A stretch of 64,000 nt of DNA from Chondrosia reniformis (lineage: Eukaryota; Porifera; Demospongiae; Chondrillida; Chondrillidae), in NCBI GenBank assembly GCA_947172415.1, contig OX359189.1:2440501-2504500 (forward strand), written 5' to 3'. A program made the translations under genes and the position numbers. Below, in pieces: positions 1 through 64,000 of the stretch. The first letter of the stretch is position 1. Every line of letters starts with the position of its first letter. Under the pieces are notes generated by a model. It was given only the letters and a program-made list of their open reading frames with translations. It had not been told where the DNA came from and did not search any database.

Positions 1-3000
1 CTTTCATTTCATCAATTCCAAGCACTTCATCTTGCTCTGCAGTTCTTTTATAATGAATGACCTTCATTTCAGGGTCTTCCTCTGGGGCATAAACATTCTA
101 ATACACCAAGTAAAAACAGGTAGACACTGCTTGAAATATATATCAATTATTAAACTTACTTGAATATAGCTATTGCCTGCAGGGTCATCAAGAATAAGAT
201 GAACATTGAAGGTTTTTCCATCTCTGACCTGAATATATAAACACAAATAACACATAATTCACTACAGATAACTTATTATGCAAGCTTTAGTGACCTTTGC
301 AAGTTTTTCAAGAAATTCCTTTAATTTTTTGTGATCACTTTGTGCATGTGCACTGTCTCCAAAGGCATACGGGAAAGAGGTCTTTAACTACAGCAACCAA
401 ATTACAGCATATTTAATTTTGTGTACAAATGGTTAGCTTATGGAGTAAACAGAACTCTATATTAACTGGTCTCATAAGTGGCCACAAGTAAGGCTTTGAT
501 GCCACCGGCTACCTGCTTTGTGACTTCATCCAACAGTCCTTCTACTGTGGTAAACCTTCCTCCCAAGGTTCCTGAAGTCACTTCAAAGTCCAATTCTGGT
601 ATTGAAAGTGTAGCTGTTTCTGCCTATTCACACACAGAGAGAGACCATAGAGTGGTTAGTACAGACACAAGTATGATTTGTAAGTAAACAGTGAGAAAAA
701 TTTCAGCATAAATTTATATCAAATATGTATAAGTTTACAATAAAACGATTACAAAAGTGGAGATACTATGTAACGGCTATGGTGGAGCTTATTAATGTGG
801 GGTAGTGTCTGCTGCAGTGTCTCTCTCTCTCTCTATTTTATCTAATATACCAGACTAGTTTTATTGTAGTAGTACTGAATAGCTGTATAAACACAAACCT
901 TTAGTATATCTCTTGAAAGATCGCTAATATCAGTCAAATGTAGTTCTATTCTGGTTCCCATTTCATTAATCCCAGTTCCAGATTTCACTTCATTAGATTT
1001 GAAGCCACAAGCATCACAGACAGTTGCCATAATAATGACTTCTTTGAAGTTTGGAATAGCTGTAGTCATGGGTTAAGTGCTATATACGTATTTGGGACAC
1101 ACCATTGGCTGAGTATAGATCTACATGCCTCCCCCCGCCCACTAAGACACTGAGGGGTATGTAACAGCTAGTGTATTCTGTACTTGTGCAGATGAATATT
1201 AGACTTGACATACATCTTGAAGGATACCAACTGGTTTCATTCTTGTTTCACAAGGAGATTGGCAATTCTCACAATTGGAAGGAAATGTCAAGATCTGCAG
1301 AGTGACAAGTGAGCATGTAGCTAAGCACGGAGAAGCATGGGAGTGAAGGAAGAAGGAAGATGGGAGAAGAAGGAAGATGAGAGAAGAAGGAAGATGGAAG
1401 AAGAAGGAAGATGGGAGAAGAAGGAAGATGGAAGAAGAAGGAAGATGGGAGAAGAAGGAAGATGGGAGAAGAAGGAAGATGGGAGAAGAAGGAAGATGGG
1501 AGAAGAATGAAGACGGGATCACATGTATGTACTGTTTGCACCTCATCTTTCTGAATGTCTCCAGTGGTCTCTTCTTCTGTTGACTCGCTCTGTGTCTCAG
1601 CCTAACAGAAGCATGCTTACATCACGGTTATGTTACAAATGCAAGAGGTAAGACTAATTAAGAAATTGGCCTGCATAGCTGCGGTGCACGAGAGGATTGC
1701 AACAACACTAACAGGCACTACTCCACACTGTATATCCTGCTGTAGAGTGCGCTTATAATGGTCAACTGCTAGCTGGGGATCCATATTGGGAACCGTAATG
1801 CTCTCTAAGAAGCTATTGCCACACGGATCATCAATAACCTGCAGTATAGCCAACCAAATGAATAATCTAACATTTTTCAACATGCTACATTAGAGTAAAG
1901 GCCTATAGGGAACTAAACCTAGTGAGAGCTTTGGATGAGTATACAAAATTTCTCTCCTTCTCTCTTTTCCACTGGGCCAAATGTACAGCTTGGACGCAGG
2001 CAGTTTAACTACTTTTATCCTCCAAAGAGTAACTTTAAAATTACAATTTGCAAAGCAACATATTAAATGCTTACGAAAATGAAGGATTTCTTAACTTCAA
2101 GCAAATTGCTTAGTTTCCCAATAAATTCGTCAATCTTCATAGCTGCATCTGGTTGCACAATCTACATGCATGGGATATATGGGCCAGAGGAGGATGAACC
2201 ACAAACAGGGGGCAGGGGGCAGGGGGGCAGGGGGTTGGGGGCAGGGGGTTGGGGGGCAGGTGGTTGGGGGGCAGGGGGCAGGGGGCAGGGGGCAGGGGGC
2301 AGGGGGGCAGGGGGCTGGGGGGCAGGGGGTTGGGGGGCAGGTGGTTGGGGGGCAGGGGGCAGGGGGGCAGGGGGCAGGGGGTTGGGGGCAGAGAGCAGTG
2401 GGGCAGGGGGGCAGGGGGTTGGGGGCAGGGGGTTGGGGGCAGGGGGCAGGGGGCAGGGGGGCAGGGGGTTGGGGGCAGGGGGTTGGGGGGCAGGTGGTTG
2501 GGGGGCAGGGGGCAGGGGGGCAGGGGGCAGGGGGTTGGGGGCAGAGAGCAGTGGGGCAGGGGGGCAGGGGGTTGGGGGCAGAGAGCAGTGGGGCAGGGGG
2601 GCAGGGGGTTGGGGGCAGAGAGCAGTGGGGCAGGGGGGCAGGGGGTTGGGGGCGGGGGACAGAGAGCAGGGGGGCGGGGGACAGAGGGGTAAATACCCCT
2701 CTAAATGAAACCCTGCATGCTTAAATATTTCAAAAGAAATGATTAGAGGGGACAAAGAGAGACCATGTCTGTTGAGATGAACATTTGCAACTCTAAAACA
2801 TTTCCACTGTGTGTGTATGTTAAACAAAGACTGCCTACCCTTCTTGCATCTTGGCTTTGTTGAAGTCCTTCAATGGCCTTTTCAACGAAGCCCTCTACGG
2901 TTGTGAGTGTCCCCTTTTGTGTGGAAGGCGGAATCTCAAACTCTAGATCAGGAATACTTATTGTTGCAGTGTTGGATTTCAATACCTGTCGATTCAAATC

Positions 3001-6000
3001 CTACAAAGAAGAACAATGGCTCACCCTTAATCCTTAATGATAGACATACGTAGGCTACATACACATGTATGGTTAACTGAATACTGTTGCAAGAAATAAA
3101 CACTAGAAACTTTAGTGTCTTGCAACCTGTACATTTTCAGGAGGGAGGGGAACTTAGCCCCCTTGAAAGTTTTATCCTTCATTGTGATATTTTCTTAACA
3201 ACTGTACAAGGATACTTAAGAATGGTACTGTCGCTCTCCCTCATTTCAGTACTAACTTTCAGTGTTTTAACTGTCAATTGGTACCTAACACCTTCATCTT
3301 GAATCCTTGATGCTGGCTCAACACCACTGTCGCTATAGTTACAGTGATCACATGAGAAGGAGGATACTATGATTTCACCAAACATTGGTATTTTGGTCAG
3401 CAGAAGACGAGTAAGACCCTGTAATTAATAGATGGAGAGAAACAGCATCAAATATGCATTACCAATGTGATTAAATGCCTAATTAGTTCCAGAGTCAATC
3501 ATGAGACATCACAGCTTTAAGATCGGCTTTAGATCTTAAAGTCCCCAAATTTTCATAGTTCCTATACTTTACTACTTTACTTGTACAACACTCCACAATG
3601 AACAACTAATACTTCATCAACCAGTGAACAGTAATGTTGGTAGATACTTGTTCCTAGTTACTTACACAGCCATAGACACACATACAGGAAAGGATCACTA
3701 ACTAGTTACTAATCATTACAAATATACGTATGTATAACAATTGAAATAATGCTCCTTAACTAAGACTGGGAGACTGGGAGACATCAGATTTGTGTCTAAG
3801 TTTGTACAATTACAATAATGAATTACATTCATAGGCACCCAAGTTCACTTTTACTAAAATAGTTGGTAAGAATTAACACAATAAGGTACAACATTACAAC
3901 TGTCCAATCAATTCATTACAGAGTACAGAAATAATAACCAATCAAATTGCTTATTCTGCAGCTGTTACAATTAGCTTGTAGAAAATGAAGCTTTTAGTAA
4001 TTGTTTCTCTAATTCTGTCTCTATTGAATGGAAGTAATTCACAAGAAGTGATTGAAGAAGCAGAAGGAGTGTGCTACAATCCTCTTTTAGCAGCTAATGG
4101 AGGTACTCTTAACTTTAAGGTGCAAGGCATACCAGGAGAAAAAGGAGAAAAGGGTGACAGAGGACCACAAGGGCCAGCAGGTCAAGGGCCCCCCGGCCCC
4201 CCCGGCCCCCCCGGCCCCCCCGGCCCCCCAGGACATACCAGTGACATAGAAGAGCTGAAGGAGACACTATATAAACACATTTTCTCAAAATTAAAGGCTG
4301 AGCTACTTCCTACTGTTGCTACAGCAGGCAACACAGAGGAGTCCCATACAAAGGTAACTGTACCCACTTCATGTGAAGAAATATACAAGGCTAACTCAAG
4401 TGCAACATCAGGAGAGTACTCTATAGCATACAAGCATGGCCATAAGCCCTCAGTGAAAGGACAGTCTACTAGTCTGGTGTACTGTGAAATGGAACAAACT
4501 CTATGTGACAAGAGAGGTGGGTGGACAAGAATAGGATACTTAAACACTACAGAACCGGGGTACACCTGTCCACATAACATGAAGAGATCTAGGAGTCCAG
4601 AACACTACTGTGTAAGGACTAACACAAGGGGATGTGCCACTTTCACTTACCCAACACATCGAATGACTTACACAGAAATGTGCGGTCGTGTAAAGGCCTT
4701 CCAGTTTGGGTCACCTGACGCATTTAGGAATGCTAAAGTAGGTCTAAATGGAGCATACGTTGATGGGGTTAGCATCACGTCAGCCACATCAATGGAACAC
4801 ATCTGGACACTGGCTGTCAGCCCGTCTACAAACTCAAAACTCAAGCTTGATACATGCCCCTGTCAGCGGGGTCAAGCCGCACCAGAGTTTGTGGGAGGCA
4901 ACTATTACTGTGACTCGGGTAATCCTAAACAGGATTGGGAGTACAAGCTTTACTCAAAGGAGCTTTGGAAATGTCCGACTGTACATGGCTGTTGCTCGAA
5001 CCCAAACATGCCCTGGTTTCAGAGAACTCTAGAACCTTCACGAGAAGATATCAAAGTTAGGGTATGCTTAAAGAATGCCCCAAATTATGAAGATCTGTAC
5101 ATCAATGAAATTGAACTATATGTTAGATAATATCCAGAAGAGAAAGCTTAATTGATGTACTCGTCTACAAGAGAATGTATTAAAGATACTGAAATTTATC
5201 ATCAAAACATTAATTAATGTATAGTACATAGTTTTAACTTATTAAATAATTAATGTACGTAGTATAAATGTCATAACTAGCTAATTTTAGATTTTATGCA
5301 AGTGTTTTCATGTCGTTTGCATATTACATTTATTGTAATTTGTCTTAGATCTAACATGACGCATGCTTAGGTTGAATGTAATAGCTGCTTCATAATTATT
5401 ACAACTCAAATATAAATAGCATGCAACATTGAATCAGGATGTATAAATGTTAACGTCACCAGGATGACATCACCTCCCTTCTCCCAGATACAATAACAGG
5501 ACACCACAACCGATAGCCTTACTACACCCCCATGGGTAAGATAGCCTTACTACAACCCCCCTGGGTAAGATAGTCTTACTACACCCCCCTGGGTAAGATA
5601 GTCTTACTACACCCCCCCTGGATAAGATAGCCTTATTACACCCCCCCCTGGGTAAGATAGTCTTACTACACCCCCATGGGTAAGATAGTCTTACTACACC
5701 CCCCCTGGGTAAGATAGTCTTACTACACCCCCATGGGTAAGATAGCCTTACTACACCCCCATGGGTAAGATAGCCTTACTACACCCCCATGGGTAAGATA
5801 GTCTTACTACACCCCCATGGGTAAGATAGCCTTACTACACCCCCATGGGTAAGATAGCCTTACTACACCCCCATGGGTAAGATAGCCTTACTACACCCCC
5901 ATGGGTAAGATAGTCTTACTACACCCCCATGGGTAAGATAGCCTTACTACACCACCATGGGTAAGATAGTCTTACTACACCACCATGGGTAAGATAACCT

Positions 6001-6190
6001 TTTTGTATTATTAGATAAGTCTACGAAAGTCTACAAGGACGACATTACTTACGTTCTGTTCGCAGTTTATACAGAGACTCTCTATTTCTGTAGTCTCTAA
6101 ATGTCCTTCCTTTACTTCACTCGCATTTAGTTCTCTAAAGAGCGGCTCTCTGATCTCTTGATCGTGATCAGTGCTTGGAACTGCAGCCAT
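1..6190 (-). CDS. ZPR1: ZPR1 zinc-finger protein, 12 exons in window, 3' end cut off
   Basis: ZPR1 in other eukaryotes binds eEF1A and has roles in growth-signal response and SMN/snRNP biology. Exons in transcript order: 6190-6053, 3418-3257, 3000-2839, 2161-2075, 1838-1713, 1601-1533, 1294-1228, 1059-899, 623-513, 381-295, 228-160 and 97 to the left edge. All joins keep frame with GT-AG borders. Both halves of the ZPR1 duplication are visible: zinc finger 1 (CINC...CDHC around [14 protein letters not shown]) with IDDPCGNSF, and zinc finger 2 (NCENCQ...CDACG with FKEVIIMAT) with LDDPAGNSY. The protein begins [11 protein letters not shown] and the last exon reads [13 protein letters not shown]; only the extreme C-terminus is missing. 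Introns 3 and 6 hold pyrimidine-rich minisatellites on the sense strand, and intron 1 holds an antisense collagen-like gene and a 28-bp minisatellite. Confidence 0.95.
1340..1515. repeat. 18-bp minisatellite in ZPR1 intron 6
   Basis: About ten tandem copies of an 18-base purine unit (plus strand GGAAGATGGGAGAAGAA with A/G variants). On the transcribed minus strand this is a continuous CT tract between the donor at about 1532 and the acceptor at 1295, so it extends the polypyrimidine tract of that intron. Frames stay open across it only because the period is a multiple of three; the flanking ZPR1 similarity places it in an intron. Confidence 0.9.
2205..2690. repeat. G-rich minisatellite in ZPR1 intron 3
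   Basis: Nearly 490 bp of nested GGGGGCAGGGGGTTGGG-type units, with four occurrences of an AGAGAGCAGTGGGGCAG variant towards the right end. The plus strand has dense runs of four to six G and could form G-quadruplexes; the transcribed strand is C/T-rich and ends about 45 bp before the splice acceptor at 2162. Long Gly- or Pro-rich open frames here are by-products of the repeat. Confidence 0.92.
3985..5130 (+). CDS. Secreted collagen-like protein with cysteine-rich C-terminal domain, single exon
   Basis: 381 aa. A signal peptide (residues 1 to about 19, [14 protein letters not shown]) is followed by a short N-terminal stretch, a Gly-X-Y collagen segment of about 12 triplets with one interruption ([13 protein letters not shown], then [15 protein letters not shown]), a short helical linker suited to trimerisation, and a large C-terminal domain with about 17 cysteines. 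The C-terminal domain starts SCEEIYKAN, contains VYCEMEQ and [10 protein letters not shown] like fibrinogen-related lectins, and ends with a CPC...CC...PWF...VRVC pattern that I associate with uncharacterised secreted proteins of cnidarians and sponges. It has no introns, stops just past ELYVR, and lies wholly inside ZPR1 intron 1 on the opposite strand. It may be a structural matrix protein or a collagenous lectin; the ligand is unknown. Confidence 0.85.
   Translation: MKLLVIVSLILSLLNGSNSQEVIEEAEGVCYNPLLAANGGTLNFKVQGIPGEKGEKGDRGPQGPAGQGPPGPPGPPGPPGPPGHTSDIEELKETLYKHIFSKLKAELLPTVATAGNTEESHTKVTVPTSCEEIYKANSSATSGEYSIAYKHGHKPSVKGQSTSLVYCEMEQTLCDKRGGWTRIGYLNTTEPGYTCPHNMKRSRSPEHYCVRTNTRGCATFTYPTHRMTYTEMCGRVKAFQFGSPDAFRNAKVGLNGAYVDGVSITSATSMEHIWTLAVSPSTNSKLKLDTCPCQRGQAAPEFVGGNYYCDSGNPKQDWEYKLYSKELWKCPTVHGCCSNPNMPWFQRTLEPSREDIKVRVCLKNAPNYEDLYINEIELYVR
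5131..5514. other. 3' flank of the collagen-like gene, no further gene seen
   Basis: AT-rich stretch with likely polyadenylation context (TATTAAAGATAC shortly after the stop; AATAAT motifs). No coding exon or structured repeat is apparent before the 28-bp minisatellite. Confidence 0.5.
5515..6000. repeat. 28-bp minisatellite carrying a splice-donor-like motif
   Basis: About 17 copies of a 28-bp unit, consensus GTAAGATAGCCTTACTACAC plus CCCCATGG. Each unit holds an inverted repeat (GTAAGA...TCTTAC, best in the 'gtc' variant) and, on the plus strand, a strong 5' splice-site match (ATGG/GTAAGAT). It lies in ZPR1 intron 1, close to ZPR1 exon 1, antisense to that gene. Confidence 0.92.
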
Positions 6191-6309
6191 TTTGTGCAGG
6201 AACTGTCACGTGGTAACATTCTTGCACAAGAGCTGAGTCATTGGATTAAAAGTTCGAGGAAAGTCAAGTCTTGTAAACTTAGCTTGTTGGATTTGTGTGT
6301 TTGGATGAG
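6191..6309. promoter_or_regulatory. Divergent promoter between ZPR1 and the SPFH-like gene
   Basis: Only 119 bp separate the two start codons on opposite strands. The stretch contains TGTCACGTGGTAAC (an E-box CACGTG) and GAGCTGAGTCATTGG (an AP-1-like TGAGTCA) and no clear TATA box. A shared bidirectional promoter is the simplest reading; the boundaries are set only by the start codons. Confidence 0.6.
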
Positions 6310-9300
6310 ATGCCGTATAAAGTAATCAAAGAAGGGGAACGTGCGCTCATTACCAGTCCGAGTGGAGACTCAAGGATTGTCAATGGACCCCGAAGGGTGA
6401 GAATGCAGCTAGTAATGTAATATAGAGATTTGGTAGTATGAATATGCTTATTTTAAGATTCTTTATCGCTGCGAAAGCTTTATAACGTAGTTGTAAATTG
6501 AACTCGCAATAAACGTCAAGTACGTAACCTCTGCTTTAATTTATTCATTGCTTTCAGTTATGTATACGTATGCTCAGTATAGGTAATATTATATATGCTC
6601 AGTATAGGTAATATTATATATGCTCAGTATAGGTAATATTATATATGCTCAGTATAGGTAATATTATATATGCTCAGTATAGGTAATATTATATATGCTC
6701 AGTATAGGTAATATTATATATGCTCAGTATAGGTAATATTATATATGCTCAGTATAGGTAATATTATATATGCTCAGTATAGGTAATATTATATATGCTC
6801 AGTATAGGTAATATTATATATGCTCAGTATAGGTAATATTATATATGCTCAGTATAGGTAATATTATATATGCTCAGTATAGGTAATATTATATATGCTC
6901 AGTATAGGTAATATTATATATGCTCAGTATAGGTAATATTATATATGCTCAGTATAGGTAATATTATATATGCTCAGTATAGGTAATATTATATATGCTC
7001 AGTATAGGTAATATTGTTATGATTTAGGTAATTAGGTAATAATCTTGTATATGCTCAGTATTTAATTATGTTATGATTTAGGTAATTACACTGTACAATT
7101 GTACTGTAATTTACTGATTGTCCCTTTTGTGAATGTTTTTCATTTTGTACGTCATTAGATCTATCTGTTCAATGAACGTATCCAGTACCTCAATCGTTAC
7201 ACTGCACGGCCAGACCAGTATCTAGTGGTTAAGGATAACAATGGTCAAATTGAACATGCACCTGGGTGAGAATTACATGCAGTAGTGTTTATAAACATAC
7301 GCCTGGGTGAGGATTAGATGCAGTAGTGTTTATAAACATGCACCTGGGTGAGGATTAGATGCAGTAGTGTTTAGAAACATGCACCTGGGTGAGGATTAGA
7401 TGCGGTAGTGTTTATAAACATGCACCTGGGTGAGGATTACATGCAGTAGTGTTTATAAACATGCACCTGGGTGAGGATTACATGCAGTAGTGTTTATAAA
7501 CATGCACCTGGGTGAGGATTAGATGCAGTAGTGTTTATAAACATGCACCTGGGTGAGGATTAGATGCAGTAGTGTTTATAAACATGCACCTGGGTGAGGA
7601 TTAGATGCAGTAGTGTTTAGAAACATGCACCTGGGTGAGGATTAGATGCGGTAGTGTTTATAAACATGCACCTGGGTGAGGATTACATGCAGTAGTGTTT
7701 ATAAACATGCACCTGGGTGAGGATTACATGCAGTAGTGTTTATAAACATGCACCTGGGTGAGAATTACATGCAGTAGCATTTTTTGGCACATATAAATTC
7801 CTATTACCAGGGCTGCATCCTACATATGTACCATATGCCATATAAGTATAACTTTCCGTAGTAGTGAGGTGTAACTCATTAGTGTCATTCAGCTGATGAA
7901 GATCTACGGACTGAAACGTCCTGAAATAATTGTTTTGCGCTAGTTTGCAAAAGTCATCATCTAGTTTGAAATATAAGGAACATAATAATGATCCTTCATT
8001 CTATCACCATATTAGTGTGCAAGCAAATTCATTTGTGATTTCTAATCACATTTTTAGTTCATTTTCAATAATTCAACTCAAGTCTATAATCATATTTATT
8101 TCCCATCCAATTGAACCTGTAAATCATATTTATTCCCCATCCAAGTACATCCTTATCCTTATTTACATTGGATGCCTTAGTAGTAGCTATTCAGCTAGTA
8201 GCCTCCCAATTAAAATTCAACTCAATAATTAAGATTAAAGTCATTTGGACCGTTATACTAAAAATGGTTAATACTAATATGTTTGGGAGTGAAACTACTA
8301 TAAATCACCATTCTGATATTTGTAGTACAGTGACAATTGTGTTTAAATCAGATATATCATGATTTTTTTGTAGACCCTGTGAGAGGTTTTTTAACCCGAT
8401 AGAGTATGACTATATAAGAGTACAAAACTGCATCAAACTGGATAGCAACCACATGATTGTGGTATACAAGCAATTGCAGGAGCATATAGAAAGGAGAATC
8501 ATAAGCGGGCCCTGCCTATTCACACCTGGCCCTAATGAGTGGTGAGTTGCTGGGGTCTCCCGGGCATAACTCAATTAAGTTGTACTCACATCTGCAGAGG
8601 GTTCTGCATGGCTTCTATAGTATGTGTTGTGGTTTCAATATTGTGAAGGGTACAGACTTAAAAGCCAGACAGAATACTCTTGATGAAAAGGAGTTACATT
8701 TACACAAAGGCCATGATTACTTTATTTATATTTCATCCATGACCTTTCCTTTGCCTATTCTGTAAAAAGCCTATAGGGGAACTAAACCTGATGAAGATAC
8801 AGGAGTCTTTTCTTTCTTCTTTTCCTTTCTTTCATCTTCTCCATTGGACCAGACAGCTGTTTCTGGGAATTCCACCCTTCATCAGTGATCCTGGGAGTCT
8901 TTGTCTTTATCTTTATCTTTATCTTGGTCTTCTTTGTGAATATGTACACACACATCTATTTTGCAAATTGTGGCATTGGGGAAGCTTAATTTAACTAGGC
9001 TTTTTTATTGTTCTTTATAATTTTGAGAATACTTGTGGATACAGAATCATTAGGACTATTACTGTAAAGCCCAACAAGTGGCCGAGTAATTGAGCAGTGT
9101 GTGGCAGCCCTGTGAGTTTCTTATTGTTTGTTTCCATTTTGGATCACTTGATGGGGATCACTAGTTGGCATTGGGACTTGGGACTTTGGTCCTCCTGCAA
9201 AGAGAAGACTTTGGTCCCCCTGCAAAGAGAAGTCTTTGGTCCCCCTGCAAAGAGAAGACTTTGGTCCCCCTGCAAAGAGAAGACTTTGGTCCCCCTGCAA

Positions 9301-12300
9301 AGAGAAGACTTTGGTCCCCCTGCAAAGAGAAGTCTTTGGTCCCCCTGCAAAGAGAAGACTTTGGTCCCCCTTCAAAGAGAAGACTTTGGTCCCCCTGCAA
9401 AGAGAAGACTTTGGTCCCCCTACAAAGAGAAGACTTTGGTCCCCCTTCAAAGAGAAGACTTTGGTCCCCCTGCAAAGAGAAGACTTTGGTCCCCCTACAA
9501 AGAGAAGACTTTGGTCCCCCTGCAAAGAGAAGACTTTGGTCCCCCTGCAAAGAGAAGACTTTGGTCCCCCTGCAAAGAGAAGACTTTAGTCTCCCTGCAA
9601 AGAGAGGCTGGTTTGGCATATTATTATTTTTAGTGATTAACCACAATATATTGTGGTCTTGTAGAGGCATTGCACAATCAAGTTCCCCACTGCTATGTGA
9701 ATAGAATAATATGGGGACCAATGGCTAGTACATCTGCAAAAAGTATCAAAACTAGACAGTGATTATGATTATGCATGTGATAAGGCTAATCATACAGAAG
9801 TTGCATATATACCGAAATTTAAGTAACTTAACCATACACTTCTGTGTTTGGGCGCACCAAGCTGAAGTAGGAATGGTGCGCCAAAACACAAAAGTGTATC
9901 TATTTAATATGTGATGTATTGTTGCTATATATATATAGGCTTCATGAGTTTATCTGGCATGGCAGCGATGGTGACCAGCATGATGGCAAATGGAAACCAA
10001 AAGGGGACAGATTCACTATGTTGAGATATGTACCAGGATACATGTACTACAATGTACGTAAGTTTTCAAAAGGTTGACTTGTGCTATTCTTTTGTATATC
10101 CTAGAGCTAGTACCACATATCTAGTATTCATATACAGTTACTGTATTAAAAACTACATACATATGCTATTATTTATACTTTTGTGAATCTCATTTTGCAT
10201 GTAAAGAAAGTGCAAAAAGTTTCAATTTGTGCAAGTTATCTTTGAGATGGTTCATCTTTAGTCTTTAGACATTAAAAAACTAAAGATGAGCCATCTCAAA
10301 GATACGCTTGGCACAGTTAAGAGAAATCCCAATCATCTAATCTACAGTTTAGTTAGGAGAACTATGATAGAGATATCAGGTTATTGTTTAGTTGAAACCT
10401 GAATCAATTCAATGAAATTCTTAATGAACAATGCAAGTAATTATTTTAAGATGAGAAGTACATTTGAAAGACTCACAATAGATCAAGAAGACAGATATTC
10501 CTAGAGTCAATGTGATGAAGGGTGGAATTCCCAGAAACAGCTGTCTGGCCCAGTGGAGAAATAAGAAGGAGACAAGTATCCTCATCCAAAGCTCTCACTT
10601 CCCTATAGGCCTTTACTCTAAAGTAGATGTAGCATATAAGAAAGATGGTGTGTTAGATTATTCATTTATCACTTGGTATTGTGCTATGCATGTACATACT
10701 TACAGTCTAATTTACGCTTGTCTGCTGAAATGGGTTGTCAGACTGTGTCTCATATGTTTGTGTATATGTTTGTGTATAGGTGAGAGATGTGCGTACAAAT
10801 GATGATACTTTGATAGCAGTGAAACTTATGATGTTTTATGAATTAAAAGATGTTGAGACAATGGTAAGTGCACATAGGTATGTGTGTACCAGAATTTGAG
10901 ATCTTATTGTAGAATCAGTATTAACTACGTATATGCAACACTTCTTTAGCCATTGCTATGGTTGTGGTTGTCGTTATCTCTTTGCAGCTAAACTTCACAC
11001 ATGATCCAATAGCAGACTTCTTGAAGTAAGTTACTGTAGATGCAGTGTTGTGGTATACAAATATACAGTAAAAGTCAATTAGTATGTACCGGGGATAATA
11101 ATACACTAAGCTAAAGCTGCATTAAAAAAGGGGACTTAAAATCAAAAGCTCTTAAGCTCAGATGTTTCATCAGCTAAGCATAAAGCTGTATTGGTGTACA
11201 TCTGTACACTATCACAGGATCTAAACCAATTTTACATTGAAATAGAGAGCTGGCAAGTAGATCTATTTTGCAGAGAAACAAACAGACTCACCATGCATAC
11301 ATCTTCCATGATTTACAATTGTATCAAAGATTCATCATGCTTAGGTAGATGTGTTATATGGATTTGTTTTCTCTAGTGCTGTTAACTCAGATATTGTGGC
11401 ATTTGCCTCAAAGCTAACATATGAAGAATTTCTGCAACAAACAGAGCAATTGAGCAAACTTGACTCTTATCCTCAACTCGTATCCAGAGCACAAAGAATT
11501 GGCTACAACATTGCCAAAGTGGTGTATAGAGGTTACAATGCTCCAGCTGCTCTCCAGAAATCTCACAATGAGGCCATCACTAGTCGTACTCAACTGAGAT
11601 TGAAGGCTGAGGAAGAGGAGATGGAACAGAATCTGGTTGAGCTCAAACTGAAGAGGAAGCACGCCCGAGCCAAATTAGGTCAGCCACTCTTTATTTTACA
11701 TCATCACGTTAATCATACTGATAGCCAGTCATAACCCTTGACCTCTTTAAGTATCTTTGAGGAGGTCCATCTTTAGCCTTTTGAGCAGTTAGAGACGCAG
11801 TTTGTTTCTTTAGAATTGGACATTTTGACACTGGGGGTTTTCTTCAGATAACTTTGGCACAGTTAGACAAAGCAGTTTAGTAGAGGAGCAAGTGGCAGAT
11901 TAGGGGACCACACCTAATTACGCATAAAGAATTGGATGGTAGGGATTTCGTCTACTTCCATGTCATATGTATGTGTGTATGTAGCACGTGACTTGGAGTC
12001 TACGAGACAGGAGAATAAGCAGAAATTGGAGCTAATGAGGAGGGAGCACGAACTGGAGGTCACTCAACTAACTCACTTGAGTCAGCTGCGGAAGGAGGAA
12101 CTAGAGGTACATGTTTAAAGGGCGAAACCACACATTATTCTACTTACTTTCCAAAAATCAGATCACTTTTGTATAATCCTAACCATGATCTTACAAGTGA
12201 GGTACTACTACTGCATGTATTTTAGATTTGAGACTTAGTAAATGAAATGGTAAACTATCAGTTGTCTCCAATATACAATGATTGCTTTATTATTATATAA

Positions 12301-12491
12301 TTGCCTATTTCCAGAAAAAGATTGCTTTAGAGATTGAGAAGGCAAAACATGAAATGGAGAGAAAATATCTTTCAGAACTGAAGAAACTTGGGGTTGATAT
12401 GACAAAGTATTTGGTTAACCAGCAACCTCACTATAAAGTCAACAAAGAGATTATTGTGGGCCCCTATCCCTTTGAACAATCTCAAGTCTAG
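6310..12491 (+). CDS. SPFH/band-7-like protein, 9 exons, 399 aa
   Basis: Exons 6310-6396, 7159-7265, 8374-8541, 9939-10053, 10780-10863, 10988-11025, 11377-11678, 11985-12106, 12315-12491; 1200 nt in total, in frame. The protein starts MPYKVIKEGERALITSPSG and has an N-terminal beta-rich repeat region (RIQYLNRYTARPDQYLVV, then NCIKLDSNHMIVVYKQ), a central band-7-like region (VRDVRTNDDTLIAVKLMMFY, DPIADFLNAVNSDIVAFASK), a conserved RIGYNIAKVVYRGYNAP segment, and a long charged coiled coil (about residues 280-370). The order resembles major vault protein shoulder/SPFH proteins, and I recall similar uncharacterised proteins in diverse eukaryotes. There is no signal peptide or membrane helix, so it is probably a cytosolic or peripheral oligomeric scaffold (inference). 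The C-terminus ends near VGPYPFEQSQV. Confidence 0.85.
6574..7015. repeat. 25-bp AT-rich minisatellite in SPFH intron 1
   Basis: About 17 near-identical copies of TGCTCAGTATAGGTAATATT plus ATATA. Sequence homogeneity is very high, suggesting recent expansion. Each unit offers a CTCAG acceptor-like and a TAG/GTAATA donor-like motif about 10 bases apart. Degenerate copies continue to about 7080. Confidence 0.95.
7255..7770. repeat. 41-bp minisatellite that duplicates the exon 2 splice donor
   Basis: About 12 copies of a 41-bp unit that includes ACATGCACCTGGGTGAG, the same bases that form the end of SPFH exon 2 and its donor at 7265/7266. Variant positions (TTTAGAAAC, GCGGTAG) recur 246 bp apart, which is six units, so the array also has a higher-order repeat. 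Confidence 0.95.
8763..8890. repeat. Dispersed repeat (GCCTATAGGGGAACTAAACC family)
   Basis: The motif around 8769 followed by a TTTCTTTCTTCTTTTCCTT tract and CCATTGGACCAGACAGCTGT recurs at 38846-38955 (direct, shorter), at 1895-1990 (diverged) and at 10505-10626 (inverted, GGAATTCCCAGAAACAGCTG). Other parts of intron 3 (8542-8762 and 8891-9186) show no gene. Confidence 0.7.
9187..9605. repeat. 25-bp minisatellite in SPFH intron 3
   Basis: About 16-17 copies of GACTTTGGTCCCCCTGCAAA plus GAGAA, with single-base variants (TACAAAG, TTCAAAG, GTCTTTGG). All six frames stay partly open because 25 bp gives a 25-aa repeat over three units; these frames are artefacts and lie inside an intron. Confidence 0.95.
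9722..9900. repeat. Solo arm of the palindromic element
   Basis: Order and wording match one arm of the palindrome at 19289-19653: CACTTCTGTGTTTGGGCGCA preceded by GATAAGGCTAA and AGTGATTATG. A short local inverted repeat (TTTGGGCGCACC...GGTGCGCCAAA) sits at its right end. Located in SPFH intron 3. Confidence 0.65.
10238..10303. mobile_element. 66-bp hairpin element (ATCTTTGAGATGG family)
   Basis: Arms ATCTTTGAGATGGTTCATCT and its near-perfect complement enclose about a dozen bases. Related copies: 59688-59742 (also a hairpin), and single arms at 13299-13340, 11752-11790 and 53716-53750. Located in SPFH intron 4. Confidence 0.75.
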
Positions 12492-14116
12492 TTTGCCCAT
12501 CCAGCTACTTGAGCCTATCAGCTGCATAGCTGAATGATCCATATACATCAACAGCTTATACGTATAATAGTTTATGATTAGTATGTATGTAACTTTTGTG
12601 CATATTGTGTCTACAATTGAAATTTGCTAACAAAGTGTACACTTTTACAAATTGTACACTAAACCATTTTTCATTCATTTATACACAAAATTCATAACAG
12701 AGAAAGAACTTAATTGTAACCTCATCCAAAGCTCTATATAGCTGTGGTCAAGTCATTAGTCTAAGAAAACTGTGTACTTTTAGTCTAGTATTCTCTTAAT
12801 GTTTAATTCCTTTACAGGCATGATTTTCAGAAGGTGTTTTAAATTGATCATATATGGAAATTATAATGGGGACTCTATAGTTTAACAACCTAGAAGGGTG
12901 TCATTAGAGAAGACAGACTTAATCTTTTAATAAGGTGGGACAAATATTATATTTCACTGGCAGTTTACAGCTATGATTTATGGAGGGAGTATATTGAAAG
13001 AGCTTGCATGTGTAGATTTAGTGAAGGGATCATTATCTGACTAAGATTTACATTATAAGCCATTTTGCATTCTGACTTGTGTAAATCAAAGAAAATGGCC
13101 TCTCTTGTGTTGTGATGGCAGAGACTTTGTGGTACAATTTGTGACTGATCCCTGTTGTAAAGTACGTAAATATGGTCAATCAAGCATAGTAAATTGCTGT
13201 AGTAACCTATATTCATTGTAAGACTATAGAACTTAGTGTTTAGAAAATAGATAAATGAAGCTAATTAGAAGCCCTACATATATTACAGAGCTAAACTTAT
13301 CTTTGAGATGGTTCATCTTTTAGTCTTTTGAACATCTATGGATGCACTTGGTTCTTTGATCATGAGGGATTTGAAAGTTTGAAATGCTTCATGAAGTCAT
13401 GCATGTGAAGCATTCCAAATTTTTGTTAGTATATTTTATGGAATTGCAGACACTGTAAATTTTAATTAAGTAAATTAGCATTATATGAGTATCAGTTATA
13501 AAGATTTATGCACTTGTTAATTGATTGGACACATATTTATTTTTGAGATTACAAGGGTATCTGAACATATATAGTATATTGTAACTTGTACTGTATATAT
13601 AGCCGTGAAGAGAAGGAAAGGAAGGAAAGCAGCTGTGGAAGAGAGGGAAAGAAAGGCAGGTGTGAAGAGAGGGAAAGGAAGGCAGGTGTGAAGAGAGGGA
13701 AAGAAAGACAGGTGTGAAGAGAGGGAAAGGAAGGCAGGTGTGAAGAGAGGGAAAGAAAGACAGGTGTGAAGAGAGGGAAAGGAAGGCAGGTGTGAAGAGA
13801 GGGAAAGGAAGGCAGGTGTGAAGAGAGGGAAAGGAAGGCAGGTGTGAAGAGAGGGAAAGGAAGGCAGGTGTGAAGAGAGGGAAAGGAAGGCAGGTGTGAA
13901 GAGAGGGAAAGAAAGGCAGCCGTGAAGAGAGGGAAAGAAAGGCAGGTGTGAAGAGAGGGAAAGGAGAAAAAACTGTTTATGGTACATGTATCAAAACATG
14001 TGTGACAATTATCCATGTATCTTTGTACAGTGCTACACAGGGCAAAATAGCCCTAGTGTGCAAAGCACATGAAGCACATTAATAATAATAATTATAATAA
14101 TAATAATAAAATATAA
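12492..14116. other. Intergenic stretch with a 26-bp minisatellite
   Basis: Between the SPFH and GT31 genes. It holds a half-hairpin repeat at 13299-13340, a short inverted repeat around 13370-13415 (TTTGAAATGCTTCATGAAG...GAAGCATTCCAAA), a 26-bp purine-rich tandem array at 13604-13965 (unit GGCAGGTGTGAAGAGAGGGA plus AAGGAA, about 13 copies) and an AAT microsatellite at 14080-14110. No coding exon is supported. Confidence 0.8.
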
Positions 14117-15094
14117 TTAAGAATTTAAAAATTTGGGTTCACATAAAAGCCCAGTCTTTACAAGCCTGTCATATGTTCTTTGCATACTAGTAAAGGTTTG
14201 AGGGTGCATTAACATGGTGTTGTTTCCACAAAGCTTAAATTGCTTAGATTTGATTAGAAATGTGTCAGAAGCATCAAAATATTCGACATCGAATGGAGCC
14301 ACCCACACTCCCACACTGACATCCTCTGCTTGATAGAAATGCACCGATAGCTTATCGTTAGACTCGGTGATTATTTTTACCAACTCATAAGAAAGTATAT
14401 AACCAGGGCCGCGCGCATAAGGAAGATAATGCTCCCCCAAATGCCAATTCGTCTCTATATTTTTAGCCTTTGAAGATGTATTTTGTACAGGCTTTGCTTT
14501 CCAGGAGATATTACCAAGGTAGAGACATTTAGTAGAATTTCTGTTTTGCAAAAATGTGAGTATGGTGTTAATCCTCAAGTAGGAATTATCATCAACCTTC
14601 ATGAGGTATGCAACGGTAGCATTTGCCGTAGTCCATTGAAAAATACGCATAGTTTTTCTTGTCAAATTGTTGTAGTGTTCATACAAGTCGGGTAAGAAAA
14701 TAATGTCTCCTTCCCGACTACTTTCACGGTGTAAGAGATTAATCATTGTCTCGTTTAATCCATCAGTCCCCATTGCAAACCTTACAACCACTTTTGTATG
14801 AGAGTTTGTGTATCCACGAGCCCATGTGGTACGAATGGCTCTCCGTTCTCTTACGTTATCGGGTTTGGATGCAACAAAGATGATTAGAAAAGACGTAAGG
14901 TGCTTGTCTTCTTCTTTAGGACTTTCTGTAAGATCTACAGGAGCCTTTACAGATGTAGGTTTGTTCTTGAGCTTTTTCGATCCTCCATCTACCAGTATAG
15001 CATCTTCTCTTTTACTTAGGTTAACGCTTATCATGACAATCGACAAAACTACGAGCATTGAAAAAGATGCAAGTCTCCTATTAGTCAATTTCAT
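14117..15094 (-). CDS. GT31 family beta-1,3-glycosyltransferase (B3GALT6-like), single exon
   Basis: 325 aa, type II membrane protein of the Golgi type: a short cytosolic tail (MKLTNRR), a membrane anchor at about residues 9-27, a stem, then a GT31 catalytic domain. Family motifs in order: RRAIRTTWA, FAMGTDG, the metal-binding region YLMKVDDNSYLR, YLGN, YARGPGYILSYELV and the catalytic acidic motif EDVSVGVWVAP. The usual DDD triad of the DxD motif reads DDN here. By similarity it would transfer galactose or a related sugar in beta-1,3 linkage, for example in proteoglycan linker synthesis, but the acceptor is not predictable. It is divergent to the glycosyltransferase gene starting at 15560. 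Confidence 0.9.
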   Translation of the reverse strand: MKLTNRRLASFSMLVVLSIVMISVNLSKREDAILVDGGSKKLKNKPTSVKAPVDLTESPKEEDKHLTSFLIIFVASKPDNVRERRAIRTTWARGYTNSHTKVVVRFAMGTDGLNETMINLLHRESSREGDIIFLPDLYEHYNNLTRKTMRIFQWTTANATVAYLMKVDDNSYLRINTILTFLQNRNSTKCLYLGNISWKAKPVQNTSSKAKNIETNWHLGEHYLPYARGPGYILSYELVKIITESNDKLSVHFYQAEDVSVGVWVAPFDVEYFDASDTFLIKSKQFKLCGNNTMLMHPQTFTSMQRTYDRLVKTGLLCEPKFLNS

Positions 15095-15559
15095 GCTTAA
15101 CCTGAAACTGATATAAATTCAATTTTCAGACCGAAGAACACTGGCTAGCAGAAGCCGTACTTACGAACCAACAGAAGTGCTCTTATTATGGGCTATAATC
15201 AGTAGGTGTTAAAGTGATAAAAGGACAACAGTCCAGCAAACATAATGGTCTATGGGTAGCTTACACAATCATGTTTACGTAATATCACCCTAGGCTATTA
15301 ATAATAGCTCCCTGATGTATATTATATGTCCTGCCTCCACATCTTTTTTTACTGAATTTCCTATTATAGATTCTAGTATACAACCTCTCGAAGTGTCGTA
15401 TTCACTTAATTTAACAGTAGCAACATCCACGCATCTGCACGAAGGGTAGTCTACACGCATTTTCGCATGTAGGCGATGTACGGCTTTAGGTATATATATA
15501 CGACATTTATTGCAACTGTTGACGCAAGAGCCGCCGCCTACCCGAACTACTGTGAAATG
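15095..15559. promoter_or_regulatory. Intergenic region between divergent glycosyltransferase genes
   Basis: 465 bp between opposite start codons, presumably holding both promoters. I see no repeat and no strong core motif other than TATATATAC near 15492, about 65 bp upstream of the plus-strand start. Confidence 0.4.
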
Positions 15560-18069
15560 ATGAGGATTGCCAGCTTTAGAGCTAGATTTCCCAGGTGCAG
15601 AACTGTAAGGCAGATATTTCTCGTATTTCTTTCTTGTCTATTCGTAACCGCCATTCTGAAGCAAGTAACGCATGTGCACGTGGAGGAGCAAGAACCACTC
15701 GATTTACAATCAGATGAATGGCGATCCGTACCTGTTACTATATCTGCTGTAACTACAATCAGTTTGCGTGCTTCGAATTCTTCGATTGGAATTAAGAGTC
15801 TTCGGAATTCAGTGACCATTTCAGTACCAAACCCAGAAATTACACGACCTAAATATGCTACACTCCCTATATTTCATCAGATTAATGACATTCTAAAGAA
15901 TATTTCCAAAATATCACAGAAGAAGAATGTTTTACTTATTTTGAGTACGAAAGACTACGATATTGTGACAGTAAATTGGATTTGTAATTTGAACAAAACT
16001 GCCCCAAGTTTACTGCCTCATGTTCTGTTAATTCACAACGATGAAGATCGCAGTCGGTACTTCAGAAGCAAGGGAATTCACTCAGTAGTCGTCAATCCAC
16101 AGTAAGATTAACTGGAAACTCACTATTTTGAATTTTACCTATCAATAATGCACTTATTCAGTATACTAAGTTCTTAAGGCTATCTAAATATCCTTTCTAC
16201 ATTAGAAGGTTTCCTTTAATAGTAATAGTTAAAAATGGGGAGTTAAAATGCAGAGAAGGTTAAGATGAATAGTCAAATTATCCATAAAATATTTGCGAGG
16301 CACCATGCGATAATAAAATAGGAAATAATAATAATAATAGTAGGAAACTAAGAGTTGTATACAAGTCATTTTGTGCTTGGTGGCTTGCAATGTCAATGAC
16401 CCATGCAAGTGTCCCTCACTGACCATCAGGTTGGTGGTGTGGTCACTATAAGTTGGTGGTTGCCTGGCCCGGCATCCCTGAGGCACAGGATTGCTGATCT
16501 TAGTAGAGCAAAGCACAATACTGTGCGGAGCCATCCCATTGTGATGCTGTAAGACTGGTGTCTCTTCTGCGCGAGGAGTGAAGCCAACCTCTTATAAAAG
16601 ACAGTGGCTGCTTTACCTATTCCACCACTTGCAGCAAACTATTTATTTCATGGGTGCTTTATTAAGATGTGCAAATTAGGTGTTTGTGAATGTCATTTAA
16701 AAAAATTGTGAAAATTCAGTCTCAAAAACATTTCTATGCATACTGTAGATAACCAGGATATTATTTTCAGTGTACAATTGACCTATTCAAATTTACCGAC
16801 TAATACCAACATATACGTACGTATCATTTAGTTCAGTGACATTGACTGGGTATGTTAACTTAAAACTGTCCTAGAATCACATCTGCAGATTGTCTGTCTT
16901 TGTTACCCTAAAGTGAATCAGATGTACTTGCTTGTGATACTGTAAACACTTCTTGTATTTATTTACTTAAATAAAATTACTCGTGTATTATCTTCCTTTC
17001 TCTCTAATAGTGATTTATTTTATTTCAATAAGAATATGTCAAAGAGAAAACTTAGTTGGCTTTGGATGACACGACTGCTTATAGTCCATTATTTAATATC
17101 ACAGGGTTTTGATACAATGTCAATCGATTCTGATGCAGTGGTTTTACAAAACCCTTTTAAGCTTTTGGATACACTAAAGGTGGATGTGTACATGTGCTTG
17201 GCAATGTATCCCTTTGAAATAAGCAATATATGGGGATTTACTGGATGTGCAGGATCCACTATCTATAGAAGCAATCCAAGGACATGTGAGTATATACCAA
17301 TATACTGCTATATGTATGTAGCAGGTTTTCCTGGACACTTGCCCCCTTTAAAATACCCTCCCCCCCTCGAATAAGTCAAATTGCCCAATTCTAATAGCAA
17401 TCATTGAAGTAGGTTGCCTTTCAACATATAACTACAGTACTTTTTTGGTCGGTTGTCCAGACCGGATGTTGCAATTGGTAATTGGTAAAAAGGTTATCGC
17501 TGCACATGGTGACGTCATTATAGTGGGAAAGTTTGTTCAAATGGTATCACGAGTGTTAGGTCTGGACAACCGACCCAAAAAGTTCTGTAATATATACTGT
17601 AGCTACTTTGTCCATCCCTGTGATATTTCCAAAAGACCAGTTTATAAGTTCTTCATACTCTCTACTCTCTCTTGCCACAGTTTCTCTCTTTGAAGAATTA
17701 AGTAAAAGACCAGAATCCGAAGTTGATGATCAAGTCCGTCTTAATAGTGCTCTCTATGCCATGAACATGTCATGGGCTAACCACAACGACATTCACATTG
17801 GCTTTTCTAAACACTCGAAACAAAGGCTTTCGGTCGCAGTGCTACCAGAAACATATATATGTCATTACAAATGCCCTGATGTAATGGATTCAAAGGAGTT
17901 AATGATTGTTCATCCAAGAGATAAAGCTGGAAAACTTGCTAATGTTAAGCTGCAATTAGCTAAAAACTTCTCAGTAAGCCTGGTTTCTGAAGAGAAAATT
18001 AACTTTTTGGATGCAACCAATATGGCAAGGAATAAATGGATTAATAAAGTATGCTCAACATCTTCTTAA
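15560..18069 (+). CDS. Type II membrane glycosyltransferase, GT77-like, copy 1, 3 exons, 401 aa
   Basis: Exons 15560-16101, 17011-17285, 17681-18069; phases 2 and 1. An ATG at 15557 is also possible; 15560 aligns with the start of copy 2. Basic N-terminus, membrane anchor (about residues 17-34, FLVFLSCLFVTAIL), a stem, then a nucleotide-diphospho-sugar transferase fold: NVLLILSTKDYDIVTVNWIC, LSWLWMTRLLIVHYLISQGF, the DxD-type motif IDSDAVVLQNPF, and IWGFTGCAGSTIYRSNPRT. The C-terminal exon has DDQVRLNSAL and the cysteine pair ICHYKC. This order resembles the PF03407 / GT77 family (alpha-glycosyltransferases). Donor and acceptor sugars are unknown. Confidence 0.85.
17442..17582. mobile_element. 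MITE in intron 2 of glycosyltransferase copy 1
   Basis: Terminal inverted repeats of about 22 bp (TTTTGGTCGGTTGTCCAGACC and its complement) enclose roughly 95 bp. Intron 2 of copy 2 holds only a diverged right end (GGTCTGAACAACTGACCCAA, around 24332), so the element predates the duplication or was partly lost in copy 2. Confidence 0.8.
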
Positions 18070-18469
18070 AGAACAACAATATTTTGGTGACAATGTTTAT
18101 TTCTTATCAATCCCTTGGATGCATGATAAATCTTGAGTGTAATGGAATGTGAGTTCATTGGATAAAGGTAGAAAAATTAATTTTGGAATATAGTCTATTT
18201 AATCACTTTGTGACTGTTTTAGAGCATCCAAACATACTTTAGCATTTAGAAAAGTATATAAGTGACTGCAAATGGTCAAAATGTAACTGAAAATCGCATT
18301 GCTTTCGGTTTATTTGGTAATACATTGAATAGGGGGCCCCTGCCATACTGTATAATGGTCACTGAAGAATTGATCACCACAATAATACACATGCATGATG
18401 CATATAAAAATGCAGTGATTCACAATGAAGTTCTGTTATCAGAAAGTATACGGTATACTATTCTCTAAG

Positions 18470-18760
18470 TAGGGATGGCCAATTTATATACGTATAGTAA
18501 TATATCATAGAGTATCATAGAGTACGGTAGTATCATAGAGTACGGTAGTACTCTATAAGTAGGGATGGCCGAAAAAAAACATGGCCGCCCTATTCAATGT
18601 ATTATCAATTAACACCTCATAAATCAACAACGTTCAGATTTTCGGTTGCATTCGTGTGTTTGCAGTCGTTTTTGCATGCTTTTCTAAACGCCAAAACATG
18701 TTACGATGCTCTACAACCTTCGCAAAGTGGTTAAACCGAAATAGGCCAAATTCTGCAATT
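18470..18760 (+). repeat. Dispersed repeat starting AGTAGGGATGGCCG
   Basis: Sequence from about 18559 (AGTAGGGATGGCCGAAAAAA, CCCTATTCAATGTATTATCA, CCAAAACATGTTACGATGC) recurs at 60245-60430 in the same orientation and at 57600-57835 inverted. A short tandem of AGTACGGTAGTATCATAG lies at its left edge. The stretch 18760-19288 shows no gene, only a CTT run at about 18776-18797. Confidence 0.75.
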
Positions 18761-19288
18761 CCTCATTTTCTTTTCTTCTTCTTCTTCTTCTTCTTTTTTC
18801 AAATGAGCTAGCGCTAACATGCGAACTTACGCAGGTACATACAAATACTAAATCGTCATGAATGTTTCCGAACTAGGGAATAGGCTACCCTAGATTTCAA
18901 CGCGCTCCAACCGAAGCGTGTTACTTTTGAAAGTGCCAAATTTAGGGCCTCTTTGAACGCCATTTTTTAATTAAGTTTCAAATTCTCTGTATATAAAATA
19001 AGTAACCCGAATGAGTAATATTTGTGGTACTGCCGTTACCCGCGATCGAATTTCTTAGTCGCTTTGCAGGGCCTATATACAGTCGTATTCTTAACGATTA
19101 TGGACCCTTTAATATCCTAAATTGAATGTTAAAGAACGGTAGAAAACATCTTATCAAATTTGGGATCTTTTCGGACGCCATTTTTTAATTTAGAGCTCTC
19201 TATTATATCGTCTATTCTGCTACTTTATTTCGAGTTTTCGCCAAGAAAACTTTCAAAACAAATATTAACAAGAAAAAAGGAGCAATAC

Positions 19289-19653
19289 AAGTTAAATAAA
19301 AACATTCAAAAATGAAGTTAAAAGTAGGGATGGCACTATAAGAGTGATTGGCACATCTAGAAAAAGTAACGAAACAAGAAAGTGATCATATGATAAGGCT
19401 AACATTGCAGAAGTGGCATACTGAAACTTAACTATACACATCACTTCTATGTTTGGGCGCATCGATCCCTACATCCATGATGCGCCCAAACATAGAAGTG
19501 ATGTGTATAGTTAAGTTTCAGTATGCCACTTCTGCAATGTTAGCCTTACCATATGATCACTTTCTTGTTTCGTTACTTTTTCTAGATGTGCCAATCACTG
19601 TTATAGTGCCATCCCTACTTTTAACTTCATTTTTGAATGTTTTTATTTAACTT
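19289..19653. mobile_element. 365-bp near-perfect palindrome (fold-back element)
   Basis: Each arm runs about 170 bp from AAGTTAAATAAAAACATTC inward to CACTTCTATGTTTGGGCGCA, around a centre of about 20 bp (CGATCCCTACATCCATG). The arms differ at only a few positions. The TAGGGATGGC motif near the ends is shared with the dispersed repeat at 18470. The single open frame on one side is a by-product. Confidence 0.9.
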
Positions 19654-19928
19654 AGTATATAGCACTCACTAGGGTACCCAAAAGTATTATAGTCTTATTT
19701 GAATCACTGTGACACCTAAAGTCATTCAGATAGGCATTTTATGTATGAATAAAAAATTTAGTACATTCTGTAATATCATTATGTAAGTCTGAAGTCGATG
19801 GTCAAAGCCCTAATAATACAAGACATTACGGCCCATCCCCTAAACCCTGGTGGAACAGTAATTTGCCCATCAGTAGAAAAGAGTTTTCATGAAGGAGGCC
19901 CAGAAAAAGTGGCTGGCCTGCAACAGAT

Positions 19929-20155
19929 CACAGGATCAAATATCAGGTTTCTGATGGCATGAAACCTGAAACTCCATGAACTGCCAGGTTTCAAAAGGTA
20001 TGAAAGTATGTATAAACTCGGAAAGGGGGCTGTTAAAATTTGAAACCAGTGAAATTAATCTGTTAGCACATTTTTGAGCACCCTTTGAAACCTGGCTGTT
20101 CGAGAAGTTTCAAATAGATTTCACACCATATGAAACCTGTAATTTGATCCTGTGA
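19929..20155. mobile_element. MITE, CACAGGATCAAAT family, copy A
   Basis: About 227 bp with terminal inverted repeats CACAGGATCAAAT / ATTTGATCCTGTG and internal repeats of the word GAAACCTG. Full-length relative at 25183-25420; inverted partial copy at 22141-22262. The preceding 19654-19928 shows no gene. Confidence 0.85.
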
Positions 20156-22060
20156 GCTATAGATCTGACCCAACTAGACTACAATTATGGCGAATATTTA
20201 GAAATAAACAAAAAGTTTTTGACACCCTGGTCAGATATGAAAAAAGAAAGTACCAAAATAGAATGAATGTAAATCATTTAAGCATGGGCAATTCACAGAA
20301 ATTTTGGAAACTATTAGATAAAATTAGTATCACTAGCACCCCAGAAAAAATACCCTGCCAAGGTCATTTTTAAATGCTAATGGTACATTAACATCTGACC
20401 CTCAAGAAATAAAAGATATCTGGCATAACTACTTTAAGAACTTACTAAACCCCCTCGTACCAACAGCAGCCTAATCAAAAGTTAGTTGTAATGGCTGATG
20501 ATTTGGTACACACACTACAAACAAACAATAATCAGACCCAATGAGAACCGTACCTGAATAGGGAAATCTCCTTAGAAGAAGTCACTGATGCTGTTTACTC
20601 TCTAAAAGAGCATCAGGCCCAGATGGTCTAGGCCCTAGTACACTTAAAAACATTAATACTCTTAAATATCCACATAAACTATTTAATTTCTGTTTTAAGA
20701 AATCACTGATACTATGCAGATGAATGGTATATAGCTCACTGACACCCATATACAAGGGTATTGGAAATAAATATGACACAAATAATTACAGAGGAATAGC
20801 TAGCAGTGCAATCTTGTATTACTAAATGTTTTTGTAAAATCCTGAATAATCATCTTACAGCATATACTTGGATTCTAATGATCTACTATGTGAAGAGCAA
20901 GGTGCATGGATTTAGGAAAAATAGAAGCTGTCAAGACCAAATATTTTCTCTTTTTAGCATTATTGAAAATCGAAAGTCAAAGAAAAAAGATACATTTGCT
21001 TGTTTTGTTGGCTTTAAAAAAGCCTTTGACTCTATACCAAGAGAGAAACTATGGTCAAAATTAAACAATATAGGTATCAACGGCCTTTTTCTCAGCTCTA
21101 TATATCCATAGACTTTATTCTAGCACACAATATGCAGTATGTACTGAAAATGGTACCACTGATTGGTTCCAAGTTAATACAGGTGTTAAGCAAGGATGTG
21201 TTTTGTCCCCCATGCACTCCATTTAACATTTATATCAATGATCCACCGGTTTCCCTCATGCAGGGAAGTAAATGCCCCAATTAGCTAATTGGTAATATAA
21301 AGATCCATGCTCTACTATATGCAGATGATCTAGTTATCGAAGCAGACTCTCCTAGAATCCTGCAGAGTAAGTTAAATTCTCTTACCTCTTATTGTAACTT
21401 ATGGAATTTGTCTATAAACCCTGATAAAACTAAAACAATGCATTTCAGAAACAATAGAAAACCACTAGACTCAAAAATATTTAAATATTAATGTTGTAAT
21501 GCTTATATAATTACTTACACTGATAAATACAAGTACCTAGGTGTCATATTTACTGAACACCTTAGTCTGACGGCTACAATTGAAGCAACCTCCATCTCTG
21601 CCAGTAGAGCTGCTAGCCTTATATTCTGTAAATCTAGGACTTCAGGTAACTTTAATTACAATGTATACAGTAAAATATATGAAAGTCTAATTTTACCAGT
21701 TATTAATAATAGCTCCTTTTTATGGGGATTTAAGTCCTATGATCAGGTTTAACTTAATAAAATACAGTTTAAACTAATTAGAAACTTCTTAGGACTTAAT
21801 CGGAATGTACCTCTTGATGCTCTAATAGGGGAGATGGGTTGGAAACCTATATCATGTCTGACAAAAATCATATGTATTAAATTTTGGAAAAGATTACACA
21901 CCCTACATAATAATTGTATCACAAAAGCAGTTTTTATTGAAGCATGTAGATTGGCCGAGCAAGGCACCCATAATTGGATTAGCTCTGTAAATAATTTGTT
22001 TTCTAGCTACTGGCCCCAATACCCCCCCCCCCCCCCCTGCAATACTTGATCGTACATCTT
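20156..22060 (+). mobile_element. Decayed non-LTR retrotransposon (reverse transcriptase remnants)
   Basis: Several frames and stop codons interrupt a LINE-type reverse transcriptase. Visible blocks in order: a linker with RYEKRKYQNRM; VHGFRKNRSCQDQIFSLFSI; FKKAFDSIPREKLW; a GVKQGCVLSP-type motif followed by FNIYIND; the catalytic YADD box in LLYADDLVIEADS (about 21310-21345); INPDKTKTMHF; and a C-terminal region with GEMGWKPISC and KFWKRLH. It is not functional. A poly-C run at 22022-22036 marks the decayed end. It starts immediately after one MITE copy and stops about 80 bp before an inverted one. Confidence 0.88.
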
Positions 22061-22140
22061 ACCACCCAAAGTATATATCTGTGTTAATTATGATCTACTC
22101 TGGTATCACAATATTAATATATAGAATCCCTTATAACTCT

Positions 22141-22262
22141 CACAGGATCAAATTACAGGTTTCATATATGGTGTGAAATCTATTTGAAACTTCTTGAACA
22201 GCCAGGTTTCAAAGGGTGCTCAAGAATGTGCTAACAGATTAATTTCACGGGTTTCAAGTTGA
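22141..22262. mobile_element. Inverted partial MITE, CACAGGATCAAAT family
   Basis: Begins CACAGGATCAAATTACAGG and follows the right half of copy A in reverse complement (GGTGTGAAATCTATTTGAAA, CAGCCAGGTTTCAAAGGGTG), breaking off after the GGTTTCAAG word. The segment 22263-22752 holds no gene, only an AAT microsatellite at about 22597-22640. Confidence 0.8.
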
Positions 22263-22598
22263 GCTGTTTTTACTACATATATTATAATGTAAAAATGTGC
22301 ACATATATGACAATATAAAAATGATCTCATGATCAGTCTTTAAGCTTGCAGGTTTTTCTGATTGGACTATATTATACATGGAAGAATTAACTAAGTGGGA
22401 TGTATGTGAAGACACCAAAATCTTAACCTATGCATGAAGAATTGGAGATCTATAATTATAATTACAATTGAATTTATAAAATTGAACGATGGCAGTACCT
22501 ATATAATTTACGTAAATCATTTTTGGTTCTGTTTTTTTGTGATTCATGGGCCCCAGCTTGGCCTAGTGCCCTTCGGCACATGCCACTTTAATAAATTA

Positions 22599-22641
<43 letters not shown>

Positions 22642-22752
22642 CTTTCCATAACATGAAGCCGTACAACGGAATCGGCAAATGCGACAGCCCCTAAAAAACT
22701 CAACGTCAGTCATTGAGAAGCCGCCTAGTCGCACTATACCCGTGAAATAATA

Positions 22753-24837
22753 ATGAGGAATGCCAGCTATAGATCTCCCAGGTGCAGAACTGTAAGACAG
22801 ATATTTCTCATATTTCTTTCTTGTCTATTCGTAGCAATCATTCTGAAGCAAGTAACGCACGTGGAGGAGCAAAAACTAGAAATCCTCGATTTACAATCAG
22901 ATGAATGGCGATCCACACCTGTTGCTATATCTGCTGTAACTACAATCAGTTTGCGTGCTTTTTCGATTGGAATTAAGAGTCCTCGGCATGCAGTGACCAT
23001 TTCAGTACCAAACCCAGCAATTACACGACCTAAATATGCTACACTCCCTGTATTTCATCAAATTAATGATATTCTGAAGAATATTTCCAAAATATCACAG
23101 AAGAAGAATGTTTTACTTATTTTGAGTACGAAAGACTACGATATTGTGACAGTAAATTGGATTTGTAATTTGAACAAAACTGCCCCAAGTTTACTGCCTC
23201 ATGTTCTGTTAATTCACAACGATGAAGATCGCAGTCGGTACTTCAGAAGCAAGGGAATTCACTCAGTAGTCGTCAATCCACAGTAAGATTAATTATGCAA
23301 CTGGAAACTTATATATCCTCACTATTTGAATTGAAAGAATGCTCTTATTCAGTATACTAGGTTCTTAAGTCTATCTGAATATCTTTTCTACATCAAAAGG
23401 TTTCCATAAATAATAGTTAAAATGGGGAGTTCGACTGTACAAAGGTTATGATGAACATGCATGGAAATGTTTGCGAGGTAGCTGACTATAAAAAATTGAT
23501 TTTGTCTCGGCAACCGAAGTGCCGAGACATAGTGCAGGTAACTGTACGTAGGTACGTATGGTATGTTTAATGATATTCATACCATAATTGAGCAAGTGCA
23601 CAATTTAGTCAGCAAGTTAATCCCAGGGTCCTGGGTTCGAGCCCCACATTGGGCGCTTTTTATTTTTTCTCTTTATAAGAAAAATATACTACAACATGTT
23701 GCTGTAACTACATTTACAAAAATGAAATTTTAGTCTCAAAAACACATGTACATATACAGTAAATAACCAGGATATTATTTTCCATGTACAAATGTATACT
23801 ATTCAAATTTACTGACTATTGTTGACGCATATAATTTAATTTAGTGATATAGACAGGGTATGTTAACTTAAAACTGTCCTAGAGTCAAATTTGCAGACGG
23901 TCTCTCTTTTTTTTCCCCTTGGAGTGCATGTTTGTGATACTGTAAACACTTCTTGTATTTATTTACTTAAATATAATTACACGTGTATTATCTTCCTTTC
24001 TCTCTAATAGTGATTTATTTTATTTCAATAAGAATATGTCAAAGAGAAAACTTAGTTGGCTTTGGATGACACGACTGCTTATAGTCCATTATTTAATATC
24101 ACAGGGTTTTGATACAATGTCAATCGATTCTGATGCAGTGGTTTTACAAAACCCTTTTAAGCTTTTGGATACACTAAATGTGGATGTATACATGTGCTTA
24201 GCAATGCATCCTTTTGAAATAAGCAATATATGGGGATTTACTGGATGTGCAGGATCCACTATCTATAGAAGCAATCCAAGAACCTGTGAGTACCAAGTAA
24301 TCAACTATATATATAAGATCAGTATGTCCGGTCTGAACAACTGACCCAAAAAGTTTACTATATATTGTAACTACTCTGTCCATCCCTGTGATATTTTCAG
24401 CTTTTATAAGTTGTTACATACTCTCTACATATTTCTCTCTTGCCACAGTTTCTCTCTTTGAAGAATTAAGTAAGAGACCTGATTATGAAGTTGATGATCA
24501 AGTCCGTCTTAATAGTGCTCTCTATGCCATGAACATGTCATGGACTAACCACAAAGACCTTCACATTGGCTTTTCTAAACATTCAAAACAAAGGCTTTCG
24601 GTCGCAGTGCTACCAGAAACATATATATGTCATTACAAATGCCCTGATGTAATGGATTCAAAGGAGTTAATAATTATTCATCCAAGGGGCAAAGCTGGAA
24701 AATTTGCTGATGTTAAGATGAAATTAGCTAAAAACTTCTCAGTAAACCTGGTTTCTCAAAAGAAATTTAACTTTTTGGATGCAACCAATATGGCAAGGAA
24801 TAAATGGATTAATACAGTATGCTTAGTAACTTCATAA
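22753..24837 (+). CDS. Type II membrane glycosyltransferase, GT77-like, copy 2, 3 exons, 397 aa
   Basis: Exons 22753-23282, 24011-24285, 24449-24837, with the same phases as copy 1. The anchor (FLIFLSCLFVAIIL), NVLLILSTKDYDIVTVNWIC, IDSDAVVLQNPF, GFTGCAGSTIYRSNPRT and YICHYKC are all retained, and no stop or frameshift is seen, so both copies look functional. Exon 2 is almost identical to copy 1; the stem (residues 35-75) has drifted most, including small in-frame deletions. Intron 1 differs from copy 1 after about 150 bp and contains a tRNA-derived fragment. Function as for copy 1, with sugar specificity unknown. Confidence 0.85.
23609..23655 (+). repeat. tRNA-Lys-like 3' half (pseudo-tRNA or SINE piece)
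   Basis: AGTTAATCCCAGGGTCCTGG then GTTCGAGCCCCACATTGGGC, closely like the 3' half of a metazoan tRNA-Lys(CTT), with an intact B box (GGTTCGAGCCC) followed by a T-rich tail. No A box or 5' acceptor arm is found upstream, so it is not a working tRNA gene. It sits in intron 1 of glycosyltransferase copy 2. Confidence 0.7.
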
Positions 24838-26078
24838 AAAAAAAGCAATCATTAATTTTAATTGGTGACAATTACTTAATGTTTATTTTTTCTCAATCCC
24901 TTGGATGTTAAATGAGTGTAATAGAAGTAGAATTAATTTTGAAATATAGCCATGGCCTATAATCACTTTGTGAACATTTTAGAGCATTCAAGCATGCTTT
25001 AGCATTTATATATAAAAGTATATAAGTGACTGCAAATGGTCAAAATGTAACTGAAATTTAAAATCGCATTGTTTTCGGTTTATTATGTGTTTATTGGTAA
25101 TATATACATTGAATAGGGTGTCCCTGCCATATACTGCTGTTATGATGAATGTTTATCCGAAATGAGTATCACAAGACATGTACACAGGATCAAATCTCAG
25201 GTTTCAGAAGGTATGCAACCTATTTGAAACTCTTTGAACTGCCAGGTTTCAAAAGGTATGAAAGTATGATAAAACTCGGAAAGGGGGCTGTTAAAATTTG
25301 AAACCAGTAAAATTATTCTGTTAGCACATACCTGCATGAGCAACCTTTGAAACCTGGCTGTTCAAGATGTTTAAAATAATTTTCATGCCACATGAAACCT
25401 GAGATTAATTTAATCCTGTGATGTATTTACAATAAAGTTTTGTTATCAGAAAGTATATATATACGGTACTACTAATAGTTGCAACAGCGTAGCAATGAAT
25501 CTTTATCATAAATATGCTTAATAATCACTTTAAAATTTAATAATTATTACAACACTATTTGAAGAATAAAGTTTGTAACACTAAATTTCAGATAAATTGT
25601 GTCAAAGCCTTACAGAATCGAATGAACAAAATCATGGCATTTGCAAATAAAGTCACTGCTCTTCAATATCAGTCACTAAACGTCTTTACTGGAATTTATT
25701 GAACATTAAGATTGTTATCTGTACTGCTATGTGCATATTGAATGAATAATATTATTATTCATGAACTCCCTGAAATGTGGTCACCTCACTAATCCAGCCA
25801 ATTTGCTTGGTCCCTAGAGTGGCTGGATTAGCGAGGTTCCACTGTATAGGCATTTTATAGTATGTACAGTACATATGAATATACTAGGGCATACGTACAT
25901 TTAAATGCAATTAGCTTCACTAGCAGTACATGTAGCCCTTATATATAATAGATCCTTGATAATTGAAGACCCAACCCCAGCCCCAGAATATAAATAATAC
26001 CCATATATATTTACAGTTTATATACATAACAAAATGATCTTCCAAAGAAAGTATATCACTAAATTAAAATTTCTGTGT
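24838..26078. other. Intergenic stretch with full-length MITE copy
   Basis: Contains the second full CACAGGATCAAAT-family MITE at 25183-25420 (about 238 bp, right end ending ATCCTGTG). A shorter inverted pair (GGTCACCTCACTAATCCAGC...GGCTGGATTAGCGAGGTTCC) lies around 25779-25840. No coding exon is seen. Confidence 0.75.
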
Positions 26079-27973
26079 TCATATCTTCTTATAAACAAGA
26101 ACTTCATAAGAGACTCCATTTTCTACAATCAGACCTTTAGGAGCCAAATTGTCACTAAACAGAGAAGAAAAACTATTGTTAATGTATGGCTATGAAGGTG
26201 TATAGATTGGCCACAGAGTTACAGCACCCACGCAAACAACTGCTGCTATGTATGCTCAGTGGAATACATTGTACCACACCAGTCAAGAAACCATTTAAGG
26301 TCTCATCTTGGCTAGGGGACCAAAGTTCTATTAAAACTGGCAAACAGTGATTGCTTCCCGGTCATCATTAAGATGGAAAAAATCTCTAAGGAACCACAGA
26401 CATCTGTTTTGACCTCTTTAGGCTCATCAGTGTGATATACTTTTTTTGGGAAATATACATGACCTATTTCTTCACCAGGAGTAAAACACTTGTGGTTTCA
26501 AAATAAGTGGAAGTGGAGGCTATATACAGCCTATAGCGAGACTGAGCGCTCATAATTAATAGTACAAAGCATGTGCAAAGACTATGATATACTATGGATG
26601 ATTACTGTAATATATTTATTATTACACCAAACCAGCCGAAGGACCTTATCTTGGTTTGACTTAAGTACAGTGAAACTCTTGTGTGGATCTTAAAATTAAT
26701 GTATTTGTATGAATATACATTATCCTCCAAATTGAGTAAGCTAAATTTTAATATTTTAGCTGCGATTCCATGTAATAGAGGGTCACCAAACTAAGGCACT
26801 GATCATTGAACTTACTTAACTAACATGAATTCCTCTTTATTCCACTCAGGAAAGTAAGCATCACCATCAAATGGTTCTTTGATGTCTGTATAAAATACCT
26901 TATTGAGTAACACTGACTGTAGTCCCTTCTATTAATGAAAAATATTCACTATAGGCTATAATATGCTAGCACACACATACACATCTTTTGGAACCTATAT
27001 GAGTTACATAAAGATTGTTGAGACAACTGAAGCATATGTATCTGCATAGCTATTTAAAGTTGAAAAGGGGAGTTTATTACACGTAAGCCTGTGCTGGGCT
27101 ATCTGTTCAAATAATCAACATCACTGGATATTACACCAACCAACCAAGTGACAATGGTCTACTTGGCTGGGAGACCGAAGTCCTATTCAGTGGCAACCAG
27201 CGATGACCTCCCAGTCATTTATTTAAAGTTGTATATGCAGAATTCTTAATTCCATCTTAAATTTAAATTTTATGAACCAAACAGTACACATGCTACATCT
27301 TACTTTATAAATCTGAACACCACCAAGGAGGTGAATCTCATGTATCACATCTGCTAAAGGAGGGCGTGATAGGATCTCAATGGCATCCTTGAAGGAATTA
27401 CATACAACATCAGGTTTGTTCTCCAAAATTAAACTACCAAAATATAATTCTTTTATATGAAGTCATGGTTACTAACTAGAAACAACATGTGGGCAGTAAT
27501 GGAAGACTTACCCCCTCTGAGTAGAGAGTACAATATTGTAGCAGTTTTTAAAAGGTACAACGGAGGAAGGAGTGGATTGCCAAGTAATTCTGCCAAATAT
27601 CAGCGCATTCATTTTATCTACACGAGTATAAAGAGATGATCAGGCATGAGACCTATGTACAATTAATAGCTAAAGATTTATTGCGCGTATACCAACCACT
27701 ACTACATGGACCAAAATTAATTTTTAACCAGTCTTTAGACAGCTGCCTAAACGCATAAACTACAATGTATTGACATTGTTAGGTGAGTAATTTAGGCTCA
27801 GCATTTCACTCTCTACCTTCGGGTGACCTGGCCACTACTGTATGTAGCCACTGAAAATCGGTCTTTAACGATGGCCAAGGTAGAAAAGACTCTTCGTGGC
27901 TCTTCATCTGTTGTTTTCTGTCTCCTATAACACCGTTTTGTGCAACTGCTACGATAATGTTTACTTTCTTCAT
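26079..27973 (-). CDS. DHFR: Dihydrofolate reductase, 5 exons, 193 aa
   Basis: Reduces dihydrofolate to tetrahydrofolate with NADPH, for thymidylate, purine and glycine synthesis. Exons in transcript order: 27973-27817, 27617-27512, 27433-27304, 26928-26816, 26154-26079; 582 nt, in frame. Recognisable blocks: NIIVAVAQNGVIG at the N-terminus, the substrate-site LPWPSLKTDFQWL with the acidic residue as Asp, NALIFGRITWQSTP, NIVLST, the cofactor glycine pair in HLLGGVQIYK, VFYTDI, and YEVLVYKKI at the end. Compared with vertebrate DHFR there is a small insertion between VIG and LPW (about residues 18-30). Length is close to the usual 187 aa. No fusion to thymidylate synthase is seen, as expected for an animal. 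Confidence 0.92.
26213..26640. repeat. Dispersed repeat copy in DHFR intron 4
   Basis: Contains GGACCAAAGTTCTATTAAAAC, CAGTGATTGCTTCCCGGTCA, CTAAGGAACCACAGACATCT, CACTTGTGGTTTCAAAATAA and GCGAGACTGAGCGCTCATAA, the reverse complement order of 32410-32710. Shorter relatives with ATTACACCAA lie at 26622-26670 and 27130-27215. Confidence 0.7.
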
Positions 27974-28613
27974 GATTTGATACAGCTAAATCACTAAACG
28001 ATTAAGATGGACGCGTTAAAAAATCCTTCGATGACGCTTCTTAACAGGAAACTGTTCGGACCCTTGTTCCCTCATTTACAAAGTTACCAGGCACTTCGTG
28101 TCTCCTGTATCTAATCAGCCATCTTCATTTTGCCGATAGAGAAAAAAGGAAAAAATACCGCTCGAGTCTATGTATTTCCCAAGTACCATGTACAAGCACA
28201 CAAGCACTATTATGTACTAGAAAACTCCTTAAAAATCCCATATAACTCTATCCAAAAAACCATCCCCACATCATGCCTCCTCCTTCTTCATTGCCATTGA
28301 GAACTTCCCTTCACCACGCCTAACTTTCTACAGCTGCCCCATGTCCATTTACTGATTGTTCATGTGTCTTCCTAGCAGCCTGGCCTGATGCTATCTGTAT
28401 ATAGGTACACATTGTGTGCTAAATGCAAATGTATATATTTTTAAAACTATTATAAACGTACATATTTTCATTGAAAACATGACAGGGTTTCATGCAGTTC
28501 ATTCTCATCTATGTAATGAAGTGTGTGCATGTGTTATATATGTGTATGATCCTCCAACTCATAATTCATTATGATGTGTATAATACTCTATATATATTAC
28601 TATTTTAAGTTCT
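27974..28613. other. 5' flank of DHFR and 3' flank of the next gene
   Basis: No exon or repeat recognised. The DHFR promoter should lie immediately right of 27973. Confidence 0.4.
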
Positions 28614-29456
28614 CTATATATCATTGATATCTTCTTCTAATATGGTTTCTTCATTGTCATCAGACTCTTCTTCATCTCCATCTCCAATTTCATACTTTAC
28701 AAAGGCTTCAATCATGTCACCAATTGTCACAGAGCATTTCACTTCATCACATGGAGTGTGCTTGTAAACACCTATTCTTGGTGGACTATTTGGTGGCTCG
28801 TGAAGGACCAAAAGAAAGAGCTTATCAATGCTATATCCTGCTTCCATTGCTAGCCAATAAATCAGGGCTACTTTAAAAAGGTAGTATGTTGGAATATCAG
28901 TACTCGGTATCCATTCAAAGAGTGACAAGTGGCAACCCCCAGAGGAGTAGCTCACTAAACAGTCAAGAGTGGCCTCAACTGATAGCTCAATGATATTTCC
29001 TTCACTGAAGATGATCTTACTGATTGGCTCAGACAGCGACACTGGTAGATACTCTTTTGATCCTTTGTCTTCTTCTAGGAAACCAGCACGAGTCAAAGCA
29101 GTGCAGCCTTCCTCCACTATTTTCCACATTTCCTTGCTGATATCAAAGCTCTCCTTAATTTCATTTTCAGCAATTGTGACATCTATATTAGGAACTGTAT
29201 TCTCCAGATTCTTAAAAGTGGTATTAAGACACCTTTTTAGTAATGCCTGAGTATCTGATTGGGTGGCATGAAGGGACTTGCTGAAGTGGAGGGAGCTGGG
29301 AAGAGTGGTCACCACTACCGTTTGAAGTATCTCTGTCTTGACCGGATCAATGTATTCAAATTCCTCACTGTACCGTTTGCTTGTTTCCAATACAATATCT
29401 TCTGCTTTTATGCTTTTATGTGTGGTTAGAATAGAATTTTTCCATAAATCTGCCAT
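28614..29456 (-). CDS. Unrecognised 280-aa acidic protein, single exon
   Basis: Begins MADLWKNSILTTHKSIKAED and ends in a very acidic tail (GDGDEEESDDNEETILEEDI). The middle is a mixed helical sequence with LFEWIPSTDIPTYYLFKVAL and RIGVYKHTPCDEVKCSVTIG, no signal peptide and no clear membrane helix. I cannot assign a family. The start at 29456 directly follows an acceptor-like TTCTGAACTGAATAG on the minus strand, so the exon may extend a longer transcript; the exon-like block at 29836-29944 is out of frame with it. Length, single open frame and codon use support a real gene. Confidence 0.65.
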   Translation of the reverse strand: MADLWKNSILTTHKSIKAEDIVLETSKRYSEEFEYIDPVKTEILQTVVVTTLPSSLHFSKSLHATQSDTQALLKRCLNTTFKNLENTVPNIDVTIAENEIKESFDISKEMWKIVEEGCTALTRAGFLEEDKGSKEYLPVSLSEPISKIIFSEGNIIELSVEATLDCLVSYSSGGCHLSLFEWIPSTDIPTYYLFKVALIYWLAMEAGYSIDKLFLLVLHEPPNSPPRIGVYKHTPCDEVKCSVTIGDMIEAFVKYEIGDGDEEESDDNEETILEEDINDI

Positions 29457-29835
29457 ACTATTCAGTTCAGTAACCTGACATAATGCAAGTTGTATATATT
29501 TCCGTGCTTATAATAGGGAGAGCTGTATAAATATATATATAGCACTACTACATTCACAAATCCATATTAATTCTATATATATTAGTGTATATACAGGCAA
29601 CTAAGGATTTATACTGTGATTCAATAATATTATAATAAATCTTGTTATGTGAGCTTAAAAATGTATTCATTGTCGATTTTAAGAAGATAATCTGTTAGGA
29701 CAGCCATTTTTCACTAGATCCCTACCTAGTAAGTACTGCTGTACTCTCTGATATTTAATACACATAATATAGCCATTCATATAGAGAGTAAGATTTACAT
29801 GACCACACACAATATTATATATAGAGACTAACTAC

Positions 29836-29944
29836 CTCCTAAGGTTATTTTGAATTCTTCTTTTCCTGTGGTCAGGTCTATAAGTCCCTTGCTACTTGCT
29901 GACTGGTACAGGAATCCATCTGACTTCCTATTTGTTATCTGATA
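29836..29944 (-). other. Orphan exon-like block
   Basis: On the minus strand, CACTTGCAG precedes 109 nt open in one frame (YQITNRKSDGFLYQSASSKG, then LIDLTTGKEEFKITLGG) and a donor GGTAGTT follows. It looks coding but joins to no neighbour in frame; it may belong to the gene at 28614 through a missed exon, or be a relic. Confidence 0.35.
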
Positions 29945-30797
29945 CTGCAAGTGTAATTTGGCACTTAACAACATTTGCCTTCTAAATATGCAATTAAAAC
30001 ATTCCAAAATGATTCTCTATAGTTCATGGGTGCATGCATAATAGATTTAACTAATTATGTATATATATATAGCCATAAATGTGGTTATCATATATACCTA
30101 TGAAGAAGCTAAGAGAATAGACTAAAACACAGTTTCTTAATTAGACTCACAATTGTTTCACTTTGGTTACAAATAAGTGAAATTACATTGGTTACAGTAC
30201 TAGTGTTGAAAAATAAAGAGGTAAACAAAATTAAACAGCTAGATCTGGAGTTATAACGTTTATAACTGTATTAGCTATATGTAATCTGTTGTTAGGCAAG
30301 TGTTTTGTCCAAAAAAGAATTAAATAAAATGTTTCCTTAATCAATTAGGGCTATCTACGTATCTTGATTCCGATCCATATATATTGAATATATATATTGT
30401 ATGCATTGACTATTCTCAGCACTTATATACACTCCTATATATGGCTAGCGCTGGCTGTACAGTATTACTAGATTTTATATGTCAATTATATGGTGTAAGG
30501 AAATTGTGTTTATTACATTATTATTGATAACACCAACCGATTATGTATGACAGTTGAATTGTAATTAAGTGTATACTTGTAATATATATTTAAACACATT
30601 CTGATCATATATAACAGATATATAGTAGATGAATAGTTTACCTCTATTTCATTCAAATTGTGTTTCCTATAATATTAATACACCCATACTTTACACTATA
30701 TAGGGTATATCAGCTATTTACATATACATCTGGTTATATATACTTTACATTGTCAAACAGTATCAGCGATCAGTGCAAGGTCGAAGTAGGATTGGAC
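29945..30797. other. Intergenic AT-rich stretch before the receptor cluster
   Basis: Contains TATATATATA runs around 30060 and 30380. No exon or repeat family identified; the promoter of receptor gene 1 should lie at the right end. Confidence 0.4.
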
Positions 30798-32959
30798 ATG
30801 AAGATTCCCTTTGCTTTTACTGTAATTGCCATTGGTATGTGCTGAGGAGTGAAGCTATATACAGAAATTATTTTAAATATGTGTGGGGGTTGGCTGTATT
30901 TACCCTGTGGATGTCTGTACCTGGAACTGCTTAACTATACAGATAAGATGTCAAATATCTTACATAACTTTTGCCATTTGATAATAATGCACCATAAAAT
31001 TACTTTGCATGATGCAACTACAGTACGTACACATTGTAGAATTAATAGACGTCAACAAAATTGAAGTACAACTGAGATATATACTCACAGCTAACGACAA
31101 GCTTAAGTAATATATTCAATTCAGTTCTATTTCTATATAGCTATATATGTATACATTAATTTCCCCTCCAAGTGTGTGTAGTAAGTATTGTTTATATATA
31201 TAATATATATATACGTATAGCCACTGTATATAGTTTGATTTTATATTGTTCATAATGATAATGAGTATATCTTTCTTACTATACTATACATGCATGTAGG
31301 CATGTGTTTACCTAGGATAAGCTATTCAGAGAGTTACTTTCTTAATAAACTTGAGATTGGTGGTGATCCTGAAAACCAGAGAGGCTATCTCATTGCTACA
31401 ATACATCCTGAAGGAAATCCCAGTAAATTAACAACTGGTCCCGTTTGTGGTCCTATCAAGAACTACAAGACGGCATGGTATTCTTGTCTGAGTATTGGTT
31501 GGCTAACCTCAACTGGCTACGGAGATATTTCAAGCTTTGGGTATAAATTATATATCTGAATGCATTATCATACTGACTTTTCCATTATCATAATCTAAGA
31601 AAATTAATTGTAAACATTAGATGAGCTTTCCGTAGCAGCGTGAAATAATTAATGAATTATTTCAGGATGTTTCGGTCCATAGACCTCCATTAGCTAAATG
31701 ACACATGCAAAAGTGCATGCTGCTACGGAAAGTTTATCACTTAGTTTATCATACAAGTATATATAGCAAAGCAACTTCCGTAAACATGTTAACCATAATA
31801 TTTTGAAATATATAAGGATGTTTTAGATTGTTTACAAAAATTATCATCACTCCTGAAGAATTTGAGTATAATGTTCACACCATTCTTTGGCTTTACACCC
31901 AATAATTATAAAATGTATTACAATGTTATATATTCATGTATTATGGAATATATATACAGTTGTGTATACGTGAAATATTGTACATATGTATATATGTATA
32001 TATAAGTTCAGATTTTTTTCTACAGAATATCAAATCAAAACATTAAGAAAGCAATTATCTATGACCTAGATTGTACTAATGCCTCAAACCATACAGCAAA
32101 ATATGCTTGCTCCTTTGTATATGGGCCAGGACACTGTGATAAAGATATAAATAACACAGCAGCTATTAGCTGCTGTAAGTAAATATATAGTATACATATA
32201 TGCATCAAATAATATTTTTTTCAGTAATATAAATATATCGTATATATATAGTATACTAGATGGCTTAATTGTACTGATCCGTGCAAAGGCTATATATGGT
32301 GATAGGAAATCAAATAATCACTGGAACGTATTACACCAAACCAGCCAAGTGACGTCCACAGTCTTGTCTTAGCTGGTTTGGAGTAATTACCTTCCAGTGA
32401 TTATTTGTTTATCATCACAGCCTCAGTGCAATTAACTCCCTTAGCTCATTGTGAGCGCTCAGTCTCACTTAGACTATAGCCTCCACCTTCACGTATTATG
32501 AAACCACAAGTGTTTCACTTGTGGTGGATTAATAAGTGAAGACAGTCCTCCAGATTTACAGTACCATCATTGAAGTGTGCCACACTGCATGAATCCATGT
32601 AGATGAAACGCTGTCTGTGGTTCTTTGATGAATATTGGATGACTGGAAGGCAATCACTGGTTGCCAATTTAATAGGAGTTTGGTCCCATAGCTAAGCTTA
32701 GACTGTCATTGGCAGCTTATAAAAATGTATGGTCATTTAAATATATATGCATGTATGCAAAATATTATCTCTGGTTTCAGAACCCTCTGTATAATATATA
32801 TACATCTCCATGTCCCTCCTTATAGATTGGACAGTTGGTCAGGCGGTTGGCCTTGCTGTTGGCTTGTTTGTAGTCTGCTTGATACTAATATTTGTACCAA
32901 TTATAATATGCTGCTGTTGCTGCTGTGGATGTTGCAATGCTTTAAGAAGTAATATCTGA
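30798..32959 (+). CDS. SRCR-like single-pass receptor 1, 4 exons, 186 aa
   Basis: Exons 30798-30834, 31300-31540, 32026-32174, 32826-32959; intron phases 1, 2, 1. Signal peptide MKIPFAFTVIAIG; ectodomain with LEIGGDPENQRGYLIATI, VCGPI, CLSIGWLTSTGYGDISSFG, then DLDC, YACSF, GHCDK and AAISC. The six cysteines and the GG..G / C..IGW / F-G-.-I-S-.-L-G spacing match a shortened class A SRCR domain without the canonical WGTVC motif. One membrane helix follows (VGQAVGLAVGLFVVCLILIF), then the tail IICCCCCCGCCNALRSNI. It is the most diverged member, with the longest loop before the first core cysteine. Probably a cell-surface receptor; ligand unknown. Confidence 0.8.
31626..31732. mobile_element. 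107-bp fold-back element in receptor 1 intron 2
   Basis: Ends CTTTCCGTAGCAGC and GCTGCTACGGAAAG form inverted repeats. A relative without the right end lies at about 7852-7930 (ACTTTCCGTAGTAG, then CTGAAACGTCCTGAAATAAT), also within an intron. Confidence 0.75.
32313..32710. mobile_element. Compound repeat in receptor 1 intron 3
   Basis: 32313-32407 is a fold-back unit (AATAATCACTGGAACGTATT...CCAGTGATTATT with ACACCAAACCAGC / GCTGGTTTGGAGT inside). It is followed to about 32710 by the dispersed repeat found inverted at 26213-26640. Confidence 0.75.
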
Positions 32960-33302
32960 GTCGATATATGAAACACCTTATAGGCTAAACTAGTCTTGAA
33001 CATATTGTCATCATATGAAACTTGCAACAACATAATTTTACATAATTGATCAGAAATTATTATAAAGGGAGGGCGCCATCTTTGCATGAGGTGGGCAATG
33101 AATAATTAATGGTGATGCGAGTCTGATAATGGTACCTTGCAATATCGTTATCTCGTACCATCTAGTGTATATCCCCGTGCAGTACAAAAATGTATTATAG
33201 CAATCGCAAGACATCGCTGGAACGTATATATAGGGCCGGGCTTATAGGTTATAAATTTGTAGGTACGTTTCTTTTGGTCGGCGCAAGACTCCTGAGATTA
33301 CA

Positions 33303-34564
33303 ATGGGATTGGTTTCACGGTGCTTAGTTATTTCCTTCCTGGCTCATAATGGTAAGCCTATAGCTATATTTATAGGAGATATGATTACACGTGCAATGGT
33401 AATATTTTCTTTGTAAATTTAGCTGTTTTGGGACAGCAGCCTCTGGGTCCTGTAGTTGATCTTCGGATTGGAGGTGATCCCGGGAATCAGAGAGGCTATC
33501 TCTTAGCAACTATAGAACCAGGTGGTGGTACTTCTTTTACAACACCTGTGTGTGGCTCAATTGAAATAACCACTGCTTTTGCTACCTGTGGTAATATTGG
33601 GTGGCTTGCTTCTACTGGTTTTGGGACTATATCTTCGCTAGGGTGAGATATACATGTATTCTATACGACTTATATGTGATCTACATGGGACTGCATACAT
33701 GCTCATTTCTGTGGTTGCACAGCTCCGAATTGAACTGCGACTTATAAATTAACCATACGTATATACGTACGATCGAGTATATAGAAGTGATGTTTATGAT
33801 TTGGTCACTTAATAATAAAGGTTAGCTTAAGTCACTTAAGGTTAGCTTGTAATCCTGGCCCAGTCTGAGCTTAGGTTATTTCGTTACGTTTTCCAGGTAT
33901 AATAGTCACTGTTGCAAACACTATATACGTACCATACCTACTTCTAACTGGATGTTTTTATTTAATAACTTGTAGGATTGACAGTGCTCCTAGTGAAACT
34001 CCTCTAATAATGAATCTAAGATGCATTGGAGAAAACGGAACCATTACACTAGGGGGTAGCTCTTTCCAGTGTATCTATGAGGACTACGATCCAACTGAGT
34101 GCGATGGTTCAAATGCAGGGAATTTGGCTGCTCTTAGCTGTTGTAAGCTTAATATATATGCACGCCATGGCCACGACCATGTTCTATATATACACCTTAA
34201 GCTTCATATATACACATGAATGTCACTGTTTTACCATGTTATTCATCTCTTCACTGGTATTATACCAGGTTTGTTTTGGGACTTAATAACTCTGGGTGTA
34301 CCCAACAGTGCGCTTTCAATAATATATACTGTACATGAAATTCTATTCATCATACTATGCATAATCATAAACTATATACTCAAATTATATCTGCCTTCAC
34401 ATTGTGCCAATACTCCATTTCCTATAGACTTTACTGTTGGCCAGATTGTTGGTATTGCTATCGGAGCATTCATTCTCTGTCTGCTGATCACTGTTCTGCC
34501 AATCATCTGCTGCTGTTGCTGCTGTCTGTGTGGAGTTGGTTGCTGTGCCGCGGCTTCCAGATAA
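33303..34564 (+). CDS. SRCR-like single-pass receptor 2, 4 exons, 190 aa
   Basis: Exons 33303-33351, 33423-33642, 33976-34142, 34428-34564; phases 1, 2, 1. Signal peptide MGLVSRCLVISFLAHN, then AVLGQQPLGPVVDLRIGGDP, NQRGYLLATIE, TPVCGSIEITTAFATCGNIG, WLASTGFGTISSLG. The second half has LRCIGENGT, FQCIYED, TECDG and LAALSC, giving the six cysteines of a compact SRCR-like fold. The membrane helix (VGQIVGIAIGAFILCLLITV) is followed by PIICCCCCCLCGVGCCAAAS, ten cysteines in the short cytosolic tail, a likely multi-palmitoylation site (inference). Gene 2 is among the best matches to the family consensus. Confidence 0.85.
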
Positions 34565-35543
34565 TTGAGAGGATAATATTCTTCTCTGCTTGTGTTATAC
34601 CAAACTCTTTTACTAATAAAACATACATGAAGATTAACTGTACTTAGAACACCATATGTAGATCTAGATAATTATACGAATCTCTCAGTTTTCTGTCTCA
34701 CAATAGTAACTTAGTCTTGGATCTGTAATGGACCACAATTGAATTTCATTAATATTTATCCTATACATATATAGATGAAGGCATCCAAATAGGGGCCGGG
34801 TACTCTGGCTATATAGAGATGTATATGAATGTTGACAATCATTTTGATTTCTAAGTGGTGCCCCTTGCACCCTCCTGGTCTGTAAAAGTGAGGGGGGGGC
34901 TTTTGTTATCTACATATTATATACTTGAATTGCATGCCATAATTATTAAGGGTAGATAATATAAAAAATAACACAGTTAATTGAATTTAAACTTTAGTGT
35001 GACATTATTCTTACTAGATGCAACTTTAAATGATTCAGAAGTGACTATGCTCTTATATGGATAAGTAAGGATGCTAAATATAATGCAGTGGCTAGAGTAC
35101 CGGTACCAGTAATGGAACGTATTGCATTAAAGTGCTGGTACCGGTACACAAAAGTGAGCTATTAAAGTGTATACAAAAGTGGTTAAGCACTGTGAAGAAT
35201 TATATATAAATATATAATATAAGTATAACTGTACATCGATAAGCACTAGCTTACAAACTCCTGACACATAGCTGTGTTAAAGTAGCCGTAATAAAACAAT
35301 ATACGGTATAGGACACCTTAGTTATTTCTTTCGCTCGGTGAATGGCAAAAGGGAAAGGAAAGGGACTGACAGTTAAGGGGATCCAAGTGTCTGCCAACTG
35401 TCCTACGCCCATCTTAGAAGATTGCTGTTCACTTTGCTAAGAGGCCTCCAAATCAGTGTAGCTTGTGTAATTAGTATAGGAGGTGTTAACACCTGTATTC
35501 TGTGTGTCGCTAACTGTTTCTGTGTCCTTTGTGTCCTGTGTAG

Positions 35544-35806
35544 CTGGTGAACGAAAGAAACACTTGGCACACATCATGAAAGACATTAGACTACATCAGA
35601 TCTGCACTAGTGACCTCATGAAGGTGGTAGTTCCAGCTGATGTGGTTGCAACCGATACCGTGATGGCAGCTCTTGCTTACCAGTTGGACCCTGGCTCAGT
35701 TGACCCGGCAACACTTCCTGTTGGTCGTCAGTGGAGGTCACCCGAGATCCTTCTTTCTTCTGTAGAATATTCACCTCCTCCTGCACTCAATGAAGATGAC
35801 AATTAG
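35544..35806 (+). pseudogene. Orphan terminal exon, possibly BACK/BTB-like
   Basis: After the acceptor CTGTGTAG the frame reads ERKKHLAHIMKDIRLHQICT, SDLMKVVVPADVVATDTVMA, then ALAYQLDP and a stop after ALNEDDN (about 87 codons). The pattern of charged residues before an IRL-x-x-I block weakly recalls the BACK region of BTB proteins. No upstream exons were found nearby, so it is either the last exon of an unseen gene or a relic. Confidence 0.4.
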
Positions 35807-36259
35807 CATGTTCACAAATTTTATTTATTTTCATCGACAATTGTTGATTCAACTATAATATTATTATTAATACATTAATTCAAAACATGTCTGATAATGT
35901 ATAATTAATATAATATATAAATAATATAATAATGAAGTGACCTACGGAGGTCTCAAGCTCAGGAAAACATGTACAGAATCAGTAATTATAAATCATGATC
36001 ATGCACAGCACAAATGTATATACCAATGTCAATGCACCAGTTAATATATGCATGTTCACCTCTTATAACTGCATGCTGTATAAATTAAATCAACTGTTCA
36101 TGAATGCTTCAAAACTATTTTTAAATTGTCTTTGTGTAGATTATAGAACTTGCACAGTGGTTGTATGCCATTATACAGCCTGTACATCTTAACAAAGTCA
36201 TCACTGTCTCTGCGAGTTCACATGCTGGTCTGGAACCCAAGGTAAACATTGGCTGCCAG

Positions 36260-36470
36260 TTAAGGGGGTCCAGGTGTCTGCCAACTGTCCTACACCCATC
36301 TTATAAGCTTGCCGGTGCTTAAGTCACTTTTTGCTCTAAGCACCGGCAAGCCCCAAACTGACAATTAAGGGGGTCCAGGTGTCTGCCAACTGTCCTACGC
36401 CCATCTTATAAGCTTGCCGGTGCTTAAGTCACTTTTTGCTCTAAGCACCGGCAAGCCCAAACTGACAGTT
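36260..36470. repeat. 105-bp tandem duplication containing a perfect hairpin
   Basis: Two copies beginning TTAAGGGGGTCCAGGTGTCT; each contains CTTGCCGGTGCTTA and TAAGCACCGGCAAG flanking a short loop. A diverged third start lies at about 35371. Confidence 0.85.
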
Positions 36471-36909
36471 TTTTTTCTTTCTTCTTATCGTCAGTATATC
36501 GCGATATTTGTTGTAACCCACTGAGAATGGACGTTTTTCTCTTTTTTCCTTATCGTTAGCATATCGCGATATTTGTTGAAGGGTCTGGGAACCCATTGAG
36601 TTCCAAACACGCTTGGGTCGTTTTTTTCTTTTTTTCTCGTTGTGATATGTAAAATTATTTAACCAAAAAGGTAACGATGCCGATACCAGTATCGAACGTA
36701 ATCAGTCTTAAAATTACCGGTGTCCACAGCTCCCTTCAGAATATCTTAGCAATCCAACCAGTTATATTTCTGGAAAGAACCATTGAGATGAAGAATGTTC
36801 GACACTTCAATCATGCTCCCACACATTAACATAAAGCGTGTTTGGATGTGTCAATTGATCCATATTTGGAATCTAAGGGTAACGCCCTAAGCGAACTGCT
36901 AACGGAAGT

Positions 36910-38023
36910 ATGAGTCCCTTCGCTTGGTTTCTGTTATCCTTGATGATAGCTTGTAAGTTTTCATTTTGTATTCATTTACAATGTACAAGTCTGACTCCAA
37001 ATCCTAGCAAATTTGTAAATTTCAAAGCACGTAGAATACGTTCATAGGAAGGTACTAGCTATGTCCTTTTTCCGCAGGGTCTGGCAGTCAGGAATTTGGT
37101 CCAGTGGTTGATCTTCGCATAGGAGGGGATCCGGGCAACGAGAAAGGATATTTGGAAGTGACACTTAGGAATTCAACAGATAACGAAACCCTTTCTACAA
37201 CTACCTCGTGTGGTACAGTGGGTTTCACAACGGCTGAATTCGCTTGCTTGAACATAGGATGGGTATTTACTACTAATTACGGAACAGTTGGCGACCTAGG
37301 GTATGAATTAGCTTATTTATGTCACGCTTGCCTTCTTAGCAACATAAATGAAGTATTGTGTAATATCTTCTCCTAGTCTGTTATTATCACATGTAGTAGG
37401 TACATTGCAACAACTGATAATTTTGAAAAGCATTATTTTTGTTAGTGATATATCAATCAACATTTTACAAACAGACTTGCAGTATTTGGTGATTATCAGC
37501 AGAAATATATATTTAAATAATAGAATCCTACGTACTGTTTAAACCAAACACTAGTCTTTACTTCCTCTGATATTCCTTGACTTTCCTTGTAGCATAAACC
37601 AAGCTCCGGGAACACCAAAAATTGCCAACCTACAGTGTAGTAGTAAGAGCAACAGTGATGGAGGCACCCTATTTGACTGCACATATGATACAGCAGTTGC
37701 TATATGTGTTCAGGATAGGTCCCAAGTTGCTGCTATTAGCTGTTGTAAGTTGACAAAATATCCTTTTTTGGAATCCTGTATCTTTGATTATGTTGTGTGA
37801 AATTTATTAAACCTAATTGTCTTGTCTATCAAATGAGTGTGCATGATCCCTGTCTCTATTAATTACAGATTGGTCACCTGGTCAAATAGGAGGCATTGCT
37901 GCCGGTGTGCTGGTACTCTGTTTGTTGATCACTTGTTTGCCAATCATCATTTGCATCTGTTGCTGCTGTGGAATTGGCATCTGTGCTGGCAAAAGTCGCA
38001 CCAAAAAATATGACCGAATTTAA
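36910..38023 (+). CDS. SRCR-like single-pass receptor 3, 4 exons, 190 aa
   Basis: Exons 36910-36952, 37078-37300, 37593-37744, 37869-38023; phases 1, 2, 1. Signal peptide MSPFAWFLLSLMIAWSGS; ectodomain FGPVVDLRIGGDPGNEKGYL, SCGTVGFTTAEFACLNIGW, GTVGDLG, then LQCSS, FDCTYDT, AICVQ and AAISC, six core cysteines. Membrane helix GQIGGIAAGVLVLCLLITCL; the tail is longer and more basic than in the others: PIIICICCCCGIGICAGKSR then TKKYDRI. The extra basic stretch may alter trafficking or membrane charge (inference). Gene 4 begins only 189 bp after its stop. Confidence 0.85.
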
Positions 38024-38211
38024 AGCTGGAATACGACGCACTTAGATTTAGAAAACATGAACCCATATATCTATATGAATGTTTTTTCTAGCATACAAGC
38101 GTTTAGTTATGCTAGCCTATATATCAATTGCCATATTGTATAACGTTGTAGCGGTTGCATTGCTTTCGTAACCCTAATGGTTAATTAGTCTGCCATTTTG
38201 TCCGTGAAAAA

Positions 38212-40180
38212 ATGTCGAACTTGTACATGTCCTATCTGATTTTCCTAGTGTGTTTTGTTCTGTTTCGAATTCATAAAGGTTAGTAGTACTTTATCACTGT
38301 TTTAATGTTGTTAAGCGTCCTCGCAGAGTACATTAGTTAAGTAAGTTTGCTAAATTAAGAATACTTTAGCCACCATATAAAGTAGACAGTAGACATCCAA
38401 ATTACCCAACACCGAATGTTGGAGCTGTGACGTCCATATAGGCCTTTATTAAAGCTACGGCTGTAATAGGCTCCGTTAATCACATGATCTCCTGTAGCTG
38501 CTTGCTTATCCATACAGGTTCTGTTGCGCAAGAACTGGGGACTGTGACTGACCTATCAATTGGGGGAGATCCAGGTAATGAAAGAGGTTATCTGCTTGTG
38601 ACTATTCAAAACTCCACCAGTACCTTTAGAACCCCTGTTTGCAATCAAGTTAACTTTCTTACAGCCGAGGCTGCTTGTATTAATATTGGATGGTTTGTCA
38701 CCATACAACAGGGAACCATAAGATCATTTGGGTAGGTCTTCATTAATGCATGTATACAGTACTTTTTGTGATGTACCTGGCCAGTAAAATGAACAATAAA
38801 TATTCTTGAATCATGAAAAATCTAATATACCATTTTCCTACATGCTATGCCTATTCTGTAAAAAAGCCTATAGGGGAACTAAACCTGAAGAGAGCTTTGA
38901 ATGAAGATACAGGGGTCTTTTCTTTCTTCTTTTCCTTTCTTTCATCTTCTCCTCCTTCATATCACAGTATTTGTATCAAAGTTGGTAACTACTGATTAGT
39001 CGGGTTTAATGTGACCAGTATTAAGCTTAGATGTGAATAATATCAGTATACTGTAAGAAATACAGAAGAACCATCACTACAGAATGTAATTATCGATGAT
39101 GAGTAGCTTGCAGTGTTGCTCGTAAACCTTAAATCACATATTGATGACTTCTATTCTCTTGTATGTACACATTTTCTTTGCAGCATTGACAGTAATCCAT
39201 CTCTACCAGTCCTGATTTCAAATTTGGACTGCACTGGTTCAAATTCCACATCTCATCCCAAGTTCTTTGACTGCACGTATAGCACAAATGTGACAGACTG
39301 TAGGACCAGTTACAATAATGTAGCCGCTATTAGTTGCTGTAAGTTGGTTGACTTTGTTTTTAGCGGAATGATATATTAGCTATAACAATTAATTTATGTC
39401 AATACATTTATTTTGCAAATGGTGGCACTCCGGAAGCTAAGCTTTTCTATAACTTTGAGGACACTTAAGCATTCAAAAGCATTAAGATTATGACTACATA
39501 TATGCCCAACAAAATGGCCAAATAACTCGAGTGTGAGGGGACATCCCCACAAGTTTTTTAATTGAATTACTTGTCTATGAAGTTTTCTGATGTACTGGGC
39601 TTTCTTAAATTAGAAAGAAGTGATCACTAAATCTCGTCTACCTTCATCACCTCTTTACTACTGTACAGAGTCCTTATTTCTCTCTCTATTGTCACAATTA
39701 TATGAAGAGTAGGGAGTCTTCTAACTGTGTCTTTTGAAAGGACACTGAAGAAGACCCTCAGGATCGAAATGTCTGACAGCCAAGAAGAGATAACAAAACT
39801 GAGTCTTTAGATGCTCTAAAACTCGAAAGATGATCCTTTCAAATGATAAATATGTGTGTGTCTACTTCAAAATTCCTCTGTAGTGCCATCTTCCTGTGTG
39901 CATGTATATAGATAGCACAATGTAATGTTGACGATGTAGAATATATTATAACATTAAGACTGTCATGTGAATACACATATACCTAGGGTCACCCACTTGG
40001 AACATAATTGATGATGATTCCATTTCAGTTTTAATATATCTTTGTATAGGGTTTACTCTTGGCCAAATAATAGGAATTGCCGTTGGAGTGTTTGTTCTCT
40101 GTCTTCTGATCACGCTTCTCCCCATCATATGCTGTTGCTGTTGTCTGTGTGGAGTTGGCATCTGTGCTACCTCAAGTTAA
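38212..40180 (+). CDS. SRCR-like single-pass receptor 4, 4 exons, 188 aa
   Basis: Exons 38212-38278, 38518-38731, 39184-39338, 40050-40180; phases 1, 2, 1. Signal peptide MSNLYMSYLIFLVCFVLF; ectodomain TVTDLSIGGDPGNERGYLLV, TPVCNQVNFLTAEAACINIG, TIRSFG, then LDCTGSNST, FDCTYST, TDCRT and AAISC. Several N-x-S/T sites are present (QNSTST, GSNSTS, STNVT). Membrane helix GQIIGIAVGVFVLCLLITLL followed by PIICCCCCLCGVGICATSS. Intron 2 contains the GCCTATAGGGGAACTAAACC dispersed repeat (38846-38955); intron 3 (39339-40049) has no recognised element. Confidence 0.85.
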
Positions 40181-43066
40181 CATGCAGTTGTGTGACTTGT
40201 CTTGTGTTTCCATTGCTTTATATAATTATGATTCGCCATGAAGCTCAATTCTTGCATTATTGTTTTCTGGCCATTTTGATTAGTACAAGTATATAAACAT
40301 TGCCTAAATAGAGAATAACACAGCACTGAGAATGATTAACGACGATTTAACTATAGTGCATGTGCCTATATATGTATTCTAAATTAAATGAGGCTGTTGT
40401 GGAGTTGAGGTGTAGATTTAGATATAGAATTTTTGAGGCATGTAATAAATTTAGCATGCATGGTCCCAGCTCTTCTGTGGTTGATTGCAGCCAGCAACCA
40501 ATTGTTTATGATGGCCCCTCCCACTGGAAATGGACTTGGTCTCAAATTATCAACTTGTTCTGATATCACTAGAATGCAGCCGAAGTGTTTATTATATTAT
40601 TGTTGCCAATGTTTACAAGACATTGCATGATTAATTCATTGACTAATTTGTTAGTGAAAATACTTCAAAAAACATGAATTTTTATGGGTTGGTTAATCAT
40701 AACAAAACATGTGAAACCAATGTAATACCTGTAAGAGTAGCAGAATATGCCATACTGTTATCTATATTGTTGCAACGAGCAAAAACTGAGTAAGATGGAA
40801 TGCACTTGCTTCATGCAAATGTGATGAGAGATGCAAACCACATGCAGAATCTCACAAAACCTAATTTAGTTTCAGAATAGCATCCTGCAAAGAAATATCT
40901 GAAGTATGCTTAATATAAAATATAAACTGAAACATACTTGAAAAGATTCTTTTTCTATACATTGTGTTGAGTTATTATTGCTATACACAGAAAGGATTAG
41001 GACATTTCCACAATTGAAAGAAACACAGAAGGAAAAGCTATGTGCTCTAAGCCAACTTTCAACTTTAGGTTGCAGTTTTAGTTTTAGTATTACAAACCAT
41101 GTACAATATACACCAGGCATGTACACTGTTGTCTGTGCTTCTGGTTTAGAGGGAGGGATTCAGGGTTGTTTGGCAGGGATCCAGAGTTTATATAGGGGAA
41201 GTTGACCTTCTGTCAGATTCACAGATCCTATATATATATATTTATATGATAATGCAATCCCTTTAAATTGTGCTATTATATTTGTTCATTATTCCAATCT
41301 CCATTTACTGTAATACCTTAATTTTGAAGGGCCTGGCTTATTCTGAGTGCCTAATTTAGATTATGAAGATGGCACTTTGTTTGAAAAGACATCAAGAAGA
41401 TCTAGAGACTTTGCAGATGCATCCAAGAGCAAATGGCTACTTTGAACGTGCACTGTCTTAATTGCATGCGAGTCACATGTACATGAATGTAATTCAAGTC
41501 AATTGCAAATTTCCTTATAATCCTCTTATTATAAGTGAGGAATTCATGCAAATGGAACTATATACCTTATAAGAGAGTGCATGAGAGTTACACTGTAATA
41601 CGGTCCAATCATGAATATATTGTAATGTGATTGACAATGATTGCATTAATTCCCTTATTTGACTATTGAACTGTCGACAGGGAATTAAGGCTACACATAC
41701 AGCCATAGGAATGCTCAGGCACAAATATTGCAAATCACATTCATTGCAGTAACTCTCACGCCCTCTTATAAGGTACTAGCACAGACGGTGAGTTACATGG
41801 TTACGAACAACGATAAAAAGATGGCGTCTCTCCCGTACATAAATTTGAGACTGGACGCTCTTCTCCGCAGCGGCGAATTTTCGTAAATGAAATACTTCAG
41901 GTCACTTCCCAAGTGATATTCCATAATCCGTGAGAGTTAGACTGCATTTCGTCCAGAAACGACGGAGTAATGCGGTAACAAACAAACAAACACACAAACT
42001 CTACTGAATTATATACATAGATTCCTACAATAACTGTTTGAATTCCTCATTTATTTCAGTTTTGAAAGTGTGCCTGTATGTCCCTGGCTATACATACATA
42101 CAAGGTGGGTAATCATATATAACAAAATAGACTGCATGTACAAATGATTAACATATCTACGGGTCTTTAATTATTATCACCTCGTTCTAGATTGATCTGA
42201 TAAGGAGAATCACCACATGCTAATGAAGACTGATTATAACTCAGAATCTTTGTGTTAGTATAAGAAGGGAAGCTTTGGATCTCTTATACATGAGTACCTT
42301 AATTTCGGAAAAAATGGTTTCTTGCTGAGAATACATTGTTAACAATATTGGTATGGCGTGTCGACACAGTCGGGGATCATGCATTATTTTATAAACTTTA
42401 ATTAGTTTGGGAAACTTACCATCTATAAGATCAATTTTACAACAACGAAGAAAGATCTATGTTTTGGTCAATTGCGCTTATATATCTAATTGCGGTCATG
42501 ATCTGATACTAATTTCCACGGTATTAGAAATAATAGCTAAGTTTTAATAAGGCTTTAAGCCATAGATATCGTAAAGGTAGGAAAATGTATAAATCATGTT
42601 CACATTTACTATATATAATTATCACAGAAACAATGTAGTGTATATTATACATCCATATAGACACATCACGTCATGCAATCACGCAGCAACCAACAATTGA
42701 AGGCTTCGACCTCGTAGGTATTCATGAGTTTCTGCAATCCGAGGATGTCTCATGAATTTTCAATTGTTGACTGCTGCGTGATTGCTCAATAATCATCAGT
42801 CATTTGTGTTACCGTAACATTGAGCCTTTATTATGCAGTATTTTCAAATATAGCTATATACTTGTCACTCAAAATATATAATTATCGTGGCACTACATGC
42901 AGAATTGTTGACCACAGACAGCTTATATAGGAGTAGGTGGGTGTTACTGTTACCAAGGGTGGAAGTGCTGTTGTCAAGGGTGTGTGCCCAAAACCACGCC
43001 CAACTGATCCTTATTAGCTGTAACTATACCGCCTGAAAGTTTATAATATTAGGCTAATTAGCTGAT
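40181..43066. other. Gap between receptors 4 and 5
   Basis: No receptor exon. A fold-back element lies at 42675-42785 (arms GCAATCACGCAGCA and TGCTGCGTGATTGC with AACAATTGAA inside). A possible start exon at 41822 (MASLPYINLRLDALLRSGEF) has no convincing continuation. Proximal sequence from about 42890 is shared with the promoter of receptor 6. Confidence 0.6.
42900..43066 (+). promoter_or_regulatory. Promoter region of receptor 5
   Basis: Shared with the receptor 6 region at 47125-47292: GACCACAGACAGCTTATATA, GGAGTAGGTGGGTGT, GTGGAAGTGCTGTTGTCAAG, a CACGCCCAACTGATCC block (GC-box-like) and GAAAGTTTATAATATTA just before the start codon. Conservation through the duplication does not by itself prove function. 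Confidence 0.5.
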
Positions 43067-44975
43067 ATGAAGTACCTCTTGCTCGCCGTTTTGTGCATTG
43101 CCGTGGCTTATGGTAAGTTTCCTAACTCCTGCACAGTTCCGATTTTTCAAATATCTTGTGCATGTACATATATATGTACATGTATTATTAGGTTTGGTAT
43201 CCACCTATTATGTATCTTAAGCTTATTGTATATAGGCCATTCATAAGAGCTAGACTTGCAGGATGAGCGAGACTTCGACAAAAAATGCATGAGATGGCGC
43301 ATGCCCAATAAATGAGAATTTTTGTACTCGCTTCGCTCGCATATATATATCACCATATCGGATGCACATGGACCTCGTGAGTGATATCCATATTCGCACG
43401 ACCGTGCATAGATTATCATTATTTCGACTTAAAAACTCGTATTCTGACACTTTAAATATCCGGCGAAAACTAAAAAGCGGACCAGTGGAACTGGGTCCGT
43501 CTAACTAAAAGACGGACCCAGGAAAAGGAAACAAACTTGAGCGAACCGAGCGCCGAGCGCGCCGAGCACCGCCATTTTGCAATAATGTGTTAGGAACATG
43601 TAGTCTGACGTATCCTGACCAGGTTCTTCCTCCATTTTGCTATGACGTCATAGAAAAATGGAGGAAGAACCGTGGAGGAACATGTAATTACAATGAAATG
43701 CGTAAGATTTGGTATGTCTGATAAGAGGTAAGTAGTTTACACAAAGCCTGAGTATATCAAGGATATCTCAGGCAGTTCAAAGGTGCATATAGTGACTCCT
43801 CCCTAACCTTGCATCTTAGGTGAAGAAGGTAACATAAGGGTTAGAATAGGTGGAGATCCTGATAACCAGAGAGGCTGGGTGGTGGCTACCATTCCACAGA
43901 TTGGAGACACTACTGTTTGTGGCCAAGTCGAATATACAACTGCTTTTACAACCTGCAACAGTCTGGGATGGCTTGCTTCTACTGGAACTGGAACTGCTGA
44001 ATCTCTTGGGTAACATGCACTGCAGCAATCATTGGTTATTATAACTATAAGTAGACCAGAGACTGTTGTTCATTGTAATTATATCCTTTTAGCATAGTAT
44101 GCAAAATTAGAGATCTATAATTATTTTACAGCTAGCCACTTATATTAGCCACTTATAACCTTTTACCTTTTTTGTGTTGTTATAGTATTGAAGGTTCAGC
44201 TCCTTTTGAACCCGGGATCAGCAATTTGGTCTGTGCAGGAATCTCTGGTGCAGCCATTGGAGTAGATTCCAGTGTCTTGGCTTGCACTTGGGACATTGGT
44301 GGTGTACAAGAATGTCTAGTTGACAACAGTAAATTAGCTGCTATTAGCTGCTGTAAGTCTTAATCGTAATATACTTGATAGAAGGAAACTTTGTACTGTA
44401 TGTATTATGCATGTATTATTATTATTATTAAACTGGTAACTGCAACAGTAAAAACAAGAATGTTTTGTAGTTAAAGTTGCAATCAGTCTTTTTCCATGGA
44501 TCTCCAAGTGCTACTATAATTATAACTCATGACCTAAGCGTCATGCATGGGTTTTATTCTTTAATGCTGTTCTCAACTAGCTAGACTTCTAATATACCTC
44601 ACCTTCATAACATGGACTTAATATACGTAGATAGACTTATAGATTATTAGCTTGTATAGAATCACTGCTAATTATATATAGACTAATCATTGGATGTTGC
44701 AATTGTAGCTCAGTGGTGAGAGAAACCAGCTCTCCTGGTTCCCAACAATAGCTTCTTTTTGTTTTCCTTCTTCATAATGTTTGCTCGTAATTAATTGTGG
44801 TTATTACTTCAATTATTTACATTTTATTTCTCCATTTCCTATAGACTTTACTGTTGGCCAGGTTGTTGGTATTGCTATTGGAGCATTTCTACTCTGCCTG
44901 CTGATCACTGTTCTTCCAATCATCTGCTGCTGTTGCTGTCTGTGTGGAATTGGTTGTTTAGCAAGCTCCAAATAG
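43067..44975 (+). CDS. SRCR-like single-pass receptor 5, 4 exons, 177 aa
   Basis: Exons 43067-43112, 43820-44009, 44186-44352, 44845-44975; phases 1, 2, 1. Signal peptide MKYLLLAVLCIAVAYG; ectodomain IRVRIGGDPDNQRGWVVATI, TTVCGQVEYTTAFTTCNSLG, WLASTGTGTAESLG, then NLVCAGISGAAIG, LACTWDI, QECLV and LAAISC. Membrane helix VGQVVGIAIGAFLLCLLITV followed by PIICCCCCLCGIGCLASSK. Compared with genes 1-4 the loop before the first core cysteine is shorter (exon 2 is 190 nt). It is the partner of gene 6 in the 4.2-kb duplication; no disabling change is seen in either copy. Confidence 0.88.
43622..43671. repeat. 50-bp palindrome centred on TGACGTCA
   Basis: Arms GGTTCTTCCTCCATTTT and AAAATGGAGGAAGAACC meet at TATGACGTCATA; 24 of 25 base pairs match. 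The centre is a perfect cAMP-response-element octamer. Located in receptor 5 intron 1 and absent from the corresponding intron of receptor 6. Confidence 0.9.
44704..44750 (+). repeat. tRNA-like 5' fragment (A box)
   Basis: GTAGCTCAGTGGTGAGAG, a good tRNA A box, then CCAGCTCTCCTGGTTCCC. The counterpart in receptor 6 intron 3 (48616-48665) ends GTGTTTGATTCCC, a weak B box. A tRNA-derived SINE head is likelier than a functional tRNA; no acceptor stem closes. Confidence 0.5.
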
Positions 44976-45712
44976 ATAGGATGCGATTATCTTGGCCAAC
45001 TTAACAGAACTTGTAGGCTTCCTCATAGTTGTAGTAGTTGAACCGAATAGTTATTTTTCTTGCTTTGAACATGCATGTTTATATAGCTGCTTTATTTTTA
45101 TAATTATTTCTGCTGGCAAAATATAGTTATATACGACACACCTGCACACATAACCAGAGTTTAAATAACTCTGAAGGTATATTATGCAAGTGGGAGTATA
45201 TTTACCCCTATTTCTCACCATTAATTTTGTGTACATTTAGAGCTGTAACTCAACCAAATGAGTGATATGATCGAATTTGCATAGACAGTAGTCACTGGCA
45301 TGATATACGTATAAGTACATGTAATGTATTTCAGTAGCACATGTAGAATGACCTCGATCCCTCGTGTTACATAAATCACTGGACGTTAAAACTGTGAATG
45401 AAATTGTTATATTGCACTGAATCCAAAAGGGCCGTTGCTACGTATACTGAAGCTTAGTATGAGGAACTTTGGCATTGTACATACCCTAAACTAGACTGAT
45501 TGGTAGGTTATCTTGTTTAGAGAATCAGACAAACTATATATCCGCTTTAAATGAAGTCTATAATGTTTTCATGTAAGAATATTAATACTTGTGAGACTGT
45601 TCAAAATGTAATTGTACTTCAAGTATAATTTATACAAACTACCATTTGATTACACAAGTATAATACTTACTGTGTAATCTATAAGTACTTTTTGCTGTAC
45701 ATCTACTTACAG

Positions 45713-45841
45713 AAGAATTGTCATGGAAAGGGAATGTCAGTTACCTAGCAACATGTCCAGTTAAGAAAGGAGGACTGAGTAGTATTAATCTAACCCATTC
45801 AGATGGGGAAAATAGTAAAAGAAAGTATTGGATCAAGGGAT
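45713..45841 (+). other. Conserved exon-like block, copy A
   Basis: 129 nt between TACTTACAG and GTGAGTAT, open in a single frame with symmetric phase 1 ends: ELSWKGNVSYLATCPVKKGG, LSSINLTHSDGENSKRKYWI, KG. Copy B (49607-49735) has the same protein with one silent change. It may be an exon of a small secreted or membrane protein, or an alternative exon of the receptor transcript. The family is not recognised. Confidence 0.5.
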
Positions 45842-46639
45842 GTGAGTATTTTGTTCATACACTATAGTTATTGTAAATTAGTGTTTTGCCCATTAATACG
45901 TATATTACAAGACATACACTTTGCATAATCAATACATTAAAAATGTTATATATTACTACATTAGTTGTATAAAGTTATTGTGGTTGAAAACTGCATGGAA
46001 TCAGCAGTGTGAGTATAACAACTGTAAAGGACCCGGACTAAATCTGTTTAATGGTACTACCAGATTTAGCATTCTACCAGTCCCTAGTAACTAGTAACTC
46101 CTAGCTACCATAGTTCGTTTGGGGGAGATGCGTAGTAACAGGTTCTCTTTATCCCATAGTTCAGTTCCCGCAGCTGTTTGGTTATGAAACAGTATATGTA
46201 ATCTATTTGAACAAGATTATTAACTTTGACATTTGTTACTGTATAATGGTTTTTTATTCAGTCCAATAAATAAAATGTTTTTCTTAAAAACTGGAATTTC
46301 AATTTTATGCTATTAATATTTATGCCCTTTAATTTTGTCGGAAATGCCCCAGTGCTGCTTTATTTCCTTTCTGTCTACCAATCTTGGTACACTGTTTGTT
46401 GTTGAAAATCTATACAGCCTTCTCTTTCGCTTGCCATGTTCAATAACTCACTGGACAACCTTATTTGCTTCTGTGTTAACCCTCTCTCCAATTCCAGTGT
46501 CAGCTGGCGATGGAGGTGGAACTATAAGTGGCTTGAAATAGCAATGAATCATTTCAGCTACTCATTCTATAGAAAGCTACATGAGGGCAAAACCAGGAAT
46601 GTAGGTAATGAGGAAATAGGAGGTGTTGTGTTAATAGCA

Positions 46640-47020
46640 TGAGACTGGGACAAACTGTTTTATTATATTCATAGACTTGTCAGTGCAGCATTCAATAGTC
46701 TTCTCACATCCAATATCCCAGACCAGGATCTTCCCTGCCTTCCATGGCACGATGGATGCACCATCTGGCCTTTTGCCATCCAAACGATAGAGGCCTGTGG
46801 GCTCAAGATGGGATGGAATCTGAGCCGCATCAAGGGACCTCTTGACAAGATCATTGACAGTGGCGTGACGCAGATGTCGGGCCTGGCTATACCGGCAACT
46901 GAGACTGTGGGTCCCTAGGTGATCTACTTCAGACCCGCAGTAAAGGCACTGATGTGGCCAGCATGTAGAGAGGCATGCGCAAGCCCAGACACAGCCCCAC
47001 AGCAATCCTAGTTGCCTCAT
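46640..47020 (-). mobile_element. C-terminal fragment of a LINE reverse-transcriptase protein
   Basis: About 125 codons on the minus strand with CLYCGSEVDHLGTHSLSCRY, ARHLRHATVNDLVKRSL, LDGKRPDGASIVPW and ILVWDIGCEKT. This Cys-His knuckle followed by DGKRPDG is typical of the C-terminal end of retroelement ORFs in marine invertebrates. Only its last about 48 bp remain in copy B (50519-50566); a related scrap is at 52294-52345. Confidence 0.8.
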
Positions 47021-47124
47021 TATCCATCCGCAGGTCCAGGGATGCCACGGGGAGCCTTTGAGCCTTTATATTTCAAATGTAGCTATATAGGCCAGGTATA
47101 TACCTGTCACTCAAAATGTGGCAC

Positions 47125-47292
47125 CACACGGGACCACAGACAGCTTATATAGGAGTAGGTGGGTGTGGTAGGTGTTACCAAGGGTGGAAGTGCTGTTGTC
47201 AAGGGGGTGTGTTCCAAATTCACGCCCAACTGATCCTTCCATTACTAGCTGTATTGTTTAATACCGGCTGAAAGTTTATAATATTAGCTGAC
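47125..47292 (+). promoter_or_regulatory. Promoter region of receptor 6
   Basis: Matches the receptor 5 proximal region (GACCACAGACAGCTTATATA, CACGCCCAACTGATCC, GAAAGTTTATAATATTA) with small differences such as an added GTAGGTGTTACC variant. Confidence 0.5.
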
Positions 47293-48864
47293 ATGAAGTA
47301 CCTCTTGCTCATCGTTTTGTGCATTGCTGTGGCTTATGGTAAGTTTCCCAAACTCTTACTATTTCTGCACAGTTCTGATTTTCAAATATCTTGTACATGT
47401 AGGTTTGGTATCTTTGATTCCACCTATACATATGCATCTTAAGCTTATTGTATATAGGCCATTCATAAGAGCTAAGGCTAGACTTGCAGGATGAGTGAGA
47501 CTTCAACAAAAAATCTTGAGATTGCCCCATAAATGAGTGAGAAAATGTTTTGCTCACTCTGCTCTCATATATTCACTATATCAGATCAAGTGATAGGGAG
47601 TAATTTTAGTTGCGTTCATTATGATGGAGCTATCTGCAACAAAAATCGAGCTAGATTGAATGTTTCGACCTGTACGTAGGTCTTCATCAGGAAAGGATTA
47701 CGGCAGTTGGTTTAAATAGAAAAAGTGACTGGAGTTAAAAATTGAATAAAATGCCAAAATGAAAAAAATAATTTCTAGTGTTCTCTTCTAATTTTTAATC
47801 ACTAGAAATTATTGACTCCTTGCATCTTAGGTCAAACAAACATTAAGGTTACAATAGCTGGAGATCCTGATTTCCAGAGTGGCTGGGTGGTGGCTACCAT
47901 TTCACAGAATGGAATTTCAGTAGACACTACTGTTTGTGGCCAAGTCGAATATACAACTGCTTTTACAACCTGCAACAGTATAGGATGGCTTGCTTCTACT
48001 GGAACCGGAACTGCTGGATCTCTTGGGTAACATGCACTGCAGCAATCCAACAATTATTATAACTAGACCAGAGACTGTTGTTCATAATAATTATTTCTTT
48101 TAAGCATAGTATACAAAATTATAAATGTACAGCCACTCATAACCTTTTACCTTTTTGTGCTGTTGTAGTATTGAAGGTACGCCTCCAGCTGTACCCCTGA
48201 TCAGCAATTTGGTCTGTGCAGGAGCCTCTGGTGCAGCCATTGGAGTAGATTCCAGTGTCTTGGCTTGCACTTTCGACATTGGTGGTGTACAAGAATGTCT
48301 AGTTGACAACAGCAAATTAGCTGCTATTAGCTGCTGTAAGTCTTAATCGTAATATACTGCATGTGGTATATGATAGAAAGAAACTTTGTACTGTATGTAT
48401 TAAGCATGTATTGCTATTATTATTATTATTAAACTGGTAACAGCAACAGAATGTTTCAGAATGTAGTTAAAGTTGCAATCAGTCTTTTCCCATGGATCTC
48501 CAAGTGCTACTATAATAACTCATGACCTAAACGTCATGCATGGGTTTTATTCTTTAGAGATAAACTTACAGATTATGAGCTGTATAGAATAACCGCTAAT
48601 TATATAATCATTGGATGTTACAATTGTAGCTCAGTGGTGACTGAAACCAGCTCTCCTGTGTTTGATTCCCTTTTCCCTCTTCATGACATTAATTGTGGTT
48701 ATTACTTAAATTTTATTTCTCCATTTCCTATAGACTTTACTGTTGGTCAGGTTGTTGGTATTGCTATCGGAGCATTTCTACTCTGCCTGCTGATCACTGT
48801 TCTGCCAATCATTCTTTGTTGCTGCTGTGCCTGTGGAATTGGTTGTTTAGCAGGTTCCAAGTAG
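47293..48864 (+). CDS. SRCR-like single-pass receptor 6, 4 exons, 179 aa
   Basis: Exons 47293-47338, 47831-48026, 48169-48335, 48734-48864; phases 1, 2, 1. Signal peptide MKYLLLIVLCIAVAYG; ectodomain IKVTIAGDPDFQSGWVVATI, TTVCGQVEYTTAFTTCNSIG, WLASTGTGTAGSLG, NLVCAGASGAAIG, LACTFDI, QECLV, LAAISC. Membrane helix VGQVVGIAIGAFLLCLLITV, then PIILCCCCACGIGCLAGSK. Differences from gene 5 cluster near the N-terminal GGDPDNQRG motif (here AGDPDFQSG) and in a two-codon-longer loop before the first core cysteine; the second SRCR half is nearly identical. This hints that the N-terminal loop changes faster, but formal rate tests are needed. Confidence 0.88.
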
Positions 48865-49606
48865 AAAGGATGTGATTATCTTGGCCAGCTTAACAGAACT
48901 TATAGGCTTACTCATAGTTGTAGTAGTTGGACCGAATAGTTATTTTTCTTGCTTTGAACATGCATACTGATATACAGTAGCTGGTTTATTATTTCTGTTG
49001 GCAAAATATAGTTATATGTGACAAACCTGCACACACAACCAGTTTAAATAACTCTGAAGGTGTTATGCAAGTAGGGAGTATATTTACCCCTATTTCTCAC
49101 CATAGATTAATTTTGTGTACATTTAGAGCTGTAACTCAACCAAATGAGTGATATGATTGAATTTGCATAGGACAGTAGTCACTGGCATGATGTACATATA
49201 AGTACATGTATGTAATGTATTTCAATAGCACGTGTAGAATGACCTCGATCCCTCGTGTTACATAAATCACTGGACGTTAAAACTGTGAATGAAATTGTTC
49301 TATTACACAATCAATTTGCGAATCCAAAATGGCCGTTGCTACTGTAGCTCTTAAGTTTGAGGCGTTGTACATACCCTAAACTAGACTGATTGGTAGGTTA
49401 TCTTGTTTAGAGAATCAGACAAACTATATATCTGCTTTAAATGAAGTCTATAATGTTTGTTTTTCTTTTCATGTAAGAATACTTGTGAGACTGTTCAAAA
49501 TGTAATTGTACTTCAAGTATAATTTATACAAACTACCATTTGATTACACAAGTATAATACTTACTGTGTAATCTATAAGTACTTTTTGCTGTACATCTAC
49601 TTACAG

Positions 49607-49735
49607 AAGAATTGTCATGGAAAGGGAATGTTAGTTACCTAGCAACATGTCCAGTTAAGAAAGGAGGACTGAGTAGTATTAATCTAACCCATTCAGATGG
49701 GGAAAATAGTAAAAGAAAGTATTGGATCAAGGGAT
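49607..49735 (+). other. Conserved exon-like block, copy B
   Basis: Same 129-nt block as 45713-45841 with intact acceptor and donor. The only difference I see is GTC to GTT in a valine codon. Confidence 0.5.
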
Positions 49736-50566
49736 GTGAGTATTTTGTTCATACACTATAGGTATTGTATATTTAGTGGTTTTGCCCATTAATACATATA
49801 TTACATCTTACACCTAAAAGATATACACATTGAAGTTTATCCCATAATCAATGTATTAGTGAGTATAACAACTGTAAAGGACCTGGACTGAATCTGTTCA
49901 ATGGGACTATACCAGATTTAGCATTCTACCAGTCCCTAGTAACTAGTAACTCCTAGCTACCATAGTTCGTTTGGGGGAGATGTATAGTAACAGGTTCTCT
50001 TTATCCTATAGTTCAGTTCCCGCAGCTGTTTGGTTATGAAACAGTATATGTAATCTATTTGAACAAGATTATTAACTTTGACATTTGTTACTGTATAATA
50101 TTTTTTATTCAGTCCAATAAATAAAATGTTTTTATTAAAAACTGGAATTTCAATTTTATGCTATTAATATAATTTAATTTTGTCGGAAATGCCCCAGTGC
50201 TGCTTTATTTCCTTTCTGTCTACCAATCTTGGCACACTGTTTGTTGTTGAAAATCTATACTGCCTCCTTTTTCACTTGCCATGTTCAATAACCCACTGGA
50301 CAACCTTGTTTGCTTCTACAGTATGTTAACCCACTCTCCAATTCCAATGTCAGCTGGCGATGGAAGTGGAACTATAAGTGGCTTGAAATAGCAATGAATC
50401 ATTTCAGCTACTCATTCTATAGAAAGCTACAGAGGGCAAAACCAGGAATGTAGGAAAGGAGGAAATAGGAGGTGTTGTGTTAATAGCAAGAGACTGGGAC
50501 AAACTATTTTATAATATTCATAGACTTGTCAGTGCAGCATTCAATAGTCTTCTCACATCCAATTTG

Positions 50567-53500
50567 GAACTGGAACTGTAAATAGGGAAATATTTACTGA
50601 AAAGTCATCCTACAATTGTATTCATAGAACCCACCCATAAATACTTCAATTGTATTCATAGAACCCACCCATAAATACTTCAATTGTAATCATAGAACCC
50701 ACCCATAAATGCTGCAGTGCTGATGTTTAGAAGTCTATGGTTGATGTGGCAGACAGATCATTTTACTTGTATATATATACAGTCAGGAGATGACACATTC
50801 CAGGGGGGGGTTCAGAGGCGCCCTTCAATTGTATTCATAGCAATGTAATGTTATTCATAAATCCTGTGTTGATACAAGCCAGCAGGTTGTTCTACTTGTT
50901 TGTACATGTATATATGTATATATATGCAGTAGGGAGGTCATTATCCCAGCTAGACTAGATTGGGCAGAGCATCACACAAAGCAAAGTACCTATAGCATGG
51001 TACGTACTTCAGGAAATTTCATATATTGTGTGTATGTGTATATACGTACAAATTAAGTTTCCCTTGTGTGTGCATATGGATCCTATTTATTCTTACATTG
51101 TATATTGTAAATGAATAACTATGTTGATTTTAGTACACAGATGATGCAATTTAGGGCAAATCAATTTGCAGGCAGGTATACCTGTACATAAATGGCCGAC
51201 TTGAAGTTGATGTTTATAAATGTTCATGTTTTTTTGATTCTGCATATGCGTTGTATTTGGAAATGGATAAAATAATTTCTCAACTTGTATGTAAGTGCAT
51301 TGTTAAGTTTAATTAAAGAAGCAATAAATCACTGATGCTATAATTATAGTGAATCCTTATTGTTCACAATCTGCCACACAAATGGTCAAGCCAATTGAAG
51401 CAGATGTTATAGAGTTCTTTTCTACTTTATTAGCCATTTTTCAATATTTTGCTGACTGCAGAAAGAGTGAATGTCTTTTGAAGAATTTTGACTTGTTCTT
51501 TAACTCTTGTAGCATTGGTACCCTACAATTGTAGAAATTCTTATAATCTGCAAATCAGCCAAAGATTGGTCTAACCAGGTGATATAGAGATTTACTGTAC
51601 TTGTTGATTTCGAAATTTGGCATCCAATCTGATTATAGAAAGATCTCTGCTGTTGAATGTAGATATGTCAATGATTTAGGAAATAGAGGTGTTGTGGCAC
51701 AACAAGACTGGAACAAACCACTGTCCTCTAATCCTTGTATCTATCTACCAAAAGGTAGTGGTATCCTTTGGACAAAGGAGGATCTAGGAGATCTTAATAG
51801 ACTCTTTATACTTTTACTATTAATTAATAATCGATGGGTTGACCAACAAATGTCTTATGCCTTCATATGCATTCAATGTATTATTGATTCTACATGTACG
51901 TAGGATTAGGAAACGATTGAACTTTACTTGTATGTTAGTGCATTGAGTAATACTTTAAAGAGCACAATAGGACTATTTCTTTAACTTTGAATCCTATAAC
52001 AGAAGTAATATTATCCACCACCGCTGCAGATCTGCCACAGATTTGGTCAAGCAAGTTTAGTCAGAGGTGAATAAGGTTTTAGCTATGTACATTCTTCATC
52101 AATTTCCAATTGTGGCTACCACAAGCAAGTCAAGCCAGGTGAATAAGGTTTTAGCTATGTACATTCTTCATCAATTTCTGATTGTGGCTACCACTCTGGA
52201 TAGAAAGAGACCTGTCACTGATTTTATGAAATAGGTGTGTTGTTATATTTGATTTTTATATATAGCAGACCAGAGACAAACGTTTTTATTACATACATAG
52301 ACTTGTCAGTGCAGCTGTTAATAGTCTTCTCTCACATCCAATTTGGAATGAGAACTGTTAAAGGGAATATTTATACTCTTGTGCACAATACTGTGTTAAG
52401 TAAACATTGACAAATTGTAATGATTAGACTTATAGACAGCTGATTAACAGTCATAATTATGTAATCACTTCACTCTGATCTTGTATCCTACCTTCAGAGA
52501 CTATTAGATAGTATGCAAGTACTACAATAAAAATGATGATGAAGATCGCCTCCCTTATTGCAACAGCAGCCCTACAGCCGGACCATGTTCTGGATGAGAT
52601 GCAAGTTGTCCGGACCATGGTCCAGCTGGGTGGTAGAGGGAGGAGCGTGCACATCTGAGACACATGATGGCTGATCACAGTAGGGAGAAGGAGAGCCAAT
52701 TGACCTAGTTTGTGCCAAAGGACAAGTCCCTTCCAAGATTGACAATTCTAAGCCAATGACACCTCCTGCATGCTCCTTGTTGTTGTGCGTGACTTGTACT
52801 AATTGTCTTTGTATAAAGTGTCATATCACATTAATGAATGATTGTTTTAATTTTTCCACTCATTGTTGTTAATGCTCTATTTTACTTTCTGTGATTAGTT
52901 TTCCCACATCACTTATTTATTGTAATTGTTTAGCGTCTATATGATTTGGGTCATATAGTATGTAGTACTATTTAAATGGACTAATGGTGTACAACCTTTT
53001 GAGCTAATACAGCTACCAATAAGCCTATCAGAAAACGGGGTTCTTTCCCACCATTTCCTAATTTACAGTTATAGTGATAAAATTTTCTTTGACGGTTGAC
53101 AAGCTTTTTGTACAAATTGCGAAAAGACTTTTATGAGAAATAGTAGCTAAACAAATTATATTTATATGAAAATATTGCAAAATGAAATGGCAATGACTTT
53201 CCTTGCAGGAGACAGTACGTATACGTAAGTCTTGAAAAAGATCTCAAAGTGTGATCATATAGTGTAGCTACAGTCATAAAGGTTAACCAGATTTAGTGTT
53301 TTTCTATAACAACTAAAGGTGCCTGAGGAAGCCAAAACATCCCTCACATCTCTGACCTCTGGTTATAATCTCCTGATTCAGCTGTAGAGAGAGAGGTGAA
53401 GTGAAGAGGTGTTTGATAATGGTGACAGTGGATGCTGTATAAGCCAGATATCTTGGCACCTGGAAGAAGTGTCCTGATTAATTGTCAATTATTGCCTCCT

Positions 53501-54351
53501 TAAAATAGTGCCCAGTTAAAATAATAATTCTACAAACATATTGTATAAAGAAAAAAAAACATAATTATAGATCCATGCCGTAAGGTTGATTGTACTGTGC
53601 TAAGGCTATGGTGATAAGTGAATAATCACTGCAGTATATTATGCAAGACCAATATATATGTCATGAATGGAGTTTAGATATTTCCTTTTGTGTACATGTA
53701 TTTTATGAATAATTATCTTTGGGATGGTACATCCTTTGACTTTTGAGCGTTTAAAAACACAGTTTGTTTTCATTTCTTCGTCAAACGTTTCAACCCTGGG
53801 TGTCTTCTTCAGTGACTGATATAAATAGTTGATGAAAGTATATTTTCATTGTATGCAGTGTCCGTGTTATACAGGATGAAACATATATAAGCATTATTTG
53901 AGGATTCCATATCAATACAGATTATAGAACATTCAGGTATCCTTATTTTATTAATGTAACACATTTGATGGGAAAATGTTTAAAGAAAATTTGTTTTATT
54001 TTATTTGGGCGTCTCTTTTTCCAGAACTATTGCAGCCGGTTCACTGCATATACAATGATGATGATAGATTGGCTTACAACTTAAAATCCCCTGTTTTTCA
54101 ATATATAAGTTGTTTGACCTTATTAACACTTATCGCATACCATTTACTTCCTAGTCTAGGGACCCTTCTACCAGACTAGTAACCCATGCATGCATATATG
54201 GTCTGATAGTGTGAGGCAGGAGGGCGGTCCTTGTTTCTAGGGGTGTACCTGTTGTTGCTATGGTGTGGGCGTACCTGCTTTACTATATATTCGACAGTGC
54301 TAAACATCTCATTCACTACCAGCTGTTGCTCTTCCAGTTCCACAAGCTATC
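50567..54351. other. Gap between duplication unit B and receptor 7
   Basis: Contains a 34-bp tandem repeat (CAATTGTATTCATAGAACCC plus ACCCATAAATACTT) three times at 50612-50713, a direct duplication of about 73 bp at 52067-52195 (GTGAATAAGGTTTTAGCTAT), a LINE scrap at 52294-52345, and a repeat at 53716-53815 related to that at 11752-11865. Diverged copies of a CTGCCACA...TTGGTCA segment lie at about 51370 and 52030, and again at 58750 and 59890. No gene is supported. Confidence 0.65.
54207..54351 (+). promoter_or_regulatory. Promoter region of receptor 7
   Basis: Nearly identical to 60825-60965: GTGTGAGGCAGGAGGGCGGT, TTCTAGGGGTGTACCTGTTG, GTGTGGGCGTACCTGC, a TATA-like ACTATATATTCGACAG about 65 bp before the start, and CCAGCTGTTGCTCTTCCAG. 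Base identity is higher than in the surrounding flank. Confidence 0.6.
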
Positions 54352-56092
54352 ATGAAGGTCTTCTTGTTTGCTGTATTGTGTGTAGCCATGGTTTATGGTT
54401 AGTTGCCAAAGCACTTATTCTAGCAAGGGCAGGTTTCTAGAGAGCTACAATACTCATCCAGCTGCCCTCAAGAGAATGTCTAACTCTCAACTGATTGATG
54501 CTACACATTCGAATAATCTCTATATACTGATGTAACGTGTTTCTATATAGTAACCATTTTGTTATTCCAGTTAGAATTAGACATATAGGCTTCTTATCTT
54601 TCCTGATACCCTACTGTGAAGCCATCCATATCGCTTGGTGTTGTAGTATTTTGTACTTTAAAGGGACATCTCAGTCAGTTCAAAGACATCATATTAATGA
54701 TTATTCTTTCATCCTTTATTCTTATAGGTGAAAGTGGACGTATTCCAGTTAAAATAGATGGAGATCCAGATAACCAGCGAGGCTGGGTGGTGGCTACCAT
54801 TAGAGGTGTAGAGTACTCAGTTTGTAATCAAGTTGATTTTATAACAGCTTTTGCAATCTGTAACACTCAGGGATGGCTTGCTGCTACTGACACTGGAACT
54901 GCTGGAACTTTTGAGTAACTTAGATAGACAGAGTAACAAGTCTTATGGTATAATATGTTATGTATAGTCGTAGACCTGAGACTGCTAATTGCAGCCTTTA
55001 GTTTTGCTATTAAATTCATAGGATAGCTGACCATTTAGTGTAGAAATTAAATTTACTGATATTACAAGCTTGAAGAAATTTCTCCTATTCTTTGTTACAG
55101 TTTGAAAAGGTTGTAATACAATAAAACACCTGTAACTGATGTCACAAAGTTTACAATACATATAATATATGTATTACAACAGGCTCTAAGTTTATATATT
55201 GCATATTAGCACCACACTTTTATCATAAAGAGTGGAAGATGTAAGATGGTTGGTGAGATAGGGCCTGGTGAAATAGTGTTGCCCACACTTGTGTGGTTGA
55301 CTTATATTATTTTCATTTCATATGTATTATGAACACCTTGTGATCAATAGCTGTAAAACATTCATAATTGCTACATATGAGCATTGCTAACATGATATAG
55401 AAAATTGTTTTGGATGCTTCAACATTTATTCAAGTGAAGCCACAGGTTTTTGACTCAAATTACTAGTTCTTTTATGGTTTCAGGTTCTGTTTTGTACTAT
55501 TGCAGAATTACAGGATTCACTGGTGTTCCTACGTCATCCATTTCGACATTGAGCTGTGTAGTAACAGATATTAGTGGTGAATTGCAATGCGACTGGACTG
55601 CGTATAGTGGAACCTGTCCCAATACTAACATAGCTGCTATTAACTGTCGTAAGTTAATAAGTAACAAGTTACTGGAAGACATACGTACATATGCTATAAA
55701 CACCTATACCTATATAATGTTATGATAGTAGCCTCTATATAGCTAATGGCAAACTTTATTAAAATTATTATTAATGTTCTCTATCACATCCTACCAATTG
55801 TATTATATCATTAAGAACTATTACTTATTTGCTTCTTTGACTCTCAAAATCTGCAACAACTTTATAATGTTTTCTATATTTTTATGGATATATAAATTAT
55901 TTGCTATGAATGTACTGTATATACTTATAAGCACTTATATACATGTATCTTTTTGCTTTTGCAGAGTTTAGTGTTGGTCAGGTTGCTGGGATTGTTATTG
56001 GAATAATCATTTTTCTTGTGTTGGCCATTGGTGTACCAGTCGTCTTTGGAGTCTGGTATTACTTTAGGGCTCGTTGTCCTATTTGCAAGTAG
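54352..56092 (+). CDS. SRCR-like single-pass receptor 7, 4 exons, 167 aa
   Basis: Exons 54352-54397, 54728-54914, 55506-55648, 55965-56092; phases 1, 2, 1. Signal peptide MKVFLFAVLCVAMVYG; ectodomain IPVKIDGDPDNQRGWVVATI, YSVCNQVDFITAFAICNTQG, WLAATDTGTAGTFE, then STLSCVVTD, LQCDWTAYSGTC and IAAINC. The codon spanning exons 2 and 3, Gly in all other members, is Glu here because the donor reads TTTGA/GTAACT. The membrane helix (VGQVAGIVIGIIIFLVLAIG) is followed by VPVVFGVWYYFRARCPICK: the poly-Cys tail of genes 1-6 is replaced by an aromatic/basic tail with a terminal CxxCK. A broken hydrolase copy follows at 56853. Confidence 0.86.
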
Positions 56093-56852
56093 AAGAGATG
56101 TGACCATTTCAGTAGTAGAAGAGATGTGACTATAAATCTCAGTAGTAGAAGAGAGTTGACTATCTCAGTAGTAGAACAGTGCTTACTTATAGTACATAAG
56201 GTGTAGTGTGTGCATAGCTTTGTACTGAGTAGTGTATTTGATTGCTTTATGATTTCAGCTGAAAAAGTGTAAATGCATGCGCCTGGGCCACTTGTATAAT
56301 GCACAAGGTGTCAATAGGAAAGCGATTGCACAACAAACATTGTCACCTTTGGTGTCGTAATATGGTGTTCAGTTTCACGTCATGGGTCTGTCATGATCAT
56401 GAAACGTCCTTCACTGTAATTTGTCATTTGTTAATAGAAATTTTTGTAGAAGAACGCTCAGGTGGGAAACAGTTAAATTCATGAGTGAGACATGTGACCA
56501 GTCACATGACCAAGCCCTCGGGTGCACTTTGACCCCTAATTGCATCTTTTGAATTAATAGTAAGATCTTTATTAAAGGGTAGATCTGTATTATATAGAAG
56601 ACAGTAATTGGGGGAAAAAACCCAAACCCCTTGGAGAACCAGATCATCTATATATGTGTGTGTATATATGTATTTTAGTATTCAAATATCTTGCAATATT
56701 ATAATACTTCTATATACGCATACAATGATCTCTTATAACATCGATCAGGTCTAAGCGTCATAAGTTATCCTTTATCATCAAAATTACATATTGAATATTT
56801 TGCAACAATTGAAGGCAAGGGGTAAATGAGGCCAAACTGCAACTGCAAATAT
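56093..56852. other. 3' flank of receptor 7
   Basis: Just after the stop, AGTAGTAGAAGAGATGTGAC is repeated three times; receptor 8 has a shorter version. The rest shows no gene. Confidence 0.5.
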
Positions 56853-57264
56853 CCACAAAAGATTCAAGGTTGGAAGGGGCAGTAACCATTATATTTGGTG
56901 CATTAGTAGCTAATGTTTTAGGTATATATATTTGGGAATAAATGATTCTGTTTTATAGATATATGTACTATATATTCGTGCCGTACTTATGTTATATATA
57001 TATGTATATAATGTTCGATCATATATCATCACTAGGCCTACATACTTCTTTTTTTCTATTATATATTTTTTCATTTAATAAATATAGGTCAGCCATTGCA
57101 CTGGATATACAAGATGGAGAGACTAAAGGATGTATTGAGGGGAGTTGATAAACCACAATTTTTTGAACCATCAGCTAATCCTTTTTATCAGCTTAAAGTG
57201 GGAGCGCAAAGTCCTTATGGTGATGAGATGATGGTTGTCTTGGAATCACTGGCATCATGTGATG
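56853..57264 (+). pseudogene. Broken ADP-ribosylglycohydrolase / J1-crystallin-like copy
   Basis: A decayed first exon (to 56921, with KDSRLE-like text and IIFGALVAN but no start codon) and a still-open second exon at 57088-57264 (GQPLHWIYKMERLKDVLRGV, FFEPSANPFYQLKVGAQSPY, GDEMMVVLESLASCD). The later exons present after 63647 are not found downstream. It is the counterpart of the gene at 62980 and lies in the same position behind receptor 7 as that gene does behind receptor 8. Confidence 0.85.
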
Positions 57265-60200
57265 GTAAGCTTGATGTATCCATGTATGGGTTATTTGTAA
57301 GTAGTAGGAGTACAGTTGAGGCTATGTGATGGTAAATTTTAGGAATACAGTTGAGGCTACGTGATGGTAAATTTTTAGGGATACAGTTTTAGCCTTCTTT
57401 TCAATGCAATTCAATTTATAAGTTAACATGAATGCTGTATTTGCAATAAGTGTCTTACCCACTTTGCTGCAAGGTATATACACAGTCTTTTTGTCTACAG
57501 GCATAGTCAATACATGTATTCTCATGTTCACCTACTCAGTTTCCTCTATCTACCAAGATTGATATATACACTATATTGATATATATAAAGAAGAAAAAAT
57601 GAATTTTGGAAGTGGGTCTATTCCTAGTTAGCCGCTTTTTGAACGCTATAGAGCGTGTAGAGCGTCGAAACATGTTTTGGCATTTAGGAAAACGTGCATT
57701 AATCGCTGCAAATAACCGAATATAACCGAAAATCGCTTCGTTGGCGATTTATGAGGTGTTGATTGCTAATACATTGGATAGGGCGGCCATTTTTTTTCCG
57801 GCCATTCCTACTTAGAGAGTACTACCGTACTCTCTGATAACATTTTATGTCAATCTTTTCCTTATAAGAAAATGTGAGAAATGATAAAATTGTAATACTA
57901 ATATAATACACACATGATCCTGGTGTAGGACATTTCATATATGTATATACTGTATATGCATATTGAAACAATCAGTTAATGGATAACTGTGTATGTGTGG
58001 GTACAGTATGTTTACAACATGAAATTTTCCTTTGAGAATGACATTACATTCATAAACATTTATTTCATAAACACTTCCCACCTCTGCATATATTGTACAT
58101 GTATCTACGTAGCACCTATCCTCAAATATAAAAATGTGAAATCTTTGTTCAATTCTTGAAAATTTTGTCACATTAGCATTTTCACTCATACAGTATACAT
58201 GTATTAATTGCTCTTAAGATCCAGAAAATTATTTTAGGACAATATAACTTGTAGATAGCTATAGGTATAATTTTTATTCTACATATAAAATTTGGAAATG
58301 ACTAAATTGTGTATTTCTCAGCTTGCTTGTGTAGTGTGCTTGTGTAGTGTGCTTTAGTTTTAAGCGATAAACAACTGATGCTGTAATGTAAAGGAGTGAA
58401 TTTTATAATCCATCCACTGCCTTTGCAAAGAAAGGGTCAAATGATTTGTGTTGATGATTATGGTTTTAGTGTACTTTATTCCGATTTTGGTTACCACTGG
58501 AAAGATTCCTGCATGTCACTGAAAGTATTTATTTTAAATGTTTCTGTGAATTGTATTGCATGTGGTAAAAGGTGTTATTTGATTTTTATTGTAAGACTTC
58601 TATTATGCATAAAATTTATATACTGCAACATTCAATAGTCTTATCACATCCACTATGGAATGTATTACCTATACTGTGACTGTTACAAGTTAATTTTTGT
58701 GGGGTGTCTGCATGATCTATTAGTAGGTCAGTTTATGTATAAATATATCACTATTCTGTAAATCTGCCACAGAATTGGTCACTTTCATGCATTCGTGTCA
58801 GATGAATGGTTTTTTTTTATGTGTGATTAGTATCAGATGAATGGGGATTTATATCAATTCTCAGTTGTTGCTGTACTATATTCTAACCACAGAAAGTAAC
58901 CTGTTACTGGGGATTTTTGTGAATAAGATTATGATGATTTAAAGAAGACCAAAGTTGAACCATCTGAAATACAAGTAGATAGATTGGTAAAAGATGTTTT
59001 TATAGCAAGGCAGAGACAAACTTAATTTTATTATACCAGACCAGTATAACAATAAATGGAGTTCAGACACTTTCTTTTATTTGTGTAGTATAGATATTTG
59101 ATGAAAACATTTCTGTATATATACAGTGTCATATTATGAATAATACAAGTAAAAATAATTATATACATTTTTAATTTTTAGTTTTGGGGATGAAATATCA
59201 ATGGAAAAATAGATCAAAAGCCGAGAAGATTAAGATCAGCTTTTGATCTAAAAAAGTCCCCTATTTTTTCCATTTTTGGCTCTACCCCTTATCTGCTGAT
59301 AAGGAAACCACAAACTTTTTAGCTTTTAGGGGTATTTATCATCAGAGTAGTTACTCAGACTTCCATCACATGCCATACTGATGAGTCCTTTAATAAGGAT
59401 GCAACAGCTGTCTATGGTTCAATCATCTTTTTGAGTACGTGGCTAAGGGCCAGGGGGGGGGGAGGGGGGGGACTCTGGTTCCCATTGGGTTCTAGATGTC
59501 TACATTTGTTATGCACACTATTTGATAGAAAATATTCAGAACCTTGAAAGAAGATTAATTTTATTTATAGGTGTCAGCATTTTTTCATGGTCTATATGTA
59601 TATATACTAAAATAGGTTTCAATGCATATGCAGTGATGATGATACGTAACAAAGCTTAAAATCCCCTATTTTCAATATACCAGCTGTTTTGAGATGGTTC
59701 ATCCTTAGACACTTAAAAGGACTAAAGATGAAACATCTCAAAGGTAAGTTTCAGGCAGTTAAAAGAAATCCCTAAGCATTTGACCTTATTAATATTTAGC
59801 ATGTCATTTGTTTAGTATACCTTAGTGGACCAACCTACCAACCTACTAAACAGATTTTATACAAATATGCTTTTCACTACATATCAGCAAATCTGCCACA
59901 AAATTGGCTACTATTTAGCAATTTGTGTAAGATGAAGAGGGGTTTTATTTATCAAATTCCAATTGTGACTATACTGTGACTATATATACAGAAAGACATC
60001 TGGCACTGAAAATATATAGATTTTGTGAATAAGCAGGTATTTAGTTATTCAAGGGACGTACAGAGCCAATTTCATGCATAGAATTGTTAGTGCAATATTA
60101 TTAATAGTCTTTTGTATGTGGAGTTTACCAGTTACATTAAAGATTAATTTTTATTCGCCTATAGCTAGACAAAAAATATTCTGTAAAGAGAAATATAAAA

Positions 60201-60824
60201 ACTTTTTGAGTGAAGGCCATATGTATATTCAATCTAATCTTAATCAGTTAGGCTGGCCGAAAAACATGGTCGCCCTATTCAATGTATTATCAATTAACAC
60301 CTAAAAATCAACATGATTCGATTTTGGTCATATTCGACTATTTCCAGTCGTTTATCTACGCTGTTCTAAATGCCAAAACATGTTTCGATTCTACAATGTT
60401 AGGAAAGTGGTTAACCAGCAATAGGCCCAAGCATATTACACCAGAACGATATATAAACCATGAATGGAGTTTAGACGTTTTCTTTTATTTGTGTACTAGA
60501 TATTTGCTAAAAATATTTCTATATATATATACAGTGTTCATGTTATGCAGGATGAATAGTATTAGCAAAACATAATATTGGGACACATTATTAGAGAGCA
60601 TTTGGTTGTCTGCATTGTCCAGATCTACTGCAGCTGGTTTCACTGTATATTCAATGATGATCATATCAAAATTTTAAGATCTGCTTTAGATCTTAAAATC
60701 TTTCCCTATTTTTCATTATGGAAGTTACTAACACTTATATTATAGCGTACCATTTGTTTAGTACATCAAGTACCCTCCTACCATGCAACCTACTAAATAT
60801 ACATTGTGACCGTGGATGAATAGT
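57265..60824. other. Gap between the broken hydrolase and receptor 8
   Basis: Holds three short tandem copies of ACAGTTGAGGCTACGTGATG (57310-57385), the inverted AGTAGGGATGGCCG-family repeat (57600-57835), its direct copy (60245-60430), a hairpin at 59688-59742, an AGATCAAAAGC...GCTTTTGATCT inverted pair at 59210-59250, and a poly-G stretch at 59450-59470. No intact gene is seen. Confidence 0.65.
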
Positions 60825-60965
60825 GTGAGGCGGGAGGGCGGTCCTTGTTTCTAGGGGTGTACCTGTTGTTGCTAAGGTGTGGGCGTACCTGCTTTACTAT
60901 ATATTCGACAGTGCTAAACATCTAATGCACTACCAGCTGTTGCTCTTCCAGTTTCACAAGCTATC
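60825..60965 (+). promoter_or_regulatory. Promoter region of receptor 8
   Basis: Same elements and spacing as upstream of receptor 7, with GGGAGGGCGGTCC, GGGCGTACCTGC and the TATA-like TATATATTCGACAG about 65 bp before the start codon. Confidence 0.6.
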
Positions 60966-62752
60966 ATGAAGGTCTTCTTGTTTGCTGTATTGTGTGTAGC
61001 CATGGTTTATGGTTAGTTGCCAAAGCACTTATTCTACCAGCTGTTAACAAGGACAGGTTTCTAGAGAGTTACATTGTAACAATACTCATCCAGCTGCCCT
61101 CAAGGGAACATCTAACTCTCAACTGATCGATGCTACACATTCGAATAGTCTATACTGATGTCACATGTTTCTATATAGTAACCATTTTGTTATTCCAGTT
61201 AGAATTAGACATATAGGCTTCTTATCTTTCCTGATACCCTACTGTGAAGCCATCCATATCAGTTGGTGTTGTAGTATTTTGCACAAAGCCTTGATTATAA
61301 AGGACATCTCATGCATGCAGTCAGTTCAAAGGCATCATATTAATGATAATACTCTTTCATCCTTTATTCTTATAGGTCAAACTAGTGGATCCGGAACTAT
61401 TCCAGTTAGAATAGGTGGAGATCCAGATAACCAGCGAGGCTGGGTGGTGGCTACCATTAAAAATGTAGATTACACAGTTTGTAATTCAGTTGATATTGTA
61501 ACAGCTTTTGCAATCTGCAACACTCAGGGATGGCTTGCTGCTACTGACACTGGAACTGCTGGAAATTTTGGGTAACTTATATAGATAGAGTAACGAGTCT
61601 TATGGTAATATGTTATGTATAGTCGTAGATCTGAGATTGCTAATTGCTGACCATTTAGTGTAGAAATTAAATTTTATAATATTAGTCTTGAAGAAACCTC
61701 TCTTATTCTTTGATACATACATACATAGCGGTTTGATAGTATTTGAAAGGTTGTAATACAATAAAATTCCTGTAACTGTTGTCACAAAGTTTACAATATA
61801 ATAATATAGTCATGTCTTACAACTGGCTCAAAGTTTATACGTATATTGCATATTCCAATACCATGTCAACACTGCCTCTAAGATACAGCTCCTTGATCAT
61901 TTGTTAAGTTAAAGTGTTAAATATTAAGGTTACCATATAGGAAAACCGATCTTAAATTGTCAGGTTTTATCATAAAGGGTGGAAGATGTAAGATGGTTGG
62001 TGAGATAGCGTGACCTGCCCTCACTTGTGTGATTGATCTTATATTATTTTCATTTCATATGTATTATGAGCACCTTGTGATCAATAGCTGTAAAACTTTC
62101 ATAATTGCTACATATGAGCATTGCTAACATGATATAGAAAATTGTTTTGGATGCTTCAACATTTATTTAAGCGATGCCACAAGTTTTTGACTCAAATTAC
62201 TAGTTCTTTTATGGTTTCAGGTTCTGTTTTGTACTATTGCAGAATTACAGGCTTCACTGGTGTTCCTACATCATCCATTGCGACATTGAGCTGTGTAGTA
62301 GCAGATACTAGTGGTAATTTGCAATGCAGTTGGACCATGTCTACTGGAACCTGTCCCATTAATAATATAGCTGCTATTAACTGTCGTAAGTTAATAAGTG
62401 CATGTAACAAGTTACTGGAAGACATGATGGCAAACTTAATTAAAATTATTATTAATGTTCTCTGTCACATCCTACCAATTGTATAATTTAAGAACTATAA
62501 TTATTTGCTACTCTCAGAATCTGCAACAACTTAATTAGTAATGTTTTCTAATATATATTATTTGCTATGATGTACTGTATATACTTATAAACACTTATAT
62601 ACATGTATCTTTTTGCTTTCACAGAATTTAGTGTTGGTCAGGTTGCTGGGATTGTTATTGGAATAATCATTTTTCTTCTGTTGGCCATTGGTTTACCAAT
62701 CGTCTTTGGAGTCTGGTATTACTTTAGGGCTCGTTGTCCTATTTGCAAGTAG
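60966..62752 (+). CDS. SRCR-like single-pass receptor 8, 4 exons, 170 aa
   Basis: Exons 60966-61011, 61376-61571, 62243-62385, 62625-62752; phases 1, 2, 1. Signal peptide MKVFLFAVLCVAMVYG, identical to gene 7; ectodomain IPVRIGGDPDNQRGWVVATI, YTVCNSVDIVTAFAICNTQG, WLAATDTGTAGNFG, STLSC...ATLSCVVAD-type second half, LQCSWTMSTGTC and IAAINC. Exon 3 uses the downstream of two AGs 22 bp apart; only this one keeps frame. Membrane helix VGQVAGIVIGIIIFLLLAIG, then LPIVFGVWYYFRARCPICK. Gene 8 has three extra codons near the mature N-terminus compared with gene 7. The tail is identical to gene 7, suggesting constraint on it. Confidence 0.87.
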
Positions 62753-62979
62753 AAGAGATGTAACCATCTCACTAGTAGCAGAGATGTGACTATCTCAGTA
62801 GTAGAACAGTGCTTACTTATAGTACATAAGGTGTAGTGTGTGCATAGCTTTGTACTGAGTAGTGTATTTGATTGCTTTATGATTTCAGCTGAAAAGTGTT
62901 AAATGCATGCCTTGGCACTAGTATACGCAAGGTATCAATAATAGGAAAGCGATTGCACAACTGTTTCTGATTTTAAAAA

Positions 62980-64000
62980 ATGGCTACCGTGGAGGAGTGG
63001 CAGTTGTTTCTTGAACAACTAGCCACGAAAGATTCACGGTTGCAGAGAGCAATAGCCATTATATTTGGTGCATTAGTAGCTGATGCTTCAGGTAAGTACA
63101 TTATATAGGAATAAAGTGCATGGTAACGAACAGTTTAATCATATATACACGTATACAAATATCGTCAAATGATTTATAGAATAATATTCGAAGTACATAT
63201 ATTATACATGTCTTACAACCAAATTATTATCCATACTTCTTCTCTGTGTCTACCTATTTCTATGGCAACGGACCTTTTTTATAATTTTGAAGCTCCGTGG
63301 AATTTGTTTCCATAGGTCAGCCATTGCATTGGATATACAAGATGGATAGACTAAAGGATGTACTGAGGGGAGTTGATAAACCAGAATTTTTTGAACCATC
63401 AGCTAATCCTTTTTATCAGCTTGAAGTGGGAGCACAAAGCCCTTATGGTGATGAGATGATGGTTGTCTTGGAATCACTGGCATCATGTGATGGTAAGCTT
63501 GATGTATCCATGTATGGGTTATTTGTAAGTAGTAGGAGTACAGTTGAGGCTACGTGATGGTAAATGTTAGGGATACAGTTGAGGCTACGTGAGGTGTATT
63601 GCTTGTATTGCTCTTTTGAGGTGAGCTTTACTCCTTGATCAATTAGGTTTTAATCTGGAACACCTGAAAAAGACCTTTCTTGATAGCTATGCGCCCAATA
63701 TTAAGAGTAGTGTTGAGTACAATGTTTCAATGAAACATGACCCTTCAGTGAAGCTGCCTGTAAAGACTCCTTGGGTTAATATTCTTATCAAACACTTTGT
63801 GAAGGTTTCATTGGATCAAGTTGAAGATACAGGTAAGGGAGGGGTGAGGTGATGCAGACATTCTTACTATTCAGTGCAATTAGATTCACTTTTTATTTAA
63901 CAGGAATACTCCAGAGGTAGGTTTTCATGTACATTATGTAGCTATACATTAAAAACAGTTTGCTATGCATTAATTGTATTTGATAGTTAACTATTATAGA
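62980..64000 (+). CDS. ADP-ribosylglycohydrolase / J1-crystallin-like protein, 5' part
   Basis: Exons 62980-63091, 63316-63492, 63647-63832, probably a 13-nt micro-exon at 63904-63916, then beyond the window. Starts MATVEEWQLFLEQLATKDSR; the family's N-terminal motif is IIFGALVADASGQPLHWIYK (usual form G-x-x-x-G-D-A-x-x-Q-P-x-H-W-I-Y), followed by FFEPSANPFYQLEVGAQSPY, GDEMMVVLESLASCD, and exon 3 with PWVNILIKHF. Enzymes of this superfamily remove ADP-ribose from proteins with Mg2+; J1-crystallin-like members are less well characterised. GALVGDA reads GALVADA here. Its start lies 228 bp after the receptor 8 stop, and the pair was duplicated together. Confidence 0.88.

Follow-up and report, generated by a model that had tools for sequence, protein, structure and literature searches.

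Eight tandem genes for putative, very divergent group A-like SRCR receptors in the sponge Chondrosia reniformis

The fold of group A SRCR domains has the disulfides C2-C7, C3-C8 and C5-C6, and among the proteins that carry such domains, a collagen stalk is present in MARCO and an enzyme domain in LOXL2. Excerpts of PMC3100851 give the length of the SRCR domain as about 100 to 110 residues and, together with excerpts of PMC4491621, describe the group A domain as encoded by two (or several) exons. SRCR genes are expanded in the sponge Amphimedon queenslandica, with 158 of 296 arranged in tandem according to the available text of PMC10855680. That survey and a second sponge survey, PMC6208332, define SRCR genes by Pfam models in the parts available, the former with the addition of BLAST. 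The genes described here have no SRCR match in Pfam and are read as SRCR-type receptors that are invisible to it, a new variant.

The row of eight genes

The window (the whole 64-kb stretch of DNA analyzed here) is confirmed to contain a row of eight tandem sister genes on the plus strand, from a first ATG at 30798 to the end of the last stop at 62752. All eight model as four exons in phases 1-2-1, as originally predicted. The models contain no internal stop, encode products of 167 to 190 aa, and show GT donors and AG acceptors at all 24 introns (24/24 each). Signal peptides are predicted for the eight products on the basis of hydropathy. The genes are as follows.

g1, 30798..32959, plus strand: 186 aa; exons 30798-30834, 31300-31540, 32026-32174 and 32826-32959; CCCCCC in the tail
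g2, 33303..34564, plus strand: 190 aa; exons 33303-33351, 33423-33642, 33976-34142 and 34428-34564; helix followed by CCCCCC; exon 4 unusually near in sequence to exon 4 of g5
g3, 36910..38023, plus strand: 190 aa; exons 36910-36952, 37078-37300, 37593-37744 and 37869-38023; tail CICCCC..., with C-terminal YDRI
g4, 38212..40180, plus strand: 188 aa; exons 38212-38278, 38518-38731, 39184-39338 and 40050-40180; CCCCC behind the helix
g5, 43067..44975, plus strand: 177 aa; exons 43067-43112, 43820-44009, 44186-44352 and 44845-44975; CCCCC behind the helix
g6, 47293..48864, plus strand: 179 aa; exons 47293-47338, 47831-48026, 48169-48335 and 48734-48864; helix followed by CCCC; young duplicate of g5
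g7, 54352..56092, plus strand: 167 aa; exons 54352-54397, 54728-54914, 55506-55648 and 55965-56092; tail GVWYYFRARCPICK, not poly-Cys
g8, 60966..62752, plus strand: 170 aa; exons 60966-61011, 61376-61571, 62243-62385 and 62625-62752; tail like that of g7; young duplicate of g7

An exon-profile scan of six-frame pieces of at least 15 residues, which took in exons 2 to 4 and left out exon 1, matches each of the three exons eight times on the plus strand of the window (E≤4e-15). It shows no further copy of exon 2, 3 or 4 there, all other matches having E≥0.06. Older paralogue pairs show more synonymous than non-synonymous differences (for exon 2 of g1-g2, pS is 0.72 and pN is 0.37), which is a mark of real coding sequence. 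Relatives were sought in genome contigs (22 pattern matches) and viral contigs (58 pattern matches), neither collection being animal, and none of the matches was confirmed. A literature search found no description of such a cluster among the open-licence papers listed.

Ectodomain features and probable SRCR ancestry

Six ectodomain cysteines are present in all eight proteins, again in agreement with the original prediction, with spacings of 12-13/33-35/11-17/9-10/10-13 compared to 13/28-34/10/9-11/10 in SRCR domains. The motifs expected around them are largely present: C-x-x-x-G-W and L-x-C occur in 8/8, and A-x-I-x-C surrounds the last cysteine in seven proteins, g2 having AALSC. WGTVC is absent from all eight, as stated beforehand; of this group A hallmark, WGTVC(DD), which is not a defining rule, V-C is retained in 7/8, with S-C in g3. 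Twenty-two ectodomain columns are invariant in the alignment of the eight. The description of the domain as shortened does not hold, since the eight domains measure 103, 103, 111, 112, 113, 113, 115 and 116 aa and thus lie at or slightly above the ∼100 to 110 residues of group A.

The cysteines correspond to C2, C3 and C5 to C8 in 8/8, with C1 and C4 missing, and the domain is encoded by exons 2 and 3 in every gene. Six cysteines and two coding exons fit group A. Group B, with eight cysteines and one exon, does not match the six cysteines and two exons, nor does group C of sponges, with its seven conserved cysteines, match the six found in all eight.

SRCR ancestry of the eight ectodomains is likely, though remote, as judged from sequence comparisons. 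The SRCR fold proposed originally gains support, as to ancestry, from a PDB profile search, a profile-profile alignment, and a cysteine-anchored test, but the signal lies in the twilight zone and Pfam is silent. The Pfam search, whose filters discard most matches above an E value of 0.1, gives no SRCR match at E≤5 in the whole set of eight. With a profile of all eight sequences, the best match in the PDB is to the SRCR domains of LOXL2, with E=0.0017 for the chain and only 0.5 to 0.8 for individual domains; antibody chains come next, from 0.22, and the SRCR domain of M2BP has E=0.9. A single sequence finds no matches in the PDB, and a six-sequence profile (g1 to g6) does not recover LOXL2 and places M2BP (E=0.4) just after an antibody chain.

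Alignment with ten SRCR domains by hhalign yields a score of 26.6 across 98 columns (E=0.00047 in this single comparison; probability only 33%), with the six cysteines pairing in order. None of 200 free and none of 200 cysteine-fixed column shuffles reaches this score, the maxima being 21.4 and 20.5; sub-profiles score 13.9 to 18.8, within the shuffle range. In a cysteine-anchored, gap-free test, which gives a clearer signal than the PDB profiles, SRCR-conserved positions are matched at 0.436 compared to an expected 0.192 ± 0.046 (0/5,000 permutations), and the match falls to 0.10 to 0.25 in ten slid registers. When single sequences are scored with an SRCR HMM, one of the eight, g4, beats all 500 of its own cysteine-fixed shuffles; the shuffles that reach the score number 32 for g1, 55 for g2, 18 for g3, 0 for g4, 16 for g5, 43 for g6, 25 for g7 and 3 for g8.

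A different six-cysteine fold, with an SRCR-like cysteine order arising by chance, would agree with the silence of Pfam, with the weak single-sequence and sub-profile scores, and with the antibody chains that score close to the SRCR matches in the PDB. It is nevertheless considered very improbable: the observed match is unreached by cysteine-fixed shuffles and by column permutations, the signal is lost on sliding the register, and coding over two exons fits group A.

Membrane anchor, function, and sequence change

The predicted start of the membrane helix, VGQ, is found in six proteins, while g3 has PGQ and g4 has LGQ. Two conserved features go beyond the original description, one in the helix and one just after it. 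The helix contains an invariant GxxxGxxxG motif (8/8), and its 24-residue core is uncharged in all eight. A run of four to six cysteines lies directly behind it in g1 to g6 and is missing in g7 and g8. Tails comprise 14 to 23 aa when the helix is counted as 24 residues from GQ, which bears out the predicted limit of about 25 residues. Two patterns were sought in the tails, and the ITIM type occurs in none of the eight and the YxxPhi type in one, g3.

It is regarded as fairly probable that the eight genes are tandemly arranged paralogues for type I membrane proteins with one group A-like SRCR domain apiece, very divergent in sequence. Exposed on the cell surface, this domain would form the head that binds ligand. 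To judge by the motifs, GxxxGxxxG in the helix might let the proteins pair side by side, and the run of cysteines on the inner side of the membrane in g1 to g6 might be palmitoylated, so that bound receptors would be brought together in ordered patches of membrane. Any signalling would have to arise through clustering with partner proteins, since the tail is tiny and the helix offers no charged residue for an adaptor. Alternatively, the eight proteins may act without signalling, as receptors for adhesion or capture.

Cell-cell adhesion or aggregation molecules, serving tissue sorting or aggregation-factor binding rather than immunity, with an SRCR head that binds an endogenous partner, are possible, though not expected. 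The very short tails and the lack of the ITIM-type pattern agree with such a role, as do a sponge SRCR protein termed a putative aggregation receptor (Blumbach 1998, as cited in an excerpt of PMC4704026) and the view, in the available part of PMC4491621, that invertebrate SRCR domains serve cellular recognition. However, the features in the window fit microbe binding equally, and each protein has one SRCR domain in contrast to at least 10 repeats in the Geodia SRCR protein (same part of PMC4491621). The probabilities given here for rival explanations overlap with that of the main explanation and with one another and do not sum to one.

Local segmental duplication produced the pairs g5/g6 and g7/g8 at least, with g6 (or g5) and g8 (or g7) as the new copies. 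The original description of the locus as diversifying gains no significant support from these tests: model M2a fits no better than M1a (2 delta lnL 1.5, nonsignificant), and ectodomain dN/dS in the young pairs, 1.46 and 1.22, is not significantly above 1 (p=0.36 and 0.40). M1a places 52% of sites at omega 1, and about half of the ectodomain sites look unconstrained. Non-synonymous ectodomain change in g7/g8 (31/252 sites, 12.3%) exceeds intron change (75/1,095, 6.8%; p=0.006). In g5/g6 it amounts to 9.1% and is not above that of the introns (239/995, 24%, significantly higher), whose differences lie mostly in the badly aligned intron 1 (187/473); introns 2 and 3 alone differ at 52/522 (10.0%). 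For a putative self/non-self receptor locus, as originally proposed, in which diversifying selection or high polymorphism of the ectodomain would be expected, the g7/g8 result is suggestive and the g5/g6 result is not; microbe recognition, also proposed originally, is likewise a candidate role. Ordinary tandem duplicates that drift under relaxed constraint, without a recognition repertoire, would produce the equal fit of M1a, the nonsignificant dN/dS ratios, and the g5/g6 result, but this explanation appears unlikely against eight intact reading frames, 24 intact splice pairs, the invariant ectodomain columns, and the excess in g7/g8.

In most pairs, the membrane exon has changed less at the protein level than either exon of the ectodomain, with pN in exon 4 below that in exon 3 in 28/28 pairs and below that in exon 2 in 23/28. 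Within g5/g6, the membrane/tail part (dN 0.056, dS 0.388) contrasts with the ectodomain (dN 0.098, dS 0.067; p=0.003); this contrast is not repeated in g7/g8, where the membrane/tail part has three non-synonymous changes and no synonymous change. The evidence for exchange of the membrane exon between copies is no more than suggestive. Between g2 and g5, exon 4 has 11 synonymous differences over 32.5 sites, compared to 64.9 over 86.7 sites in exons 2 and 3 (p=4e-5), and the proportions are also unequal for g2-g6 (p=0.0004). Among the six pairs tested, g3-g4 differs too (p=0.001), and g2-g4, g4-g5, and g1-g2 do not. In AU tests with 2,000 replicates, too few according to the program, the data of exons 2 and 3 reject the tree of exon 4 (0.0006), and the exon 4 data do not reject the exon 2+3 tree (0.11).

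It is tentatively proposed, with considerable doubt, that a variable head (exons 2 and 3) is combined with a shared exon 4 anchor swapped among copies. The cluster would then represent a search-invisible SRCR branch in which a clustering, lipid-anchored device for capture or signalling is kept while the recognition surface changes, and a recognition repertoire would lie outside the published sponge SRCR counts. If the eight are SRCR receptors, Pfam-based sponge counts leave out one compact cluster of receptors at a minimum, perhaps more. The single-domain, almost tail-less, poly-Cys layout would offer a simple system for testing how an SRCR head acts when it has no signalling tail.

Comparison with known SRCR systems

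Group A SRCR proteins (MARCO, M2BP, LOXL2, and others) have the same six-cysteine order as the eight proteins, with similar spacing. Both sets have A at C3-4, G at C3+4, a hydrophobic residue at C5-2, and A and I/L before the last cysteine, and the two coding exons correspond to the group A rule in the excerpt of PMC3100851. Unlike group A proteins, the eight lack WGTVC and a Pfam SRCR match, and they are type I proteins with a tiny tail and, in six, poly-Cys behind the helix.

The group C SRCR genes of A. queenslandica are likewise expanded, about half of them in tandem, but have seven conserved cysteines in contrast to six here; clustered sponge SRCR domains mostly comprise three exons compared to two (available text of PMC10855680). 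The screen of this survey, as described there, used PF00530 and BLAST at 1e-5, so that genes like these eight would probably be missed by it. The SRCR protein and putative aggregation receptor of Geodia cydonium, as far as the excerpts describe them, are also sponge SRCR proteins with a possible role in cell recognition, but they contain many SRCR repeats, to which the aggregation receptor adds short consensus repeats, in contrast to the single domain of the eight proteins.

Gene models and protein anatomy

Exons of the eight plus-strand tandem paralogues g1-g8 (30798-62752) were placed by hand over bases 30500-64000, followed by verification by script. All eight models are intact, with four exons each in phases 1-2-1, GT-AG borders at 24 of 24 introns and products of 167 to 190 residues, which bears out the original prediction of eight four-exon genes. 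An exon-profile search in all six frames of the window shows eight copies each of exons 2, 3 and 4 at E<=4e-15 and no further copy of these exons below E=0.06. Eight intact models and exactly eight copies of exons 2 to 4 confirm the observation, and within the window the array is complete.

Each product is comprised of a hydrophobic leader, a six-cysteine ectodomain encoded by exons 2 and 3 and one hydrophobic helix, encoded with the tail by exon 4. The helix contains the pattern G-x-x-x-G-x-x-x-G in all eight proteins, and its 24-residue core is free of charged residues in every one. Directly behind the helix, g1-g6 carry four to six consecutive cysteines; neither this run nor the glycine pattern was part of the original prediction. 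The tails of g7 and g8 show GVWYYFRARCPICK in place of the cysteine run. The C terminus KKYDRI is found in g3 alone (37869-38023) and contains a YxxPhi-type pattern, which we take to be a possible endocytosis signal.

The available part of the review PMC7655920 describes several immune receptors in which palmitoylation of juxtamembrane cysteines leads to a shift into ordered membrane. By analogy, the cysteine runs of g1-g6 may be palmitoylated. A role of g1-g8 as surface recognition, adhesion or capture receptors appears reasonably likely: the SRCR heads would bind ligands at the cell surface, and the helices, together with lipid-anchored cysteines, would assemble the receptors into clusters in the membrane. 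The main rival is a purely own-cell adhesion role, a possible but rather doubtful reading whose odds overlap with those of the receptor role.

Probable SRCR identity of the ectodomain

The ectodomain very probably adopts an SRCR fold. The clearest of the SRCR tests is a gap-free comparison anchored on the cysteines, with 37 positions at most six residues from a shared cysteine at which one residue class reaches at least 70% in ten SRCR domains (seven from CD163; one row entered by hand). The family matches 43.6% of these positions, compared to 19.2% +/- 4.6% when family columns free of gaps and cysteines are shuffled, and none of 5000 permutations attains the family's figure. With the register displaced by 1 to 5 in either direction, the match falls to 10-25%. 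In SRCR numbering, all eight proteins retain A at C3-4, G at C3+4, hydrophobic residues at C5-5 and C5-2 and AA[IL]xC at the last cysteine. The family has lost W-G before C2, the aromatic residue at C2+4 and the basic residues at C3+1 and at C6+1, and it retains only part of the pattern around C6 and C7.

Alignment of the family with the ten SRCR domains by hhalign covers 98 columns at a score of 26.6 and a probability of 33%, with the six cysteines paired in sequence. None of 400 shuffles, 200 of which left the cysteine columns in place, reaches this score. Sub-profiles of two to six family sequences score 13.9-18.8, within the shuffle range. Of the eight single sequences compared with an SRCR HMM, one exceeds all 500 of its own shuffles and the remaining seven are equalled by 3 to 55 of 500.

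A Pfam search with all eight proteins gives no SRCR model to E=5, with filters removing most matches above 0.1, and a PDB search with one family sequence alone gives no match. The eight-sequence profile finds a LOXL2 chain in the PDB at E=0.0017 (0.5-0.8 for each of its two SRCR domains), ahead of antibody chains from E=0.22 and the M2BP SRCR domain at E=0.9. With a profile of g1-g6 only, the LOXL2 match is gone and M2BP (E=0.4) ranks second after an antibody chain. The SRCR likeness originally predicted is supported as a remote one, with the cysteine-anchored match and the hhalign score in its favor and the Pfam result and the sub-profiles against it. The probable SRCR heads of g1-g8 are out of reach of ordinary domain searches.

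Evolution of the copies and neighboring features

The pairs g5/g6 and g7/g8 are situated in young segmental duplicates. Constraint is seen in the membrane-and-tail part of g5/g6 (dN 0.056, dS 0.388), in contrast to the unconstrained ectodomain (dN 0.098, dS 0.067; p=0.003). The same part of g7/g8, with 3 nonsynonymous and 0 synonymous changes, is uninformative on constraint. Over the whole set of pairs, exon 4 has a lower pN than exon 3 in every case (28 of 28) and a lower pN than exon 2 in most (23 of 28). Nonsynonymous change in the ectodomain exceeds intron change in g7/g8 (12.3% versus 6.8%, p=0.006); this excess is absent from g5/g6. Site models for all eight ectodomains assign 48% of sites to a strongly constrained class and 52% to a nearly neutral one, and an extra class above 1 brings no improvement (2 delta lnL 1.5). 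The ectodomain therefore consists of a fixed scaffold and a freely changing remainder, with positive selection neither demonstrated nor excluded. The g2 and g5 copies are more alike in exon 4 than in the two ectodomain exons, a hint that exon 4 may have been exchanged between copies; other pairs give mixed results.

Neighboring features of the window
1349-9605 and 13622-13965: seven tandem arrays (170 to 535 bases long, repeat unit 7 to 54 bases) within the first 14 kb
3985-5127: uninterrupted 381-residue reading frame that includes a collagen stretch (PF01391, E=2.1e-5, just under the curated cut-off)
14120-15118, minus strand: galactosyltransferase ORF adjoining the split-gene copies (PF01762, E=5.8e-33)
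15473-18069 and 22729-24837: split gene in two similar copies, the first with a match to nucleotide-diphospho-sugar transferase (PF03407, E=8.6e-7)
45715-45867 and 49609-49761: orphan 50-aa open piece (ELSWKG...) within the units of the g5/g6 duplication
56870-57265: stretch 3' of g7 matching the gene start 3' of g8, two exon-like pieces kept, 5' end different
62981-64000: start of an ADP-ribosylglycohydrolase-like gene 3' of g8, running toward the window edge (Pfam E=1.2e-5, just under the curated cut-off)

Three segments of the following exon of the ADP-ribosylglycohydrolase-like gene, taken as exact strings, are present in the g8-side copy only, and the g7-side stretch looks like a remnant carried along by the g7/g8 duplication. 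The two copies of the orphan open piece, which has no Pfam match at E<=1, differ by a single synonymous change over 126 bases, compared to 6.5-15.8% in the nine parts of the g5/g6 units that were compared (39.5% in intron 1). The largest tandem array of the receptor region is 215 bases long (36253-36467, two copies of 105).

Relation to known SRCR groups

According to the accessible part of PMC3100851, group A SRCR domains have six cysteines and two exons, and group B domains have eight cysteines and one exon; g1-g8 follow the rule for group A. They differ from group C, which in the part of PMC10855680 available has seven cysteines, with most clustered sponge domains spread over three exons. 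The screen of that survey, as far as its accessible text describes it, used PF00530 and BLAST at 1e-5, and g1-g8 are therefore expected to be absent from it. The array probably represents group A-like SRCR receptors, a variant of the known SRCR kind.
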